Shown here: in pieces, positions 1-64,000 of the stretch
Numbering within the stretch: the stretch's first letter is position 1
How the letters are laid out: each line of letters opens with the position of its first letter
Assembly (NCBI RefSeq): GCF_002157145.1
Contig: NZ_CP021361.1
Location: forward strand, 2,039,001-2,103,000
Length of the DNA stretch: 64,000 nt
Source: Acidovorax carolinensis
GTDB lineage: Bacteria; Pseudomonadota; Gammaproteobacteria; Burkholderiales; Burkholderiaceae_C
Direction of reading: 5' to 3'
Program-made: the position numbers and the translations under genes
The notes under the pieces: generated by a model
What the model was told of the DNA's origin: nothing
What the model saw: the letters and a program-made list of their open reading frames with translations, nothing else
Database searches by the model: none

Positions 1-480
1 GGCCCGCGAAGCACACAGCTTCATATGCGAGACCTGCACCCGGTAGTAGATGCCGCCGATCACCATGCCTTCCTCGCTCCAGTCGAACTGGAAAGCCTCT
101 CCCAGCTCGAAGGCCAGCGGCACGAAGGCATTGACGGCCGCCCCCTGACCCTCGCTCTGGCGCCACGCCCGGATGAAGTCGGTCACCCGCGTGTAACCCC
201 CTTCGTAGCCCGCTTGCCTGATCTCGGCGTACAGCGCCTTGGCCGTGCGCCGCTCGTGTTTGGGCCGCCGTGCATCGGCCTTCAAGGCCAGCATGAGCGC
301 GTCATGAAACGCCGTCAGTTTGTTGGGCTGTTCGCTGCGGCGGTACCTCGGTGGGCCGTCCACCTCGCCGTGCAGCCACTTCGCCACCGTGTTGCGCGAT
401 AGCCCTGTCATGCGCGATATCTCGCGCTCCGATTTGTTCTTGCGGGCATACAAATGCCGGATCCTGCCAATCATGTCCAT
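1..480 (-). CDS. istA: IS21-family transposase IstA, N-terminal part, runs off the window
   Basis: This is the amino-terminal 160 residues of a DDE transposase of the IS21 family, which works with the ATPase helper IstB. The start ATG at 480 is preceded by AAGGAG at good spacing. The N-terminus carries a helix-turn-helix (KSEREISRMTGLSRNTVAKW). The tail contains FDWSEE, the first catalytic Asp region of the IstA integrase core. The rest of istA and istB would lie before position 1, so completeness cannot be judged. The gene reads away from the ars operon and has no role in it beyond being its mobile neighbour. Confidence 0.85.
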   Translation of the reverse strand, partial: MDMIGRIRHLYARKNKSEREISRMTGLSRNTVAKWLHGEVDGPPRYRRSEQPNKLTAFHDALMLALKADARRPKHERRTAKALYAEIRQAGYEGGYTRVTDFIRAWRQSEGQGAAVNAFVPLAFELGEAFQFDWSEEGMVIGGIYYRVQVSHMKLCASRA

Positions 481-597
481 GGTGATCACTCCTTGTCCTC
501 TGCTGCACAAAAAAGCAGCAGATTAAGTTGTTCACCTGGCTCAGTTTTGGGTCGGCACTACCCTCAAAAGTGGCTCAGTTTTCGGTCGGCGCCAACA
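481..597 (-). repeat. IS21-type terminal region with two 20-bp repeats
   Basis: Two near-identical 20-mers, GGCTCAGTTTTGGGTCGGCA at 538-557 and GGCTCAGTTTTCGGTCGGCG at 572-591, lie in direct orientation between istA and the ars promoter. Multiple short terminal repeats of this kind are typical transposase-binding sites at IS21-family ends. The outer boundary is placed at about 597, where the reverse strand reads TGTTGGC. A small hairpin (CTGCTG / CAGCAG, about 499-520) lies just upstream of the istA start. Confidence 0.7.
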
Positions 598-644
598 CCC
601 GTCTCTTTGAACTCCGGTAGGCAGCCGTGTTGATTCAAAATTCG

Positions 645-680
645 TTGAACTCTTTCCATAATTCAATTATTATTGAAGCA
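645..680 (+). promoter_or_regulatory. arsR promoter with overlapping palindromic operator, probably leaderless
   Basis: A -35 box TTGAAC (645-650) and a -10 box TATTAT (668-673) are separated by exactly 17 bp. A perfect inverted repeat, TTCAAT-N4-ATTGAA (662-677), overlaps the -10 box and ends two bases before the arsR ATG at 680. Transcription would be expected to start about 7 bases after the -10 box, at or next to the A of the ATG, and no Shine-Dalgarno sequence precedes the start. The likely outcome is a leaderless message repressed by ArsR binding over the -10 element. The elements are seen directly; the leaderless reading is inference. Confidence 0.7.
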
Positions 681-1003
681 TGGAAGAAAAAAATGTCATT
701 CAAGCCTTGGCCGCACTCGCGCAGCCCGTCCGCCTGCAGGTTTTTCGGGCGCTTGTCGTCGCTGGTCCGACCGGTCTCACGCCAGGCGTGCTGGTCGAGC
801 AGCTTGGCGTGCCGTCGACCAGCCTCTCGTTCCACCTTAAGGAGTTGACGCACGCCAACCTGGTTAGCCAGGAGCGCGACGGCCGCAACCTGATCTATCG
901 CGCGGTGTTCGAGCAGATGAATGCGCTACTCGGCTACCTCACGGCGAACTGCTGTCAGGGCGAGGCTTGCCTCGTCGACAGCTCCACTGCTTGCGAATGT
1001 TGA
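680..1003 (+). CDS. arsR: ArsR-family metalloid-responsive repressor
   Basis: A 107-residue winged-helix repressor, the usual length for ArsR/SmtB proteins. The recognition helix region reads PSTSLSFHLKEL (about 46-57), followed by the wing QERDGRNLIY. The classic ELCVCDL metal site of plasmid ArsR is absent. Instead, cysteines cluster at the C-terminus (Cys91, 92, 97, 105, 107), similar to the Acidithiobacillus-type ArsR in which an adjacent Cys pair plus a third Cys binds As(III). It is the first gene of the ars operon and should repress its own promoter over the palindrome at 662-677 until trivalent arsenic binds. The next gene starts 10 bp downstream. Confidence 0.92.
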   Translation: MEEKNVIQALAALAQPVRLQVFRALVVAGPTGLTPGVLVEQLGVPSTSLSFHLKELTHANLVSQERDGRNLIYRAVFEQMNALLGYLTANCCQGEACLVDSSTACEC

Positions 1004-1013
1004 AGGAGAACCC

Positions 1014-1493
1014 ATGAAGCGTTTCCATGTTCACTTGCACGTCGATGACCTGACCAAGAGCATCGCCTTCTATTCCAACCTGTTCGCATCGCCGCCGGCG
1101 CGTGTCGAGGCCGACTATGCGAAATGGATGCTCGACGATCCGCGCGTCAACTTCGCGATCTCCACGGTGGGGCATGGCAAAGGCGTTGACCACCTGGGCA
1201 TCCAGGCAGAGGACGAGGCTGAACTCGCCGAGTTGAAGACCCGCGGCCTGGCCGCCGACCGGACCCTGCTCGATGAGGGTGAAACGGTGTGCTGCTACGC
1301 GCGCAGCGAAAAGCACTGGGTCACCGACCCGCAGGGCATCGCGTGGGAACACTTCCAGACTTTGGACAACGCGGTGACGGTCTACGGTCAACAGAAACCC
1401 GTGGCCAAGCCTGAGACGGCGTGCTGCGGCACCGGCGCGATTCGCGGCATCCCCGTGAACGCTACCGGCAAAGCCACTGGCGCCTGCTGCTGA
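1014..1493 (+). CDS. arsI: ArsI/CadI-family dioxygenase, probable C-As lyase
   Basis: A 159-residue vicinal-oxygen-chelate fold protein of the ArsI/CadI family. ArsI enzymes are Fe(II)-dependent dioxygenases that split the carbon-arsenic bond of trivalent methyl- or aryl-arsenicals. The N-terminal strand is histidine-rich (HVHLHVDD, His5/7/9). His60 (GVDHLGIQ) and Glu112 (WEHFQ) fit the other metal ligands, and the adjacent Cys93-Cys94 pair fits the substrate thiol pair. The tail has two further Cys-Cys pairs (137-138 and the last two residues), which might hold additional metalloid. The start at 1014 is chosen for AAGGAG seven bases upstream; a longer open frame from 921 overlaps arsR and is rejected. 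Substrate specificity is inferred from the family. Confidence 0.85.
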   Translation: MKRFHVHLHVDDLTKSIAFYSNLFASPPARVEADYAKWMLDDPRVNFAISTVGHGKGVDHLGIQAEDEAELAELKTRGLAADRTLLDEGETVCCYARSEKHWVTDPQGIAWEHFQTLDNAVTVYGQQKPVAKPETACCGTGAIRGIPVNATGKATGACC

Positions 1494-1503
1494 GGGCTGC
1501 GCC

Positions 1504-2007
1504 ATGTCCAAAGCGCCGTCTGAATCGTTGGTGAAATCCCTGTTCGTTCGCGCGGAGGCGGCCTTGTTGACGCCCGTCCGCTCCCTTCTTCGGGAGGCAG
1601 ACCTACCCGAATCCGACCTGCAGGAACAGCACATGGAGGCCTTCTTCGTGAGCCGCGCTGGCGACGAAGGGATTCTTGCCTGCGTCGGCCTGGAACGGTT
1701 CGGCGAGACCGCGCTGCTGCGCTCGCTGGCCGTACGCGCCGACGCTCGGGGCAATGGTGTCGGCGACCAAGCCCTGCAGACCATGGAAGCCTTCGCTGCA
1801 TCGAAAGGCGTGAATCGCCTCTGCATCTTGACCACCACGGCAGAGCCATTCTTCGAGACGCGAGGTTTCGAGCGCTGCGACCGCACGGCGTTGCCGGCTT
1901 CCGTCCAGGCCAGCAGCGAGTTCAAGAGCCTGTGCCCGTCCACGGCAGTTTGCATGTTCAAAGAAATCACTCCGACATCCCCAACCGAAATACACCGTCA
2001 TGGCTGA
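1504..2007 (+). CDS. arsN2: GNAT-family acetyltransferase of the ArsN2 type
   Basis: A 167-residue GNAT protein. The acetyl-CoA binding stretch is visible as LAVRADARGNGVGDQAL (about 75-91, the R/Q-x-x-G-x-G/A loop), and the C-terminal strand pair contains FFETRGFERCDR. Short GNAT proteins in this operon position are annotated ArsN2. The related ArsN1 acetylates the arsenical herbicide phosphinothricin analogue or arsinothricin, but for ArsN2 the substrate is not established. The gene lies 10 bp after arsI, and its last 8 bases overlap the start of the first arsC, which suggests translational coupling. Location rather than motif carries the link to arsenic. Confidence 0.78.
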   Translation: MSKAPSESLVKSLFVRAEAALLTPVRSLLREADLPESDLQEQHMEAFFVSRAGDEGILACVGLERFGETALLRSLAVRADARGNGVGDQALQTMEAFAASKGVNRLCILTTTAEPFFETRGFERCDRTALPASVQASSEFKSLCPSTAVCMFKEITPTSPTEIHRHG

Positions 2008-2509
2008 CAAAACCTACAACGTGCTCTTCATCTGCACGGGCAACTCTGCGCGCTCCATCATGGCCGAGGGCCTGCTCAACTACATGGGGGATGGGCGATT
2101 CAAGGCCTACTCGGCGGGCAGTCATCCGGCTGGCAAGGTCAACGCCCATGCGCTACGCACACTGGAAAGGCTGCGCCTGCCTGCAGAGGGCTACCGCAGC
2201 AAGAACTGGGACGAGTTCGCGAAGCCAGATTCACCCGCCTTGGATTTCGTGCTGACGGTGTGCGACAAGGCTGCCGGCGAGATGTGCCCGGTCTGGCCAG
2301 GACAGCCGATGACCGCACACTGGGGCGTGGCCGACCCTGCAGCCTTCGAAGGATCGGAAGAGGCCACCGAGCGCCAGTTCATGGACACGGCGCTCACGTT
2401 GAAGCGCCGGATCGAGTTGATGCTGGCATTGCCTCTGGCCCGGCTCGACTCGATGGCCATCCAGCGCGAGATCCGCGACATCGGCAAGGCTCAAAAGGCT
2501 GCGCAATGA
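2000..2509 (+). CDS. arsC: Arsenate reductase, low-molecular-weight phosphatase type, copy 1
   Basis: A 169-residue arsenate reductase with the tyrosine-phosphatase-like fold. The P-loop CTGNSARS starts at the nucleophile Cys12. Cys88 and Cys96 (in VCDKAAGEMCP) match the pair that relays the disulfide to thioredoxin in this type of ArsC. It should reduce As(V) to As(III), which Acr3 then exports. The start overlaps arsN2 by 8 bases and the stop overlaps the second arsC in an ATGA junction. It is longer than copy 2, with a C-terminal extension of unclear role. Confidence 0.92.
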   Translation: MADKTYNVLFICTGNSARSIMAEGLLNYMGDGRFKAYSAGSHPAGKVNAHALRTLERLRLPAEGYRSKNWDEFAKPDSPALDFVLTVCDKAAGEMCPVWPGQPMTAHWGVADPAAFEGSEEATERQFMDTALTLKRRIELMLALPLARLDSMAIQREIRDIGKAQKAAQ

Positions 2510-2994
2510 CGCTCAACGTTCTGATCCTCTGCACCCACAACTCCGCCCGCAGCGTGCTGGCCGAGGGCATGCTCAACCACTGGGCCCAGAAGCTCGGCAA
2601 GGACGTGAAGGCGTTCAGCGCCGGCAGCGCACCCAGCGGAAGAATCAACCCGTTCGCCATCGAGGTGCTGCAGGCGGCCGGCGTGAACACCGAGGGCTTT
2701 CGCAGCAAGAGCTGGGACGAATTCTCCACGCCGCCGATGCAGGTGGTCATCACGGTCTGCGACAGTGCGGCGCAGGAGACCTGCCCCTACTGGCCGGGCA
2801 CGCGCGTCAAGATGCATTGGGGCTATCCGGACCCATCGAACACGGAAGGTGGCGACAACGCCAAACGCCAGGCTTTCGAGCTGACGCGCCAGGCGATTTC
2901 CTATCGCATGCTGCAGCTGCTCGCGCTGGACAATCCGGACGCGATGAGCGACGCCGAGCTGCAAGAGCGGCTGAGCAACATCTCTGCGAGCTGA
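2506..2994 (+). CDS. arsC: Arsenate reductase, low-molecular-weight phosphatase type, copy 2
   Basis: A 162-residue paralogue of the preceding gene, again with the P-loop (CTHNSARS, Cys9) and a relay Cys pair (Cys85 and Cys93 in VCDSAAQETCP). The two copies share the SKxWDEF and CP-WPG motifs but differ through most of their length, so this is an old duplication or separate recruitment rather than a recent tandem copy. Start and previous stop overlap as ATGA, indicating translational coupling. The acr3 gene follows after 3 bp, so reduction and export are coupled genetically. Confidence 0.92.
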   Translation: MTLNVLILCTHNSARSVLAEGMLNHWAQKLGKDVKAFSAGSAPSGRINPFAIEVLQAAGVNTEGFRSKSWDEFSTPPMQVVITVCDSAAQETCPYWPGTRVKMHWGYPDPSNTEGGDNAKRQAFELTRQAISYRMLQLLALDNPDAMSDAELQERLSNISAS

Positions 2995-2997
2995 ACC

Positions 2998-4056
2998 GTG
3001 AGCGCAGTCATCGAAAGCCCGCGCGCCAGCGCGGCCCCCATGAGCGTGTTCGAGCGCTATCTGACGGTGTGGGTTTTCCTCTGCATCGTCGTCGGCATTG
3101 CGCTGGGGCAACTGTTCCCGGCGGCATTCCAGGCGGTGGGCCGCCTCGAGGTCGCCAAGGTCAACATCCCCGTGGGCGTGCTGATCTGGGTGATGATCAT
3201 CCCGATGCTGCTGCGGGTCGACTTTGCGGCCCTCGCACAGGTGAAAAACCACTGGCGCGGCATCGGCGTGACGCTGTTCATCAACTGGGCGGTGAAGCCG
3301 TTCTCCATGGCCTTCCTGGCATGGTTCTTCGTGCGCCAGGTGTTCGCCGGTTCGCTACCGGCCGACCAACTCGACAGCTACGTGGCCGGCTTGATCCTGC
3401 TGGCTGCCGCACCCTGCACGGCGATGGTGTTCGTCTGGAGCCGTCTGACAGGCGGCGACCCTGTCTTCACGCTGTCGCAGGTCGCCTTGAACGACGCCAT
3501 CATGGTGTTCGCCTTCGCCCCCATCGTCGGCTTGCTGCTGGGCCTGTCGGCCATCACGGTGCCGTGGGACACGCTCATCACGTCGGTGGTGCTCTACATC
3601 GTGCTGCCGGTGATCTTCGCGCAGCTGCTGAGGAAGCAACTGCTGAAGGCCGGGCCGGCCGCTTTCGAACGCGCCATGCATCGCATCGGCCCGTGGTCGA
3701 TCGCGGCGCTCCTGCTGACGCTCGTTCTCCTGTTCGCATTCCAGGGCGAAGCCATCATCAAGCAGCCGCTGGTGATCGCCATGCTCGCGGTGCCGATCCT
3801 GATCCAGGTGGTGCTGAATTCCGGTCTGGCCTACTGGCTCAACCGAAAGCTCGGCGAGAAGCACAGCATCGCCTGCCCGTCTGCGTTGATCGGTGCGTCC
3901 AATTTCTTCGAGCTGGCAGTGGCCGCGGCCATCAGCCTGTTCGGCTTTCACTCGGGCGCGGCCCTGGCCACCGTGGTCGGCGTGCTGATTGAGGTGCCGA
4001 TCATGCTGGCAGTGGTGAAGGTCGTGAACTCGTCGCGGGGTTGGTATGAGTCGTGA
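2998..4056 (+). CDS. acr3: Acr3-family arsenite efflux permease
   Basis: A 352-residue inner-membrane transporter with about ten hydrophobic segments. The family's conserved cysteine is Cys140 ([11 protein letters not shown]), and the conserved acidic residue in a late helix is Glu305 (SNFFELAV). These correspond to the residues shown to be needed for arsenite transport in other Acr3 proteins. It exports As(OH)3 driven by the proton-motive force. The frame opens with GTG at 2998; an in-frame ATG at 3040 (MSVFERYL) is an alternative start that better fits the length of relatives. The 3' end overlaps arsH by 11 bases. Confidence 0.93.
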
Positions 4057-4759
4057 ACTGCCGAACGTCGATCCTGAACTCTTTGAAAAACCCGATGCGG
4101 ATCTGCTGCTGTCGGTAAAGCGCGCAAGCCATGCGCCGCGCATCCTGTTGCTGTATGGGTCGGTTCGCGAGCGGTCCTACAGCCGGTTGCTGACCGAGGA
4201 GGCAGCGCGACTGCTTCGCGCGCTCGGCGCCGAGACGCGGATCTTTGATCCTCGCGGCTTGCCGTTGCCGGACGCCGAACCCGACGACCATCCCAAGGTA
4301 GTGGAGCTACGCGAGCTCGCTCAGTGGGCGGAGGGAATGGTCTGGACCTCGCCCGAACGTCACGGCGCCATGACCGGGATCATGAAAGCCCAGATCGATT
4401 GGATTCCGCTGGCAATGGGCTCCGTTCGGCCCACGCAGGGCAAGACGCTCGCGGTCATGGAGGTGTCGGGCGGCTCGCAGTCCTTCAACGCGGTGAACCA
4501 GCTGCGCGTGCTCGGCCGCTGGATGCGCATGATCACGATCCCCAACCAGTCGTCGGTGGCCAAGGCCTTCCTCGAATTCGAGGAGAACGGCCGCATGAAA
4601 CCCTCACCGTACTACGAGCGCGTGGTCGACGTCATGGAAGAGCTGGTGAAGTTCACGCTGCTCACGCGCGATTGCGCTCAGTACCTGGTCGACCGCTACA
4701 GCGAGCGCCGCGAGAGTGCGGAAGCCCTGTCGAAGCGAGTCAACCTGCGCAGTATCTAG
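4046..4759 (+). CDS. arsH: ArsH, NADPH-dependent FMN reductase / organoarsenical oxidase
   Basis: A 237-residue flavodoxin-fold protein. The FMN phosphate loop [10 protein letters not shown] starts at residue 38, and the ArsH signatures [19 protein letters not shown] and ME-SGG-QSFN are present. ArsH uses NADPH and FMN; known members oxidise trivalent organoarsenicals to less toxic pentavalent forms and can reduce quinones or metals. Together with ArsI this gives the operon two ways of dealing with organoarsenicals. The gene overlaps acr3 by 11 bases and is followed 15 bp later by the MFS gene. Confidence 0.93.
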
Positions 4760-4774
4760 TTTGGCCACTGTCGC

Positions 4775-5953
4775 ATGACAACGGTAAGGCTGGGCGTGAC
4801 CCAGACCTTGGCTTGGGCGTCCTCGTACTACCTTCTCGCGGTGCTGGCAGGCGCTGTGGGCCGAGATGTCGGCATATCGACCTCCATGGTCTTCGGTGCC
4901 TTTTCGGTAGCGCTTCTTGTCGCCGCGGGCGTGGGGCCGTATGCCGGTCGAATCATCGATCGGTTCGGCGGACGCCCCGTGTTGATTGCCAGCAATCTGA
5001 TCTTCGCGGCCGGGCTGGCGGGCTTGAGCCAGGCAACGCAGGCGGCTCACGTTTTCATCGCGTGGGCTGTCATCGGCGTTGCCATGGGCGGCGGACTTTA
5101 CGAAGCGGCGTTCGCGACGGCGGTGCGGTTGCACGGCCGCGACGCGCGGCGAACAATCACTGGCATCACCCTGTTCGCCGGCTTTGCAAGCACGATCGGA
5201 TGGCCCTTGTCTGCCTATCTGGAGGGAACGGTTGGCTGGCGTGGGGCGTGCGTCTCATGGGCGACCTTGCACTTGCTCATCGGCATCCCGCTCAATGCCC
5301 TGCTGCCGCGCGCCGGCAATTCCGAGGCTTCCACGCAGGCAGCCGCCGGCAAGGAAGAAGGACTTGGTCTTTCCGTGTCGCAACAGCGCCGCGCCGCCGT
5401 CCTGATGGCTTACGTCTTCGCCGTGACTTGGTTCATCAGCACCTCAATGGCTGCGCATTTGCCGCAGCTGCTGCTGGCCAGCGGCGCCACACTCGCCGCA
5501 GCGGTGGGTATCGCCGCCCTGGTCGGACCGGCCCAAGTAGTGGGCCGGGTCATCGAGTTCACCTTTCTCAAGCGCGCGCATCCGCTGTTGTCGGCCCGTT
5601 TAGCCACGCTGGCTCATCCGCTGGGCGCGCTCTGCATCGGCCTGTTCGGTACTTCGGCCGCCGCCGGCTTCGCTGTGCTGCACGGCTTGGGCAACGGTAT
5701 CCTGACCATCGCAATCGGGACGCTTCCGCTCTTGATCTTCGGCGCCAATGGCTACGGGCAGCGCCAAGGTTTTCTGATGGTGCCGGCGCGCATCGTGCAA
5801 GCCAGTGCGCCATTCCTTTTCGGCATCGCCGTGGAACGGTGGGGCGCTGGAGCGTTGTGGTTCTCCGCCATTCTGGGTTTGTCAGCCTGCCTCGCGCTGG
5901 TGGTCATGACTGCCGATATGAGAAAGGCCCCGCGCGCGGCTGAGGCGAATTGA
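4775..5953 (+). CDS. MFS transporter at the end of the ars operon
   Basis: A 392-residue major-facilitator protein with about 12 predicted membrane segments. The loop 2-3 motif appears as GRIIDRFGGRP (about 50-60). MFS proteins in ars operons include ArsJ, which exports 1-arseno-3-phosphoglycerate and is paired with a GAPDH gene, and ArsK, which exports trivalent arsenicals and antimonite. No GAPDH gene is adjacent, so an ArsK-like role is favoured, but the sequence alone does not settle the substrate. It lies 15 bp after arsH and is the last operon gene; 91 bp separate it from the tnpA start. Confidence 0.8.
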   Translation: MTTVRLGVTQTLAWASSYYLLAVLAGAVGRDVGISTSMVFGAFSVALLVAAGVGPYAGRIIDRFGGRPVLIASNLIFAAGLAGLSQATQAAHVFIAWAVIGVAMGGGLYEAAFATAVRLHGRDARRTITGITLFAGFASTIGWPLSAYLEGTVGWRGACVSWATLHLLIGIPLNALLPRAGNSEASTQAAAGKEEGLGLSVSQQRRAAVLMAYVFAVTWFISTSMAAHLPQLLLASGATLAAAVGIAALVGPAQVVGRVIEFTFLKRAHPLLSARLATLAHPLGALCIGLFGTSAAAGFAVLHGLGNGILTIAIGTLPLLIFGANGYGQRQGFLMVPARIVQASAPFLFGIAVERWGAGALWFSAILGLSACLALVVMTADMRKAPRAAEAN

Positions 5954-6044
5954 GAGAAGGGCGACACCGAGGCGCAGTGCGCGGTAACCGCCATCGGCTA
6001 CGCTGCGTGTCCAGATCGACCCTGCCTTGTGGGAGTTTTGCGCC

Positions 6045-9000
6045 ATGGCGAGCATTGAACGTACTGCTTACCCTCGATTTCCTAGAACGCTGACGCTCAA
6101 GGATTTGCAGTCGTCGTTCACGCCGAGGCCCCAGGAGATCGAATGGGCCCACCAGCATTCGCGGACGCAGGAACGTCGTCTGGCCTTGCTCGTGCTGCTC
6201 AAATGCTTCGAGTTCCTGCGTCACTTTCCGGCGCTCGAAGTCATTCCTGTCGAGCTCGTCGAGCATGTTTCCGCCACCCTGGGCATGGCGCCGATCGAGA
6301 AGATCGAGTTCGCGTCCTTGGCCACGCTGTATCGCCACCACAAGGCGATACGCGAACTGCTCGGTGTCAAGCCCTACACCGATGAACAAACAAGGAAGCT
6401 GACGAGCCGGATCGCCCAAGACGCCGCCGGCATCGTGGAGACCCGCGCGGACATCATCAACATCACGATCGAGGAGTTGGTGCGACTGGGCTACGAGCTG
6501 CCGGTGTTTCGAACACTCGACGAAATAGCCGAGCAGGCGCATTCAACCGCCGAGGCTGCCTTGCACAAGCGGATCACCCAACGCCTGACCCTGGCCCAGC
6601 GAAACTGGCTTGATCGGCTGCTGATGGCCGAACTTCCAGCCCGACGCACGCTGTACAACCAGATCAAGAAGTCTGCGAAAAAAGCCTCGCGCAAGCATCT
6701 GGAATTGCTGCTGGACCAGTTGACCTGGCTGGAGTCCTTGCCCGACAGCGACACGCTGCTCGACGGCGTGCCGGCGACCAAGCTCAAGCACATGGCCGAC
6801 ATGGCATCCGCGCTCGATGCGGGCGACATGAAGGATTTGCTGCCCGCCAAGCGCTACACGCTGATCCTGGCACTGGTTCGTCAGATGCGCGTGAGAGCCC
6901 GCGACGACGTGGCAGAGATGTTCATTCGCCGCATCGGCGCCATTCACAAAACTGCCAAGGAGGAACTGCAGGTGATCCAGGCGCGCCAGCGCGAACTGAG
7001 CGAGGAGCTGGTGGCCACGCTGGAGCAGGTGCTGGAGATCCTCGCCGAAAACCTGGATGACGCCAGTACCGGGCAACGCGTGCGCGAACTGCTTGCGCCG
7101 CACGGCAACCTCGGTCAGCTGAGGACGGACTGCGAGGCAATTCGCGTGTGGAGCGGCGGCAACCACCTGCCGTTGATCTGGAAGGCCTTTAGCAGCTGGC
7201 GCGCGGCGATGTTCCGGATGGCGAAGGCGCTGCGTTTCGAGGCAGCCACCCAGGACCGCAATCTGCTCGATGCCCTGGAAGTCGTGCTGGCCAATGAACA
7301 CCGCAAGGTCGAGTGGATCACAGACGACTTGACGCTGTCGTTCGCCTCCGAGCGCTGGCGCAAGCTGGTGCGCCGTTCGCATGGCCTGGGCCCTCCGACG
7401 AACCGGCGCTACCTGGAGGTGTGCGTGTTCAGTTATCTGAGCGGCGATCTTCGCTCCGGCGATGTGTGCATCGAAGGCTCGGAATCCTTTGCCGACTATC
7501 GCGCGCAGCTGTTGCCATGGAAGGAGTGCGAAGCGCTTCTGCCGACTTACTGCGACCGGATCGGCATACCAGCCACCGCGGGTGACTTCGTCGACGGTCT
7601 CAAGCAACTGCTCACCGAGACGGCCGAAAAAGTCGATGAAGAGTTTCCGCAGCATGCAGGCGACGTGGTGATCGGCAGCACTGGCGAGCCGACCTTGCGG
7701 CGTGTCGTTGCGCGCGAAGTGCCGGCGTCAGCCATCGCTTTGCACGCCGCTATCGAAAATCGCACGGTGCCGCGCAACCTGCTGGATGTTCTGGCCAACA
7801 TCGAGCACTGGACCGGATTTACGCGGAATTTCGGTCCGCAGTCAGGCGACGATCCCAAACTTCGCAACGGACGCGAGCGCTACTTGCTGACCGTGTTCGC
7901 GATGGGCTGCAACCTCGGGCCCAACCAGGCAGCGCGCCACCTGTCCAATGGAGTGACACCGCACCAGCTGTCCTATGCCAACCAGCGGCACATGAGCCTG
8001 GACCAGTTGGACAACGCCTGCCGGGATCTGACCGAGCTTTACCTGCGGCTCGAGTTGCCCAAGCTATGGGGCGAGGGCAAGAGGGTGGCGGCCGATGGCA
8101 CGCAGTACGATTTCTACGACCAGAATCTGCTGGTAGGCATGCATTTCCGGTACCGGCGCATGGGGGCAGTGGCTTATCGGCATGTGGCCGACAACTACAT
8201 CGCGGTGTTCCGCCATTTCATACCACCAGGGGTGCTCGAAGCGGTCTATGTCATCGAGGGTCTGATGAAGGCGGGCCTGAGCGTGCAGGCCGACACGGTG
8301 TATTCGGACACCCATGGTCAGTCGGAAACGGTCTTCGCCTTCACGCACTTGGCAGGCATCCAGTTGATGCCTCGCATCCGGAACTGGAAGGACCTGCGTT
8401 TCTATCGGCCAGAGAGAGGTACGCGCTACCGTCATGTTGACCGTTTGTTCACCGACGTGGTGGACTGGAAGCTGATTCGCGACCATTGGCGCGATCTCAT
8501 GCAGGTGTCCATCTCGATCCAGGCCGGACGGATCGCCTCGCCGATGCTGCTGCGCAAGCTCAGCCAGGAAGGGCGGCACAACCGGCTGTTTGCTGCGGCT
8601 CGCGAGCTCGGCCGCGTGCTGCGCACCGTCTATCTGTTGCGCTGGATCTCCAGCAAAGAGATGCGCCAGGAGGTCAGTGCCACGACGAACAAGATCGAGT
8701 CGTACCACGCATTCACGAAGTGGCTGGACTTCGGGGGCGACGTGATCAACGAGAACGATCCCAACGAGCAGCAGAAGCGGGTGCGCTTCATCGACCTGGT
8801 GGCGTCGTCGGTGATCCTGCAGAACACGGTGGACATGATGCGGGTTTTGCAGGAGATGTACGCCGACGGGGAGCCGGTGTCTGCGGCCGATGTCGAATAC
8901 CTGAGTCCGTACATGACCTCGGGCATCAAGCGTTTCGGCAACTATCACCTCGACCTGAAACGGCCGCCGGAGCCCTGGGTCAAGGAGTCGCAGTTTCGGG

Positions 9001-9071
9001 AGGCGGCCAAGCGCGCGCGAGCTGCGGCCGCGGAGGCGCAGCGCGCCGGGCAAAAAGGAGCAGGGACATGA
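6045..9071 (+). CDS. tnpA: Tn3-family transposase TnpA
   Basis: A 1008-residue replicative transposase, full length for the family. The N-terminal DNA-binding region begins MASIERTAYPRFPR. The C-terminal RNase H-like core shows the expected acidic residues in AADGTQYDF, YSDTHGQSE and TTNKIESYH. The start is set at ATG 6045 because relatives begin here; a TTG six codons upstream is also in frame. The stop overlaps the following small gene as ATGA. The length and tnpA-tnpC pairing point to the Tn5041/Tn4651 branch rather than Tn21. Confidence 0.93.
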   Translation: MASIERTAYPRFPRTLTLKDLQSSFTPRPQEIEWAHQHSRTQERRLALLVLLKCFEFLRHFPALEVIPVELVEHVSATLGMAPIEKIEFASLATLYRHHKAIRELLGVKPYTDEQTRKLTSRIAQDAAGIVETRADIINITIEELVRLGYELPVFRTLDEIAEQAHSTAEAALHKRITQRLTLAQRNWLDRLLMAELPARRTLYNQIKKSAKKASRKHLELLLDQLTWLESLPDSDTLLDGVPATKLKHMADMASALDAGDMKDLLPAKRYTLILALVRQMRVRARDDVAEMFIRRIGAIHKTAKEELQVIQARQRELSEELVATLEQVLEILAENLDDASTGQRVRELLAPHGNLGQLRTDCEAIRVWSGGNHLPLIWKAFSSWRAAMFRMAKALRFEAATQDRNLLDALEVVLANEHRKVEWITDDLTLSFASERWRKLVRRSHGLGPPTNRRYLEVCVFSYLSGDLRSGDVCIEGSESFADYRAQLLPWKECEALLPTYCDRIGIPATAGDFVDGLKQLLTETAEKVDEEFPQHAGDVVIGSTGEPTLRRVVAREVPASAIALHAAIENRTVPRNLLDVLANIEHWTGFTRNFGPQSGDDPKLRNGRERYLLTVFAMGCNLGPNQAARHLSNGVTPHQLSYANQRHMSLDQLDNACRDLTELYLRLELPKLWGEGKRVAADGTQYDFYDQNLLVGMHFRYRRMGAVAYRHVADNYIAVFRHFIPPGVLEAVYVIEGLMKAGLSVQADTVYSDTHGQSETVFAFTHLAGIQLMPRIRNWKDLRFYRPERGTRYRHVDRLFTDVVDWKLIRDHWRDLMQVSISIQAGRIASPMLLRKLSQEGRHNRLFAAARELGRVLRTVYLLRWISSKEMRQEVSATTNKIESYHAFTKWLDFGGDVINENDPNEQQKRVRFIDLVASSVILQNTVDMMRVLQEMYADGEPVSAADVEYLSPYMTSGIKRFGNYHLDLKRPPEPWVKESQFREAAKRARAAAAEAQRAGQKGAGT

Positions 9072-9418
9072 GAGATCCAGACGCCACCATCGTCACGGCC
9101 CACGGCCGGCTCGACCGGGCTGCGCTGGCGCGTGCGCAAAGCAGCTACGACACCACAGCGCTGCTGAGCGCGGTCGAGGAGCTGGACAGGATTGTTGGGC
9201 GTGCGCGAGGGCAGGATGGCCTCCGGGACATCCTGATGCGGCTGCACGGCATGGCCCACGCCGTGATCAACGGCGCAGGGCTGTCGGTCTCAACGAGCCA
9301 GGGGAGTCTGCCGGAGCTAGCCTTCGATGCGACTGCGGAGATTCTGCAAACGATCTCTACGTTGCAAAGGTGGGTGGAACTGATCCAACCATTGGGGAGC
9401 CTTCAGCCTCGCGATTGA
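9068..9418 (+). CDS. tnpC: TnpC-like post-transcriptional regulator of Tn3-family transposition
   Basis: A 116-residue mostly helical protein starting in an ATGA overlap with tnpA. In the Tn5041 group a gene of this size and position, TnpC, limits transposase synthesis. The assignment rests on size, position and coupling to tnpA; no enzymatic motif is present. It is the last gene before the transposon end. Confidence 0.7.
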   Translation: MRDPDATIVTAHGRLDRAALARAQSSYDTTALLSAVEELDRIVGRARGQDGLRDILMRLHGMAHAVINGAGLSVSTSQGSLPELAFDATAEILQTISTLQRWVELIQPLGSLQPRD

Positions 9419-9438
9419 GCGACGGAATCGCATTAAAG

Positions 9439-9499
9439 GTTTTGACTAAATAACCTTAGGGCTTATGAGTCAAAACTGGCCTTATCCCGGCTTGCCCTC
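9439..9499 (+). repeat. Right terminal repeat region of the Tn3-family transposon
   Basis: Beyond tnpC the sequence contains GTTTTGACT at 9439-9447 and its inverted copy AGTCAAAAC at 9468-9476. From about 9461 to 9499 the reverse strand reads as a Tn3-type end, beginning GAGGGCAAGCCGGGATAAGG. Coding sequence of the disrupted dehydrogenase resumes right after it. The exact end is uncertain by a few bases because the left repeat and the 5-bp target duplication are outside the window. Confidence 0.6.
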
Positions 9500-9957
9500 A
9501 TTTTGACGCCGTGCTGCGGGTCAACCTCAAGGGCTCGTTCCTCGTCGGCCAGGCGGTGGCGCGGGCCATGGTGGCGTCGGGCGGCGGCGCCATCGTCAAT
9601 ATGAGCTCGGTCAACGGCGTGTTGGCCATTCCCAACATCTCCAGCTACAACGTGAGCAAAGGCGGCGTGAACCAGCTCACGCGGGTGATGGCCCTGGCGC
9701 TGGCCGACAAGAACATCCGAGTGAACGCTGTTGCGCCTGGGACCATTGCGACCGAGCTGGCCGCCAAAGCGGTGCTGACCAGCGATGAAGCCAAGAACAA
9801 GATCATGAGCCGCACTCCCATGAAGCGGCTGGGCGAGCCGTCGGAGATTGCCGATGTGGTGGCCTGGCTGGCCAGCGATGCGGCCAGTTATGTGACCGGC
9901 GAGATCGTGACCGTGGATGGCGGGCGGATGACGCTGAACTACACCGTTCCGGTCTGA
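9500..9957 (+). pseudogene. Short-chain dehydrogenase/reductase, 5' end removed by the transposon
   Basis: The remaining frame starts as HFDAVLRVNLKGSFLVGQ, the middle of a classical SDR, and runs to a normal C-terminus. It keeps the active-site serine and the YxxxK pair (SSYNVSKGG) and the NAVAPG segment. The nucleotide-binding TGxxxGIG motif and the first ~100 residues are missing. The break coincides with the transposon terminal repeat, so insertion, possibly followed by deletion, is the likely cause. The first ATG-like codon inside (9511) would give a non-functional fragment. Substrate unknown. Confidence 0.85.
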
Positions 9958-9970
9958 TCCAGTGAATAAC

Positions 9971-10010
9971 TATAAAAGTGATAGCTGCAAGCGCTTTATG
10001 GATAAGGGCG
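9971..10010. repeat. Dispersed AGCGCTT repeat, copy 1, left arm (interrupted by IS30)
   Basis: The left arm reads ATAGCTGCAAGCGCTTTATG and is followed by GATAAGGGCG. What looks like the right arm, AAGCGTTAGCGG followed by TTTTGATTCAA, lies at about 11112-11137 on the other side of the IS30 element. Uninterrupted copies elsewhere in the window place the two arms 5-15 bases apart, so the IS probably inserted in the loop. Confidence 0.6.
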
Positions 10011-10013
10011 GAT

Positions 10014-11105
10014 TCAAGTCCAAGTGCAACAAATATTCATTAATGCACTGAATCAGGCTGTTGTGTCAGCCGGGCCAAATGTTCGGCATAAACCTCAATG
10101 GGCTTGCTCCACCCCAGAGTCATCCTGGGGCGCCCATTGAGCTCATCGGCTACGGCATCCAGATACTCCTGGCTATAGCCGCTCAGATCAGTCCCCTTGG
10201 GGAAGTACTGCCGCAGCAATCCATTGGTGTTTTCGTTGGAGCCCCGCTGCCAGGGGCTGTAGGGGTCACAGAAGTACACCTTCATGCCCGTGTTCTCGGT
10301 GAGCTTGGCATGCTCTGCCATCTCACTGCCACGGTCATAGGTCAGGCTCTGGCGCATCGGGCTGGCAATGCCATTGAGCTTGTCGCTGAAGGCCTGCAGT
10401 ACATGTGCCGCTGTCGCCGGGTTGGGGTGCGGCAGCTTGACCAGCACCACCAGGCGGGTCGTGCGCTCGACCAGCGTGCCAATGGCACTGGCATTGCCTT
10501 TGCCCTTGATGAGGTCGCCCTCCCAGTGCCCGGGCAACTGACGATCCTCAATCTCGGGTGGGCGCACATGGATGCTCAGCAGGTCGGTGATTTGCCCACG
10601 CCGATCCTCGCCTTTGGAGCGCGGCCAGCGCTTGGCGCGGGCCATGCGCAAGCAGGCCACCAGCTCCTTCTTGAGCTCTCCGCGGGGCTGGGCGTAGATG
10701 CAGGTGTAGATGCTCTCGTGGGACACTTGTTTGCGCTTGTTGTCAGGGTGCAGTTTCTTCAACTGCCCAGCGATTTGCTGGGGAGACCAGTGCCGGAGCA
10801 GATAGTCGCGAACGATCTTGAACAAAGGTCCATCGCGGTGCAGTTTGGGCTGGGGACGGGCAAAGCATCTGCGCCTGTCGCTGCGTTGCTGGGCGAACTT
10901 GGAGGTGTAGGCCTTGGCGCCCGCATTGCGTTGGCATTCCCGGCTGATGGTGCTCTTGCAGCGCCCCAAGGCCCGCGCTATGGCGCTGAGGCTTTGCTTT
11001 TGCTGAAGCCCCAAGGCGATCGCATGGCGTTCGCTCTCGCTCAACTGCTGGTAATTCTTCTTTGTCATCTTGACCTCAATTCTCGGTGTTGCACTTCGGA
11101 ATTGA
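10014..11105 (-). mobile_element. IS30-family insertion sequence
   Basis: A single transposase gene is flanked by short inverted repeats. The left end contains AAGTGCAACA at 10022-10031, and the right end contains its complement TGTTGCACTT at 11087-11096, each inside a weaker ~18-bp match (TCAAGTCC / TCAATTCC). At about 1.09 kb it is the usual size for the family. Boundaries are estimated to within a few bases because IS30 members make only 2-3 bp target duplications. It sits downstream of the MATE gene and reads toward the SDR remnant. Confidence 0.8.
10040..11068 (-). CDS. IS30-family transposase
   Basis: A 342-residue transposase that appears intact. The N-terminal helix-turn-helix spans SLSAIARALGRCKSTISRE (about 26-44). 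The DDE catalytic residues are Asp185 (GHWEGDLI), Asp245 (TYDRGSEM) and Glu279 (GSNENTNG), with the 33-residue D-to-E spacing typical of IS30. The start ATG at 11068 is the only one that keeps the conserved N-terminus. Confidence 0.93.
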   Translation of the reverse strand: MTKKNYQQLSESERHAIALGLQQKQSLSAIARALGRCKSTISRECQRNAGAKAYTSKFAQQRSDRRRCFARPQPKLHRDGPLFKIVRDYLLRHWSPQQIAGQLKKLHPDNKRKQVSHESIYTCIYAQPRGELKKELVACLRMARAKRWPRSKGEDRRGQITDLLSIHVRPPEIEDRQLPGHWEGDLIKGKGNASAIGTLVERTTRLVVLVKLPHPNPATAAHVLQAFSDKLNGIASPMRQSLTYDRGSEMAEHAKLTENTGMKVYFCDPYSPWQRGSNENTNGLLRQYFPKGTDLSGYSQEYLDAVADELNGRPRMTLGWSKPIEVYAEHLARLTQQPDSVH

Positions 11106-11141
11106 GGCCGCCAAGCGTTAGCGGTAATTTTGATTCAATTT

Positions 11142-12548
11142 TCATGTTTGTGGCATGCGCCGCAGCAGGCCCGCCGTGCTGCGCGGCCAGCCCACCGGGC
11201 CAAACCAGGCACCACCCGCAATCGCCCAGGCGTTGACCAGGCCGTATGACACCAGCGCCACACCTTGGGCGGCAAACACCGCTGCCAAACCGCCGCCCCA
11301 GCGCAGCGCCAGCCAGCCGCCGGTGACTGCCACCGCCAGGCGCACGATGTTGCCGATCACCGGCCAGAGCAGGCGTCCTGCCCCTTGGGAGGCAAAGTAC
11401 AGCACCAAGCCGAGGCCGAAAAAGCCGTACACGGGGCCGACGGTGCGCAGATACAGCGCACCCGCTTCCAGCATGGCGGGGTCGCTGTTGAACAGGGACA
11501 GCCATGCGTTGGGAAAGGCTGCCGCCCACAGGCCAATCGCCTCGGCCATCAAAAACGCCATGGCCGCGCCGATCCAGGTGGCGCGCAAGGCACGCTCGCG
11601 CTGGCCCGCGCCAATACAGGTGCCCACCATGGCCACCAGCGGTGCGCCCAGGCCGAAAACCAGCGGCACCAACAGATACTCCAGCCGCGACGCCGTGCCG
11701 TAGCCCGCGATGGCCGCCGTACCAAAACCGCCCACCAGCGCGGTGGTCACGCCAATCGAGAGATTGGTGGCGACCGTAGAGACCGTGCCCACCAGCCCGA
11801 CCCGCAAGATGTCTTTGAACAACATCCAGCGAAACCGGATGTGGGTAAACGACGGCTGCAGCAGGCTGCGCGGCGACCACAGATACGCCGCCAGCACCAG
11901 GCTGCCGACTAGGTAGTACGCCATCAGCGCAATTGCCCCGCCCGCAATGCCCAGGCCGGGCACCGGCCCCCAGCCAAAGATGAGCAGCGGCGACAGCGGC
12001 ACCAGCACCAGCGCGCCCAGCACCGTGACGTAGGCCGGCACGGCCATGTTGCCCGTGCCCCGGATCACGGCCGACAGTGTGTTGAACAGCCACACCAGAA
12101 ACGCACCCGCAAACACCCAGTTGGAATAAACCAGCGCCGCGGACAGCGCGCCGCCGGTGCCGCCCATGCGGGTGTAAAGCCAGCGCCCTCCTCCCACCAC
12201 GCCCGCGGTAAAGACGAGCGAGAACACCGCTGCGATGGCCAGCGCATGCAGCACCAGCGCATCGGCATCGTCCCGGCGCCGGGCGCCTAAAGCACGGGCA
12301 ATGGCCGAAGCAATGCCGCCCCCCATGGCGCCGGCGGAAGTCATTTGCATCAGCATGACCACCGGGAACACCAGCGCCATGCCCGCCAGCGCATCGGTGC
12401 CCAACTGGCCGACAAAGTAGGTCTCGATGAGTCCGACGCCCGCCTGCGCCAGCATCACCAGCACATTGGGCGCCGCCAGCCGCAGCAGCGTGGGCGCGAT
12501 GGGCGTCTCCAGCAGCATGCGGGTGCGGGGGTTGAGGCCGTCAGCCAT
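11142..12548 (-). CDS. MATE-family multidrug/Na+ efflux transporter
   Basis: A 468-residue inner-membrane protein with 12 predicted helices in two similar halves, the length and layout of MATE transporters. The first helix region contains LAAPNVLVMLAQAGVGLIE, and each half repeats a G-x-G-rich segment. It would export cationic or dye-like compounds in exchange for Na+ or H+; the substrate is not predictable. It lies 68 bp downstream of a marR gene on the same strand, so the two likely form a regulator-pump operon. Confidence 0.9.
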   Translation of the reverse strand: MADGLNPRTRMLLETPIAPTLLRLAAPNVLVMLAQAGVGLIETYFVGQLGTDALAGMALVFPVVMLMQMTSAGAMGGGIASAIARALGARRRDDADALVLHALAIAAVFSLVFTAGVVGGGRWLYTRMGGTGGALSAALVYSNWVFAGAFLVWLFNTLSAVIRGTGNMAVPAYVTVLGALVLVPLSPLLIFGWGPVPGLGIAGGAIALMAYYLVGSLVLAAYLWSPRSLLQPSFTHIRFRWMLFKDILRVGLVGTVSTVATNLSIGVTTALVGGFGTAAIAGYGTASRLEYLLVPLVFGLGAPLVAMVGTCIGAGQRERALRATWIGAAMAFLMAEAIGLWAAAFPNAWLSLFNSDPAMLEAGALYLRTVGPVYGFFGLGLVLYFASQGAGRLLWPVIGNIVRLAVAVTGGWLALRWGGGLAAVFAAQGVALVSYGLVNAWAIAGGAWFGPVGWPRSTAGLLRRMPQT

Positions 12549-12616
12549 GGGCCGCTCCTGCGCGGGCTACAGGCTTGCACTGCAACCCATGTCCGGGGCA
12601 CAGGGTTGGCGGGGCG

Positions 12617-13117
12617 TCATTCGTCATGGCCAGCCTCCTGTGCTGGCAGCGCCGCCAGCAGGGCCAGCGAATCGTCCACCAGGGCATGCAGCGCCATCAC
12701 GCGCTCAACGCCCAGCGTTTCGTTCAGCCCCAGTTGCGCGGCCTTCCAGTGGCGCTGCGCTTGCGCACGTTTGTCGCGGCCCGCGTCGGTGATGTGCACG
12801 AGGCGGCTGCGGGCATCGGCGCCCGCCTCCAGCGTCACCCAGCCCGCATCGACCAGGGGGCGCAGGTTGCGGGTGAGCGTGGAGGCATCCATCTTCATGG
12901 CCACCGCCAGGTCGCCTGGTCGGATCGGCCCCAGCTTGAGCACATGCGACAGCAATGAATACTGCGTGGTCTTGAGCCCGCACTGCGCCATTTCGGCGTC
13001 GTAATGGGTCGCCACGCGGCGCATCAGCTGGCGCAACTTGAAGTTGGTGCAGCCTTGCGGCCGCGCCTGAGGAACGGGCGGTTCCTCAGTGTCCATGGTG
13101 GAGGTGTTGGCTTGCAT
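12617..13117 (-). CDS. MarR-family transcriptional regulator
   Basis: A 166-residue winged-helix regulator. The recognition region MKMDASTLTRNLRPLVDAGW (about 94-113) and the wing AGADARSRLVHIT are clear. An N-terminal stretch of ~20 Pro/Gln-rich residues precedes the fold; a start at ATG 13117 is used, and Met8 is an alternative. It is followed by the MATE gene and is divergent from the thioesterase-glyoxalase pair. A perfect 6+6 palindrome in the intergenic region (13124-13142) is a good candidate operator controlling both directions. Confidence 0.9.
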   Translation of the reverse strand: MQANTSTMDTEEPPVPQARPQGCTNFKLRQLMRRVATHYDAEMAQCGLKTTQYSLLSHVLKLGPIRPGDLAVAMKMDASTLTRNLRPLVDAGWVTLEAGADARSRLVHITDAGRDKRAQAQRHWKAAQLGLNETLGVERVMALHALVDDSLALLAALPAQEAGHDE

Positions 13118-13123
13118 GGAGTT

Positions 13124-13142
13124 AATTGTATCTGCAACAATT
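13124..13142. promoter_or_regulatory. Candidate MarR operator
   Basis: AATTGT-N7-ACAATT is a perfect inverted repeat placed 7 bases upstream of the marR start and about 50 bases upstream of the divergent thioesterase start. MarR proteins bind palindromes of about this size near their own promoters. The site is A/T-rich in an otherwise GC-rich region. Function is inferred from position and symmetry. Confidence 0.5.
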
Positions 13143-13190
13143 GCACATGCAACTCATACGTTTCAACCACACCACCAACCCGGAAACCCC

Positions 13191-13742
13191 ATGACGCAAC
13201 ACAACCACCTTGAACACTGGCTTGCGCAGGAGCGCGACATCCTTGCGCGGCTGGATGCTGGCCCCGGCCCGGGCGTAGCCCAGCGTGATCAGATCGCCCA
13301 CCTGAACGGCCTGCAGCAAATGCAAGCCATGCTGCGCGGCGAGCTGCCTTATGCCGCCATCGCCAGAACGCTGGATTTTTTGATCGTGGAAGTGGATGAA
13401 GGACGGGCCACGTTCCAGGGCACGCCCCGCCTCGAACACTTGAACCCCATGGGCACCGTGCATGGTGGCTGGTTTGCCACCCTGCTCGACTCGGCCCTGG
13501 GCTGCGCCGTGCATACGCGCATGGAGCCGGGTCGCGGCTACACCACGGCCGAGCTGGGCATCACCCTGGTCAAGGCCATCACGCCGAAGGTGCAGCGCGT
13601 GCGCGCCGAGGGCCGCGTGATCCACAGCGGGCGTCAGCTGGCCACGGCCGAGGCGCGCCTGGTGGGGCCCGACGGCACGCTGTATGCCCACGCCACCACC
13701 ACCTGCCTGGTTTTCGACTTGCCGGCACAATCGACGACATGA
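13191..13742 (+). CDS. PaaI-type hotdog-fold acyl-CoA thioesterase
   Basis: A 183-residue single hotdog-domain protein. The signature [20 protein letters not shown] (about 84-103) matches the PaaI active-site helix. These enzymes hydrolyse acyl- or aryl-CoA thioesters in the cytoplasm. The open frame extends back to 13089, but the start at ATG 13191 is preferred: upstream codons would overlap marR and its operator. The stop overlaps gloA in an ATGA junction, so the two are translated together. Confidence 0.87.
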
Positions 13743-14152
13743 AATTCCTCCACACGATGCTGCGCGTTGGCAACCTTCAACGCTCGATTGATTTCTACAC
13801 CCAGGTGCTGGGCATGCAACTGCTGCGCCAGTCCGAAAACCCCGAGTACAAATACTCGCTGGCGTTTCTGGGGTTTGATGGCGGCAACCCCGGCCAGGCC
13901 GAGATCGAGCTGACCTACAACTGGGGCACCGAGAGCTACGACCACGGCAATGCTTACGGCCACATTGCGCTGGGCGTGCCCGATGCCTACGCGGCGTGCG
14001 AAAAAATCAAGGCCGCTGGCGGCAACGTGACGCGCGAAGCAGGCCCCGTCAAAGGCGGCACCACGGTGATCGCGTTTGTGACGGACCCCGATGGCTACAA
14101 GATTGAATTGATCCAGCGCGCCGAGGGGACTGGCGGCGCGGGTCTGCGCTAA
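13739..14152 (+). CDS. gloA: Lactoylglutathione lyase (glyoxalase I)
   Basis: A 137-residue glyoxalase I that isomerises the methylglyoxal-glutathione hemithioacetal to S-lactoylglutathione. The four metal ligands of the Ni2+-type bacterial enzyme are all present: His5, Glu57, His75 and Glu123, matching the spacing of the E. coli enzyme. It overlaps the thioesterase gene by 4 bases. A hairpin repeat and a strong terminator follow its stop. Confidence 0.95.
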
Positions 14153-14159
14153 TCAATCA

Positions 14160-14216
14160 CTATGAAATAGATAGCTGCCAGCGCTTTATGGGTAAACGCT
14201 GGCAGCATATTCAATC
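14160..14216. repeat. Dispersed AGCGCTT repeat, copy 2
   Basis: This copy forms a perfect 10-bp stem, GCTGCCAGCG (14174-14183) with CGCTGGCAGC (14197-14206) around a 13-base loop, flanked by ATGAAATAGAT and TTCAATCAAA. It lies between gloA and its terminator. It is the most symmetrical copy in the window. Confidence 0.85.
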
Positions 14217-14220
14217 AAAA

Positions 14221-14247
14221 AAAACCCGGCAATGCCGGGTTTTTTTA
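14221..14247. terminator. Bidirectional rho-independent terminator
   Basis: CCCGGC-AAT-GCCGGG (14225-14239) is preceded by a run of A and followed by a run of seven T. It can therefore terminate both gloA reading rightward and the OmpA-like gene reading leftward. Confidence 0.92.
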
Positions 14248-14264
14248 TCAAGGAAGACCCGCGA

Positions 14265-14801
14265 TCACTGGGCGCTCAAAGCCACTTCCACGCGGCGGGC
14301 TTCGGCGTTGCTGCCGCTGGCGGTGGTTTCTTCGGGCTTCTTGAGCTCGATCTTGTCTTCGGCCACGCCCAGCGCCTTGAGGGCATCGCGCACGGCAAAG
14401 GCGCGCTGCTTGGCCAGTTCGGCGTTCAGTGCGGCATCGCCGGTGGCGTCATGGAAGCCAGAGATCACGGCGTTCTTGCCTTCGGCCACGCCCTTGACCA
14501 CATCGGCCAGGGCTTCGTTGGCGCCCGCTGCCAGGTCGGCCTTGGCGCTGGCAAAGTAGAACTTCACCACGCCGTTTTCCACGCGCACGCTGGCGCCGTC
14601 GGTGGCCACGGCGTCAGCGGCGGGTGCTGCTGGCGCGCTGCTCGCTACAGCGGTTGCAGCCGTCTTGGGCGCTGCCGAGCCGCGCACCTGCTTGACCACC
14701 ACGGTGCCCACGACCACAGAGATCAACAGCGCAATCAGCGCGATCAGGAAACCGAGGGCAAAACGTTGCTGGCTGTCGTCGTCCGAGCTGTTGAAAGACA
14801 T
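14265..14801 (-). CDS. OmpA-domain protein with N-terminal membrane anchor
   Basis: A 178-residue protein with one transmembrane helix at about residues 14-37, an Ala/Pro-rich linker, and a C-terminal OmpA-like peptidoglycan-binding domain from about residue 72 on (VKFYFASAKADL ... KQRAFAVRDALKALGV). It probably sits in the inner membrane with the domain in the periplasm touching peptidoglycan. The motif is somewhat degenerate: the usual GHTD segment is SGFHDATGD. The gene ends facing the shared terminator and has no obvious operon partner. Confidence 0.85.
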   Translation of the reverse strand: MSFNSSDDDSQQRFALGFLIALIALLISVVVGTVVVKQVRGSAAPKTAATAVASSAPAAPAADAVATDGASVRVENGVVKFYFASAKADLAAGANEALADVVKGVAEGKNAVISGFHDATGDAALNAELAKQRAFAVRDALKALGVAEDKIELKKPEETTASGSNAEARRVEVALSAQ

Positions 14802-14860
14802 GGTGCAGAACTCCGTAAATAATGGTTTGCTGGATTAACCCGCGATTCTAAAGTGTTGCC

Positions 14861-15454
14861 ATGACGATGCTCCCCGCACCCCACCGTGACCCGGCAACCA
14901 TGCTCGAGCGCGCCCTGCACGAATGGGGCGGCCGCAGCGACCTGTGGGTGTTCGGCTACGCCTCGCTGATCTGGCGGCCCGATTTCGAGTTTGCCGAGCG
15001 CAGGGACGCGCGCGTGCATGGCTGGCATCGGGCGCTCAAGATGTGGAGCCGCATCAATCGGGGTACGCCCGAGTGCCCTGGCCTGGTGTTTGGCATGCTG
15101 TCGGGCGGCAGCTGCCGGGGGGTGGTGTTCCGTGTGGAGCAGGCCCATGTGCCGCAGGTGATGGAGACGCTCTGGCAGCGTGAGATGCCCTTGGCGACCT
15201 ATGACCCGCGCTGGCTGACCTGCCACACGCCCCGCGGCACGGTGCAGGCACTGGCCTTCACCTTGTCACGCCGCAGTCCCAGCCACACGGGGGAACTGCA
15301 CGAGGACGAATACCGGCGCATCTTCCTGCAGGCCCGTGGGCGCTATGGCACCACGCACGACTATGCGCAAGCCACCTTTGATGAGTTGCGCCGGCAGGGC
15401 ATCCACGACCGGGCGCTGGCCCGGTTGCTTGCGTTGTCCGGCTCAAAAAGCTGA
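14861..15454 (+). CDS. chaC: ChaC-like glutathione-specific gamma-glutamylcyclotransferase
   Basis: A 197-residue protein beginning the cyclotransferase fold with WVFGYASLIWRP, the family's substrate-binding signature, followed by RVHGWHRALKMWS. ChaC enzymes split glutathione into 5-oxoproline and Cys-Gly. The acidic catalytic residue is expected in the central strand (WQREM region). The gene is divergent from the OmpA-like gene with a 59-bp gap and is followed closely by the Na+/Ca2+ exchanger. Its proximity to glyoxalase I is suggestive for glutathione handling but not an operon. Confidence 0.88.
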   Translation: MTMLPAPHRDPATMLERALHEWGGRSDLWVFGYASLIWRPDFEFAERRDARVHGWHRALKMWSRINRGTPECPGLVFGMLSGGSCRGVVFRVEQAHVPQVMETLWQREMPLATYDPRWLTCHTPRGTVQALAFTLSRRSPSHTGELHEDEYRRIFLQARGRYGTTHDYAQATFDELRRQGIHDRALARLLALSGSKS

Positions 15455-15513
15455 GCCCTTTGCCCATTGCACGCGGTGCGTCGTCTCACGGATGGCCGGT
15501 ACCGCCTCCCATA

Positions 15514-16506
15514 ATGGAGCCCATGGATTGGATTCCCCTCACCTCTTTTATTGCAGGCCTTGTTGTCGTCATCGTGGGTGCAGAACTCATCGTTCGCGGC
15601 GGATCGCGGGTAGGAGCCTTGCTGGGGGTGTCACCCATGATCTTGGGCCTGACAGTGGTGGCCATCGGCACCAGCACGCCCGAGCTGGCCGTGGGGTTGA
15701 CGGCCGCAGCCGAAGGCAACGGTGGGCTTGCGGTGGGCAATATTGCGGGCACCAACATCGTCAACATCCTTCTCATTCTTGGGTTAAGCGCGTGGATCAT
15801 GCCGCTCAAGGTGCAGCTGCTCAGCCTGAAACTGGATTTGCCCGTGATGGTGGGCTCCGCTCTTGCTCTGCTGTGGATGGCTTGGGACGGCGTGCTCAGC
15901 CGCCAGGAGGGCGCATGGATGGTGGGGGCATCAGTGCTCTACACCATCGCCATGGTGCGCGTGAGCCGGCGAGAGAGCCTGCCCATCCAGCAAGAATTTT
16001 CCCGCGAATACAGCGCCAAAAATATCCTGCCCCGTGTGGCCACGCTGCAGGGCACGGTAAGCGTGCTGATGCTGCTTGCTGGCATCGTGGTGGTGGTTGT
16101 GGGTGCAGAGCTGCTGGTGTCGGGGGCCGTAGAAATCGCCCAATCGCTGGGTGTTTCGGACGCCGTGGTGGGCCTCACCATTGTGGCCATCGGAACCTCG
16201 GCCCCCGAGCTGGCCACCACCATCATGGGCACGCTGAAAAACGAGCGCGACATTGCCATTGGCAACCTGATCGGCAGCAGCACCTACAACATCCTTTTCA
16301 TCCTTGGTGTCACCTGTCTCGCGTCGCCCGGCGGGGTGCCGGTGGAGGCCTCGCTGCTGCATTTTGACCTGCCGCTGGCGGCCCTGGTGGCGCTGCTGTG
16401 TGTGCCGGTGTTTGCAACCGACCGCCTTATTTCACGCAAGGAGGGGGCTTTCTTTGTGGCCGCCTATGCGGTTTACCTGTGCACGCTGATTTTCTTGCGT
16501 GCGTAA
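15514..16506 (+). CDS. Calcium/sodium antiporter of the CaCA family
   Basis: A 330-residue inner-membrane protein with two inverted alpha-repeats. Repeat one has GTSTPELAV and GNIAGTNIVNI; repeat two has GTSAPELATT and GNLIGSSTYNILFILG. These Glu- and Asn-containing stretches form the ion sites in the YrbG/NCX family. Start at ATG 15514; ATG 15523 (MDWIPL) is equally plausible. The frame open from 15460 has no convincing upstream start. It would exchange Na+ or K+ for Ca2+. Confidence 0.9.
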   Translation: MEPMDWIPLTSFIAGLVVVIVGAELIVRGGSRVGALLGVSPMILGLTVVAIGTSTPELAVGLTAAAEGNGGLAVGNIAGTNIVNILLILGLSAWIMPLKVQLLSLKLDLPVMVGSALALLWMAWDGVLSRQEGAWMVGASVLYTIAMVRVSRRESLPIQQEFSREYSAKNILPRVATLQGTVSVLMLLAGIVVVVVGAELLVSGAVEIAQSLGVSDAVVGLTIVAIGTSAPELATTIMGTLKNERDIAIGNLIGSSTYNILFILGVTCLASPGGVPVEASLLHFDLPLAALVALLCVPVFATDRLISRKEGAFFVAAYAVYLCTLIFLRA

Positions 16507-16597
16507 GTGACGCAGCCGGCGGCGCAGTTGGCGCCGCATCCAAACCATCGTGGAGAATTGCCGCCATCAGCCCTCGATTGCCCAGCGGAGAATCACC

Positions 16598-17482
16598 ATG
16601 GTCCCCTTGCACCGGCTTGTCGCCGCCACCGATCTTTCCGCACCCGCGCGCCACGCGGTGGAGCGCGCTGCCAGCGTAGCGCTAGCTACCGGGGCACAGC
16701 TCGATGTGGTCCACGTCGCTACGCCTGCACCGATCGAAAGGCTGCGGCGGCTGGCCGGTCAGATCCCGTCGGATCTGGAAAAGCTCATGCTGGAGGCCCC
16801 ACGCAACGCCATGCAGGAGCTGGCCAGCGCGCTGGCGCAGCGCCATGGCGTCACGGCGCAGGTGCATGTGGCCAGTGGTTCATTGCTGACGGAGTTGCGC
16901 CAGCACACCGAAACGATCAACGCCGACCTGGTGGTGCTGGGTGCGCGGGGCGCCAGTTTCATGCGGCACATGCTGCTGGGCTCTACCGCCGACCGCATGG
17001 TGAGCCGGGCTACACGCCCCATGCTGGTGGTCAAGCAGGCGCCCCATGAGCCCTACAAGACGGTGCTGGTGCCCGTGGATTTTTCAGAGCGATCCCTGCG
17101 CTCCATCCGCCTGGCACAGGCGGTTGCGCCGAGGGCCGCGCTCATCTTGCTGCATGCCTATGACGTGCCGTTCGAAGGAATGATGGAATATGCCGGTGTG
17201 CACGCCGATGAAATCCAGCGCTACCGCGCCAGTGCGCGGCAGGAGGCCCAGCAAAGCATGGTGGCGTTGTGCGAGGCGGCGGGCCTGAACCCGGCGTTGA
17301 CCCCCACGCTGGTGATGCACGGCGACCCCTCCCTGCTGCTGGTTCAGCAAGAGCAGGAGCTCGACTGCGACCTCCTCGTGATGGGCAAGCAAGGGGACAA
17401 CGCGGTGGAAGACATGCTTTTGGGCAGCGTCACGCGCTATGCCCTGGCCCAGTCGCAGTGCGATGTGCTGATAGCGGTGTAA
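16598..17482 (+). CDS. Tandem-domain universal stress protein
   Basis: A 294-residue cytoplasmic protein made of two UspA domains (about 1-148 and 152-294). Both keep the ATP-binding pattern GxxG-9x-GS: GARGASFMRHMLLGS in the first and GKQGDNAVEDMLLGS in the second. Both domains are therefore predicted to bind ATP, unlike many tandem Usp proteins that keep only one site. The start at ATG 16598 is chosen for the GCGGAG eight bases upstream. No operon partner. Confidence 0.9.
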   Translation: MVPLHRLVAATDLSAPARHAVERAASVALATGAQLDVVHVATPAPIERLRRLAGQIPSDLEKLMLEAPRNAMQELASALAQRHGVTAQVHVASGSLLTELRQHTETINADLVVLGARGASFMRHMLLGSTADRMVSRATRPMLVVKQAPHEPYKTVLVPVDFSERSLRSIRLAQAVAPRAALILLHAYDVPFEGMMEYAGVHADEIQRYRASARQEAQQSMVALCEAAGLNPALTPTLVMHGDPSLLLVQQEQELDCDLLVMGKQGDNAVEDMLLGSVTRYALAQSQCDVLIAV

Positions 17483-17651
17483 CCCGCCGGCACGGCGACT
17501 GCGCCGAACGCCGTTGGCGGCAGTTGTGGTTCCGGGTTGTCGGATGGAGAATGGGCGCAGTCACCAAGGCGCCCTCCGGCAGCGCCTGGGGCAAGCCCCC
17601 ATCTCCGTGAATGCCGGTGGTTCCCGTCAATCTACTTCAGGAGTCTCAGAC

Positions 17652-18173
17652 ATGTCCTTGCACACCGTTTTCCTGTCCGCCGCCGTGGTGGTCACACTGG
17701 CGGGCTGCGCCGCGTATTCGTCGGGCCCCAGCGCCACGGCCAAACTGGAGCCCACGCGCGGCAACGCCGCTGCGGGCACGGTCACATTTGTGCAGTCGGG
17801 CGAGGTGGTGAAGGTGTCGGGCTCCATCACCGGCCTCAAGCCGGGCGCCGAGCACGGTTTTCACATCCACGAGAAAGGCGATTGCTCCAGCGGCGACGGC
17901 CTGAGCGCCGGCGGCCACTTCAACCTCGGTGGCAAGCCGCATGGCCACCATGGCATGGGCGAGCACCACACGGGCGACCTGCCCAGCCTCAAGGCTGATG
18001 CCAACGGCGTGGCTGCATTCAACTTTGAATCGCGCACCATCCGTGTGGGCGGCAGCGCCAATGACATCGTTGGCAAAGGCCTGATCGTGCACCGCGACCC
18101 GGACGACTACCAGACCCAGCCTACCGGCAATGCAGGCCCGCGCCTGGCCTGCGCCGTCATCACGGCCAGATAA
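17652..18173 (+). CDS. sodC: Lipoprotein Cu,Zn superoxide dismutase
   Basis: A 173-residue periplasmic superoxide dismutase with a lipoprotein signal (lipobox LAGC, Cys at 19). The copper and zinc ligands are seen in HGFHIHEKGDC, GGHFN, the His-rich KPHGHHGMGEHHTGD segment and IVHRDPDDY. The disulfide Cys partner is in RLACAVI. It detoxifies superoxide in the periplasm. The start is at ATG 17652 behind AGGAGT. It is convergent with the mocA-like gene, 12 bp away. Confidence 0.93.
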   Translation: MSLHTVFLSAAVVVTLAGCAAYSSGPSATAKLEPTRGNAAAGTVTFVQSGEVVKVSGSITGLKPGAEHGFHIHEKGDCSSGDGLSAGGHFNLGGKPHGHHGMGEHHTGDLPSLKADANGVAAFNFESRTIRVGGSANDIVGKGLIVHRDPDDYQTQPTGNAGPRLACAVITAR

Positions 18174-18185
18174 CAACCGCCTGGG

Positions 18186-18758
18186 TTAGCCGCGCGCCGC
18201 CAGCCACTGCGCGGCGCGTTCCAGGTCCTGCACGGTGTCCACATCGGTCACCGTGCCCGCATCGTCCACATCCACAAGCCGCACCCTGCCCTGCTCGGCC
18301 TGCCCGCGCACCACACTGGCAGCGCCCTGCTCGCCAGTCAGGGCCAGCAAGCCCTGCTGGCATTGCGCCGCAAAACCGACCGGGTGACCGCGCTCGCCGT
18401 GGTGCACCGGCACCGCCACGGAGCAGTCCGCCAGCGCGGCGGCGATGGTGCGCAGGGTTTCGGGCTGGACCAGCGGCAGATCACCGGGCAGCACCAGCCA
18501 GCCGGGGGCATTTGCGGTGGCGCGCACCGCAGCAGCGATCGACTCGCCCATGCCCGGGTGGCTTGCATCTTCCAGGTGCCAGGGCAAACCGCTGGCACGC
18601 ACGGCGGCCAGCGTGTGCTGCAGCACGGTTTTTCCGCTGAGCAACGCACTCAGTTTATGCACCGTGCCGCCCGACGCCGCAAAGCGCTCGCCCCTGCCAG
18701 AAGCCAGCACCAGCACCACCGGCTGGGCGGATGCGTTGGCGTGGTCGCTTGCTGCCAT
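18186..18758 (-). CDS. MobA/MocA-like molybdenum cofactor nucleotidyltransferase
   Basis: A 190-residue nucleotidyltransferase with the N-terminal P-loop-like LASGRGERFAASGG and the acidic metal-binding PGDLP. MocA adds CMP to molybdopterin to make the cytosine-dinucleotide form used by xanthine-oxidase-family enzymes. Its start overlaps the stop of the molybdopterin subunit gene (ATGA), so it is very likely co-translated with the enzyme it serves. The longer open frame to 18998 lies within that neighbouring gene and is rejected. MocA over MobA is inferred from that context. Confidence 0.85.
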   Translation of the reverse strand: MAASDHANASAQPVVLVLASGRGERFAASGGTVHKLSALLSGKTVLQHTLAAVRASGLPWHLEDASHPGMGESIAAAVRATANAPGWLVLPGDLPLVQPETLRTIAAALADCSVAVPVHHGERGHPVGFAAQCQQGLLALTGEQGAASVVRGQAEQGRVRLVDVDDAGTVTDVDTVQDLERAAQWLAARG

Positions 18759-21043
18759 CAGGCCAGCTTGAACGGCAGCTCGCGCGGCGTTTTGCCCGTG
18801 ATCTGGGCGATGGCGTTGGCAAAAGCCGGTGCCAGCGGTGGCAGGCCCGGCTCGCCCATGCCCTTGGGTGGGTCGGCGCTGGGCACGATGTGCACCGTCA
18901 CCTGCGGCATGTCGGTGATGCGTGGCACGGCGTAGTCGCCAAAGTTGCTTTGCTCCACCACCCCGTCCTTGAGCGTGATGGCGGCGCCCGGCAGGCACAT
19001 GCCCAGGCCCATCAGCGCGGCGCCCTGCACCTGGGCTTCCACGCTTTTGGGGTTGATCACCAGGTTGCAGTGCACGCCTGCGGTGATGCTGTGCAGCTTG
19101 GGCGTGCCATCCTTGACAGACGCCTCGACCACATAGGCCACCACCGACTCGAACGACTCATGCACCGCCACGCCCCAGGCGCGTCCGGCCGCCAGCTTCT
19201 TCTTGCCATAGCCCGACTGGGCCACGGCCAGCTGCAGCGCCGCCTTGTGGCGCGGGTGCTTGTCGCCTATCAGGGCCATGCGGTAGGCCACGGGGTCTTG
19301 CTTGCTGGCACGGGCCACTTCATCGATGAGGGTTTCCATCACGTAGGCCGTGTGGGTAGAGCCCACACTGCGCCACCACAGCACCGGCACATTCACGTCG
19401 GGGTGATGCACCGACAGCTTCATGGGCACGTTGTACGGCTCCCCCATGCCTTCGGTGGTCGTGGCGTCAATGCCGTTCTTGACCATGAAGGCCTCGAACG
19501 GTGAGCCCTTGGTGATGGACTGGCCCACGATGGTGTGGTCCCACGCCAGGATCTTGCCCTGTGCGTCAAACCCTATCTCGGCGCGGTGCACATGCATGGG
19601 GCGGTAATAGCCGCCCTTGATGTCGTCCTCGCGGCTCCAGAGTATGCGCACCGGGGCCGTGATGCCTGCCGTGCGCGCCGCCTTGGCCACGCCGCAGGCC
19701 TCCACCACGTAGTCGCTGGTGGGAATGGCGCGGCGGCCAAAGCCGCCACCGGCCATCTGGGTGTGCACCTTAATGTTCTGCGGCTGCAGACCCAGCGTCT
19801 TGGCGGCTGCCATGGCGTCCAGGCCCGGCATCTGCGTGCCCATCCAGAGTTCGGCCTTGTCCCCGTCCAGCTTGACGGTGCAGTTCAGCGGCTCCATGGG
19901 CGCGTGCGCCAGGTACGGGAAGACGAACTCGGCACTGATCTTGTGGGGTGCGCCCGCCAGCGGCGCCATGTCGGCCTGCATGGCCACGTTGCCCGGCTTG
20001 GCGGCCAGTTCGCGGTACTGCGCCAGCAGCGCTGTGGAATCTGGCTTGGCCACCGCGCTGGTGTCCCATTCCACCTTCAGTGCATCGCGCCCCTGCTTGG
20101 CGGTCCAGTAACCATCGGCCACGATGGCCACGCCCTCGCCGCCCCGGTCGGTGGGCACGCGCAGCACGGCTTTCACGCCCTTGATGGCTTTGGCCGCGCT
20201 ATCGTCCAGCGACTTTACCTTGGCGCCAAACACCGGCGGGCGTGCCACCACGGCCGTGAGCATGCCGGGCAGGCGCACGTCGATGCCAAAGGCCTGCTGG
20301 CCGCTCGACTTGGCCTTGGCATCCAGTCGCCCGGTGGGCTTGCCGATCAGGCGGAACTGCTTGGGGTCCTTGAGGGCGACCTTTTCGGGCACGGGCTGCT
20401 TCATGGCGGCTTCGGCCAGCGCGCCGTAGCCCAGCTTCTTGCCGCCAGGGCCGACCACAAATCCATTGCTGGTGCGCAGCGCCGAAGCGTCCACGCCCCA
20501 CTGCGAGGCCGCCGCCCACACCAGCATGGCCCGGGTGCGAGCGCCCAGTTCGCGGTACTGGGTGTACGAGTTCTTGATGGAGTTGGAGCCGCCCGTGAGG
20601 TGCATGCCAAACGCCGGGTCGGCATAGGCCGGGCTGGCATCGCCGTGCACGCTGCGCACCTTGCTCCAGTCGGCATCCAGCTCTTCGGCCAGGATCATGG
20701 GCAGGCCCGTTTGCACGCCCTGGCCAAATTCCAGCCGGTTGATGGTGACGGTGACCGTGCCATCGGCGTCAATGCGGACAAAGGCCGACGGTTGCTCAAA
20801 CGGCTTGAGGCCCGCAGGCGCGTTGGATGCAGCAGCGCCCTGCGCGCCCGCCACCAGCGGGAACGCGCCGAGCGCAAAGCCCGAGGCCGCAGACAGCTTG
20901 AGGAAGGTGCGGCGCGCCACGCCTTCGGGTGCATCGAATGCTCCTGAATCCGTAGCGCCTTGCGCTTTCTCCATAAGCGCTTGAAGGTGTTTTGGCATGA
21001 AACGGTGCGCATGGCCCTGCAGGGCATGGGAATCGAAGTGCAT
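18758..21043 (-). CDS. Molybdopterin-binding large subunit, isoquinoline 1-oxidoreductase (IorB) type
   Basis: A 761-residue aldehyde oxidase/xanthine dehydrogenase-family subunit. It carries a Tat signal, GVARRTFLKLSAASGFALG at about residues 42-60, so the complex is exported folded. The cofactor-binding regions include the GGGFGRRA loop and the C-terminal GMGEPGLPPLAPA segment with the catalytic Glu. Start at ATG 21043 behind AAGGAG. About 40 residues precede the twin arginines, unusually long for a Tat n-region, and residues 16-29 are encoded by a copy of the dispersed repeat. Partners: the 2Fe-2S subunit 11 bp upstream and the nucleotidyltransferase downstream. The substrate is probably an N-heterocycle or aldehyde, not determined. 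Confidence 0.88.
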   Translation of the reverse strand: MHFDSHALQGHAHRFMPKHLQALMEKAQGATDSGAFDAPEGVARRTFLKLSAASGFALGAFPLVAGAQGAAASNAPAGLKPFEQPSAFVRIDADGTVTVTINRLEFGQGVQTGLPMILAEELDADWSKVRSVHGDASPAYADPAFGMHLTGGSNSIKNSYTQYRELGARTRAMLVWAAASQWGVDASALRTSNGFVVGPGGKKLGYGALAEAAMKQPVPEKVALKDPKQFRLIGKPTGRLDAKAKSSGQQAFGIDVRLPGMLTAVVARPPVFGAKVKSLDDSAAKAIKGVKAVLRVPTDRGGEGVAIVADGYWTAKQGRDALKVEWDTSAVAKPDSTALLAQYRELAAKPGNVAMQADMAPLAGAPHKISAEFVFPYLAHAPMEPLNCTVKLDGDKAELWMGTQMPGLDAMAAAKTLGLQPQNIKVHTQMAGGGFGRRAIPTSDYVVEACGVAKAARTAGITAPVRILWSREDDIKGGYYRPMHVHRAEIGFDAQGKILAWDHTIVGQSITKGSPFEAFMVKNGIDATTTEGMGEPYNVPMKLSVHHPDVNVPVLWWRSVGSTHTAYVMETLIDEVARASKQDPVAYRMALIGDKHPRHKAALQLAVAQSGYGKKKLAAGRAWGVAVHESFESVVAYVVEASVKDGTPKLHSITAGVHCNLVINPKSVEAQVQGAALMGLGMCLPGAAITLKDGVVEQSNFGDYAVPRITDMPQVTVHIVPSADPPKGMGEPGLPPLAPAFANAIAQITGKTPRELPFKLA
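20955..20998. repeat. Dispersed AGCGCTT repeat, copy 3, inside a coding region
   Basis: GTAGCGCCTTGCGCTTTCTC is followed by CATAAGCGCTTGAAGG within the first 30 codons of the IorB-like gene. On the coding strand it specifies the peptide LQALMEKAQGAT. It aligns well with copy 6 in waaA in the same orientation and reading frame. Confidence 0.75.
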
Positions 21044-21054
21044 GGTGTTCTCCT

Positions 21055-21513
21055 TTACGCCAGGGTTTTGGCCGCGTCATGGATGGCCGCGCGGATGCGC
21101 ACATAGGTGCCGCAGCGGCACACATTGCCCGCCATGGCGGCGTCGATGTCGGCGTCGCTGGGTTTCTTCTTGCCCTTGAGCAAGGCGGTGGCGCTCATGA
21201 TCTGGCCGCTTTGGCAGTAGCCGCATTGCGCCACATCGTGCTTCACCCAGGCGGCCTGCACGGCCTGGCCCACCTTGTCCTGGCCCACGGCCTCGATGGT
21301 GGTGATCTTCTGGCCCGCAGCCGCCGAGATGGGCGTGATGCACGAGCGCACCGGCGCACCGTTCAGATGCACCGTGCAGGCCCCGCACAAGGCCTGGCCA
21401 CAGCCAAACTTGGTGCCGGTCATGCCCAGCGTGTCGCGCAGGGCCCAAAGAATGGGGGTGGATTCATCGGCATCCACAGCCGTGTCTTTGCCATTGATGT
21501 TGAGGGTCGGCAT
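21055..21513 (-). CDS. 2Fe-2S subunit, isoquinoline 1-oxidoreductase (IorA) type
   Basis: A 152-residue small subunit with two [2Fe-2S] clusters. The plant-type ferredoxin ligands are in [16 protein letters not shown] (Cys38, 43, 46, with Cys58 following), and the second, all-helical cluster is in QCGYCQSGQ and CRCGTY. It passes electrons from the molybdenum subunit to an outside acceptor, likely a cytochrome c as there is no FAD subunit here. Its TAA stop overlaps the ribosome-binding site of the large subunit. Confidence 0.92.
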
Positions 21514-21689
21514 CGTGGGTTCTCCTGGGGAAAGCGGAAATTCGGGGGGCGCGCTCAGGGCCGCGCAATCAACCAGCCCGGCACGTTACGCCTTTCGTGC
21601 ATCCCTGCGCCCGCAAAAGGTTACTTGGCGCATCGGATGGGCCGTCTGGCTGCACCTGTGCACGCACATGGGCGTGCACAATCGTGCCC

Positions 21690-22328
21690 ATGACCACCTC
21701 CATCGCCGACCTTCGCAAGAGCTACGAGCGCGCCGAACTCAACGAAGACGCCTCGCACGCCGCACCCCTGCAGCAGTTTGACCAGTGGCTGAAAGAAGCC
21801 ATCGCCTCGGAAGTGCCCGAGCCCAACGCCATGACCGTGGCCACCGTGGGCAGCGACATGCGCCCCAGCACCCGCGTGGTGCTGATCAAGGGTTATGACG
21901 AGCGCGGCATTGTCTGGTTTACCAATTACGACAGCCGCAAGGGCCGCCAGATTGCCGGCAACCCCTATGCGGCGCTGCAGTTCCATTGGGTGGAGCTGGA
22001 ACGCGTGGTGCGCATCGAAGGCATCGTTGAAAAGGTCAGCGACGCCGAGAGCGACGAATACTTTGCCAGCCGCCCGCTCGACTCGCGCATCGGCGCCTGG
22101 GCCAGCCCGCAAAGCCAGGTGATCTCGGGCCGCGGCGTGCTGGTGGCCAATGCGGCCAAATACGGCGCGCAGTTCATGCTCAAGCCGCCCCGTCCACCGC
22201 ACTGGGGCGGCTACCGCCTGCAACCCGACCAGTGGGAGTTCTGGCAGGGCCGCAAGAGCCGCCTGCATGACCGCCTGCGTTACCGCCAGGAAGGGGGCGC
22301 CTGGGTGCGCGAGCGCCTGGCGCCCTGA
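21690..22328 (+). CDS. pdxH: Pyridoxamine 5'-phosphate oxidase
   Basis: A 212-residue FMN enzyme that oxidises pyridoxine or pyridoxamine phosphate to pyridoxal phosphate. Typical segments are [34 protein letters not shown] (FMN contacts), [14 protein letters not shown] and the C-terminal [15 protein letters not shown]. It is full length. The start at ATG 21690 is the first that gives the conserved N-terminus; the frame open upstream to 21597 lacks support. Convergent with the AEC transporter gene, 6 bp apart. Confidence 0.95.
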
Positions 22329-22334
22329 GCCAAC

Positions 22335-23282
22335 TTACAGCCGGGCCGCCAGCAACAGCGCCACCGGTACCGTGACCAGCGCCAGCGTGGTGGACACGGC
22401 AATGCTGGCCGTGACCTCATCCTGTGCCACCCCGTAGCACTGGGCGAACAGGAACACATTGGCGCCCACCGGCAGCGCCGCAGTGGCCACCATCACGGCC
22501 AGCGACAACCCCGACAAGCCCAGCGCCCAGCCCAATGCGCCCAACAGCAGAGGGTGCACGATGTTCTTGACCAGGGCAATGCGCAGCGCGGCCTTGAAAT
22601 GCGTGCCCACGGTGCTGAAGGCCAGCGTCACCCCCACCAGCAGCAGCGCCAGCGGCCCCAGCGCCTGCCCCAGCAGTTGCAGCGGCTTGCCAATGACATC
22701 GGGCACCACCAGCCCGGTCTGGGCGAACAACAAACCCACAATGATGGGCAGCGGCACCGGGTGCACGATGCCGTTGCCAATGGCCTGCAGCACCGTGCGC
22801 AGCATCGAATGCTGCGGGCCTTCGCCCGATCGCGCACGCTCGCGCGCCTGCGCCAGCTCGAACACCACCGTGGCGGCGGTCAGCAAAATCAGCGAATGCA
22901 CCGAAATCAGCGTGAACAGCGTGACCAGCCCTGCCTGGCCAAACACCAGGCCCACCAGCGGCACGCCGATCATGATGGTGTTGCTGAAGGTATTGGCCAG
23001 CCCGCGCGCTGCCGCCAGGCTGCCAAAGCCCTGCACCACCAGCGTGACCGCAAAGATCAGCCCGGCGGCGGCGAAGTAGACGGCCACGGGGCCAAAGTCG
23101 AGGTCTTGCACCCGCACCGTGCTCATGGTGCGAAAAAGCAGCGCAGGCGTGAGGACCATGAACACCAGGTTGGACAGGTCCTTGACCGAGGTGGCCCGGA
23201 TCCAGCCGCGCCGCCCCACAAAAAAGCCCAGCGCAATGAACAAAATGACAGGAACCAGGGACGCAAAGACGGGAGAGTTCAC
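22335..23282 (-). CDS. AEC-family (auxin efflux carrier-like) transporter
   Basis: An approximately 315-residue membrane protein with ten predicted helices in two five-helix halves, as in bacterial AEC/BASS-like carriers. The N-terminus reads VNSPVFASLVPVILFIALGFFVG from a GTG start at 23282; this start is chosen because the first helix then begins at once. The frame is open to a TTG at 23345 and no ribosome-binding site distinguishes them. Such carriers often move dicarboxylates such as malate; the substrate is unknown here. Confidence 0.8.
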   Translation of the reverse strand: MNSPVFASLVPVILFIALGFFVGRRGWIRATSVKDLSNLVFMVLTPALLFRTMSTVRVQDLDFGPVAVYFAAAGLIFAVTLVVQGFGSLAAARGLANTFSNTIMIGVPLVGLVFGQAGLVTLFTLISVHSLILLTAATVVFELAQARERARSGEGPQHSMLRTVLQAIGNGIVHPVPLPIIVGLLFAQTGLVVPDVIGKPLQLLGQALGPLALLLVGVTLAFSTVGTHFKAALRIALVKNIVHPLLLGALGWALGLSGLSLAVMVATAALPVGANVFLFAQCYGVAQDEVTASIAVSTTLALVTVPVALLLAARL

Positions 23283-23349
23283 GGTGTGGCGGGCGCGGTG
23301 CGCTGAAAACGAGAGGATTAGCCCGGCAACCTGCGTATGCCGCAACTAC

Positions 23350-23408
23350 ATTTTTGATAGCTGGTAGCGCTTGTCCATCAAGCGCCAGCGGCTATTTTGG
23401 CTTAAAAA
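23350..23408. repeat. Dispersed AGCGCTT repeat, copy 4
   Basis: TTTTTGATAGCTGGTAGCGC is followed by TTGTCCATCAAGCGCCAGCGG and TTTTGGCTTAAAAAT. It lies in the gap between the AEC gene start and the chrA stop and runs up to the last bases before the chrA stop codon. Confidence 0.8.
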
Positions 23409-24640
23409 TCACAGCCACGCGGCCAACACGGCGCCGCCCACGCCGCAGGCCAGCACCACCGCCCAGGGCGGCGCGCGCCAGAACACCAGCGCTACAAAGG
23501 CGGCCAGCGCCAGGCCAAAATCGGCGCCGCTGTGGATGGCGCTGGTCCACACCGGGTTGTAGAGCGCCGCCAGCAGCAGGCCCACCACCGCCGCATTCAC
23601 GCCCGCCAGTGCCGCCTGCGCATGCGGGCTGCGCCGCAGGGGCGCCCAAAACGGCAAAGCCCCGGCCACCAGCAGAAACGACGGCACAAAAATCGCCACC
23701 AGGCACACCACCGCCCCCAGCCAACCGCCCGGCCAGACCTGCATGGACGCACCCAGAAACGCCGCAAAGGTGAACAGCGGCCCCGGCACCGCCTGCGTGG
23801 CCCCATAGCCGGCCAAAAACGCATCGGCCGACACCCAGCCCGGCCCCACCACCTCGGCCTGCAGCAGCGGCAGCACCACATGGCCGCCGCCAAACACCAG
23901 CGCGCCCACGCGGTAGAACGCATCCACCATGGCCAGCAGCGAACCGGGCCACAGACGCACGGCCAGCGGCAGCAGCACCAGCAAGGCCACAAACACGACA
24001 AGCAGCACCCCCCCTGTGCGCCGACGCAGCGGCACATGCAAGCCATCGGGTGCGTCGATGGGCGCTTGGGGCGCCGCCGCCCTGCCCCGCCCAAAAAGCC
24101 ACCGACCGGCCACGCCCGCGGCCAGCATCACGCCCACCTGGCCCACACACCGGGCACCAGCAACACCGCGCAGCACGCCAGCACCATCAGCGTGACCCGC
24201 GCCCGCCCCACGCACAGGCTGCGCGCCATGCCCCACACCGCCTGCGCCACCACGGCCACCGCCACCACCTTGAGCCCATGGATGGCGCCCGCCGGCAGCA
24301 CCGCATGCCCGCCCGCCAGCCCCAGGCCGAACAAGGCCAGCACCAGTGCCGACGGCAGCGTGAACCCCAGCCACGCAGCCAGTGCCCCAGGCATGCCGGC
24401 CCGCATCAACCCCAGCGCCATGCCCACCTGGCTGCTGGCGGGGCCGGGCAAAAACTGGCACAGCGCCACCAGGTCGGCATAACTGTGCTCGGTCAGCCAC
24501 CGGCGGCGCTGCACGAATTCATCGCGAAAGTAGCCCAGGTGCGCCACCGGACCGCCAAACGACGTGAGGCCCAGGCGCAAAAAAATCCCGAATACCTGCC
24601 ATGCAGAGGTGGGGCCACCGCCAGCGCTGTGTTGCGGCAT
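23409..24640 (-). pseudogene. chrA: Chromate transporter ChrA, frameshifted as sequenced
   Basis: Two CHR domains that normally form one ~410-residue inner-membrane protein lie in two frames. The first half (from ATG 24640) has GLTSFGGPVAHLGYF and LCQFLPGP and stops at 24128. The second half (to 23409) has ALVFGGGHVVLPLLQ and QAVPGPLFTF. One extra C near 24140 would restore VWAQVGVM and a continuous frame of the right length. The alternative is two short ChrA proteins coupled through the TGATG at the junction. This is less likely because the break falls inside a predicted helix and three other genes here show the same kind of one-base loss. ChrA expels chromate using the proton gradient. Confidence 0.82.
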
Positions 24641-24657
24641 GGGCGGGGCCGGCGCGT

Positions 24658-25605
24658 TCAAGGCGCTACCTGGACCGTCTCGATGCGGTTTCTGCCGTTT
24701 TTCTTGGCCGCATAGAGTTGCTGGTCTACGGCCTCGATGAAGCTGGAGGGTTTCATGTGGGCGCCCGGCGTGACGGTGCCAACACCGATGCTGACGGTGA
24801 TGCGCTGATCCAGCGGTGAATGCGCATGCGTTATCGCCTGCTTCTGAATCAGCCGCTGGCAGCGTTCGGCGACTTTCAGCGCCACCGAGGCGTCGGCTTG
24901 CGGCAACAGCACAACAAACTCTTCGCCGCCAAAACGCGCAACCAGGTCGCGCGGACCATCCAGCGCCAGGCTCAGCGTTTGCGCAATTTCGATCAGGGCA
25001 TTGTCGCCCCGCACATGCCCGTAAAGATCGTTGTATTGCTTGAAAAAATCGATATCGAACAAGAGGATGGACAGCGGCTGCCCGGTGCTGCCTGCGCTTT
25101 CCCATTCCACTTCAAGACTGGCATCAAACCGGCGCCGGTTGGCGATGTTCGTCAACCCGTCCTTGAATGAAAGCGCCTCCAGCTCTTTTTGCAGAACCAG
25201 CAACTTTTCTTCGGTTTTCTTGCGTTCGCTGATGTCGAACATGAAGCCAATCAGCGCCTCGGGTTCGCCATTGTCCTTGCGCACCACATGCACCACATCA
25301 CGCAGCCACACATAGCCGTTGTCCTTGGTCAGCGCGCGATAGTCGGCTTCATGATCGATCCCGGCCTGGGACTGCGCGACACAGAAATTCACCACATATT
25401 CGCGGTCCTCGGGGTGCATGCGCATCGCCCAGTCTTCCACGGTCATCCAGCTTTCCGGGCTCCAGCCCAGCAGCGCTTCAATCTGGGGGCCGATGTAGGC
25501 AAACTTCTTGGTAGCCCAGTCGATCTTCCACGGGATGGCCTTGGTCGATTCCAGAAGTGTTCTGTAAACCGCGTCGTCGTTTCGGAGGTCACTCACGTCG
25601 GACAT
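24658..25605 (-). CDS. Diguanylate cyclase with PAS sensor domain
   Basis: A 315-residue cytoplasmic signalling protein. A PAS/PAC domain covers about residues 20-140 (with WKIDWATKKFAYIGPQ and a PAC ending in GFMFDISERKK), followed by a short coiled coil and a GGDEF domain at about 155-310. The active-site motif is RFGGEEF, so it is predicted to make cyclic di-GMP; no RxxD inhibitory site is seen before it. The start at ATG 25605 is chosen for GAAGGGA eight bases upstream; an in-frame extension to 25668 is possible. It lies 17 bp upstream of chrA on the same strand. Confidence 0.9.
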   Translation of the reverse strand: MSDVSDLRNDDAVYRTLLESTKAIPWKIDWATKKFAYIGPQIEALLGWSPESWMTVEDWAMRMHPEDREYVVNFCVAQSQAGIDHEADYRALTKDNGYVWLRDVVHVVRKDNGEPEALIGFMFDISERKKTEEKLLVLQKELEALSFKDGLTNIANRRRFDASLEVEWESAGSTGQPLSILLFDIDFFKQYNDLYGHVRGDNALIEIAQTLSLALDGPRDLVARFGGEEFVVLLPQADASVALKVAERCQRLIQKQAITHAHSPLDQRITVSIGVGTVTPGAHMKPSSFIEAVDQQLYAAKKNGRNRIETVQVAP

Positions 25606-25686
25606 GCTCAATCCCTTCGGGGCCAATGGGCTGAAATTATTGTTTACCGTTGTGACAGCATCGTACAACTTCTGCTGCGGCCGATT

Positions 25687-26568
25687 TCAGGGATGCAAGG
25701 GACTGGCCCCCAGCCACATGCCGCTGCGCAGCCCCTCTGGCCGCTCGCGCGACCACACCTGCGCGCTGGCCTCCCAGGTCTGCTGCTGCACATTCAGCCC
25801 GGCATATACGCCATAGCCCGGGCCCGCGCATATCTCGCCGCCCGCGCACAGGCTTTCGCCGGCCTTGATCGCGCCCTGTGTGTGAATGCTCTCGCCCGCC
25901 TTGATGCCCCAGCCCGCCTCCAGGTGCGCCACGCCGGCAATGGCCCCGCCCACCACAATGCCCTGCCCCACCCGCAGGCTCTCGGCTCCCGTCAGGTGGC
26001 CGCTCACGCGCAGGCCCTTGTCGCACTCCACCGGGCCATGCACGATGAGGTCTTGCCCCACAAAAGCACCGCCTTTAAGTTGCAACTTGCCGTGGCAGAC
26101 CACATCCCAGGCCGCGCGCAGGTCGCCTGCGCAGGTAATGTCGCCCTCTACCTCCACGCCCCAATCGGCGCGCACATCGCCGCCCGCCTGTAGCGTGCCC
26201 TGGCTGACGATGATGCTGCCCGCCACGCGAATGCCCTCCCCCGCCACAATGCCGCTGCCCGCCCGCAGACCGCCGCCCGCGCGAATAGACCGGCCGGCCT
26301 GGATCACCGTGGCCACGTCGATGGAGCCACGCACCTCCACCGTGCCGGCAAACACAATGGCCTCGGCCTCCAGCGCATCCACCGCCAGCACTGCATTGGT
26401 CGGCCCAAACTGCGCGAGCAGCCAGCACGCATCCTCCACCCGCCCGGCGTTGACCAGCGTATCCAGCGCCTCCTGGTAGCCGGTGCCGTCCTCCACATGG
26501 CGGCTGAACCAGCGAAAGCCGTCTGCGCACGGGCTTTTTGCCCGCAAAAACTTCTTGGTGAATTCCAT
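25687..26568 (-). CDS. Beta-helix-like repeat protein of unknown function
   Basis: A 293-residue protein not confidently recognised. After ~60 N-terminal residues come about 30 short repeats of the type V/I-x-A-G-x-x-I/L-x-A-G (for example GSIDVATVIQAGRSIRAGGG, then AGSGIVAGEGIRVAGSI), running to about residue 270. The regular spacing of Gly and small hydrophobics suggests a solenoid such as a right- or left-handed beta-helix, as in bactofilins and polymer-forming proteins. There is no signal peptide or membrane helix. The N-terminal ~60 residues (EFTKKFLRAK ... ALDTLVNAGRVEDACWLLAQFG) look helical. The start at 26568 has GGAG at eight bases. No operon partner. Confidence 0.75.
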   Translation of the reverse strand: MEFTKKFLRAKSPCADGFRWFSRHVEDGTGYQEALDTLVNAGRVEDACWLLAQFGPTNAVLAVDALEAEAIVFAGTVEVRGSIDVATVIQAGRSIRAGGGLRAGSGIVAGEGIRVAGSIIVSQGTLQAGGDVRADWGVEVEGDITCAGDLRAAWDVVCHGKLQLKGGAFVGQDLIVHGPVECDKGLRVSGHLTGAESLRVGQGIVVGGAIAGVAHLEAGWGIKAGESIHTQGAIKAGESLCAGGEICAGPGYGVYAGLNVQQQTWEASAQVWSRERPEGLRSGMWLGASPLHP

Positions 26569-26971
26569 CGCCATCACTCCGTGCGCAGCGCGGCGACAGC
26601 GGCGGCTACAAAACGCTGGGAAGAAATGGTGAACGAGGCGCAGATGGACGTGGTGCCACCGGCAAGGTTTTGGGGGTACATGAGCACGCATCTCCTGAAG
26701 GAGCGGCCCGGCGTGCGCTACCACAAAGTCACCGGCCGCCATCGCGCTGGGCGGGTGCCCGGCGATGGATGTTCTGCGCAGATGAGGGGGAAAAGAAGGT
26801 TTATCGCCGGGCGGAGGAATGTGCGACCGGCTTGTAGGGCCAGATCTCACGCACCACGGCGCCCCCGCCCACGCACAGGCAGCCGCGCAGCGGGCCTGGG
26901 TAGAACAAGGTGGGGGACTGGAAAGTCATGGGGGCGGATGGTATCAGTGCGGGGGTACCGCACTGAAATGG
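26569..26971. other. Intergenic region without a supported gene
   Basis: The interval holds no convincing coding sequence. A 42-codon frame on the minus strand (26801-26929, starting MTFQSPTLFYPGP) has a protein-like composition but no ribosome-binding site and no recognised family. The promoter of the beta-helix-like gene should lie near 26580-26640. Confidence 0.4.
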
Positions 26972-27180
26972 ATGGGTTTGTGGCTGAGCGGGCGGCGCGC
27001 CATCTGGGATTCGGAGTACTTGGCAGTTACGGAACGGCTGGAATCGGCCAAGAGCGGTCATCGATTTAGAGTCCTGTTTGAAGCTATGACATTGCATCTG
27101 TCACACTCCATTGTGCAGAAGCAATCACTTTGAACCGCCCCGGTTTTTGAGGAGGCTCTTTTCTCTGAGAGGATTGAGCC

Positions 27181-27504
27181 ATGAAGAAGTCAAACAAGTT
27201 CTCACCCGAAGTCCGTGAACGTGCGGTGAGATTAGTGCAGGAGCACCGGGGGGAGTACCCATCGTTATGGGCTGCCATTGAATCCATCGCCCCCAAGATT
27301 GGCTGCGTGCCGCAAACGCAGCATGAATGGGTCAAGCGTGTCGAAGTCGATACTGGCGTGCGCGAAGGCGTCACCACTAGCGAGGCGCAGCGGGTCAAGG
27401 ATCTGGAGCGCGAGGTCAAGGAGTTGCGCCGGGCCAACGAGATACTGAAGCTGGCCAGCGCGTTTTTCGCCCAGGCGGAGCTCGACCGCCGACTCAAGTC
27501 CTGA
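27181..27504 (+). CDS. IS3-family OrfA
   Basis: A 107-residue DNA-binding protein. It has an N-terminal helix-turn-helix ([16 protein letters not shown] ... [12 protein letters not shown]) and a C-terminal leucine-zipper-like coiled coil ([19 protein letters not shown]). OrfA binds the terminal repeats and modulates OrfAB. A candidate slippage stretch G-TTT-TTC (27462-27468) lies near its 3' end, where ribosomes could move to the orfB frame. Confidence 0.92.
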
Positions 27505-28412
27505 AGGACTTCATTGACAAGCATCGCGATACCTTCGGGGTCGAGCCGCTCTGCAAGGTCTTGCAGATTGCCCCGTCGGCTTATCGAAGACATGCTGCGC
27601 TGCTGCGCGAGCCCCACAGGCGTTGTGAGCGGGCTCTGCGCGATGAGCAGTTAGTGCCGCAGATTCAACGCGTTTGGCAGGCCAACATGCAGGTCTACGG
27701 CGCTGACAAGGTGTGGCGCCAACTGGGGCGCGAAGGTGTTGTCGTGGCTCGCTGCACGGTCGAGCGATTGATGCGCAAGCTGGGGCTGCGCGGCGTGATG
27801 CGTGGCAAGGTCGTGCGCACAACTGTCGGTGATGCCAAGGCGCCATGCCCGCTGGACCGGGTCAACCGGCAGTTCCGGGCCGAGCGGCCGAACCAGTTAT
27901 GGGTCAGCGACTTCACCTATGTCTCGACCTGGCAGGGCTGGCTGTACGTGGCCTTCGTCATCGACGTGTTTGCCCGTCGCATCGTTGGTTGGCGAGTCAG
28001 CAGTTCGATGCGAACGGACTTCGTGCTCGATGCGCTGGAGCAGGCGTTGTACGCACGCCAACCCGAGCAGGGCAGCAGCCTGGTCCATCACTCGGATCGC
28101 GGCTCGCAATACGTCAGCATCCGGTACAGCGAACGCCTGGCCGAGGCAGGCATAGAGCCCTCGGTGGGCAGCAAGGGTGACAGCTATGACAACGCGCTGG
28201 CCGAGACGATCAACGGGCTCTACAAGGCCGAGCTGATACATCGCCGCGCCCCCTGGAAGACCAAGGAGGCCGTGGAGCTGGCCACGCTGGAATGGGTGGC
28301 CTGGTTCAACCATCACAGGCTGCTCGAACCCATCGGGTACATCCCGCCTGTAGAAGCTGAGGCAAACTACTACCGGCAACTCGCCAGTCAGACTGCCATG
28401 ATGGTGGCCTGA
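27498..28412 (+). CDS. IS3-family OrfB, transposase catalytic part
   Basis: About 304 residues in the -1 frame relative to orfA, with no good start codon of its own. It is expected to be made as an OrfAB fusion by programmed frameshift; the frame stays open upstream past 27462. The integrase core has the DDE residues in [16 protein letters not shown] and [10 protein letters not shown]. The coding sequence appears intact, so the element may be active. Confidence 0.9.
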
Positions 28413-28835
28413 CTTAAACCAACTGGCCTCCACGAAAACCGGGGCGGTTCAGTCACGACACGGTTGTACGGCTTACTCAACTCTCGAGGTATTAAAGCTG
28501 ACATCGTCATTGGTTCTGTCAGCACCGAGCAAAGCCAATTTTTCCATTGCGATGTGCCGTACCTGCGTGCCATAGCAACACAACCGGTTGATGAAGCAGC
28601 GCCTATCGACCTGCATGCATGGATAACGCTTGGCGGGGATTCTGTTATCGACTTCGCATTGCCATCCAAACTGGCTAGGAATCATGGCGCCCCCACAGAC
28701 CTAATGAATGAAGGCTTTTGCGCTGATGCAACAGGCATGGCGAAACATATGGGGCTGTACTACGAACCAATGCTTGTAGGCAGTCAATACCTTGCATTGG
28801 TGAACTCGGCAGACCCTCACGACCTACTCCTGTAA

Positions 28836-29305
28836 CTGCTCGGAAAATAGCCATTCACCTGTGTTCATGCCATTGAGCGAAGGTATCTAAACGACTGCGT
28901 TGGGTCGAAGGCTCCAGTTCAGGTCATGGGGAAGCGGTCGGTGGTGCGGCGCCAACCTGCTCGCGAAAACCCTATGACCGCAGTACCTCGTAAAGCCGCC
29001 ATTCAGGTCGCCTCGGGTCGTTGAATCCAACGGCCCCTTCCTGGCAGTCAGCGTAAGTACGTCGGGCTGCGCTCACCGGCAGCAATCGCTGCATACAGGT
29101 CATCGGATTTTCGCGAGCTGACGGACCGTTGCTCTGCCCAGTAGCGGTCCGGCAAAGCAAGATTGCCCTGAACTGAGCCTGCCGCAGAAAACCATTCACG
29201 GCTTCGAGCACACGGATACACCAATGCCCCCAACCCCAGGCAAGGGCGGGGTAAAGGGCAAACGGCCGAACAAGAAAGGCAAGCTGCGCGCGGAAGTAGC
29301 GGCCC
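28836..29305. other. Region without a supported gene
   Basis: No frame in this interval has convincing coding properties. A short plus-strand frame near 29224-29330 (starting MPPTPGKGGVKGKRPNKKGK) has a lysine-rich, transposase-N-terminus-like look and may be a remnant of another element, but it is too short to assign. The interval separates the split unknown gene from the M14 peptidase gene, which ends here. Confidence 0.35.
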
Positions 29306-31884
29306 TCAAGGCAGATAAATCGACAGCGGTGTGATTTGTTGCGCCAGCTCGCGCGCCAAATCAGCCGCAAACGGATGCTCCTCGCCGGACAGTCCCTCAC
29401 GGTTGGCGATCACGAACACCGTACGCTCCTTCTTGGTGGACTCCTTGAACTCGGCGCCATAGCGCTGCAGCATCGCTCGGGTCAGGTCAGCGTCGGCAGG
29501 AGACACCACGATACGAATGGCTTTGCCGGTATCAGGCAAAGACTTGAGCGCACGGGTTGCGATATCGAGGGCGCTTGCACGCTCCTTGGATGACGCAGAC
29601 ACTGACACCGTCGGGTTGGGCCCATACAAGACGTTCCACAAGAGACGCTGCGTGCCCTCGGTCCAGCCCCGGAAATTGGGGTCGAACGAAAACACTACGC
29701 TGCGACCACTTCCGACCGCCTCATCCACCAGGGCGGCGGTATTCGCCAACTCGTCCACGCCAATAGCCAGCCCCGAGGTGTGATAGTCGGGATCGCCAAT
29801 AGCCGGGAAACGAGCCACCACCTTGCCCAGACCAGGTTCCATCACAGCATCGTTGACGTACATCACCCAAGGGTTGGTCATTCCTGCTGCCAGCGGGCTG
29901 GCGGGGTCCATGCGCACACGGATTAACGCGCCAGGCGCCGCAGTGTGTGACTGCTTGAGCACCGCCGTGGAAATGCCTACGCCCACGGCGAGTTCGGTGC
30001 CGCCCAGGTAGCCAACATAGCGCCCCCCGCCTCGACCCAGGCCGCCAACGCCTTCTGCCCCTTGTTGCCCAGGGCCTGCAAGCCGCCGTTGACATAACCG
30101 TCAGGTACCAGCAGTACGTCAATACCAGGCAGGCCAGACACGATGTCGGCCACGGTGACCGGGGTATACGCCACACCCCATACGCGCTCAAAGAGGTGGC
30201 GCACCGAGCCGGCCGACTCCGAACTGGAGGTGCTGCCGGGCATCTCGAACAAGCCAATTCGAAGCGCCCCAGACGGCGCACCCAGGGGCGCCAGTTCAAG
30301 CACAGGTGCTGCCACCTGAGCCTCGGGACTCAATGCCGCTGACGACGAACCACCGGCCACATTGAGCAAGAGCGGATTGCTCCACGCCGACACGTCATAG
30401 CTCACGCTGAGTGGGCTGTAGGGCTGCTCGTGCAACATTGCCTGAATCCAATGTTTGCGGGCTTGGTTCATGGGCACCCAGTAGCTTCCGGCCGGCAAAG
30501 TGACCGCACCCTGCGCACCGCCATAGGGCCGGAAGTCGGGCACGGTCAGCGGCGCGCTGAGCTGCATCACCTTCACGTCCATGCGCTGCAAGCGGCGCAC
30601 CAATTGCGCGAGCTCGCGCGCACGGGTCGGATCGGCGGGGAAGAAATAGTGTCGCACCTGCAGGTTGGCCACCTGTTGGTAAAGGCGCTTGCCATCAAAG
30701 TAGAGACCATTGGGCTCAAGCACGCCCTGACTGCCCTGGTCGCGGGCTGCCACGTGCGACTGGTGCCAGTCAGTCAACAAGCGTTGCTTGTCGCTGGCGC
30801 CGGCATAGAGCGACGCCCACATGGCCAAGTAATGCTCTCGGGTGCGCTGCGTGATGGTGGAGCCGCTATGCTTCTCAAAGGTCATGCCAGCAGCATGAAA
30901 GCCCACCGTGCTGACGCTGTCGCCGTATTCAATTGCGTACAGGTCGTATGGCGCACCGTGAAAGTAAGGAATCTTCTGACGGTCAAACTCAGCACTGATG
31001 GCCGGCGAAAACAGCCGATTGACCCAGGACTGCGTGACGTCGGGTACCTCGTGGTAGGTCGGATCGGCGGTGGGAGGGAAAAAAAAGTTTTTGCTGCCCA
31101 TCTCATGGGCATCGATGAACAGCTGGGGTGGGTACTGCCGCATCAACTCAAGCTTGCCGTCGGTTTCGGGCTGGGTTCTGGCAAACCAGTCGCGGTTGAG
31201 ATCGAACCCGAAGGCGTTGCGGCGGGTGCCAGCAGCACGGCCGTCGGGATTCTGTATGGGCAAGACCACCACGACGCTGTTGTCACGAATTCGCTGAGCC
31301 GCACAGTCCTCACGCGCCGCCAATTCGTACAGCACGCGCAGGCTGGCGTCTGCGCCACTTTCTTCGTTGCCGTGCACGTTGCCCCCCAACCAAAGCACTG
31401 CAGGCAGTGACGCAGCGAGGGCCTGCCCCTGCGCTAGCGTGGTCTCCGGATCCATAAGTTGTCGGATCGCACGGCTTAAATCCTCAAGCCCCGGCGCTGA
31501 GACCTGTGACTCCTTGCCTACGATGGCGTAGTACAGTGGCTTGCCAGCCACCGAATTGCCCGCTGTTCCGACGAACACCCGACGACTGTCCACCGCCAAG
31601 GCGGCCATGAACTCGCCGGCCTGGGCATGCGTCACCTCGCGGCTACCCAAATCAAAACCTAACACGGCCAGCGGCGACCGCACTTGCGGGTTGTACGTCG
31701 GCGTGCCGCCAAAAGCAGAGCAGGCGTCAACACCTTTGACAGCCAAGGCCAGAGGTGACGTTTTCACTGCGGTATCGCCACCGCCGCAACTGCCCAGCAG
31801 CAGAGCCGTAAAAATGCCCGAGAGAAGGGCAAAAGAACGCTGCACGGCAGTTGTGCGGCATGGAAAGTGAGCGGTTTGGGACAT
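29306..31884 (-). pseudogene. M14-family zinc carboxypeptidase lipoprotein, frameshifted as sequenced
   Basis: A secreted metallopeptidase of about 860 residues when joined. The N-terminus is a lipoprotein signal (FTALLLGSC, Cys33). The zinc site is HGNEE (His171, Glu174) and His260 in FIDAHEMG, with the substrate-binding NPDGR and LNRDW motifs of M14. The C-terminal third, after about residue 540, is probably a glutaminase/ThuA-like Rossmann domain. The frame breaks at a run of six C (30023-30028); one more C restores AGGRYVGYLGGTELAVGVG. The start at 31884 has GGAGGAG behind it. An IS256 lies only 45 bp upstream, so the native promoter may be lost. Confidence 0.85.
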
Positions 31885-31929
31885 GGGCTCCTCCAGGCGA
31901 CGAGAGTTCATTATGTGCCACTTGCAGAG

Positions 31930-33319
31930 GAGCCTGTCAGAAACTTTGTGTGTGAGGCATAGCATGTCAACAAGGAGCATGAATGCCACGCAAGACGAAG
32001 ACAACCGCTGCGGCGGACAAGGCGGCGCAGCCGCAATTCTCAGCCGAGCTGCTGGAGCAACTCATCCCCGGGCCGGTAACGCCGGCCGAGCTCGAAGGCA
32101 TCTTCCAGCAGTTCAAGAAGTCGGTTCTTGAGCGCGCCCTGGGCGCCGAGATGAGCCATCATCTGGGCTACACGCCCGGCCAGGCCAAGCCCGAAGGGGC
32201 TGGCGCCAATCACCGCAACGGCAAGAGCGCCAAGACGGTGCTGACCGATGCGGGAGCGCTGCGCATCGACGTTCCCCGCGACCGCGAGGGCACTTTCGAG
32301 CCACAACTCATCGGCAAGCACGAACGGCGCTTCACCGGCTTCGATGACAAGATCATCGCCATGTACGCCCGGGGCATGACGGTGCGCGAGATCCAGGGCT
32401 TCCTGGCCGAGATGTACTCGGTGGACGTCTCGCCCGACCTCATCAGCAGTGTCACCGACGCCGTGATGAGCGAGGTCACGGCCTGGCAGACGCGCCCGCT
32501 GGAGGCGATGTACCCGGTGGTGTTCTTTGACGCGCTGCGGGTCAAGATCCGCGAGGATGGCGTGGTGCGCGCCAAGGCCGTGTACCTGGCGCTGGGTGTG
32601 CTGCCCGATGGCAGCCGCGACATCCTGGGCATCTGGATCGAGAACACCGAGGGTGCCAAGTTCTGGATGAAGGTGTTCAACGATCTGAGGACACGCGGCG
32701 TCCATGACATCCTGATCGCCGTCACCGACGGGCTCAAGGGTATGCCAGAGGCGCTGGGCGCGGTGTTCCCGGCCACGACGCTGCAGACCTGCATCGTGCA
32801 CCTGATCCGCAATAGCCTGGACTTCGCAAGCTGGAAGGACCGCAAGAGCCTGGCGGCGGCCATCAAACCCATCTACACAGCAGTGAGCGCCGAAGCGGCC
32901 CAGACTGAGCTCGATGCGTTTGAAAAGGGGCCCTGGGGCCAGAAATTTCCCACGGTCGTGGGCGCCTGGCGCAGGGCCTGGGACAAGGTGATCCCATTCT
33001 TCGCCTTCCCGCCCGAGGTGCGACGCGTGATCTACACGACCAATGCGATTGAAAGCGTGAATGCGCGGCTGCGCAAGATCATCAAGACCAGAGGACACTT
33101 CCCCAGCGACGATGCGGCCACCAAGCTGATCTGGCTGGCCCTGCGCAACATCACCGAGGACTGGGGGCGAGCAGCCAACCATTGGAAATCAGCGATGAAC
33201 CAGTTTGCAATCCTCTACGAAGAACGATTCATGAAACCGAGCACGTAAGATATCCAACCAGCTTCACGAAATCGGTGAAGGTTCAATGAGCCTCACACAC
33301 GGAAATTCGGACACGCCCC
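31930..33319 (+). mobile_element. IS256-family insertion sequence with target duplication
   Basis: About 1390 bp with related ends: the left reads GAGCCTGTCAGAAACTTTGTG and the reverse complement of the right reads GGGCGTGTCCGAATTTCCGTG, both then GTGAGGC. The 8-bp direct repeat TTGCAGAG flanks it on both sides (31922-31929 and 33320-33327), matching the 8-9 bp duplication made by IS256 elements. The matching duplication shows the element inserted once here and has not recombined since. Confidence 0.95.
31983..33248 (+). CDS. IS256-family (mutator-type) transposase
   Basis: A 421-residue DDE transposase, full length. The catalytic acidic residues are in VVFFDALRVKI, AVTDGLKGMPEAL and TTNAIESVNARLRK, with the family's C-x-VH pattern in TCIVHLIRN. 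It starts at ATG 31983 behind AAGGAG. It appears intact. Confidence 0.96.
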   Translation: MPRKTKTTAAADKAAQPQFSAELLEQLIPGPVTPAELEGIFQQFKKSVLERALGAEMSHHLGYTPGQAKPEGAGANHRNGKSAKTVLTDAGALRIDVPRDREGTFEPQLIGKHERRFTGFDDKIIAMYARGMTVREIQGFLAEMYSVDVSPDLISSVTDAVMSEVTAWQTRPLEAMYPVVFFDALRVKIREDGVVRAKAVYLALGVLPDGSRDILGIWIENTEGAKFWMKVFNDLRTRGVHDILIAVTDGLKGMPEALGAVFPATTLQTCIVHLIRNSLDFASWKDRKSLAAAIKPIYTAVSAEAAQTELDAFEKGPWGQKFPTVVGAWRRAWDKVIPFFAFPPEVRRVIYTTNAIESVNARLRKIIKTRGHFPSDDAATKLIWLALRNITEDWGRAANHWKSAMNQFAILYEERFMKPST

Positions 33320-33327
33320 TTGCAGAG

Positions 33328-34337
33328 TTTTGGGCACGGCTTCATCGAGGCAACCATGGCCTATTCATATGCCAGAAAGTCGTCTATTGCCACCGGCTGG
33401 AACTGCCCTAGATATCCAGTTCGTCTCTGCGTCCCAAAGCTGACATCGATCGCGACCACCCAAACCCAATGGTGTTTTCAACAAAGCCAAGAATTCCGTT
33501 TCACAGCGGGCAATCACCCGCCACATGGCCGGCTTCATTGGCCCATCATCAATCGTGTTTTGCAGCGTCCGGCCAGTTGGAGTACGAAATGGACGCAGCA
33601 GTCACTACGCCCAGCCGGTGCCCGTCTTTGCGATGCGTACCGCGGTCTGTTGTCGGGCGTGAGATCGCATTCAGAATTCGACTCCAACACGCAGCGATCC
33701 AGTGCAGCGATTTCATGGGGCAGTCCTTGATTAAAAAACGGTATATACAGTTTATGCCGTTAATGTGATGATTTGTTTACCGGAAAACCCCTACTGGTAG
33801 CGAAAGTTGAATCTGCGCGGTGGCACGGGAGGCGGTGTTGCTGGCTCGTCGGCGGCTCGTGGTTGCATCGCTCGCTTTGCGTAAGACTTACGGCGGTAGC
33901 GAAACGGAGGAGGCCGTGAGGTCGCCCAGCCTGAACCAGTCATTCAACATGTATAAGTGACAGGCAACTCCTGGCTGGCAGTGTGATTACGAGGCCGTGC
34001 CAAGCGGCTGAAACTCGATGCATAGCCCCATTCGGACACGGTCAGCTTGCGTCAACCTCGGGGGAACAGTCGTTACCGTCCAGGAGCCGACTTTGGACCC
34101 GGCGCGACGGCTAACCGCCTCAAACCAAGAACCGGCAGACGAGATTGCGTTACAGAGCGGTCTGCCAGCCGAAATTACCAAGTCGACGCCCGCAACGGAA
34201 TCTTTCTGGAGCCGGCCGCACCGGACATCTGGGGCGATTGATGCGCCGAAACCCAGGCGCCCCAAACCTTTTAGGGGATGCTGTTGGGCTTTCGGAGGGT
34301 ATTGGAAACTACCAAGTCCGGTCATTCGCCGTAAACG
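33328..34337. other. 1-kb region without a supported gene
   Basis: No frame here is convincing on either strand. The left part (33330-33720) has a protein-like minus-strand stretch (for example PMKPAMWRVIARCETEF), which may be a decayed gene. Around 33728-33780 the sequence turns A/T-rich with AACGG...CCGTT inverted arms. The base composition is mixed and lower in GC than the core genes, consistent with accessory DNA next to an IS. Confidence 0.4.
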
Positions 34338-37244
34338 CTACTGCCTCCCGCGGCCCGTCATGGATGTGGCCTGCGCTACCAGCGCATGGAAATCCTCGAG
34401 CCCTGGATCGGGCTTGCGTCTAACGGTCGGCGGCACACCTTGCAGCGCCACGGTGGGCCAGAGCGCGACGGCGCTCACCTCCGTTTTCAGCGCGGTGAAG
34501 TCTCCGCGTGCTGTGTCCAGCGTAAGCAGATGGCGTACGTCGGCGGCTTCGTTGGTGCGCGGGCCCATGTCGGGCAAGCGCTGGCTACAGAAGCGGCGCA
34601 GGATGGTTGCGGTGATCGAGGTGTGATCGTAGACCGTGTGGTCCACATTCGGGTCGCCGTTCGGCGTGGCCGCGATCAGCGGTGAAACGATGATGGCAGG
34701 CACGCGCACACCCAGCCGGCGTTCACTGTTCGACAGTGGTGCGATGTTGCGCGTCAACTCCGTCGGGCCGCTACCAGTGGTGATCTCGAAGGGCAGCGGC
34801 ACATGGTCGTAGAAGCCGCCGTGTTCGTCGTAGGTGATGATCAGCAGCGTCTTCTCCCACTGTCCATTCTCGATCAGCGCCTTGATGATGTTCGCCACGA
34901 GGATCTGCCCGTTGACCATATCCGCGGGTGCGTGGTCGTCGTTTCCGCCGGGCGCTTCGATGTAGTCCGGTTCGATAAAGCTCACCGACGGCAATGCATC
35001 TGCGGCGCACATCGCCGCAAACCCACGCAGCGAGTCGTTGAACCCCACAATTCGAGACTCGTCGAAGGTGTATTTGCGGAACATGCGCAGCGTCGAGTAG
35101 TTGTGCTCGAACAGCGTCCACGACACGTTCTGGTCAGTAAGGTGGTCGAAGAACGTCGTTGCTTCCAGCGGCGCAAACTTGTTGCCCAAGTCCGGGTTCT
35201 CGACTTCCGGGCTCCCGTAGACGTCTTCGCTCAGATCGCCGGTGAGGTTTACGAAGCGATTGGGCAGCGTGCCACCGATGTGAGAGCAATGCCACCGGTC
35301 GCAGATCGCGAACTCGCGCGCAAGCGCGCCGAAGATAGGCAGCTCGATGTCTGTCATGTAGTTCATGACCAGCTGGTACTCGCCGGGGCCCGTGCCGGGC
35401 TTGCGCGCGTAGTCGGCGACGAAGCCCTTCATGTTGTCGGCGATTTGCCGCTCGACGCACGCGTGCCCGTGGCAGGGATTGTCGATGTTGAAGCCGGGCC
35501 AGGCGCTGGTGTTCGCGCGCTGGCTGCGATAGAACGGCGCGCCGGGCTCGTCGGGGAAGCGTATGGCATCGCGATCGTTTGTGCCGGGCAGTAGCCCCTC
35601 GACGATGTGTTGTGCAATCGGTGCTTCCCGTTGCGTGTTCGGATTGCGCGAGAGCAACGCGGTGCGCGGGACGCGACCATCGCGCGTCAGGTAGCCGAAC
35701 ACCTGGTCAAACGAACGGTTCTCCTGCATCAGCACGACGATATGGTCGATCTTGCTCAGCGCACCGGCGTCGTGCACAGGCAGGTACTTTGGTCCGGCTT
35801 CCGGCGGCAGCGGCATCTCGTACGGCGTGTCGAACAGACGCGGCCACGCCGGTTGCGGCGTCGTCTGCGGGCCGCCGGAGTCCAGCAGCGTGGCGCGCGT
35901 GCCCAGCACGTCGCCGCGGCCATCGATGATCTGCTTTGGCCGCTTGGGCGGGCGCTGGCGGCCGACGTACGTGAAGACCATTTCCCCCGTGCCGCGGTCG
36001 TATGCCGTGCCCAAGATCTCGTAGCGGCCCACCAGCCAGCGGCCGAGCGCGTCGAGCACGCGCCGCGGCATCGCGGGTTTTCCGTCCGTGTCCGGTGGCG
36101 CGGACTGGAGTTGGTACAGTGCGTTTTCCAGGGCCTCCTTGACTTCCTGCTTGACGTTGATCGTCTCGATGCCAGAACTGGGAGACGGATAGCTCACATC
36201 GAAGTCGAGCGCGTCCAGCAACGGCGATTCGACTTCGACGTAGTAGCTCAGCCGCCCCGCGCTCCAAGCGGCCAGGTAAAAGCGCACCATCAGATACATC
36301 GGATCGGGCAGCGTCACGGACGGGTTAGGCCCGGGAATGTCGACTTCGACGTTGCGCGAGCCCTCGTATGTGCAATCGATGCGCAAGGCGAAGTACGGTA
36401 TGTCGCGTCGGACTTCGCCTTCGATCACCGGCGGAATAGGATCGGGGCGACCACCGGCCTCCAGCGTCAGCCCGATCTTATTGATCGTGGGGAACTTAAT
36501 GAAGTCGACGCCGAGCGGGATGTACTGGTTGTCGGTGGGGAGGCCATGGAGGTTGGCGAAATCGGGTTGCCACTGATAGCCGAGGATGTTGTCGCGCAGC
36601 TGGAACCACAGAAGGTACGGGCTGTCTTCGTTGTTGACCCGATCATTCCAGTTCGCGTTGAACCCGTTATTGAGGAACGCGATCGGAACGCGCCGCGTCT
36701 CCAGCGGGAGCACGCTGGGATACACCACATGCAGGCGGTAGCGGCGACGGTCGAGCGATCCGTCCACCTTGCGCGTGACCTTCACCGCCCAGATGTCGCC
36801 GCTGTTCGGCGTCTCATGGAAGATGTGGTTGAAGCCGCTATCAACGGTGGTGCCGGCACGCACCAGCTCCAGCGCGAGTTCCATCGTCGGTCCATAGCTG
36901 CCGCCGACGTCCACTACTTCCAGATCGCCGCCGAAGCCACCTGGCTGCCACGGACGGTTATCGCGCGCGATGACGCCGGGGCTGGTGCCGGTGACAACGG
37001 GGCCAATATCCGTCGCGGCAACACCAGCCACGACACCGCGATCCGTCGCGGCGCCCCGTCCAGCGCCGAGCGGATTTACGCGCGCGGAACGCGCACTCGT
37101 TCCCGTACCCGACCACCCTGGTGGCATCGCATAGAAGGATTGCAGACGGATCAAACCCGGCGTCATCGGGGGGAGCTGCCAGATGCCGACGTCGCCCGGG
37201 TTGAGTTCGATGAACGCATCGCGCTCGCGGTAGGAGTATTCCAT
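34338..37244 (-). CDS. Two-part phospholipase C/phosphoesterase-family protein
   Basis: A 968-residue protein. The C-terminal half (about 495-945) is a PLC-family phosphoesterase (acid phosphatase/phospholipase C superfamily): IDHIVVLMQENRSFDQVFGY, ICDRWHCSH, ITYDEHGGFYDHV and the late YDHTSITATILR carry its metal and nucleophile sites. The N-terminal ~490 residues belong to no family I recognise and contain Gly-, Pro- and aromatic-rich segments. No signal peptide is seen, unusual because relatives are exported, often by Tat. The start at ATG 37244 is chosen for AGGAG; the frame runs open to 37511. Codon use is less GC-biased than neighbours. Confidence 0.85.
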   Translation of the reverse strand: MEYSYRERDAFIELNPGDVGIWQLPPMTPGLIRLQSFYAMPPGWSGTGTSARSARVNPLGAGRGAATDRGVVAGVAATDIGPVVTGTSPGVIARDNRPWQPGGFGGDLEVVDVGGSYGPTMELALELVRAGTTVDSGFNHIFHETPNSGDIWAVKVTRKVDGSLDRRRYRLHVVYPSVLPLETRRVPIAFLNNGFNANWNDRVNNEDSPYLLWFQLRDNILGYQWQPDFANLHGLPTDNQYIPLGVDFIKFPTINKIGLTLEAGGRPDPIPPVIEGEVRRDIPYFALRIDCTYEGSRNVEVDIPGPNPSVTLPDPMYLMVRFYLAAWSAGRLSYYVEVESPLLDALDFDVSYPSPSSGIETINVKQEVKEALENALYQLQSAPPDTDGKPAMPRRVLDALGRWLVGRYEILGTAYDRGTGEMVFTYVGRQRPPKRPKQIIDGRGDVLGTRATLLDSGGPQTTPQPAWPRLFDTPYEMPLPPEAGPKYLPVHDAGALSKIDHIVVLMQENRSFDQVFGYLTRDGRVPRTALLSRNPNTQREAPIAQHIVEGLLPGTNDRDAIRFPDEPGAPFYRSQRANTSAWPGFNIDNPCHGHACVERQIADNMKGFVADYARKPGTGPGEYQLVMNYMTDIELPIFGALAREFAICDRWHCSHIGGTLPNRFVNLTGDLSEDVYGSPEVENPDLGNKFAPLEATTFFDHLTDQNVSWTLFEHNYSTLRMFRKYTFDESRIVGFNDSLRGFAAMCAADALPSVSFIEPDYIEAPGGNDDHAPADMVNGQILVANIIKALIENGQWEKTLLIITYDEHGGFYDHVPLPFEITTGSGPTELTRNIAPLSNSERRLGVRVPAIIVSPLIAATPNGDPNVDHTVYDHTSITATILRRFCSQRLPDMGPRTNEAADVRHLLTLDTARGDFTALKTEVSAVALWPTVALQGVPPTVRRKPDPGLEDFHALVAQATSMTGRGRQ

Positions 37245-37639
37245 GTCGCCGCTCCTGGAGAGGGGGAACGCAAAGAGTATGCGCCTTGCTGTGCGAAAGC
37301 AAGCCTGCGGTTCAACCAACTCCAGCCGCCTGACGGCAGCTGTCAAAGCGCAGTTCAGCGCCGAACACAGCCTTCTCCGGCGCGCCGCCTGCAATCTCGC
37401 ATGTAGAACCGCCTGGCTCGCGTCAGCGCTACTACCGACCAGTACGAGCCAAGGAGCTATGCGCGCAGAGCCTCGGAGCATGGCGCCTGCCGAACGACAG
37501 CAACCAAGCACACCAATGGTTGCAACGGGTCGTAAGCCGCCGCTCCAAACTCCAAAAGTTGCCTAGAAAATTGCGACCGCGCCAACAGTCATCCCCTGTC
37601 AGCCCGGTCGCGCCAGATCACTTCAAGTCATCACCGGCC
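37245..37639. other. Intergenic region upstream of the phosphoesterase gene
   Basis: No gene is supported. The interval should contain the phosphoesterase promoter. Near 37573-37611 there are inverted arms GCGACCG / CGGTCGC with a 25-base loop and no T-run, so they are not called a terminator. Confidence 0.4.
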
Positions 37640-39736
37640 TCAAAACGCCACCCTCACCCCCACCGTCACATTGCGCCCCATCAGCGGCGCCGCGTTCTTG
37701 ATGAATGAGGTGTGCGCATACGCCAGGCGATCCGTCAGGTTGGTGGCCTTCAAATACAGCTGCCACGGCGTGCCTTCATTGAAACGGCCGTTGTAGCTCA
37801 CCCCCAGGTTCAGCATGCCGTATCCGGGCGTGGCACTTTCAAACTCTGCCACGCGGCTCTGGCGGGCGACTTGCACCCATTCGACCAGGCCTTCCCAGGC
37901 ATTCCAGTGGGTGTCCAGCCGAATACCGGCGCGGGTAGCGGGGATGCGCGGCAGCAGGCCGCCGCCGTTGTTGAGCTTGGCGCGCACGGTGTCGCCAAAC
38001 AGAGTGACGCCCAGGTTACGCGCGATGCGCTGGCGCACCTGGCCTTCGATGCCGGTAAAGGTGGCGTCGGCCTGGCTGTACTGCAGCAGTTGCAGGCCAT
38101 CCACTTCATCGAGCGTGCGGCCGTAGATGTAGTTGCTGATGCGGTTCTTGAACACGCTGACGCCAAAGGTGGTGTCGCCACTCGTCTTGCGCAGGCTGAC
38201 GTCGATGTTCTGCGAGGTTTCGGAGCGCAGGTCGGAGTTGCCGCGTTCATACGTGCTGGTGGCCATGTGCAGGCCCTGGGCGTACAGCTCTTCGGCCGAC
38301 GGGGCGCGGCTGGCGCGGGTGAACGAGGTGCCCACCTGGTAGCCGGGCGTGAACTTCCACACTGCGCCCAGCGATGCGGAGGTGCCGTTGTGGCTGCGTT
38401 CGACGCCACTGGCCGAACCTGACGCGATGGCCTCGGCCGTCTGACGGTCGTGGCGCAGGGCGGCTTCAAAGCGCCAGTCGTTCCAGCGGAATTCCTCCAG
38501 CACAAACAGCCCTGTCTTGCGGGTGATGGTGGGCTGCACATAGGCCTCTTCGCCTTCTGCGCTGAACTTGCGTTGCGATGTTTGCAGGCCGATCACGCCC
38601 TTGAACCCGGCTATTGCGGAGTGCTGCAGCTCAATGCGGGTGTCGTAGGCCTTGTTCTTGAAGGTGGTGCTGACGGCGCCTTCTTCGATCTCGTCGTGCC
38701 GGTAGTCGGTGATACCCGCGCGCAGGCGCAGGGCCGAGAAGCCTGCAAACGGGTCGCGCAGCTCGCCACGGATATCGAGGCGCTCGCTGCGCAGGTCGAC
38801 CACGGGCACATCGCCATGCTCTTCTGCGCCGTGGTCGTGGCCGTCGTCCTCTCCTTCGTGGGCACCGCAATGCAGGTGGCTGCCGTGGGGGTGGCAGCCC
38901 TCAAAGCTGTGGTTGTGGCCCGGCAGGCCGTATTTGGCGGTCTGGCGGGTGTAGGCCGCGCCCAGATAACCCCGGTCGCCCACCCACGACAGGCCCACGC
39001 TGCCGGTGTCGGTGCGGTTGAAGCTGCCCGGCACCTTGTTGCCACCCGTCCAGCCTTTGCCCACGCGGTAGTCGCCCGCGTCGCGCGCCACGCCTTCTAC
39101 ATGCACGGCGAGGTTGCCTGTGCCGCCGGTCAGCGAAAAGGCCCCTGCCCGCTCGGCCGCGCCGGTGTTGGCGCGCAACTCGGCGCTGCCTTCAACGCCT
39201 TTTTGCGGGATGGCGGTGGGCACCTTGCCGTCGAGCACATTGACCACGCCGCCCACGGCGCCGTTGCCATAGACCAGGGCCGAGGGGCCGCGCAACACCT
39301 CGATCTGCGTGGCCAGCATGGGCTCGGAGACCACGGCGTGGTCAGGGCTGATGGTGGATGCGTCGTGCAGCTCGGCACCGTCGCTCAGCACCTTGACGCG
39401 CGGGCCGTCCATCCCGCGAATGATGGGGCGGCTGGCGCCGGCGCCGAAGTGGCTGCTGGTGATGCCGGGCTCGCTGCTCAGCGTTTCGCCCAAGGTGGCC
39501 TCGCGGCGGCGCACCAGTTCGTCGCCCTCCAGCACGGTGACGGGCGTGGTCATGTCATTGGCGCCTAATTGCAGGCCGCTGGCAGACACGGTAACGGGGG
39601 GCAGGCTGGCGGCCGGTGCGGCCACGGGGCCGGCGTCTGCAGCATGGGCCAGGCTGCTGCCAGCCAGGGCCAGCCAGGTGGCAAGGGCCACGGGGTGACG
39701 TGAGTAAAGGTGGAGGGATGCAGAAATAGCAGTCAT
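37640..39736 (-). CDS. znuD: TonB-dependent zinc receptor, ZnuD-like
   Basis: A 698-residue outer-membrane receptor with a signal peptide (to about residue 32), plug domain (about 45-175, with RPIIRGMDGPRVKVL and EVLRGPSALVYGNGAVGG), beta-barrel and a terminal aromatic residue (VAF). A loop at about residues 274-308 holds ten His and two Cys (from GHNHSFEGCHPHG to EEHGD), like the zinc-capturing loop of neisserial ZnuD. It would import zinc with TonB energy; Zur control is expected, but I could not identify a Zur box. A small His-containing protein gene lies upstream on the same strand, with one dispersed repeat between. Confidence 0.9.
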   Translation of the reverse strand: MTAISASLHLYSRHPVALATWLALAGSSLAHAADAGPVAAPAASLPPVTVSASGLQLGANDMTTPVTVLEGDELVRRREATLGETLSSEPGITSSHFGAGASRPIIRGMDGPRVKVLSDGAELHDASTISPDHAVVSEPMLATQIEVLRGPSALVYGNGAVGGVVNVLDGKVPTAIPQKGVEGSAELRANTGAAERAGAFSLTGGTGNLAVHVEGVARDAGDYRVGKGWTGGNKVPGSFNRTDTGSVGLSWVGDRGYLGAAYTRQTAKYGLPGHNHSFEGCHPHGSHLHCGAHEGEDDGHDHGAEEHGDVPVVDLRSERLDIRGELRDPFAGFSALRLRAGITDYRHDEIEEGAVSTTFKNKAYDTRIELQHSAIAGFKGVIGLQTSQRKFSAEGEEAYVQPTITRKTGLFVLEEFRWNDWRFEAALRHDRQTAEAIASGSASGVERSHNGTSASLGAVWKFTPGYQVGTSFTRASRAPSAEELYAQGLHMATSTYERGNSDLRSETSQNIDVSLRKTSGDTTFGVSVFKNRISNYIYGRTLDEVDGLQLLQYSQADATFTGIEGQVRQRIARNLGVTLFGDTVRAKLNNGGGLLPRIPATRAGIRLDTHWNAWEGLVEWVQVARQSRVAEFESATPGYGMLNLGVSYNGRFNEGTPWQLYLKATNLTDRLAYAHTSFIKNAAPLMGRNVTVGVRVAF

Positions 39737-39825
39737 GGTTTATGTGTCTCAAGGCATGGCGCCACCCGCTTGGCAGGCATGGGGCGCTGCATACCGTTTT
39801 GCGCACAGGGCGCAGGATATGAATG

Positions 39826-39876
39826 AAAAGTGCCCTTAGCGCTTTATAGTTAAGCGCTAGCAGCTATGAAATCAGG
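39826..39876. repeat. Dispersed AGCGCTT repeat, copy 5
   Basis: CCCTTAGCGCTTTATAGTTAAGCGCTAGCAGCTATGAAAT in two parts: TTAGCGCTTT and AAGCGCTAGCAGCT. It lies between the small upstream gene and znuD. Confidence 0.8.
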
Positions 39877-39951
39877 AGTAATTGGCGCGTTGGGCACGCG
39901 CAGTGCGCCGCCCACGCAGCAGCAGGCGTCGGCGTGCAGTGGCGCGCCGGA

Positions 39952-40383
39952 TCAGCCCACCAGGGCCGGTGGCCCCCGGGCCTGGAACAGCGCGACATGC
40001 CGCACCGCCCAGCGCTCGGGCGCGGGTGCGCTGGGCGCCACGGCCGGGGCAGCCGCAGGCAGCACCGGCGCACTGCAGGGCAATGCCGTGCCCAGGGCCA
40101 GCTGGTCGAGCAAGAGGCAATCGATGGGCGCATGGCCCGAGAACAGCGCTGCCAGCAGGCTGGGTGCGTGGGCGGCTGCGGTGGCGTGGGCAGAGACGCG
40201 CGCCCCGCCGTCATCGTGCAGCGCGACAACGGCCGACGGCGGGGTGGCGTGCAACACCTGGTGCCAGCGGCCCAGCGCGGGCGCGAGCACCAGGGCCAGC
40301 AGCAGGCCCCACACCGCAGCGCGGCGCAATGCGGCAGGCAGAGTCACGGAGGTGTTGTTTGGGGTGGAAGGTGCGGGCTGCAT
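39952..40383 (-). CDS. Small exported protein upstream of znuD, DUF2946-like
   Basis: A 143-residue protein with an N-terminal hydrophobic helix (about 21-38, AAVWGLLLALVLAPALG), then WHQVLHATP, histidines spaced through the middle (HDDGG, HATAAAHAP, GHAPIDC), LLLDQL and a terminal FQARGPP. This layout of short proteins next to TonB or metal-uptake genes is common in the family and is annotated DUF2946 or hypothetical. It probably lies in the periplasm or is membrane-anchored, possibly binding metal. The association with znuD is by position and strand only. Confidence 0.65.
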   Translation of the reverse strand: MQPAPSTPNNTSVTLPAALRRAAVWGLLLALVLAPALGRWHQVLHATPPSAVVALHDDGGARVSAHATAAAHAPSLLAALFSGHAPIDCLLLDQLALGTALPCSAPVLPAAAPAVAPSAPAPERWAVRHVALFQARGPPALVG

Positions 40384-40483
40384 GGCGTGGGGGCAGCGCA
40401 GAGCACTGCAAAAGTGCCCCTGTCGATAGAGGGCTGCATTGTGCCTTGCAAAACTGCGCGTTGCAGCAACGCCGGGCGTTGAA

Positions 40484-41023
40484 TCAATCGGGCTTCAGGT
40501 AACGCGCAAAGGTTTTGCGAAACTTCTCCACCTTGGGGCCCACCACAAATGCGCAGTAACCCGCGTGGGGGTTGTTCGCAAAGTAATCCTGGTGGTAGGC
40601 CTCGGCGGCGCTGTAGTTGGCTAGCGGTTTCACCTCGGTGGTGATGGGCGCGCCAAACAGCTTGTCTTGCGACATCTGGCGAATCATGTCGTTGGCGATG
40701 TCGCCATGCTCGGGGTTCTCAAAATAGATGCCGCTGCGGTATTGCGTGCCTACGTCGTTGCCCTGGCGGTTGAGGGTGGTCGGGTCGTGGGTGTGGAAGA
40801 AGATTTCCAGAATCTCCTGCAGGCTGATTTCGTCGGCATCGAAGGTCAGGCGCACGACCTCGGCGTGGCCGGTGTCGCCCTGGCAGATTTGCTCGTAGCT
40901 GGGGTTCAGCGTGTGGCCGTTGGTGTAGCCGCTTTCCACATCGGTGATGCCGCGCACGCGGTCAAACACCGCTTCGGTGCACCAGAAGCAGCCGCCTCCC
41001 AGGGTGATGGTTTGCTGTGTCAT
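40484..41023 (-). CDS. msrA: Peptide methionine sulfoxide reductase A
   Basis: A 179-residue enzyme that repairs S-methionine sulfoxide in proteins. The catalytic motif is GGGCFWC with nucleophile Cys12. A candidate recycling Cys lies near the C-terminus (AGYCAFVV). Other conserved segments are the GYTNG and HDPTTLNRQGNDVGTQYRS. It is divergent from the tetR-RND operon. Confidence 0.95.
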   Translation of the reverse strand: MTQQTITLGGGCFWCTEAVFDRVRGITDVESGYTNGHTLNPSYEQICQGDTGHAEVVRLTFDADEISLQEILEIFFHTHDPTTLNRQGNDVGTQYRSGIYFENPEHGDIANDMIRQMSQDKLFGAPITTEVKPLANYSAAEAYHQDYFANNPHAGYCAFVVGPKVEKFRKTFARYLKPD

Positions 41024-41096
41024 GGACGTTTCCTAGCCAGTGTGGATGTGCAGCGCCGCATTATGAATTGACGCGGCGGAAGGCGCTCGCTACATT

Positions 41097-41110
41097 ACTA
41101 ACCAGTCAGT
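41097..41110. promoter_or_regulatory. Candidate TetR operator
   Basis: ACTAACCAGTCAGT is a near-perfect palindrome (ACTAAC against GTTAGT, one mismatch) lying 8 bases upstream of the tetR start codon. Its sequence resembles known operators of TetR repressors of RND pumps. It is placed to block the tetR-RND transcript. Inference from symmetry and place. Confidence 0.5.
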
Positions 41111-41118
41111 CATTAAAA

Positions 41119-41799
41119 ATGCACACCCCAACCTCCCCATCTCCCACCACTGCGGTCAAGCGCGAACGGCGCAAGGAGGCGCGCCCCGGCGAACTCATCG
41201 AAGCGGCGCTGGAGTTGTTTGTCGAGAAGGGCTTTGCGGCCACCAGGGTGGATGAAGTTGCAGCGCGTGCGGGGGTGTCCAAAGGCACGCTGTTTCTGTA
41301 CTTCTCCAGCAAGGAAGAACTGTTCAAGGCCGTGGTGCGCGAAAACATCGCGGGCCGCTTTGCCGAATGGACGCTGGAGCTGGACGCTTTTGAGGGCAAC
41401 ACCGACGATCTGCTGCGCTATTGCTACAAGGTGTGGTGGGAGCGCATTGGCAACACCAAGGCCTCGGGCATCACCAAGCTCATGCTGAGCGAAGCGCACC
41501 ACTTCCCCGAAATCACCCAGTTCTACCAGCGCGAAGTGATGGGCCCCGGCCAGGCGCTGATCCGCCGCATCCTGCAGCGGGGTGTGGACCGCAAGGAGAT
41601 TCGCCCCCTCGACATGGACTACGCGGTGTATCTGGTGCTCGCCCCGATGATGTTTCTGATGCTGTGGAAACACTCCATGGGCGCCTGCGTGCCGGACGCC
41701 CTGGATCTGGACCCCGAAAAATACCTGGCCATGCAAGCCGACAACATCCTGCACGGTCTGTACACAGCAGCGCCCGCCTCTGTCACCCCATCGGCCTGA
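41119..41799 (+). CDS. TetR-family repressor of the RND operon
   Basis: A 226-residue regulator. The N-terminal helix-turn-helix (about 26-70) reads LIEAALELFVEKGFAATRVD ... AGVSKGTLFLYFSSKEEL. A C-terminal ligand domain follows. The start at ATG 41119 is chosen; the frame is open upstream to 41017 but those codons overlap msrA and the operator. The stop is 4 bp before the membrane-fusion gene. It likely represses the pump until an export substrate binds. Confidence 0.93.
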   Translation: MHTPTSPSPTTAVKRERRKEARPGELIEAALELFVEKGFAATRVDEVAARAGVSKGTLFLYFSSKEELFKAVVRENIAGRFAEWTLELDAFEGNTDDLLRYCYKVWWERIGNTKASGITKLMLSEAHHFPEITQFYQREVMGPGQALIRRILQRGVDRKEIRPLDMDYAVYLVLAPMMFLMLWKHSMGACVPDALDLDPEKYLAMQADNILHGLYTAAPASVTPSA

Positions 41800-41803
41800 C
41801 ACC

Positions 41804-42988
41804 ATGAAACGCTGGATTCTCTGGGTAGCCATCGCCATCGCCGTCGCGCTGGTGGGCGGCGGCGTCTGGCGCGCGCTGGCAGCGCGGCAGGCGCAGCAAA
41901 AAGCCCTGGCGGAATCCAGTGCGCAACGCAAGGAAGCCACGCTGGACCTGGCGCCGGGTGAGCTGGTTACCGTGCAGCGGCACCGCCTTGCCTTGGCCGT
42001 GCCGGTGTCTGGCGCACTGCGCGCAGTCGAATCGGCCATGGTCAAGGCCCGCGCTGCCGGAGAACTGCAGGGCCTGACCCTGCGCGAGGGCGACAGTGTG
42101 CGCGCCGGGCAAGAAATCGCCCGCATCGACAGCACCGAGGCGCGTGCCCGCCTGCGCCAGGCCCAGCAGCAGGCCGATGCGGCAAAGGCCCAGGTGGACA
42201 TCAGCCAGCGCCAGTTCACCAACAACCGCGCGCTGGTGGACCAGGGGTTCATCTCTGCCACGGCGCTGGCCACCTCGCAGGCCAGCCTGGAGGCCGCGCA
42301 ATCGACCTATCAGGCGGCACTGGCCGCTGCCGATGTGGCGCGCAAGTCGCTGGACGACACCGTGCTGCGCAGCCCCTTGACCGGCCAGGTGTCGCAGCGG
42401 CTGGCGCAACCCGGCGAGCGTGTGGGGGTGGACAGCCGCATCATTGAGGTGGTGGACCTGTCCCGGCTGGAACTCGAAGCCTTGCTGAGCCCGGCCGATT
42501 CCCTGGCCGTGCGGGTGGGGCAAAAGGCCAGCCTGCGGATCGAAGGCGTGGCTACGCCCATCGAGGCCACCGTGGCCCGCATCAACCCGAGTGCCCAGGC
42601 CGGCAGCCGCACCGTGCCGGTGTACCTTGTCATCGAGCAAGGCGCAGCGGCACCAGTGCTGCGCCAGGGCCTGTTTGTGCAAGGCACGCTCGACACCGGC
42701 CACGCCGAAGTACTGGCCTTGCCGCTGGATGCCGTGCGCACCGACAGGCCTGCGCCCTATGTGCAGGCGGTGCACAGTGGCCGCGTGGTGTATCTGCCGG
42801 TGAAAACAGGCGCCCGTGCCGTGGTGGGCGGGGACACGATGGTGGCGATTGAGGGCGCTCCCGAAGGCACACCGGTGGTGGCCGGGCGCATGGGTTCGCT
42901 GCGCGAGGGCACGCCGGTGCGCATCCAGGAAAGCGCGCAAGCCAATCCTGCAGCTGCCGCAACCCCTGCATCGCGCGCCGCACCGTAA
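41804..42988 (+). CDS. RND efflux membrane-fusion (adaptor) protein
   Basis: A 394-residue periplasmic adaptor with an N-terminal transmembrane anchor (about 5-25). It carries the lipoyl half-motifs (LREGDSVRAGQEIARID), a long alpha-hairpin (about 110-180, rich in Gln and Ala) and beta-barrel domains. It links the RND permease to the TolC-like channel encoded further along. Gene order tetR-MFP-RND is tight: 4 bp before and 6 bp after. Confidence 0.93.
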   Translation: MKRWILWVAIAIAVALVGGGVWRALAARQAQQKALAESSAQRKEATLDLAPGELVTVQRHRLALAVPVSGALRAVESAMVKARAAGELQGLTLREGDSVRAGQEIARIDSTEARARLRQAQQQADAAKAQVDISQRQFTNNRALVDQGFISATALATSQASLEAAQSTYQAALAAADVARKSLDDTVLRSPLTGQVSQRLAQPGERVGVDSRIIEVVDLSRLELEALLSPADSLAVRVGQKASLRIEGVATPIEATVARINPSAQAGSRTVPVYLVIEQGAAAPVLRQGLFVQGTLDTGHAEVLALPLDAVRTDRPAPYVQAVHSGRVVYLPVKTGARAVVGGDTMVAIEGAPEGTPVVAGRMGSLREGTPVRIQESAQANPAAAATPASRAAP

Positions 42989-42994
42989 CCGGCC

Positions 42995-45900
42995 ATGTGG
43001 TTCACCAAGGTCAGTCTGAAAAACCCGGTGTTCGCCACCATGGTGATGCTCGCCATCGTGGTGCTGGGCCTGTTTTCATACCAGCGCCTGAAGGTAGACC
43101 AGTTTCCGGACATCGACTTTCCGGTGGTGGTGGTCACGGTGGACTATCCCGGCGCTTCGCCGGAAATCGTTGAAAGCGAAGTTACCAAGAAGATCGAGGA
43201 AGGCGTCAACTCGATTGCCGGCATCAACGCCCTCACCTCGCGCAGCTACGAAGGCACGGCCGTCGTCATCATCGAGTTTCAGTTGCACATTGACGGGCGC
43301 AAGGCGGCCGAAGACGTGCGCGAGAAGGTGGCCATTGTTCGCCCCACGTTGCGCACCGAGGTGAAAGAGCCGCGCGTGCTGCGCTTTGACCCGGCCAGCC
43401 GTGCTGTGTGGTCGCTGGCGGTGCTGCCGGATGAAAAAACCGGCGGGACGGTGCGTAGCGCGGTGGAGTTGACCACCTGGGCCGAGCAGATTCTCAAGAA
43501 ACGCCTGGAAAACGTGCGCGGCGTGGGCGCCGTCAACCTGGTGGGCGCCACCAAGCGCGAAATCAATATCTACCTGAACCCGCAGGCGCTGGAAGCCTTT
43601 GGCGTAACCCCCGACCAGGTGGTCGCGGCCGTGCGCAACGAAAACCAGGATTTGCCCGTGGGCGCCATCCGCTCGCTGGCGCAGGAGCGCGTGGTGCAGA
43701 TCGACGCGCGCATGCAGCGGCCCGAAGACTTTGGCCGCATCATCGTTACGCGCAAAGGCACAGGAACCGCCGGCCAGGCCAGTGGGGGCGCCCCGGTGCG
43801 GGTTGAGCAGGTGGCCCGCGTACAGGACGGCGCGCAAGAGGTTGAGAGCCTGGCGCTGTACAACGGCGAACGCACGCTGCTGCTGTCGGTGCAAAAGTCG
43901 CAGGGCGAAAACACCATTGAGGTGGTGGATGGGCTCAACGCGGCAGTCATCGAGCTGCGCAACCAGTTGCCACCCGGTGTGCGCCTGGAGACCATTGGCG
44001 ACAGTGCCCGCCCCATTCGCGTGGCCGTCAACAACGTGCGCCAGACCCTCATCGAGGGTGCGTTGCTCACGGTGCTGATTGTCTTTTTGTTTCTGAACTC
44101 GTGGCGCTCCACTGTCATCACGGGCCTCACGCTGCCCATTGCGCTGATCGGCACGTTCTTGTTCATGAACATGTTCGGCTTCACCATCAACATGATCACG
44201 CTGATGGCGCTCTCCTTGTGCGTGGGCCTCCTGATTGACGACGCCATCGTGGTGCGCGAGAACATCGTGCGCCATGTGCAGATGGGCAAAGGCGCCTACC
44301 AGGCGGCCATGGATGGCACGCAGGAAATTGGCCTGGCCGTGCTGGCCACCACGCTGTCGATCGTGGCGGTGTTCATGCCGATTGGTTTCATGGGCGGCAT
44401 CATCGGCAAGTTTTTCCACGAGTTCGGCATCACCATCGTGGCGGCGGTGCTGATCTCGATGTTCGTCAGCTTCACGCTCGACCCCATGCTGTCGAGCATC
44501 TGGCATGACCCCAGCATCCATGCGCACGGCAAGCAGCACGAGCCAGTCACTTTTTATGACAAGACCATCGGCCGCGTCACCGGCTGGTTTGACCGCGCCA
44601 CCGATGCCCTGGCCGAGGCCTACCAGGGCATTTTGCGCTGGTCGCTGGTGCACAAGCTGGCCACCTTGGGCATTGCGCTGGCGATTTTTGTGCTGAGCGT
44701 GTTCATGGTGCCGCTGCTGGGCACCGAGTTCGTGCCCAAGGCCGATTTTTCTGAAACCACGGTCAACTTCTACACGCCTGTGGGTTCGTCGCTGGAAGCC
44801 ACCGAGGCCAAGGCGCGCCAGGTGGAAGGCATCCTGCGCGAGTTTCCCGAGGTGCGCTACACGCTGTCCACCATCAACACCGGCAACGCGCAGGGCAAGA
44901 TGTACGCCAGTATTTATGTGCGGCTGGTGGACCGCAAGGACCGCAGCCGCAGCGTGGATGCCATGTCGGGCGTGCTGCGCGAGCGCCTCAAGCAGGTGCC
45001 GGGCATCACCGTCACCCATGTCGGCCTGCTCGACCCGGTGGGTGGCCAAAAGCAGGTGGAGTTTTCACTGCAAGGGCCTGATCTGCAGGAACTGGAGCGC
45101 CTGACCAAAACGGTTTCCGAAAAAATTCACGGCATCCCGGGCCTGGTGGACTTGGACACCAGCGCCAAACCCGACAAGCCCGTGATTGCGCTAGATGTGC
45201 AGCGCGATGCGGCGTCGGACCTTGGGGTTTCGGTGGCACAACTGGCTGCCTCGCTGCGCACGCTGGTGGCCGGCACCACGGTGGGCAACTGGCGCGCGCC
45301 CGATGACCAGACCTACGATGTGAATGTGCGCCTGGCCCCGGAAGCCCGCACCACCCCGCAAGACCTGGAGCGCCTGCCCTTTGCCCTGGCGGCGGCCGAT
45401 GGCAGCACCCGCATCGTGCGCCTGAACCAGGTGGCCCGCGTGACGGAATCCACCGGCGCCAACCAGATCAACCGCCGCGACCTCACGCGCGAGGTGGCCG
45501 TCACGGCCAACGTTGCCGACCGTTCGGCGGGCGAGGTGTCGAGCGACATCCAAAAGGTCCTTGCCGATGTGGCCTTTCCACCCGGTTACCGCTACCAGTT
45601 TGGTGGTTCCACCAAGAACATGGCCGAGTCGTTTGGCTACGCCATCTCGGCGCTGGTGCTGGCCATCGTGTTTATCTACATGATCCTGGCCAGCCAATTC
45701 AAGAGTTTTTTGCAACCGCTGGCGCTGATGACCTCGCTGCCGCTCACGCTGATCGGCGTGGTGCTGGCGCTGTTGATGTTCCGCTCCACGCTGTCGATGT
45801 TTTCCATCATCGGCGTGGTGATGCTGATGGGCCTGGTCACCAAGAATGCCATTTTGCTGGTGGACTTTGCCATCCGCGCCCGTGAGGAACACATCGACGA

Positions 45901-46222
45901 GGCCGGTCACACCGTGCCCGGCCTGCCCCGCGCCGAAGCCCTGCTGCTGGCCGCCCGCGTGCGGCTGCGCCCTATCTTGATGACCACGCTGGCCATGATC
46001 TTTGGCATGGTGCCGCTGGCGTTTGCGCTGTCCGAGGGTTCGGAGCAGCGCGCGCCCATGGGCCAGGCGGTGATTGGCGGCGTCATCACCTCGTCGCTTT
46101 TGACGCTGGTGGTGGTTCCGGTGGTCTATTGCTACATGGACGATCTGGCCCGCTGGGCACTTGCCCGCATGGGCCGCGGCCAGCCTGCCCCCGTGCCCCC
46201 TAAAATCAAGGGTTTGTCCTGA
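42995..46222 (+). CDS. RND-family multidrug efflux permease (HAE1 type)
   Basis: A 1075-residue inner-membrane proton-driven pump with 12 helices and two large periplasmic loops, full length. The proton-relay acidic pair is in [13 protein letters not shown] and the Lys is in [13 protein letters not shown]. The first helix contains [17 protein letters not shown]. It takes hydrophobic or amphipathic drugs from the periplasm or inner leaflet. Immediate partner genes are the adaptor upstream and tolC downstream, separated by pcm and a rhodanese gene. The substrate is not predictable. Confidence 0.94.
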
Positions 46223-46245
46223 CCCGCCTTCCCCGGAGAGATTCC

Positions 46246-46959
46246 ATGAACATGCCCCTGAACACGTCTGCCAACATCAGCGACCCCGTTGAACAGGCCC
46301 GCTACAACATGATCGAGCAGCAGATCCGCCCCTGGAATGTGCTGGATGCCGACGTGCTGGACCTGCTGGCTGTCGTGCGCCGCGAAGACTTTGTGCCCCC
46401 AGCCTGCCGCAGCATGGCGTTCATGGACATCGAGATCCCCCTGCTGGGCAAAGATGCCGAAGAGGCCGTGCGCCTGGGCCACAGCATGCTGCAGCCCCGC
46501 GTAGAGGCCCGCATGCTGCAAGACGTGAAAGTTTTGCCGACCGATCGCGTGCTGGAGATCGGCGCGGGCTCGGGCTACATGGCTGCGCTGCTGGCCCACC
46601 GCGCACAAAGCGTGGTCTCGCTCGAAATCGTGCCGGCCCTGGCCGACATGGCGCGCGACAACCTCCAGCGTGCCGGCATCACCAACGCCCATGTGCGCGT
46701 GTCGGACGGTTCCCGCGATGCCGTGCCCGAAGGCCCGTTCGACGTGATCGTGCTCAGCGGCTCCGTGGCTGAAATTCCGAAAAACCTTTTGTCGATGCTG
46801 CGCGAAGGCGGCCGCCTGGCTGCCATCGTGGGCCAGGAACCCGTCATGCGCTTCACGGTGGTGCGCCGCACCGGCGACCGTTTTGAAACCACCCAGCCCT
46901 GGGACACCATGGCACCGCGTCTGGTCGGTTTTGCCGAACCCTCGGGCTTTTCCTTCTGA
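46246..46959 (+). CDS. pcm: Protein-L-isoaspartate O-methyltransferase-family protein
   Basis: A 237-residue SAM-dependent methyltransferase. Motif I is VLEIGAGSGYMAALL (about 101-115). The N-terminal region has MIEQQIRPWNVLD, and a later motif is FDVIVLSGSV. True PCMT repairs isoaspartyl residues; this longer form, linked to rhodanese and tolC in many betaproteobacteria, is annotated as PCMT-family but its repair activity is not shown. It lies 23 bp after the RND gene. Confidence 0.85.
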   Translation: MNMPLNTSANISDPVEQARYNMIEQQIRPWNVLDADVLDLLAVVRREDFVPPACRSMAFMDIEIPLLGKDAEEAVRLGHSMLQPRVEARMLQDVKVLPTDRVLEIGAGSGYMAALLAHRAQSVVSLEIVPALADMARDNLQRAGITNAHVRVSDGSRDAVPEGPFDVIVLSGSVAEIPKNLLSMLREGGRLAAIVGQEPVMRFTVVRRTGDRFETTQPWDTMAPRLVGFAEPSGFSF

Positions 46960-46980
46960 TCCGGTTCCGAGGAGTTCTGC

Positions 46981-47322
46981 ATGATCGACCACGTCCGCCC
47001 CGCACAGCTGTCCGACTGGTTTGCGCAGGCCTTGGCCGAGGGCCAGCCCCTGGTGCTGGACGTGCGCGAGCCCTGGGAGCTGCAGACCGCCAGCGTGCGC
47101 ACGGACGGGTTTGAGCTGGTCGCGATTCCCATGGGCGAGCTTCCGGGCAGGCTGACCGAGCTGGACCCGTCACGACCCCTGGCGTGTCTGTGCCACCACG
47201 GCGCCCGCAGCCTGCGCGTGGCCGCTTTCCTTGCGCAGCAGGGTTTTGGAACGCTGGCCAACATCACCGGCGGCATCGATGCCTGGTCCCGCGAACACGA
47301 CAGCAGCGTGCCGCGGTACTGA
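46981..47322 (+). CDS. Single-domain rhodanese-like protein
   Basis: A 113-residue rhodanese fold with the active-site loop CHHGARS (Cys at about 77) and LVLDVREPWE. The loop fits sulfur transfer. It lies 21 bp after pcm and 61 bp before tolC. Its cellular role in this gene block is unknown. Confidence 0.88.
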   Translation: MIDHVRPAQLSDWFAQALAEGQPLVLDVREPWELQTASVRTDGFELVAIPMGELPGRLTELDPSRPLACLCHHGARSLRVAAFLAQQGFGTLANITGGIDAWSREHDSSVPRY

Positions 47323-47383
47323 ACGGCCGTCAACCGCCGTGTTCCTTTCATCCCCTGCGCACAGTACTTCCTGAAGGACCACC

Positions 47384-48712
47384 ATGACCCCGCTTCGGCT
47401 TCTTCCCCTGACCCTGGCACTCACGGCCGCCCTCTGCACGCCGGCGCAGGCCCAGAGCCTTTCGCAACTGGTGGAAGCAGCGCGTGGCTACGACACGGTC
47501 TGGCAGGCGGCCAAGCTCCAGCTGGATGCAGCGTCCAGCCGCGCCGAGCAGGCCCGCGCAGGGCTGCTGCCCAGTGCCGGGCTGAACGCCGGCGTGTCCC
47601 GCGCCAACACCGAAGTGACCCGTCCCAAGGTGGACTTCAACGGCAACACGCAGAACGTGGGCGTAAGTGCCTCGCAGCCGCTGTACCGCCCGGCCAACCG
47701 CATCAATTTTCAACAAGGCCAGCGTGGCATCGACGTGGCCCGCGCCCAGCTGGACGCCGCCACGCAAGACCTGCTGGTGCGCGTCAGCCAGGCTTACTTT
47801 GACGTGCTGGCAGCCCAGGACACGCTCAGCGTTGTGCAGGCGCAAAAGACGGCGGTCTCCGAGCAGCTGGCCTTTGCCAAGCGCAATTTCGAGGTGGGCA
47901 CCTCCACCGTCACCGACTCCCGCGAGGCCCAGGCCCGCTACGACCTGGTCATTGCCCAGGAAATTGCGGCCGAGAACGACCTGCGTGTCAAAAAGCTTGC
48001 GCTCGACCAGCTGGTGGGCATCACCGGCACCCAACCCCAGCCGCTGGCCCAGCCGGTGCAATTGCCGACCGTGCAGCCCGACGACGTCAACACCTGGGTG
48101 CAAACGGCGCAGGACCAGCAGCCCGGCGTGCGCCAGGCGCAGATTGCCCTCGACATTGCGCGCCTGGAAACCCAGAAAGCCGGCACCGGACATTTGCCTA
48201 CGGTGGATTTGCAGGCCGGCTACAACATTGCGCGCAACCCCAGCGGCACCGTTACCACGCCGGGCATGAACAGTCGCACCAACAATGCCAGCGTGGGCGT
48301 GGCATTCAACCTGCCCCTTTTTGCCGGCTTTTCGGTACAAAACCGCATCAAGGAAACCCTGGCCCTCGAAGAAAAGGCCCAGGCAGACCTTGAAACCACG
48401 CGCCGCAACGTTGCGCAGGCCACGCGGGCGGCGTTTTTTGGCGTGCAGTCTGGACAGGGCCAGGTGCGCGCCCTGGAGGCCGCCGAAGCCTCGAGCCAGA
48501 GCGCGCTCGACGCCAACAAGCTGGGTTACCAGGTGGGCGTGCGCATCAACATCGACGTGCTCAATGCGCAAAGCCAGCTCTTCCAGACCAAGCGCGACCT
48601 GGCGCAGGCGCGCTACAACGTGCTGCTGGGCACCCTCAGGCTGCGCCAGGCGGCGGGTACGCTGACCGAAGAGGACGTGGCTGCCATCAACCGCCTGCTG
48701 CTCCAGCCGTAG
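47384..48712 (+). CDS. tolC: TolC-family outer-membrane efflux protein
   Basis: A 442-residue outer-membrane channel with a signal peptide (about 1-24, ending AQAQS) and two related halves rich in helical heptads. It forms the outer exit for type I and RND exporters. It can complete the RND pump encoded upstream. It is convergent with the large acetyltransferase gene. Confidence 0.93.
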   Translation: MTPLRLLPLTLALTAALCTPAQAQSLSQLVEAARGYDTVWQAAKLQLDAASSRAEQARAGLLPSAGLNAGVSRANTEVTRPKVDFNGNTQNVGVSASQPLYRPANRINFQQGQRGIDVARAQLDAATQDLLVRVSQAYFDVLAAQDTLSVVQAQKTAVSEQLAFAKRNFEVGTSTVTDSREAQARYDLVIAQEIAAENDLRVKKLALDQLVGITGTQPQPLAQPVQLPTVQPDDVNTWVQTAQDQQPGVRQAQIALDIARLETQKAGTGHLPTVDLQAGYNIARNPSGTVTTPGMNSRTNNASVGVAFNLPLFAGFSVQNRIKETLALEEKAQADLETTRRNVAQATRAAFFGVQSGQGQVRALEAAEASSQSALDANKLGYQVGVRINIDVLNAQSQLFQTKRDLAQARYNVLLGTLRLRQAAGTLTEEDVAAINRLLLQP

Positions 48713-48751
48713 CAACCGCGCCGCTTTTGTAGGAAGGCCGCGGGACGCCCC

Positions 48752-51442
48752 TTACAACGTGTGGGTAACCAGCCTGAAATCGGCGTCGTCAGGATAGGGC
48801 TTGACGACAAAGCCCAGGCTGCGCATCAGCCGGAGCATGCCGGGGTTGTTGGCCAGCACCAGGCCCTCCATCTCGGCCAGGCCCTTGTCGCGTGCCACGT
48901 CCATGATGCTCAGCATCAGGCGTGAGCCCAGGCCCCTGCCATTGAAGTCGTCGGCCACCACCAGCGCAAATTCGCAGCTCGACTGGTCGGGGTTGGTGAC
49001 GTAGCGCGACACACCCACGATGCGTTCGGTTTCGGTGACGTCACCGTCGGCGCCCACCGTGCGCTCGCGGAAGACGGCCACCAGCGCCATTTCGCGGTCA
49101 TAGTCGATCAGGGTGAAGCGGGCCAGCATCGAGGCCGGCAGTTCCACCATGGACGAAATGAAACGGAAATACCGGCTTTCGGGTGACAGATGCTGCACCA
49201 GCCCCTGCAGCATCTGCGCGTCGTCGGGATGGATGGGCCGCACCAGGTATTCGCCGCCCCCGCGCATCGGCCAAAGATGCTCGTAGCGCGCGGGATACGG
49301 CAGGATGGCCAGGTGGCTGAAGCTGTCGGCCCGCCCGCCCGAGGTGTTGGCCGCGTGGTCGATGGCAATGCGCGCATCCACCGCCACGACGCCCTGCTCG
49401 TCCACGATGAGCGGGTTGATGTCCATCTCGCGCAGCTGGGGCAAGGCACACACCATTTCCGACACGCGCAGCAGCACCTGTTCCAGCGCATCGTGGTCCA
49501 CCGCGCTGGCGCCGCGCCACTCGCCCAGCGTTTCGGCCACGCGCGAGCGCTCGATCAGGCGGCGTGCCAGAAACTGGTTGAGCGGCGGCAGCTCCATGGC
49601 GCGGTCGTTGATCAGTTCGATCATGGTGCCGCCGGCACCGAAGGTGATCACCGGGCCGAACGGATCGTCGGTGACGAGGCCGATACAGATCTCGCGCCCG
49701 CGCCGGGCGCCGGCCATGTTTTGCACCGTGACCCCGTTGATACGTGCCTGCGGCTGCAGGCGCGCCACGCGCTGGACCATGTCGGTGTAGGCGTCGCGGG
49801 CCGCGGTGCCGCTGTGGATGTTGAGGGCCACGCCGCCCACATCGGATTTGTGGCTGATGTCGGGCGAATCGATCTTCAGCGCCACGGGAAACCCCATTTG
49901 CGTGGCGATCATCATGGCTTCGTGCGCATTGCGCGCAAGGATGGTCTTGGTCACCGGAATATGGAACGCCGCCAGCAGCGTCTTGGATTCCATTTCGGTG
50001 AGCACCTTGCGCCGCTCGGCCAGCACGCTCTCGATGACCAGGCGCGCGCCTTCAATGTCGGGCTTGGCCAGCGTGGACAGCGGCGGCGGCGTTTGCTGCA
50101 GCAACTGCTGGTTCTGGTAGAAAGAAGCGATGTTGCCAAAGGCGCCCACGGCGGCCTCGGGCGTGCGAAAGCTCGGGATGGCGGCGTCGAGCAAGATGGC
50201 GCGCGCCGGCACCACCGAGGCGTCTCCCATCCAGCAGGCCAGCAGCGGCTTGCTCATGCGCTGCTTGACCTCGGCCAGCGCGGTGGCCACGGCGCAGGAG
50301 TCCGCGCCGATTTTGGGTGAGAAGATGGCCAGCACGCCGTCCACCTGCCGGTCACGGCTGGCCGCCTCGATGGCCAGGCGATAGTGCTCGGCGCCAGCGT
50401 CTTCCGACAGGTCGATCAGGTCCGACAGCGACGCCAGGGGCGGCAATTGGGGTGTCAGTGCCAGCACCGATTCGGGCGACAGCTTGCCCAGGTTGAGCAA
50501 AATTTCATTGACCCAGTCGGCCGCCAGCACGCCGGGCCCGCCGCCATTGGTGACGATGGCCAGGCGCTTGCCCACCGGCCGGTAGCGCGATGCCAGGCAC
50601 TTGGCTGCCGAAAACAGCTCGACGAACGAGCGCACGCGCACGGCGCCCGCGCGTCGCAGGGCCGAGTCGAACACATCGTCGCTGCCCACGATGGTGCCAC
50701 TGTGCGTCTGGGCGGCCTCGTTGCCCGCGGGCTTGCGCCCGGCCTTGAGCACCACCACCGGCTTGGCATTGGCGGCCGAGCGCAGCGCACTCATGAAGCG
50801 GCGTGCGTTGGAGATGCCTTCCATGTAGATGACGATGCTCTGCGTGCGTGCATCGTGGGCCAGAAAATCGAGCACCTGGGCAATGTCCACATCCGTGTTC
50901 GGCCCCAGCGACACCACGGTCGAAAAACCCACGGCATTGTTGCGGGCCCAGTCCAGGATCGACGACGTGAGCGCGCCCGACTGGCACACCAGCGCCAGCG
51001 AGCCATCGCGTGCGAGCGGGCCGGCGGCACTGGCATTGAGTTGCAGGTGCGGCCGCTGGAACCCGAGGGAATTGGGCCCCAGCAAATGCAGACCCTCGCG
51101 GCGCGCTATTTTCTTGAGGTTGGCGGCCTGGTCTGCATCCATGCCGCTCGACAGCACCAGTGCGGCACGGCAGCCAATGCGCCCGGCCACCTCCAGCGCA
51201 GCGGGCACTTCGGCGGGCGGCAGCGCGATGATGGCCAGATCGGACTTTCGTTGTGCCAGGTCGGCCAGCGTGCCGCTGGTGTGGGTGTCGACAAACTGCA
51301 GCGTGCCGGCAAAGCGCTGCGCCCGCAGGGCCGGGTGCAGTGCCTGTGCGTACGAGGTCAGCGTTTCGGGTTCATCGGCCTTGCCCGCCAGAATGGCAAT
51401 GGAGGCGGGCGCAAAAAGCGGCGTGAGGTAGTGTTTGTCCAT
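48752..51442 (-). CDS. Pat-type protein lysine acetyltransferase (ADP-forming acyl-CoA synthetase-like plus GNAT)
   Basis: An 896-residue protein. The N-terminal ~460 residues are a CoA-binding/ligase domain of the NDP-forming acyl-CoA synthetase type (for example LVCQSGALTSSILDW and TNGGGPGVLAADWV), followed by an ATP-grasp-like part and a C-terminal GNAT domain (about 730-896, with VADDFNGRGLGSRLM as the acetyl-CoA loop). The layout matches Pat/YfiQ, which acetylates and inactivates acetyl-CoA synthetase. In such proteins the ligase part is usually non-catalytic. The start at ATG 51442 is the first giving the family N-terminus (MDKHYLTPLF). Confidence 0.9.
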   Translation of the reverse strand: MDKHYLTPLFAPASIAILAGKADEPETLTSYAQALHPALRAQRFAGTLQFVDTHTSGTLADLAQRKSDLAIIALPPAEVPAALEVAGRIGCRAALVLSSGMDADQAANLKKIARREGLHLLGPNSLGFQRPHLQLNASAAGPLARDGSLALVCQSGALTSSILDWARNNAVGFSTVVSLGPNTDVDIAQVLDFLAHDARTQSIVIYMEGISNARRFMSALRSAANAKPVVVLKAGRKPAGNEAAQTHSGTIVGSDDVFDSALRRAGAVRVRSFVELFSAAKCLASRYRPVGKRLAIVTNGGGPGVLAADWVNEILLNLGKLSPESVLALTPQLPPLASLSDLIDLSEDAGAEHYRLAIEAASRDRQVDGVLAIFSPKIGADSCAVATALAEVKQRMSKPLLACWMGDASVVPARAILLDAAIPSFRTPEAAVGAFGNIASFYQNQQLLQQTPPPLSTLAKPDIEGARLVIESVLAERRKVLTEMESKTLLAAFHIPVTKTILARNAHEAMMIATQMGFPVALKIDSPDISHKSDVGGVALNIHSGTAARDAYTDMVQRVARLQPQARINGVTVQNMAGARRGREICIGLVTDDPFGPVITFGAGGTMIELINDRAMELPPLNQFLARRLIERSRVAETLGEWRGASAVDHDALEQVLLRVSEMVCALPQLREMDINPLIVDEQGVVAVDARIAIDHAANTSGGRADSFSHLAILPYPARYEHLWPMRGGGEYLVRPIHPDDAQMLQGLVQHLSPESRYFRFISSMVELPASMLARFTLIDYDREMALVAVFRERTVGADGDVTETERIVGVSRYVTNPDQSSCEFALVVADDFNGRGLGSRLMLSIMDVARDKGLAEMEGLVLANNPGMLRLMRSLGFVVKPYPDDADFRLVTHTL

Positions 51443-51626
51443 GGGTCTTGCAGCGGCATCGGGCCGCTCATCAATGATCAACCAGCAGGTGGGTGTGACT
51501 GTGGCACAGCTCGGAGGCAATCGGCACAAAGCCGAGTTCCCGAGGTGACATTTTCAGCGCGGAACCGGCATGGAGCGCGGGCACAGGCCTGGCACTGGCC
51601 CGGAATTCGCGCCCCAGCGGCCCCCA

Positions 51627-52985
51627 TCATGGCGCAGCGGCAATGCCTAGCAGCGCCCCGACGGCAGCGGCGGTCAGCCTTGCGGCGCCCCGGTGCTGCT
51701 GCATGAACTCCTGGGTCAAACCACGGGCGGTGGCAAGCCGGTAGCTGTCGGTGGCCAGATCACAGGCCAGTTCCACGCCCTGACCGATCTCCGCCACACG
51801 GTGGGCCACGCCCTTCTCACAGGCCAGCGCGGCCGCCTCGGCAAAATTGAAGGTGTGTGGCCCCAGCACCACGGGGCAGCCACAGGCAATGGCCTCGATC
51901 AGGTTTTGCCCGCCCAGCGGGGCAAAGCTGCCGCCCAGCAAGGCCACGTCGGCCAGGCCGTAGTACAGCACCATCTCGCCCAGCGAATCGCCCAGCCAGA
52001 CATCGGCGGGCTCGGGGGCGTCGGCCCACTGGCTGCGGCTCGATACGCTCAGTCCGGCGCTGCGCAGCAATTGCTGCACTTCGCCAAAGCGCTGGGGGTG
52101 GCGTGGCACCACCAGCCACTGCACCGTGCCATCACCTGAATTTGCTTCACTATGGATAGCTGCTTGCGCTTTCCCAATAAGCGCTGGAAGGCTTTTTTGC
52201 TTCAAAGCAGCCAACCACATCGCCTCTTCCCCTTCGCGGCTGCTGGCGAGCATCACCACCGGCCGGGCACTGCGCGCGCGCCATGCCCGCCCCCGCGCCA
52301 ATTGCCCGGCATCGGGAACCACGTCGAACTTGAGGTTGCCAAAAACGCCCTGCACCGGCGCGCCGATGGATCGCAGGCGCTCTGCATCGGCCGCGGTCTG
52401 CGCCCAGACCGCCGCCAGAGCGCCATAGGCCGGGCGGGCCAGCGCCGCCAAGCGCTGCGACTTGCGCAGCGAGGTGGCATTGAAGCGCGCATTGGCCAGC
52501 ACCAGCGGTATGCCGCGTTGCTGGCAACCGGCCACCAGGTTGGGCCAGACCTCGGTTTCCATGAGGATGCCGATGGCGGGCCGGAACTGGCGCAGAAAGC
52601 GGCGCACCGCGCCCGGCGTATCCCAGGGCTGCCAGACCTGCACATCGCCCGGCAAGAGCAGTTTCTCGCCCTCGGCCCGGCCCGTGGCGGTGCCATGGGT
52701 GAGCAGCAGGCGCATGCCGGGCAACTGCCGGCGCAACTCGGCCAGCAAAATGGCGGCGGCCCGGGTTTCGCCCAGCGATACGGCATGGATCCAGACAAAG
52801 CCGCCCAGCGGATCGCTGCTGCTCGGGGGGATCAGGCTGTCCATGGGCCGCGCATAACGGCCAAAGCGCTCGCTCACCGCGTGGCCATAGCCGGGCTCGG
52901 CGACGGCGCGGCGCCGCAGTTTGCGCAGCAGCAGGGGCTGGGCAGCCCAGGTCAAGGCCGAATACAGGGCGCGGGCAAGGGACAT
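51627..52985 (-). CDS. waaA: 3-deoxy-D-manno-octulosonic acid (Kdo) transferase with an in-frame repeat insert
   Basis: A 452-residue inner-membrane-anchored GT-B glycosyltransferase that adds Kdo to lipid A precursor. Typical parts are WIHAVSLGE, LTHGTATGR, ETEVWPNL, NARFN, LGDSLGEM, LLGGSFAPLGGQNLIE and GPHTFNF. Between VMLASSREGEEAMWLAALKQ and WLVVPRHPQRF there are ~20 extra residues (KSLPALIGKAQAAIHSE) encoded by a copy of the dispersed repeat. The frame is preserved and the gene looks functional. It starts at ATG 52985. Confidence 0.93.
   Translation of the reverse strand: MSLARALYSALTWAAQPLLLRKLRRRAVAEPGYGHAVSERFGRYARPMDSLIPPSSSDPLGGFVWIHAVSLGETRAAAILLAELRRQLPGMRLLLTHGTATGRAEGEKLLLPGDVQVWQPWDTPGAVRRFLRQFRPAIGILMETEVWPNLVAGCQQRGIPLVLANARFNATSLRKSQRLAALARPAYGALAAVWAQTAADAERLRSIGAPVQGVFGNLKFDVVPDAGQLARGRAWRARSARPVVMLASSREGEEAMWLAALKQKSLPALIGKAQAAIHSEANSGDGTVQWLVVPRHPQRFGEVQQLLRSAGLSVSSRSQWADAPEPADVWLGDSLGEMVLYYGLADVALLGGSFAPLGGQNLIEAIACGCPVVLGPHTFNFAEAAALACEKGVAHRVAEIGQGVELACDLATDSYRLATARGLTQEFMQQHRGAARLTAAAVGALLGIAAAP
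52143..52207. repeat. Dispersed AGCGCTT repeat, copy 6, inside waaA
   Basis: GGATAGCTGCTTGCGCTTTC and CCAATAAGCGCTGGAAGGC, followed by TTTTTTGCTTCAAA, sit in frame within waaA at about codons 260-280. The encoded peptide contains LPALIGKAQAAI, comparable with LQALMEKAQGAT from copy 3. Confidence 0.85.
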
Positions 52986-53079
52986 CTCAGCGATACCTGA
53001 TTCCACATGCCACCCATAACCGATGCAACTGACGCAGCACATGCGCGGGCAGCCGCGCAAGGGCCGCCATCACAACGTG

Positions 53080-53235
53080 TAGGCGCTGGCTGCGTCCCCC
53101 TGCCCGCAGCGCACAGCGCTGCAAGAGCGGGGGCTGAGGGTCGCGGCTCCAAGCCTGCCTGCGCAGGCTTGGAGGACCCCGAAGGGCAGGTGCCTCTGGC
53201 GGCAGGACGGAGGCGCGAAGCGACTCAGGGGGGTG
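53080..53235. repeat. Second intergenic repeat type with hairpin
   Basis: This G/C-rich stretch between waaA and algC includes an inverted repeat CCAAGCCTGC-CTGC-GCAGGCTTGG (53149-53172). Its right end, read on the minus strand, resembles a Comamonadaceae intergenic element beginning CCCCCCTGAGTCGCTTCGCG. The hairpin has no T-run, so it is not called a terminator. Family membership is from memory and was not checked. Confidence 0.45.
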
Positions 53236-53242
53236 TTTCACT

Positions 53243-54630
53243 TCAGTGCGCCGCGCTGCCCACCTGGGCATCGGGCTTCACGCGCTGCAACAGGGCCAGC
53301 ATGGCCGCCTCGATGCGGGCCAGCGCCTCGGGCGTGTGGCCTTCAAAGCGCAGCACCAGCACGGGCGTGGTGTTGCTGGCCCGGATCAGGCCAAAACCGT
53401 CGGGCCAGTCCACGCGCAGGCCATCAATGGTGTTGATCTGCGCCGGTGCGGCAAAAGTGTCCGCCGCCAGGGCCTGCAGCTCGGCCGTCAGGCGGTGCGG
53501 CTCGCCCTCGGCACAGGCGACGTTGAGCTCGGGCGTGCTGAAGCTGGTGGGCAACGCGTTGAGCACGGCACTCGGGTTGGCGCTGCGCGAGAGGATTTCG
53601 AGCAGGCGGCAACCAGCATAGGTGCCGTCGTCAAAACCAAACCAGCGCTCCTTGAAGAAGATGTGGCCGCTCATTTCGCCGCCCAGGGGCGAATTGAGCT
53701 CTTTCATGCGCGCCTTGATGAGCGAATGCCCGGTCTTGTACATCACCGGCTGGCCACCGGCCTCGGCAATGGCCGGCGCCAGGCGCTGGGTGCATTTCAC
53801 ATCGAACAGGATGGGCGCGCCCGGCACGCGGCTGAGCACGTCCTGCGCGAACAGCATCATCTGCCGGTCGGGGAAGATGTTGGTGCCGTCGCGCGTGACG
53901 ATACCCAAGCGGTCGCCGTCGCCGTCAAAGGCCAGGCCCAGTTCGGCGTCGCTGGCCTGCAGTGCGGCAATCAGGTCGCGCAGGTTTTCGGGCTTGCTGG
54001 GATCGGGATGGTGGTTGGGGAAGTTGCCGTCCACCTCGGAAAACAGCTCGATCACCTCGCAGCCCAGCGCTCGAAAGATGGCCGGGGCCGATGCGCCCGC
54101 AATGCCGTTGCCGCAATCGACCACGATCTTCATGGGGCGGGCCAGCTTCACGTCGCCGGTGATGCGCTGCGCATAGGCCGGCAGCACATCCACCGTGCGC
54201 ACGCTGCCGCCGGGAAGCAGTTGCCAGCTTTCGGCCTCCATGGTGTGGCGCAGGGCCTGGATTTCATCACCGTAGATGGCGCGGCCGTTCAGCACCATCT
54301 TGAAGCCGTTGTAGTCGCGCGGGTTATGGCTGCCCGTGACCTGGATGCCGCTGGCGCACAGCGTGCTGGCCGCGAAATACAGCAAGGGCGTGGTGACCAG
54401 GCCCACGTCGATCACCTCGATGCCCGCCTCGATCAGGCCCTGCACCAGGGCGGCACTGATGGCGGGGCCGGACAGCCGGCCATCGCGCCCACCGCCACGG
54501 TGGTCTGGCCTTCGGCGCGGGCTGCCGTGCCAAAGGCGCGGCCCAGGCCCAGGGCCACTGCTTCGTTCAGGGTGGACGGCACGATGCCGCGGATGTCGTA
54601 GGCCTTGAAGATGGCGGGTGTGGGTTGCAC
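53243..54630 (-). pseudogene. algC: Phosphomannomutase/phosphoglucomutase, frameshifted as sequenced
   Basis: An alpha-D-phosphohexomutase of about 462 residues when joined. The N-terminus (AIFKAYDIRGIVPSTL) lies in one frame, and everything from RDGRLSGPAIS on lies in another. The active Ser loop is VTGSHNPRDYNG, the metal loop AFDGDGDRLGI, the sugar loop GGEMSGH and the phosphate loop RASNTTPVLVLRFE. One missing C near 54487 accounts for the break (GVGRDGRLSG). Loss of this enzyme would affect LPS and exopolysaccharide sugars, so a sequencing error is likely. A GTG start at 54630 is assumed. Confidence 0.88.
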
Positions 54631-54761
54631 GGGAGGGTCTTTCGCTGCGAAGGAGGTCAAACGTCCGCTGCATTGTAGGGGCGCCCCGACCGCGCCCGTA
54701 GGCGCAGGCACAGGTCCGAAAACGGCCAGTGCGGTGGTAGCGTCGGCGTACCATCTGGCCC

Positions 54762-56321
54762 ATGACCGCGCCCGCCCTGCCCTTTGCCACTCCGACCGAT
54801 GGCGCGACCGACGACGGCTGCTACCGTGCCCTGCAGGCCCGGGATGCGCGCTTTGACGGGCGGTTTTTCACCGGCGTCACCTCCACCGGCATCTATTGCC
54901 GCCCGGTCTGTGCCGTGCGCACACCCCGGCGCGAAAACTGCAGGTTCTTCACGCTGGCCGCGCAGGCCGAGGGCGCGGGCTTTCGGCCCTGCCTGCGCTG
55001 CCGGCCCGAGCTGGCGCCGCAGGCGCTGGTGTGGTCGGTGCAGGACGCCAGCGGCATTCTGGTGCAGCAGGCCGTCCGGCTGCTCGATGCGCCGGATGCG
55101 TGGTGCACAGGCGACGAGCGCACCGCCACCGTGGCCCGGCTGGCCGCCCGCCTGGGCGTGAGCGACCGGCATCTGCGCCGCATCTTCGAGGCGGCACTGG
55201 GGGTGTCGCCGCTGCAATACCTGCAAACCCGGCGTTTATTGACCGCCAAGCAGCTGCTGACAGACACGCCCATGCCCATCACGCAGGTAGCGCTGATTAG
55301 CGGCTTTGCCAGCGTGCGCCGCTTCAACGCCGCCTTTGCCCAGCACTATGGCCTGAACCCGACCGCGCTGCGCCGTGGGGGCGAAAGGCCTGCGGGCGCT
55401 CAGGCGGCCACGCTGCGGCTGGCCTACCGGCCGCCGCTCGATGTGCTGGCCTTGCTGGCCTTTTTCGCTCGCCGCCAGTTCCACGGCGTGGAGTGGGCGG
55501 GCGACGCCGCCACCCCGGCGCTGCGCCGCACGGTGCGGCTGCAAAGCCAGGGGGCTGCCGGGCCGCACGATCACACCGGCTGGCTGAGCGCCTGCTTCGA
55601 CCCCGCCCGCCACCAGGTGCTGGTGCAAACCAGCGACAGCCTCTACCCCGTGCTGCCGCAGGTGATTCGCCGCGTGCGCGCCATGCTGGATCTGGACGCC
55701 GACCCTGCGCCCATCAATGCCGTGCTGCACGCCAGTTTTCTCGAGGGCGATGGCCTGCGCGTACCCGGCGCCTTCGATGGCTTTGAGCTGGCCGTGCGCG
55801 CCGTGCTGGGTCAGCAGATCACTGTGGCGGCCGCGCGCACGCTGGGGCAGCGGCTGGTGGAGCGGTTTGGCGAGCCCATCGCCACGCCTTGGCCCGAACT
55901 TACCCGGCTTTTCCCTGCCCCGGCCGTGCTGGCGCAGGCGCCGGGCGAAGCCCTGGGGCAACTGGGCATCGTGCGCCAGCGCCAGGCGGCCATCGTGGCG
56001 CTGGCGCGGGCGGTGGATGCGGGCCAGTTGCAGCTGCAGGCGGGCGCGGACGTGGGCGCCACCACAGCGGCCCTTTGCGCACTGCCCGGCATTGGCGACT
56101 GGACGGCGCAGTACATCGCCATGCGCGTGCTGCGCTGGCCCGATGCGTTTCCGGCCGGCGACGTGGCCCTGCAAAAGGCCATGGGCGTGCAGGCCTACCC
56201 CCACCCCGCCCGCGCGGCGACCGAATCGTCGCGGGCCTGGCAACCCTGGCGCAGCTATGCCGTGGTGCGCGCCTGGGCGGCGGGCAGCACGGCCGACACC
56301 GGCCATCTCACGGCGTCGTAA
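54762..56321 (+). CDS. Ada-AlkA fusion: methylphosphotriester sensor plus 3-methyladenine DNA glycosylase
   Basis: A 519-residue fusion. Residues ~12-90 form the zinc domain of Ada, with Cys46, 50, 77 and 80 in the same spacing as E. coli Ada (38, 42, 69, 72). Cys46 would accept methyl from phosphotriesters. An AraC-type DNA-binding domain covers about 110-205. The rest is AlkA: an N-terminal domain and a helix-hairpin-helix glycosylase (LPGIGDWTAQYIAMR) with the catalytic Asp in FPAGDVALQKAMG. It removes alkylated bases and probably activates its own operon. Start at ATG 54762, 131 bp from the divergent algC. Confidence 0.92.
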   Translation: MTAPALPFATPTDGATDDGCYRALQARDARFDGRFFTGVTSTGIYCRPVCAVRTPRRENCRFFTLAAQAEGAGFRPCLRCRPELAPQALVWSVQDASGILVQQAVRLLDAPDAWCTGDERTATVARLAARLGVSDRHLRRIFEAALGVSPLQYLQTRRLLTAKQLLTDTPMPITQVALISGFASVRRFNAAFAQHYGLNPTALRRGGERPAGAQAATLRLAYRPPLDVLALLAFFARRQFHGVEWAGDAATPALRRTVRLQSQGAAGPHDHTGWLSACFDPARHQVLVQTSDSLYPVLPQVIRRVRAMLDLDADPAPINAVLHASFLEGDGLRVPGAFDGFELAVRAVLGQQITVAAARTLGQRLVERFGEPIATPWPELTRLFPAPAVLAQAPGEALGQLGIVRQRQAAIVALARAVDAGQLQLQAGADVGATTAALCALPGIGDWTAQYIAMRVLRWPDAFPAGDVALQKAMGVQAYPHPARAATESSRAWQPWRSYAVVRAWAAGSTADTGHLTAS

Positions 56322-56380
56322 AAGCTATCAAAAACATAGCTGCTAGCGCTTGTTGAATAAGCGCTTAACAGCAATTTCAT
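56320..56380. repeat. Dispersed AGCGCTT repeat, copy 7
   Basis: AAAAGCTATCAAAAACATAGCTGCTAGCGCTTG in two pieces (AAAAACATAGCTGC and TAGCGCTTGTTGAATAAGCG), then CTTAACAGCAATTTC. It lies between the Ada-AlkA gene and ogt, overlapping the stop of the former by a base or two. Confidence 0.85.
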
Positions 56381-56390
56381 CTAACATTCC

Positions 56391-56939
56391 ATGACCATGC
56401 AATTTCACCCATCCACCGTGCAGACAAGCACCGCCACCCGTCTTGGCACCGTGCGGCTGGCCGCTTCCCCGCTGGGTCTGGCCGGCCTGTGGTTTGATGG
56501 CCAGCGCCATCTGCCCGAGCAACTCGACGGGCCCCATGCCTGGCCACACGACCCACATCACCCGGTGCTGGTTGCGGCCATCGAGCAACTGCAGCAATAC
56601 CTGCGCGGCGAGCGCACCCGGTTCGAACTGCCGCTGGACCTGGCAGGCGGCACGCCCTTTCAGCAGGATGTGTGGCGTGCGCTGCTCTCCGTCGGTTGCG
56701 GCCACACCACCAGCTACGCGGCGCTGAGCCAGCAACTGGGCCGCCCGACGGCCGTGCGCGCCGTGGGAGCCGCCGTGGGACGCAACCCGATCAGCGTGGT
56801 GGTGCCCTGCCACCGGGTGCTGGGCAAGGACGGCTCGCTCACGGGCTACGCCGGCGGTCTGGAGCGCAAAGGCGCCCTGCTGCAACTGGAAGGCGCAGCG
56901 CTGCGCCCGGTGCAGATGCTGGGCGAGGTGGGTGCATGA
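56391..56939 (+). CDS. ogt: Methylated-DNA-protein-cysteine methyltransferase
   Basis: A 182-residue suicide enzyme that takes the methyl group from O6-methylguanine. The acceptor is Cys140 in VVPCHRVLGKDG; the DNA-binding helix is TSYAALSQQLGRP with the conserved Arg after it. It follows Ada-AlkA with one dispersed repeat between them, forming an alkylation-repair cluster. The stop overlaps the EamA gene in an ATGA junction. Confidence 0.94.
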   Translation: MTMQFHPSTVQTSTATRLGTVRLAASPLGLAGLWFDGQRHLPEQLDGPHAWPHDPHHPVLVAAIEQLQQYLRGERTRFELPLDLAGGTPFQQDVWRALLSVGCGHTTSYAALSQQLGRPTAVRAVGAAVGRNPISVVVPCHRVLGKDGSLTGYAGGLERKGALLQLEGAALRPVQMLGEVGA

Positions 56940-57862
56940 ACGCCCCCGCGACCCAACCCGTGTCGGCCTGGCTGGGCGAGTTCGTGCTGCTGGCGGCCCT
57001 GTGGGGCGCATCGTTTCTGTTCATGCGGCTGGGGGCCTCCGAGTTCGGGCCGCTGCCTACGGCCGGGCTGCGGGTGCTGCTGGCTACGCTGTTCCTGTGG
57101 CCCATCCTGCTGCGGCACGGCCAGTGGCCTGCGCTTCGCCGGCATTGGCGCCCCATCCTGCTGGCCGGTGTCATCAATTCAGCCATTCCTTTTGCGCTTT
57201 TCTCCTGGGCCGTGCTGCACATTGCCACTGGCCTGACGTCCATCCTCAACGCCACGGTGCCGCTGTTCGGCGCCCTGGTGGCCTGGATGTGGCTGGGCGA
57301 CCGCATCAGCCGGCTGCGCTGGCTGGGGCTTGCGCTGGGCTTTGTCGGCGTTGCCCTGCTGGCATGGCGGGCGCCGGCCGGCACAGGCTTCAAGACCGAG
57401 CACGCCGCCTGGGCTATCGCGGCCAGCCTGGTGGCGTCGTCTTGTTATGCCATCGCCGCCAGCTTTGCGCGCCGTTACCTCACGGGTCTGCCCCCTCTGG
57501 CCACGGCCACGGGCAGCCAGCTCGGCGCCACGCTGGGCCTGGCGCTGCCCGCGCTGTGGTTCTGGCCGGCGCAGATGCCGGGCCTGCGTGCCTGGGCGGC
57601 CATCGTGGCCATTGCGGTGTTGTGCACGGGCATTGCCTACATCCTCTACTTTCGCCTGATTGCCCACGCCGGCCCCAGCCGCGCCCTGGCGGTGACGTTT
57701 CTGGCGCCGGTGTTTGCCCTGCTGTACGGCGCCGTGTTCCTGCACGAGGCCATCACGCCCTGGATGATCGGCTGCGGGCTCATCATCGTGTGCGGAACGA
57801 TGTTGTCAACGGGGCTTATCGGGACGGCGCGCGCACGGCCGGGAGCCACGGAACGGGCCTAA
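56936..57862 (+). CDS. EamA-domain drug/metabolite transporter
   Basis: A 308-residue membrane protein with ten predicted helices in two EamA repeats (each with a VPLFGALVAW- or LAPVFALLYG-type segment). It belongs to the DMT superfamily, which exports amino acids, purines or other metabolites; the substrate is unknown. It starts in an ATGA overlap with ogt, so it is co-translated. The longer frame to 56672 lies inside ogt and is rejected. Confidence 0.87.
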   Translation: MNAPATQPVSAWLGEFVLLAALWGASFLFMRLGASEFGPLPTAGLRVLLATLFLWPILLRHGQWPALRRHWRPILLAGVINSAIPFALFSWAVLHIATGLTSILNATVPLFGALVAWMWLGDRISRLRWLGLALGFVGVALLAWRAPAGTGFKTEHAAWAIAASLVASSCYAIAASFARRYLTGLPPLATATGSQLGATLGLALPALWFWPAQMPGLRAWAAIVAIAVLCTGIAYILYFRLIAHAGPSRALAVTFLAPVFALLYGAVFLHEAITPWMIGCGLIIVCGTMLSTGLIGTARARPGATERA

Positions 57863-57871
57863 ACTCGGCAC

Positions 57872-60800
57872 ATGGATCTTTTGCCGGACCTAAAAACCAG
57901 CCTCGCCGCCGAGCAGCAGGCCAACCATGAATTGCGCCAGCGCAACCAGCAAATGCGCCTTGCCCTTGATGCATTGGGCGGCGGGCGCTGGGTATGGGAT
58001 ATTTCGCGCCAGAAGCTGGCCTGCCATGGCCGCTTCTATGCCGCCTTCGGCATGGACGCTGCCGACACCGAGGACGCCTGGGACCGCTGGCACACGCGCA
58101 AACACCCGGCCGATTCCGCGCGCCTTGCCGATAAGCTCGAGCGCACCATGCGCGGGCAGCTCGACATCTACGAAGCCGAGTTCCGCATTCTTGATACCGC
58201 GGGCCGCTGGCGCTGGGTGATATCGCGCGGGCTGGTGGGCGAGCGCGATGCCGACGGCCGCCCGCTGACCCTGCTGGGCATGGACGTGGACGTCACCGCC
58301 CAGCACGAGATTGAGGAGGCGCTGCGGGCCTCGGAAGCCAAATACACCACGATCTACCAGACGCTGCCCGATCCTGCGGGCATTTCGCGGATTTCGGACG
58401 GGCGCTATCTCGACGTGAATCCGGCCTTCTGCGCGCTGCTGGGTGCAGAGCGTGACGCGGTGCTGGGACGCACCTCCACCGAACTCAATATCTGGCACTC
58501 AGGCCAGGAACGAGCGCGCATGCTGCAAACCTACCAGCGCGACGGCAAGGTGGACCGCCTGCCCATGGTGGCGCAACGCGACGGTGTTCGTGTGCCGGGC
58601 CTGATGTCGGCGCGGCCCGTGGTGGTGGACGGGGAAGACTGTTTCCTGTTCGTCTTTCACGACATGACCGAGGCGCAGCGCGCCAGCGACGAGTTGCGCG
58701 CGCTGAACAACCTGCTGCAGCAGGCCGGCCGCATGGCGCGCCTGGGGGCGTGGGAGATTTCGCGCACGCGGGGCGTGGTGTACTGGTCGGATGTCTGCTA
58801 TGACATCCACGGCCTGCCCCCGGGCGCCGCGCTGCCGGACGACTACATCGAACGTTTCGTGGCGCCCGCGTGGCGGGACGCCATGCGCAGCAAATCGCAC
58901 GACTGCATTCACCGCCGAGAGGAATGGAGCCTGGAAGTCGAAATCGTCCGCACCGATGGCCGCCATGCCTGGGTGCGCGCACGCGGCGAGCCGGTGGTGC
59001 ACGAGGGCACCGTCACCGGCATGCGCGGAGTGATGCAGGACATTGACGAGGCCAAGCGCGCCGAGCAGCGGCTGCGCCAGTCGGAAGACCGGTTTTCACG
59101 CATCTTCCACCTGATGCCCTACCCCATGGGCATGACGCGGCAAAGCGACGGCGCCTATGTGGAAGTGAACCCCGCGTGGGAGCAGGTGCTGGGCTTCACA
59201 CGCGCGCAGGCGGTGGGCAGCTCGGCCATCAAACTGGGCATTTTTGAGGCGCACGATCGTGCCCGCTTGATTGACGTGGCCCGGCAGGTCGGCCAGCTCG
59301 ATGCCTACGAGGTCAACATCATCACGCGCAGCGGCGAAAAGCGCACGGTGCTGCAGTCCATGCGCGCCACCGAGTTCGATGGCGAACCGTGCTGGCTGTT
59401 CGCGCTGCAGGACATCACCGACCGCAAGCGCAGCGAAGAGCAGGTGCGCGAGCGCGAGGCGCTGCTGTCGCTCACCATTTCGGCCGCAGCGCTGGGGCTT
59501 TGGGACTGGAATCTGCAAACCGGCGTGGTCCATGGTGATGCGCGCTGGCGCACCCTGCGTGGCGCCGCCACCGGCGAGGCCGACGCCTGCGCCGTGCACT
59601 GGGCGACGTCGGTGGCCGCCGACGCGTTGCCCGGCATTTCGGCCGAACTCGCGCGCCACACCGCAAATCCGGCCACCCCATTCGATGCCACCTGGAAAGT
59701 GATACTGCCCCAGGAAGGGGCCCGATGGATCCGCAACCTGGGCAAGATCATCAGCCACGACAGCGCCGGCCAGCCCACGCGCATGCTGGGTGTGTCCATT
59801 GACGTCACGCCGCAGCGCGAGCAGGAAGAGCTGCTGCAAAAACTGGCCCACTACGACGCACTGACGGGCTTGCCCAATCGCGTGCTGCTGGCGCACCGGC
59901 TGCAGGACGGCATGGCCCAGGCCCGTGCCCAAGGCACCCAGCTGGGCGTGGCCTACTTGGACCTTGACGGCTTCAAGCCCGTCAACGACCGCCTGGGCCA
60001 TGGCGCGGGCGACCGGCTGCTGGTGGTGGTGGCGGGCCGGCTGTCGCGCGCGTTGCGCCCGCAAGACTGCGTGGCCCGCCTGGGCGGCGACGAGTTCGTC
60101 ATCCTCATGCCGGGCCTGGCAACGCACGGCGATGGCGAACGCCTGCTGCAACGGGTGATGGAGAGCATTTCTTCGCCCTACACGCTGGACACCGAGCGCG
60201 TGGCCGTAACGGCCAGCATCGGCTACACGGTGTTCCCCTCGGACGACGCGGACGCCGACACCCTGCTGCGCCACGCAGACCAGGCCATGTATGCCGCCAA
60301 GCAGGCGGGGCGCAACCGGTTTCACCAGTTCGACGCTGCGCAAGAGCGCGCCCAGCGCGAGCAACGTGAGCAGGGCCTGCGCCTGCGCGAGGCGCTGATG
60401 CAGGCGCAGTTCGTACTGTTTCTGCAACCCAAGGTGGTCATGCAGACCGGCCAGGTCGTCGGGGCCGAGGCGCTGGTGCGCTGGCAGCACCCCGAGCGCG
60501 GGCTGCTGCCACCGGGCGCTTTTCTGCCGCTGCTGAATGGAACCGAGCTGGAGATCGATTTTGGCCAATGGGTGGTCGACGCGGCACTGGCGCAGCTGGA
60601 GCAGCTGCTGGATGCGGGCCTGAACCTGCCCGTGAGTGTCAACATCTCGGCCCAGCAGATTCAGCACCCCGATTTTGCCGGCTGGATGGTTCTGTGCCTG
60701 GCCCGCCACCCCCGGGTGGCGCCCCAACTGCTGGAGCTGGAAATCACCGAAAGCGCGGCGCTGTACGACCTGACTGCGGTCACCGAAACACTGGCCACGC

Positions 60801-61222
60801 TGCGCGCGCTGGGCGTAGCGATTTCGCTCGATGATTTTGGTACCGGCTATTCATCGCTCACCTACCTGCGCCGCCTGCCCATGGACACGCTCAAGATTGA
60901 CCAGAGCTTCGTGCAGGGCATGATGGCCGACCCGGGGGACAGGGCCATCGTGCAAGGGGTGATCGGGCTGGCGCAGTCGTTTGGCTACCAGGTGATTGCC
61001 GAGGGCGTGGAAACCATCGAACAGGGTCAGTTGCTGCAGCAACTCGGTTGCGCCCAGGCCCAGGGCTATTGCATTGCACGCCCCATGCCCTTGATGCCTT
61101 CATCGACTGGAGCCGCCACTGGCAGCAACCCACAGCGTGGCAGCATCTTCCCTCCGAAGGCTACTCGATATAAAAACGGCTGCAGCGCTTATCCATCAAG
61201 CGCTTGCAGCTATTGTTTTTGA
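57872..61222 (+). CDS. Multi-PAS GGDEF/EAL cyclic di-GMP protein (C-terminus shifted as sequenced)
   Basis: An 1116-residue protein as read. Five PAS-type segments (about 30-145, 150-270, 285-400, 405-520, 530-650) are followed by a GGDEF domain with the intact motif RLGGDEF (about 734-740) and an EAL domain with AEALVRW (about 865) plus the ISLDDFGTGYSSL loop. Both enzymatic motifs look intact, so it may make and break c-di-GMP. The last ~30 residues are wrong: one missing C at 61088-61090 shifts the frame. The other frame gives DAFIDWSRHW and stops at 61171-61173, the normal end of an EAL protein. No transmembrane segment is seen. Confidence 0.9.
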   Translation: MDLLPDLKTSLAAEQQANHELRQRNQQMRLALDALGGGRWVWDISRQKLACHGRFYAAFGMDAADTEDAWDRWHTRKHPADSARLADKLERTMRGQLDIYEAEFRILDTAGRWRWVISRGLVGERDADGRPLTLLGMDVDVTAQHEIEEALRASEAKYTTIYQTLPDPAGISRISDGRYLDVNPAFCALLGAERDAVLGRTSTELNIWHSGQERARMLQTYQRDGKVDRLPMVAQRDGVRVPGLMSARPVVVDGEDCFLFVFHDMTEAQRASDELRALNNLLQQAGRMARLGAWEISRTRGVVYWSDVCYDIHGLPPGAALPDDYIERFVAPAWRDAMRSKSHDCIHRREEWSLEVEIVRTDGRHAWVRARGEPVVHEGTVTGMRGVMQDIDEAKRAEQRLRQSEDRFSRIFHLMPYPMGMTRQSDGAYVEVNPAWEQVLGFTRAQAVGSSAIKLGIFEAHDRARLIDVARQVGQLDAYEVNIITRSGEKRTVLQSMRATEFDGEPCWLFALQDITDRKRSEEQVREREALLSLTISAAALGLWDWNLQTGVVHGDARWRTLRGAATGEADACAVHWATSVAADALPGISAELARHTANPATPFDATWKVILPQEGARWIRNLGKIISHDSAGQPTRMLGVSIDVTPQREQEELLQKLAHYDALTGLPNRVLLAHRLQDGMAQARAQGTQLGVAYLDLDGFKPVNDRLGHGAGDRLLVVVAGRLSRALRPQDCVARLGGDEFVILMPGLATHGDGERLLQRVMESISSPYTLDTERVAVTASIGYTVFPSDDADADTLLRHADQAMYAAKQAGRNRFHQFDAAQERAQREQREQGLRLREALMQAQFVLFLQPKVVMQTGQVVGAEALVRWQHPERGLLPPGAFLPLLNGTELEIDFGQWVVDAALAQLEQLLDAGLNLPVSVNISAQQIQHPDFAGWMVLCLARHPRVAPQLLELEITESAALYDLTAVTETLATLRALGVAISLDDFGTGYSSLTYLRRLPMDTLKIDQSFVQGMMADPGDRAIVQGVIGLAQSFGYQVIAEGVETIEQGQLLQQLGCAQAQGYCIARPMPLMPSSTGAATGSNPQRGSIFPPKATRYKNGCSAYPSSACSYCF

Positions 61223-61225
61223 TGC
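61168..61225. repeat. Dispersed AGCGCTT repeat, copy 8
   Basis: GCTGCAGCGCTTATCCATCA followed by AGCGCTTGCAGC and TATTGTTTTTGAT, directly after the corrected stop of the GGDEF/EAL gene. As sequenced it appears to encode that gene's last residues, but only because of the frameshift. Confidence 0.85.
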
Positions 61226-61251
61226 GGCTTGCGCTGCATCGCACCCGGCCG

Positions 61252-63147
61252 TCAGGGGCCGACCAGGTCTTTGACCTGCTGCAGCGCGGCCGGATCGTCC
61301 ATGGTGGTCAGGTCGCCCGGGTCACGGCGCTCGGCCACGGCCTGCAGGGCGCGGCGCAGCAGCTTGCCGCTGCGTGTCTTGGGCAGCACCGTCACGAAGT
61401 ACACGCGCGAGGGGCGGGCCACGGCGCCGAGCTGGCTGTCCACCTGCTTCATCACTTCGCCTTCGAGCTTCAGGCGCGCGGCGTCGTCGGTGAGGGCCGA
61501 GGCATCGCGCGGCACGGCAAAGGCCATGGCCACCTGGCCCTTGAGGCTGTCGGCCACGCCGACCACGGCCACTTCGGCGATGTTGGGGTGCGACGAAATG
61601 GATTCCTCTATTTCGCGCGTGCCCAGGCGGTGGCCGGCCACATTGATCACGTCGTCGGTGCGGCCCAGGATGAAGTGGTAGCCGTCGGCGTCGCGGATGC
61701 CCCAGTCGAAGGTGCTGTAGATCAGCCGGCCCGGAATGCTCTTCCAGTAGGTGTTGACGAAGCGCTCATCATCGCGCCACACCGTCTGCATGCAGCCCGG
61801 TGGCAGCGGCCCCTCGATGGCCACCACGCCCTTCTGGTTGGGCCCCGTCAGCTCTTGGCCGTTGCTCTCGTCGATCAGCTTGACGTTGTAGCCATACATC
61901 GCCTTGCCAGGGCTGCCAAAACGCGTGGTCTGTTGCTCCACGCCGTTGGCCAGCGTGAGGATGGGCCAGCCAGTCTCGGTCTGCCAGTAGTTGTCGATGA
62001 TGGGCACCTGCAGTGCATCGCTGATCCATTGCGCCGTGGGCTCATCCAGCGGCTCGCCCGCCAGCCACAGCGCCTTGAGGGTGGAGACGTCGTATTTCTT
62101 CAGCCACGAAGCATCGTGCTTTTTCAGCACCCGCACCGCCGTGGGCGCCGAGAACATGTGCGTGACCTTGTATTTCTCGACAATGCTCCACCACACGCCC
62201 GCGTCGGGCCGCGTGGGCAGGCCTTCGTACATGATCGTGGTCATGCCAGCGATCAGCGGGCCATAGATGATGTAGCTGTGCCCCACCACCCAGCCGATGT
62301 CGCTGGTGGCAAAGTAAGTCTGGCCCGCCTTCGCGTCGAAAATGTGCTTCATGCTGGCGGCCAGCGCCACGGTGTAGCCGCCCGTGTCGCGCTGCACGCC
62401 CTTGGGTTTGCCGGTGGTGCCGCTGGTGTAGAGCGTGTAGCTGGGGTGGGTGGATTCCACCCATTCGCAGGGCACGCTGGCGTTCAGGTGCTGCGCGCGC
62501 AGCGCCGCCCAGTCGTGGTCGCGGCCGGCGCGCATGGCCATGGGTGCCAGGCCCCGGTCCACCATGAGCACGGCGGCAGGCTTGTGTTTGGACAGCGCAA
62601 TCGCCTCGTCCAGCAGCGGCTTGTAGGGCACGCCCTTGCCGCCGCGCGAGCCGGCGTCCGCGCTGACGATGGCCACGGGCTCGGCATCCTCGATGCGCGA
62701 AGCCAGCGAGCCCGAGGCAAAGCCGCCAAACACCACCGAGTGCAGCGCACCGATGCGCACGCAGGCCAGCATGGCGAAGGCGGCCTCGGCGATCATGGGC
62801 ATGTAGATGAGCACGCGGTCGCCCTTCCTCACTCCCAGGCTCTGCAGCACGGCGGCCATGCGCTGCACTTCGGCGTGGAGCTCGGCAAAGCTGTAGCTGC
62901 GCTCGGTGTCGGTTTCGGTGGAGATGGCCACCAGCGCCGGCTGGCTGGCGCGGTCTTTCAGGTGGCGGTCGATCGCGTTGTGGCACAGGTTGGTGGTGCC
63001 GCCGACAAACCACTTCGCAAATGGCGGATTGCTGTAGTCGCAGATCTGCTGGGGTTGCGTTTGCCAGTCAATCAGTTTCGCCTGCTCGGCCCAGAAGGCG
63101 TCGCGTTGGTCGATGGACTGGCGGTAAAAGTCGGCGTAGCTGGGCAT
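61252..63147 (-). CDS. prpE: Propionyl-CoA synthetase
   Basis: A 631-residue ANL-family acyl-CoA ligase that activates propionate, and probably acetate, through an acyl-AMP. The P-loop is YTSGTTGKPKGV; other core motifs are GWVVGHSYI, NYWQTETGWP, GRTDDVINVAGHR and the lysine region KTRSGKLLRR near the C-terminus, whose Lys is the target of Pat acetylation in relatives. The N-terminal pattern PSYADFYRQSIDQRDAFW and length fit PrpE better than Acs. Start at ATG 63147 behind GAGGAG. A Pat-type gene lies 10 kb away. Confidence 0.9.
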   Translation of the reverse strand: MPSYADFYRQSIDQRDAFWAEQAKLIDWQTQPQQICDYSNPPFAKWFVGGTTNLCHNAIDRHLKDRASQPALVAISTETDTERSYSFAELHAEVQRMAAVLQSLGVRKGDRVLIYMPMIAEAAFAMLACVRIGALHSVVFGGFASGSLASRIEDAEPVAIVSADAGSRGGKGVPYKPLLDEAIALSKHKPAAVLMVDRGLAPMAMRAGRDHDWAALRAQHLNASVPCEWVESTHPSYTLYTSGTTGKPKGVQRDTGGYTVALAASMKHIFDAKAGQTYFATSDIGWVVGHSYIIYGPLIAGMTTIMYEGLPTRPDAGVWWSIVEKYKVTHMFSAPTAVRVLKKHDASWLKKYDVSTLKALWLAGEPLDEPTAQWISDALQVPIIDNYWQTETGWPILTLANGVEQQTTRFGSPGKAMYGYNVKLIDESNGQELTGPNQKGVVAIEGPLPPGCMQTVWRDDERFVNTYWKSIPGRLIYSTFDWGIRDADGYHFILGRTDDVINVAGHRLGTREIEESISSHPNIAEVAVVGVADSLKGQVAMAFAVPRDASALTDDAARLKLEGEVMKQVDSQLGAVARPSRVYFVTVLPKTRSGKLLRRALQAVAERRDPGDLTTMDDPAALQQVKDLVGP

Positions 63148-63247
63148 GGGGTGTCTCCTCGGCATCTCTCGCCCTGCAAGGGTTGCAGGTTTTGAATTCA
63201 TAATTATTCATGACGGGCTTGCGGGAAGCTGACGCAGCCCTGCCTTC

Positions 63248-63302
63248 ACTATGCTATTTATTCAATAGCTACTAGCGCTTGATGAATAAGCGCTAGATGC
63301 CA
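63248..63302. repeat. Dispersed AGCGCTT repeat, copy 9
   Basis: TTCAATAGCTACTAGCGCTT and GATGAATAAGCGCTAGATGCC, flanked by A/T-rich sequence, in the gap between prpE and the hydrolase gene. Confidence 0.85.
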
Positions 63303-63335
63303 AAAAGATCCAAAATCACCAGCAAACCAGCGGAA

Positions 63336-63941
63336 CTACTTCACCAGCGCCAGAACCTCCTTGAACACGGGGTTTTCGCAACTGCGCAGCCACTCGAATG
63401 CCACCATCTCGGTGGTCACCAGCTCGGCACCCGCGCCAGCCAGGCGGTCGAAGGCGGCGTCGCGGTTGCGTTCGGTGCGCGAGCTGCAGGCATCGGTCAC
63501 CACCCACACCTCGAACTCATCCTCGATCAAATCCAGCGCGGTCTGCAGCAGGCACACATGGGCCTCGCAGCCGGCAATCACGATGGTGCCGCGCTCAGGC
63601 GTTTGCTGGGCGGGCTTTTGCAAATGCTTGGGCAGGCTGCGGGCATTGCCGCCCTGCTGGGGTTTTGCGGGCGGGCGCAGCCATTCGCCCAGGCCTTCTT
63701 CGGCGGCGCTGAAATGCATCTTGGCCAGTGTGTTCTGGCACAAGGCTCGCAGCGCGGCATCGTTGCCCCCCAGGCGCGAGGGATTTTGCTCGGTGCCCCA
63801 CACAGGCACTTCCATCAGCTGGGCCACTTTGGCCAGGCGCAGCGCATTGGCCAGCACGGCAGGGCCCTCAAAAATGGCGGGCATCAGGCGTTCCTGGTAG
63901 TCCACCAGAACGAGTTGGGATTCAGAGGCGTCGAGCAGCAT
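63336..63941 (-). CDS. Isochorismatase-like cysteine hydrolase
   Basis: A 201-residue hydrolase of the isochorismatase superfamily (YcaC type). The catalytic Asp is in LVLVDYQERLM (about 14), Lys in LAKMHFSA (about 74) and the nucleophile Cys in AGCEAHVCLLQT (the second Cys, about 129). Such enzymes hydrolyse amides or N-carbamoyl compounds. The substrate is unknown. A stretch of about 15 residues (RPPAKPQQGGNARSL) between the core strands is unusual. Confidence 0.88.
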   Translation of the reverse strand: MLLDASESQLVLVDYQERLMPAIFEGPAVLANALRLAKVAQLMEVPVWGTEQNPSRLGGNDAALRALCQNTLAKMHFSAAEEGLGEWLRPPAKPQQGGNARSLPKHLQKPAQQTPERGTIVIAGCEAHVCLLQTALDLIEDEFEVWVVTDACSSRTERNRDAAFDRLAGAGAELVTTEMVAFEWLRSCENPVFKEVLALVK

Positions 63942-64000
63942 GGTGTCTTTCGAAAGCGGTCAGTGGCACGCGGAAGGCGCTGATTGTCGCAGCCCGGTTC

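Follow-up and report, generated by a model that had tools for sequence, protein, structure and literature searches.

Two genes of Acidovorax carolinensis carry the same hairpin repeat inside their coding sequence. They lie in a stretch of 64,000 nucleotides (GCF_002157145.1, NZ_CP021361.1, positions 2,039,001 to 2,103,000 of the forward strand), hereafter called the window:

18758..21043, minus strand, gene for an IorB-like molybdopterin-binding oxidoreductase subunit containing the repeat (Pfam MoCoBD_1 and MoCoBD_2; orthologues)
51627..52985, minus strand, waaA, encoding lipid IV(A) Kdo transferase and containing the repeat (NCBIfam NF004386, 9e-133, at 443 bits under the family cut-off of 524; Pfam PF04413, 7.9e-59)

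This raises the question of whether the repeat was recruited for the peptide it encodes, as the first-pass annotation proposed, or whether the reading frames run through DNA that is kept for another reason. Translation confirmed that AGCGCTT-N7-AAGCGCT stands in frame in both genes, in identical orientation and frame, and yields the peptides MPKHLQALMEKAQGATDSGA in the IorB-like ORF and KQKSLPALIGKAQAAIHSEAN in waaA. Both inserts are real in-frame additions, and orthologues in other families do not have them. The IorB-like copy is N-terminal to what we take, by eye, to be a twin-arginine motif. The WaaA insert was said to fall between conserved blocks, and structure prediction agrees, placing a disordered loop at residues 266-285 after a helix (253-265) and before a strand (289-294).

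A dispersed 64-bp element

The repeated unit is more than a hairpin alone. The genome profile describes an asymmetric element of 64 bp in which the palindromic core GCGCTT-N7-AAGCGC lies between a GGCC block at one flank and AGCTAT with an AG block at the opposite flank. The consensus, a single dyad with unlike flanks, contains no CGTC tag, and the foot of the palindrome reads ATAG in 111 of 134 copies and GTAG in 8. The window has 30 occurrences of the heptamer AGCGCTT, a number not reached in any of 100 shuffles (12.1 ± 4.2), and AGCGCTT-N(2-20)-AAGCGCT occurs 104 times in the genome, against 0 for the reversed control. When copies were called at a profile score of at least 18 bits over the whole element, a sample of 864 kb (21% of the genome) gave 134 copies and its reversed sequence none. 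The profile had itself been trained on this 864-kb sample. Extrapolation gives a load of about 640 per genome. About one in five of the sampled copies (30/134) is genic, so that the claim of a repeat exapted twice finds no support, the two named copies being among these 30. The element was found in one family of Burkholderiales, whose named members are Comamonadaceae. No description of it was found among the matches listed in the literature search, whose reach did not extend to subscription papers.

Copies lie mostly at the 3' ends of genes: 23 were found in 52 convergent spaces, 73 in 274 tandem spaces, and 9 in 85 divergent spaces, and 51 of the 73 tandem-space copies are closer to the stop. 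A role as replication-oriented sites was rejected, as the strand counts do not reverse at the skew maximum: 24 plus and 38 minus copies precede it, and 33 and 39 follow it. The copies behave nearly as independent draws from one profile, with a mean pair identity of 0.540 against 0.543. Pairs of at least 75% identity are nevertheless in excess (30 against 1.6). No pair among the 134 copies is near-identical, the maximum being 0.81, and transposition with recent duplicates was rejected on this ground. Five-base direct repeats at the element ends show a small excess (0.104 against 0.049 ± 0.017). Genic and intergenic profiles are closely similar (r = 0.91).

Inheritance in place

The profile scan located nine copies in the window, listed here with their scores and with their counterparts in the relatives G001, G007, and G018:

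9967..10030, minus strand, intergenic copy between convergent genes, 41 bits; same place in G007 and G001
14157..14220, minus strand, intergenic copy between convergent genes, 66 bits; same place in G007, G001, and G018
20938..21001 (core 20961-20981), minus strand, genic copy in the IorB-like gene, 51 bits
23343..23406, minus strand, intergenic copy, 63 bits; a weak counterpart of 29 bits in G001, a doubtful one in G018, and none in G007
39818..39881, plus strand, intergenic copy, 71 bits; same place in G007, G001, and G018
52142..52205 (core 52165-52185), minus strand, genic copy in waaA, 67 bits
56322..56385, minus strand, intergenic copy, 71 bits; also at this place in G007 and G001, but not in G018
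61164..61227, plus strand, copy over the 3' end of ORF 57872-61222, 59 bits; also at this place in G001, with a weak counterpart (26 bits) in G007
63251..63314, minus strand, intergenic copy, 76 bits; same place in G007, G001, and G018

Counterparts between the same genes and in the same orientation exist for eight of the nine copies in G007 (one of them weak) and for all nine in G001 (again one weak). G018, where the comparison did not cover the site at 9990, has five and a doubtful sixth. These relatives also hold copies that have no counterpart in the window. The copy at 14157..14220 adjoins a terminator-like hairpin that is likewise conserved, and the copy at 39818..39881 has an unusual tail common to four species.

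When orthologous intergenic sites were aligned with gaps, each of the 17 pairs matched over the element (z 5.6-16.3), and at the sites 23366 and 39838 the flanks hardly align (z -1.0 to 3.7). Over the 17 pairs, z is above 3 for 11 left and 8 right flanks, in part because they reach neighboring genes or a terminator. Saturated flanks, which an ungapped comparison had suggested as a proof of constraint, were not generally borne out by gapped alignment and were rejected as such; the ungapped comparison overstated the randomness of the intergenic flanks. Similarity is only modestly higher among orthologous intergenic copies (0.658) than among non-orthologous copies (0.575), a gap small enough to leave room for homogenization among copies.

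Nucleotide-level constraint on genic copies

The genic copies provide a sharper measure, since the motif score of each site can be set against 300 synonymous recodings of it. Orthologues were found for 24 of 26 genic sites tested; with the copies in WaaA and IorB added to these 24, 26 of the 30 genic copies lie within orthologous coding sequence. The motif is kept at 73 of 94 orthologous sites (18/24 in G001, 20/24 in G007, 16/24 in G018, and 19/22 in G159, which belongs to another genus); all 73 beat 300 of 300 recodings, and the other 21 score below motif level. As most of the tested sites are common to relatives, they are not fresh insertions. Most tested sites have been inherited in place, and the nucleotides of the genic ones are conserved more strictly than the peptide alone would demand.

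The two genes of the window illustrate this. The element is kept in 61 of 81 WaaA sequences, and every one of these 61 outscores all its recodings, with a mean of 43.9 bits against -4.0. One alanine column is GCT in 97% of the sequences, whereas the genome uses GCT for 6% of its alanines. The insert peptide persists across the genus in both proteins. In WaaA its sequence varies, and the genome-rare codons and the DNA motif persist. Of 20 same-genus IorB sequences, A. carolinensis included, 19 beat all 300 recodings, although codon identity within the IorB insert is not above that of other columns (P = 0.48).

The frame shared by the two genes, which had been said to lack a stop codon, is the sole one of six in which the element consensus has no stop. 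It is favored, with 12 of 30 genic copies (P = 0.002 against 1/6; P = 0.02 against the open-frame share). The asserted same-frame use thus holds as a preference and not as a rule, the remaining 18 copies standing in other frames or orientations. All six frames are used, and 17 copies have the same orientation as their gene and 13 the opposite.

Probable coordinated loss

Element copies are missing together in some lineages. The same-genus genomes G002 and G005 have 4 and 2 copies, whereas the other 22 have 56-535; a probable coordinated loss is thus seen in these two lineages only. G166 and G227 are also rich in the element, and G351 and G059 are poor in it. G005 has no copy in a 48-kb region that is for the most part syntenic with the window, nor in 20 kb elsewhere. 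The motifs of WaaA and IorB have decayed in the two copy-poor lineages; the only failures in the recoding test were the WaaA sequences of G002 and G005 (among 24) and the IorB sequence of G005 (among 20). Neither G005 nor the four named Acidovorax L134, L136, L138, and L140 have the WaaA insert, and the IorB protein of G005 retains a related peptide whose coding sequence no longer has the DNA motif.

Known systems and alternative explanations

One of the closest known systems is that of the REPs of the RAYT-associated GTAG superfamily which, in the available parts of PMC3733652 and PMC3686654, are short palindromes in hundreds of copies, mostly downstream of genes and some of them genic. The element is likewise a high-copy palindrome, mostly extragenic and downstream, in a genome with a RAYT-type gene. 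The superfamily is defined by the tetranucleotide GT(A/G)G at the 5' terminus of the palindrome foot (PMC3686654, as far as accessible), whereas the element mostly has ATAG. It also differs in its 64-bp length with long conserved asymmetric flanks, in copy numbers that RAYT does not track, and in the conservation of places and nucleotides across genera, genic sites included. Rickettsia palindromic elements (RPEs) and the Wolbachia palindromic repeats stand in frame in many unrelated protein genes (PMC10969869 and PMC2229807, in part), as does the element in 26 of 30 genic copies. The element is shorter and belongs to another bacterial family; its genic copies are a minority and use all six frames, and nucleotide-level constraint and genome-wide coordinated absence set it further apart. 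ERIC/RU and other intragenic bacterial MITEs are also small dispersed elements, with ORFs fused in frame to host genes (PMC2229807, in part). The element shows a weak hint of target-site duplication and differs from them in having no recent copies. Families of bound sites, such as DNA uptake sequences and nucleoid-protein sites, are vertically inherited, scatter around a consensus, and occur in coding and non-coding DNA. The element shares all of these properties; it is much longer than DNA uptake sequences.

Could it simply be a mobile repeat of the REP/REPIN type, spread by a RAYT (a Y1 tyrosine transposase), with genic copies as in-frame insertions tolerated in loops, like those of Rickettsia RPEs, and with likeness arising from transposition or RAYT-driven homogenization? 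The palindromic form, the ~640 copies mostly at 3' ends, the favored stop-free frame, and the small similarity gap between orthologous and other copies agree with this; REPs and RPEs that lie within genes and in frame have been described (PMC3733652 and PMC10969869, in the parts available), and the one PF01797 gene of the genome has a copy just downstream. However, a single copy was found at 10 of 30 fetched PF01797 loci and none at the other 20, which is no more than the element density of this genome predicts, and inverted repeat pairs flanking the gene were not seen. Moreover, G133 (73 copies) and G179 (135) lack a PF01797 match, whereas G040, G125, and G152 have matches and 0 copies. RAYT as driver was rejected, since copy number does not follow its occurrence across 49 chosen genomes and its adjacency is at density level. 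The foot tag and the absence of near-identical pairs also speak against mobility, as do the 19 of 22 genic copies present in another genus, which give no sign of recent insertion. We regard a mobile repeat as unlikely, though a serious contender. An RNA-level hairpin, kept in transcripts for its action on mRNA stability, pausing, or termination, is a still less probable explanation. The bias to 3' ends and convergent spaces is in its favor, and a hairpin could form on either strand, but genic copies occur in both orientations while the flanks are strongly directional. Conservation by base pairing was rejected, as nominal covariation in 2 of 16 stem pairs (-2/22, P = 0.0085; 1/19, P = 0.03) is not consistent. 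Many WaaA copies, judged by eye, lose stem pairing and keep the tail. No Rfam family scored above its gathering cut-off at the window copies (9000-64000 searched); a Leu_leader match over 14157-14220 reached 29.4 against a cut-off of 50.

The portable peptide linker, exapted twice and kept for its peptide, appears very improbable. It can draw on the frame and orientation shared by WaaA and IorB, on a peptide that persists across the genus, on the predicted disorder of the WaaA loop, and on the related IorB peptide of G005, but it does not account for some 30 genic copies in all six frames, for the divergence of peptides whose rare codons and DNA motif have been kept, or for the absence of the WaaA insert from G005 and the four named Acidovorax. 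The linker idea was to fall if repeat-free orthologues carried the same peptide or if no frame were preferred; the outcome lies halfway, with an IorB peptide without the motif in G005 and a frame preference that is only moderate. As a description, two exaptations are too few, and the direction of causation was probably taken the wrong way round.

We lean instead, with moderate confidence, towards an ancient REP-like family of about 640 positionally inherited sites per genome, held near consensus through a putative trans-acting partner, with the peptides as tolerated by-products. The copies would be double-stranded DNA sites recognized by this partner, and purifying selection for recognition would keep them near consensus. 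At a genic site the reading frame would simply pass through the element, adding a peptide of about 20 residues that may be tolerated in loops or terminal regions and that would change as far as the DNA constraint lets it.

Significance

In-frame palindromic repeats are already known from Rickettsia RPEs and from REPs in genes; what is new is the nucleotide constraint across genera and the coordinated loss. A stronger version of the proposal, which we put forward tentatively, is that these are chromosome-wide, strongly selected candidate protein-binding sites that predate the genera in which they occur and run through about 140 genes per genome, including those for WaaA, DapF, MurE, LpxB, PurL, MiaA, Dxr, and others. 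If so, selection at the DNA level would fix codon choice and add peptide loops to core enzymes, and the loss of one trans-acting factor would let all sites decay together with their peptides. It has long been asked what REP-like repeats do and whether they are useful or selfish. This becomes testable, by genome comparison and genic recoding, with a family that two lineages lack as a whole and whose genic copies are conserved across genera in their places and their nucleotides, even in core enzymes from which synonymous changes could have removed the motif. It also carries a warning: in such proteins a conserved peptide or a rare codon may be due to a constraint on DNA and not to protein function.

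Copy number and placement relative to genes

The genome of A. carolinensis, a single contig of 4.12 Mb, was sampled through the window and 40 evenly spaced 20-kb stretches, together 41 pieces totaling 864 kb, or 21% of its length. A profile of the REP-like element, trained on 90 copies that differ from the core at no more than two positions, recovered 134 copies at or above a threshold of 18 bits, and none in the reversed sequence; this extrapolates to about 640 copies per genome. The consensus is asymmetric and reads, in order, TTT, GTCAAAT, GGCCTCT, GCGCTT-N7-AAGCGC, AGCAGCTAT, AATTT, and AG. Five of the 41 pieces are free of copies (L076, L080, L088, L092, and L096). L076 is low in gene coverage and L096 is atypical in GC skew, which suggests that these two may be imported DNA, as if such DNA came without sites.

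Genes were called with our own caller based on codon usage (756 genes, 81% of the sample coding), which placed 29 copies within genes, 6 at gene edges, and 99 in intergenic regions. The copy in the IorB-like gene, classed as intergenic because the caller picked a later start, was added to the genic set. The resulting 30 of 134 genic copies (22%) are far below the expectation from coding coverage (P ~2e-48).

The first-pass annotation had placed copies in waaA and in the IorB-like gene in one shared frame; both were found, with identical orientation and frame. When frames are labeled by orientation relative to the gene and codon position of the core, both belong to the same/3 class, the sole frame of the six that is open in the consensus. 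On the gene strand, the 30 genic copies divide into same/3 (12), opposite/1 (7), opposite/3 (4), same/2 (3), same/1 (2), and opposite/2 (2). The idea of a preferred single frame thus survives in part: same/3 is favored (12/30 versus 1/6, P = 0.002) but not exclusive, 18 of the 30 copies lying in other frames or orientations. Its share also exceeds the open-frame share of 0.223 (P = 0.02), estimated from the 99 intergenic-called copies with the IorB copy still among them, and it reaches 11/26 among copies within orthologous coding sequence (P = 0.0018). The full distribution also differs from that expected of open frames (P = 0.0004), with opposite/3 contributing most of the deviation (4 versus 0.6).

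The opposite/3 frame contains stops in the consensus, yet its four genic copies (L097_7351, L072_16940, L087_17665, and L071_18108) are uninterrupted, Glu or Gln codons apparently replacing the stops. Two genes (L104:294-1943 and L093:15278-17920) carry two copies apiece in differing frames, and the copy at 61164-61227 overlaps the 3' end of the ORF at 57872-61222, for which it would provide the final residues and the stop codon.

The WaaA and IorB inserts in orthologues

WaaA is present in 39 of 40 relatives, and 30 loci were fetched for alignment, the genome's own among them. The insert occurs in all of 23 same-genus relatives except G005 (L027), is decayed in G002 (L026), and is absent from six WaaA of other families. 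Likewise, all 19 same-genus relatives whose IorB N-terminus was aligned carry the peptide, G005 in degraded form; it is missing from the aligned N-termini of other families. Judged by length, 66 of 81 WaaA sequences (80 named loci, sharing species with the 40-relative set, plus the window) have the insert. Carriers include Rhodoferax, Curvibacter, Simplicispira, Diaphorobacter, and Comamonas badia; those without include four Acidovorax (L134, L136, L138, and L140) and two Comamonas (L153 and L170).

In a WaaA model built with 31 sequences (mean pLDDT 85.3), the insert (residues 266-285) is the longest stretch below a pLDDT of 50, and it falls in a gap of the alignment to the solved Aquifex Kdo transferase 2xci. 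It is therefore plausible that a surface loop tolerates the insert. In L109, from the Acidovorax MAG WOFB25, a second, different-looking palindromic repeat lies in frame in this loop (peptide VRAEPVEA...STGSGRT), which thereby reaches about 70 residues and would seem to be a recurrent landing place for repeats.

Constraint on the nucleotide sequence

Conserved residues of the WaaA insert are often written in fixed, genome-rare codons (GCT 97% versus 6%, AAT 100% versus 20%, AAA 96% versus 19%), with codon identity above that of other columns (P = 0.003). At the IorB insert, modal codons are again rare, and the excess of codon identity over other columns is not significant (P = 0.48). When motif scores were compared with those of synonymous recodings, 61 of 81 WaaA sequences reached at least 18 bits and 61/61 exceeded 300/300 recodings. 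In the same-genus set, 22/24 WaaA and 19/20 IorB sequences scored above all recodings, the failures being WaaA of G002 and G005 and IorB of G005.

The test was extended to 26 of the 29 caller-defined genic copies in four relatives (two chimeric queries), leaving out WaaA (handled separately), 61184 (gene end), and L084_6669 (doubtful). None of the four relatives yielded orthologues for 2 of the 26, and two further ones were absent from G159, which belongs to another genus. For the remainder, the element mostly sits at the same codon position with a differing peptide. Of 94 orthologous sites, 73 reach at least 18 bits, and 73/73 score above every recoding. In this test and the 81-sequence one, the search of the real sequence covered a wider stretch on both strands, whereas recodings were scored around a single position, which slightly favors the real sequence. 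Four copies (L100_16568, L093_16559, L103_17546, and L104_1324) occur in G159 but not in two or three of the same-genus relatives, a pattern that suggests loss. L072_11147, weak in 4/4 relatives, may not be a true site. All ten host proteins checked reach curated NCBIfam cut-offs (DapF, LpxB, MiaA, MoaC, MurE, Dxr, AroE, PurL [partial], GcvP, and phosphoglycolate phosphatase).

Most of the window shows synteny with 80-kb stretches taken from three relatives in the genus. Of its nine copies, those with a counterpart in matching position and orientation number 8 in G007 (one weak), 9 in G001 (one weak), and 5 in G018 (with a sixth counterpart doubtful and 9990 outside the covered stretch); the relatives also hold copies without counterpart in the window. 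In gapped alignment, the element matches in 17/17 intergenic or gene-end pairs (z 5.6-16.3), and flanks exceed z = 3 in 11/17 pairs on the left and 8/17 on the right. Several aligning flanks extend into a neighboring gene, or into a conserved terminator-like hairpin in the case of 14180. At two sites, 23366 and 39838, the element aligns and the flanks hardly do. An earlier ungapped comparison (left flanks of 22-35% identity at intergenic sites) exaggerates the contrast between element and flank. The evidence for constraint on nucleotides therefore comes chiefly from the recoding of genic copies.

Two Rfam matches were noted in the window. A sub-threshold Leu_leader match at 14167-14246 (29.4 bits, cut-off 50), overlapping an element copy and the adjoining terminator, is probably due to chance. 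An ALIL pseudoknot at 27459-27575 (116.8 bits), the frameshift signal of IS3-type elements, probably marks an insertion sequence.

Distribution and a possible mode of action

Across 49 chosen genomes, copies were counted with a single pattern that allowed up to two mismatches; hits on the two strands were added, which means that symmetric copies may be counted twice. Twenty-two same-genus genomes have 56-535 copies, whereas G002 has 4 and G005 has 2. By profile, G005 has 0 copies in 48 kb of mostly syntenic sequence plus 20 kb from another region, and a partly syntenic stretch of 80 kb in G002 has a single copy (25 bits). Within the family the motif is patchy (17/200 genomes with a stricter pattern); outside it, a 300-genome survey of the order gave counts of 0-4 (control 0-2). 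In genus g144, G166 has 128 copies and G351 none.

The gene-end bias of the element resembles that of REP elements. REPs are defined and reported inside genes in PMC3733652 and PMC3686654; RPEs are described in PMC10969869 and fusions of MITEs with genes in PMC2229807. A RAYT, the transposase tied to REPs, does not account for the distribution of copies. The element could be a double-stranded DNA site read by a putative trans-acting partner. Its orientation independence in genes, the free sequence of the 7-bp spacer, and the joint loss of copies all fit such a site, as do the similar genic and intergenic profiles (r = 0.91), the scatter of copies nearly as independent draws from one profile, and the lack of consistent covariation between stem pairs.
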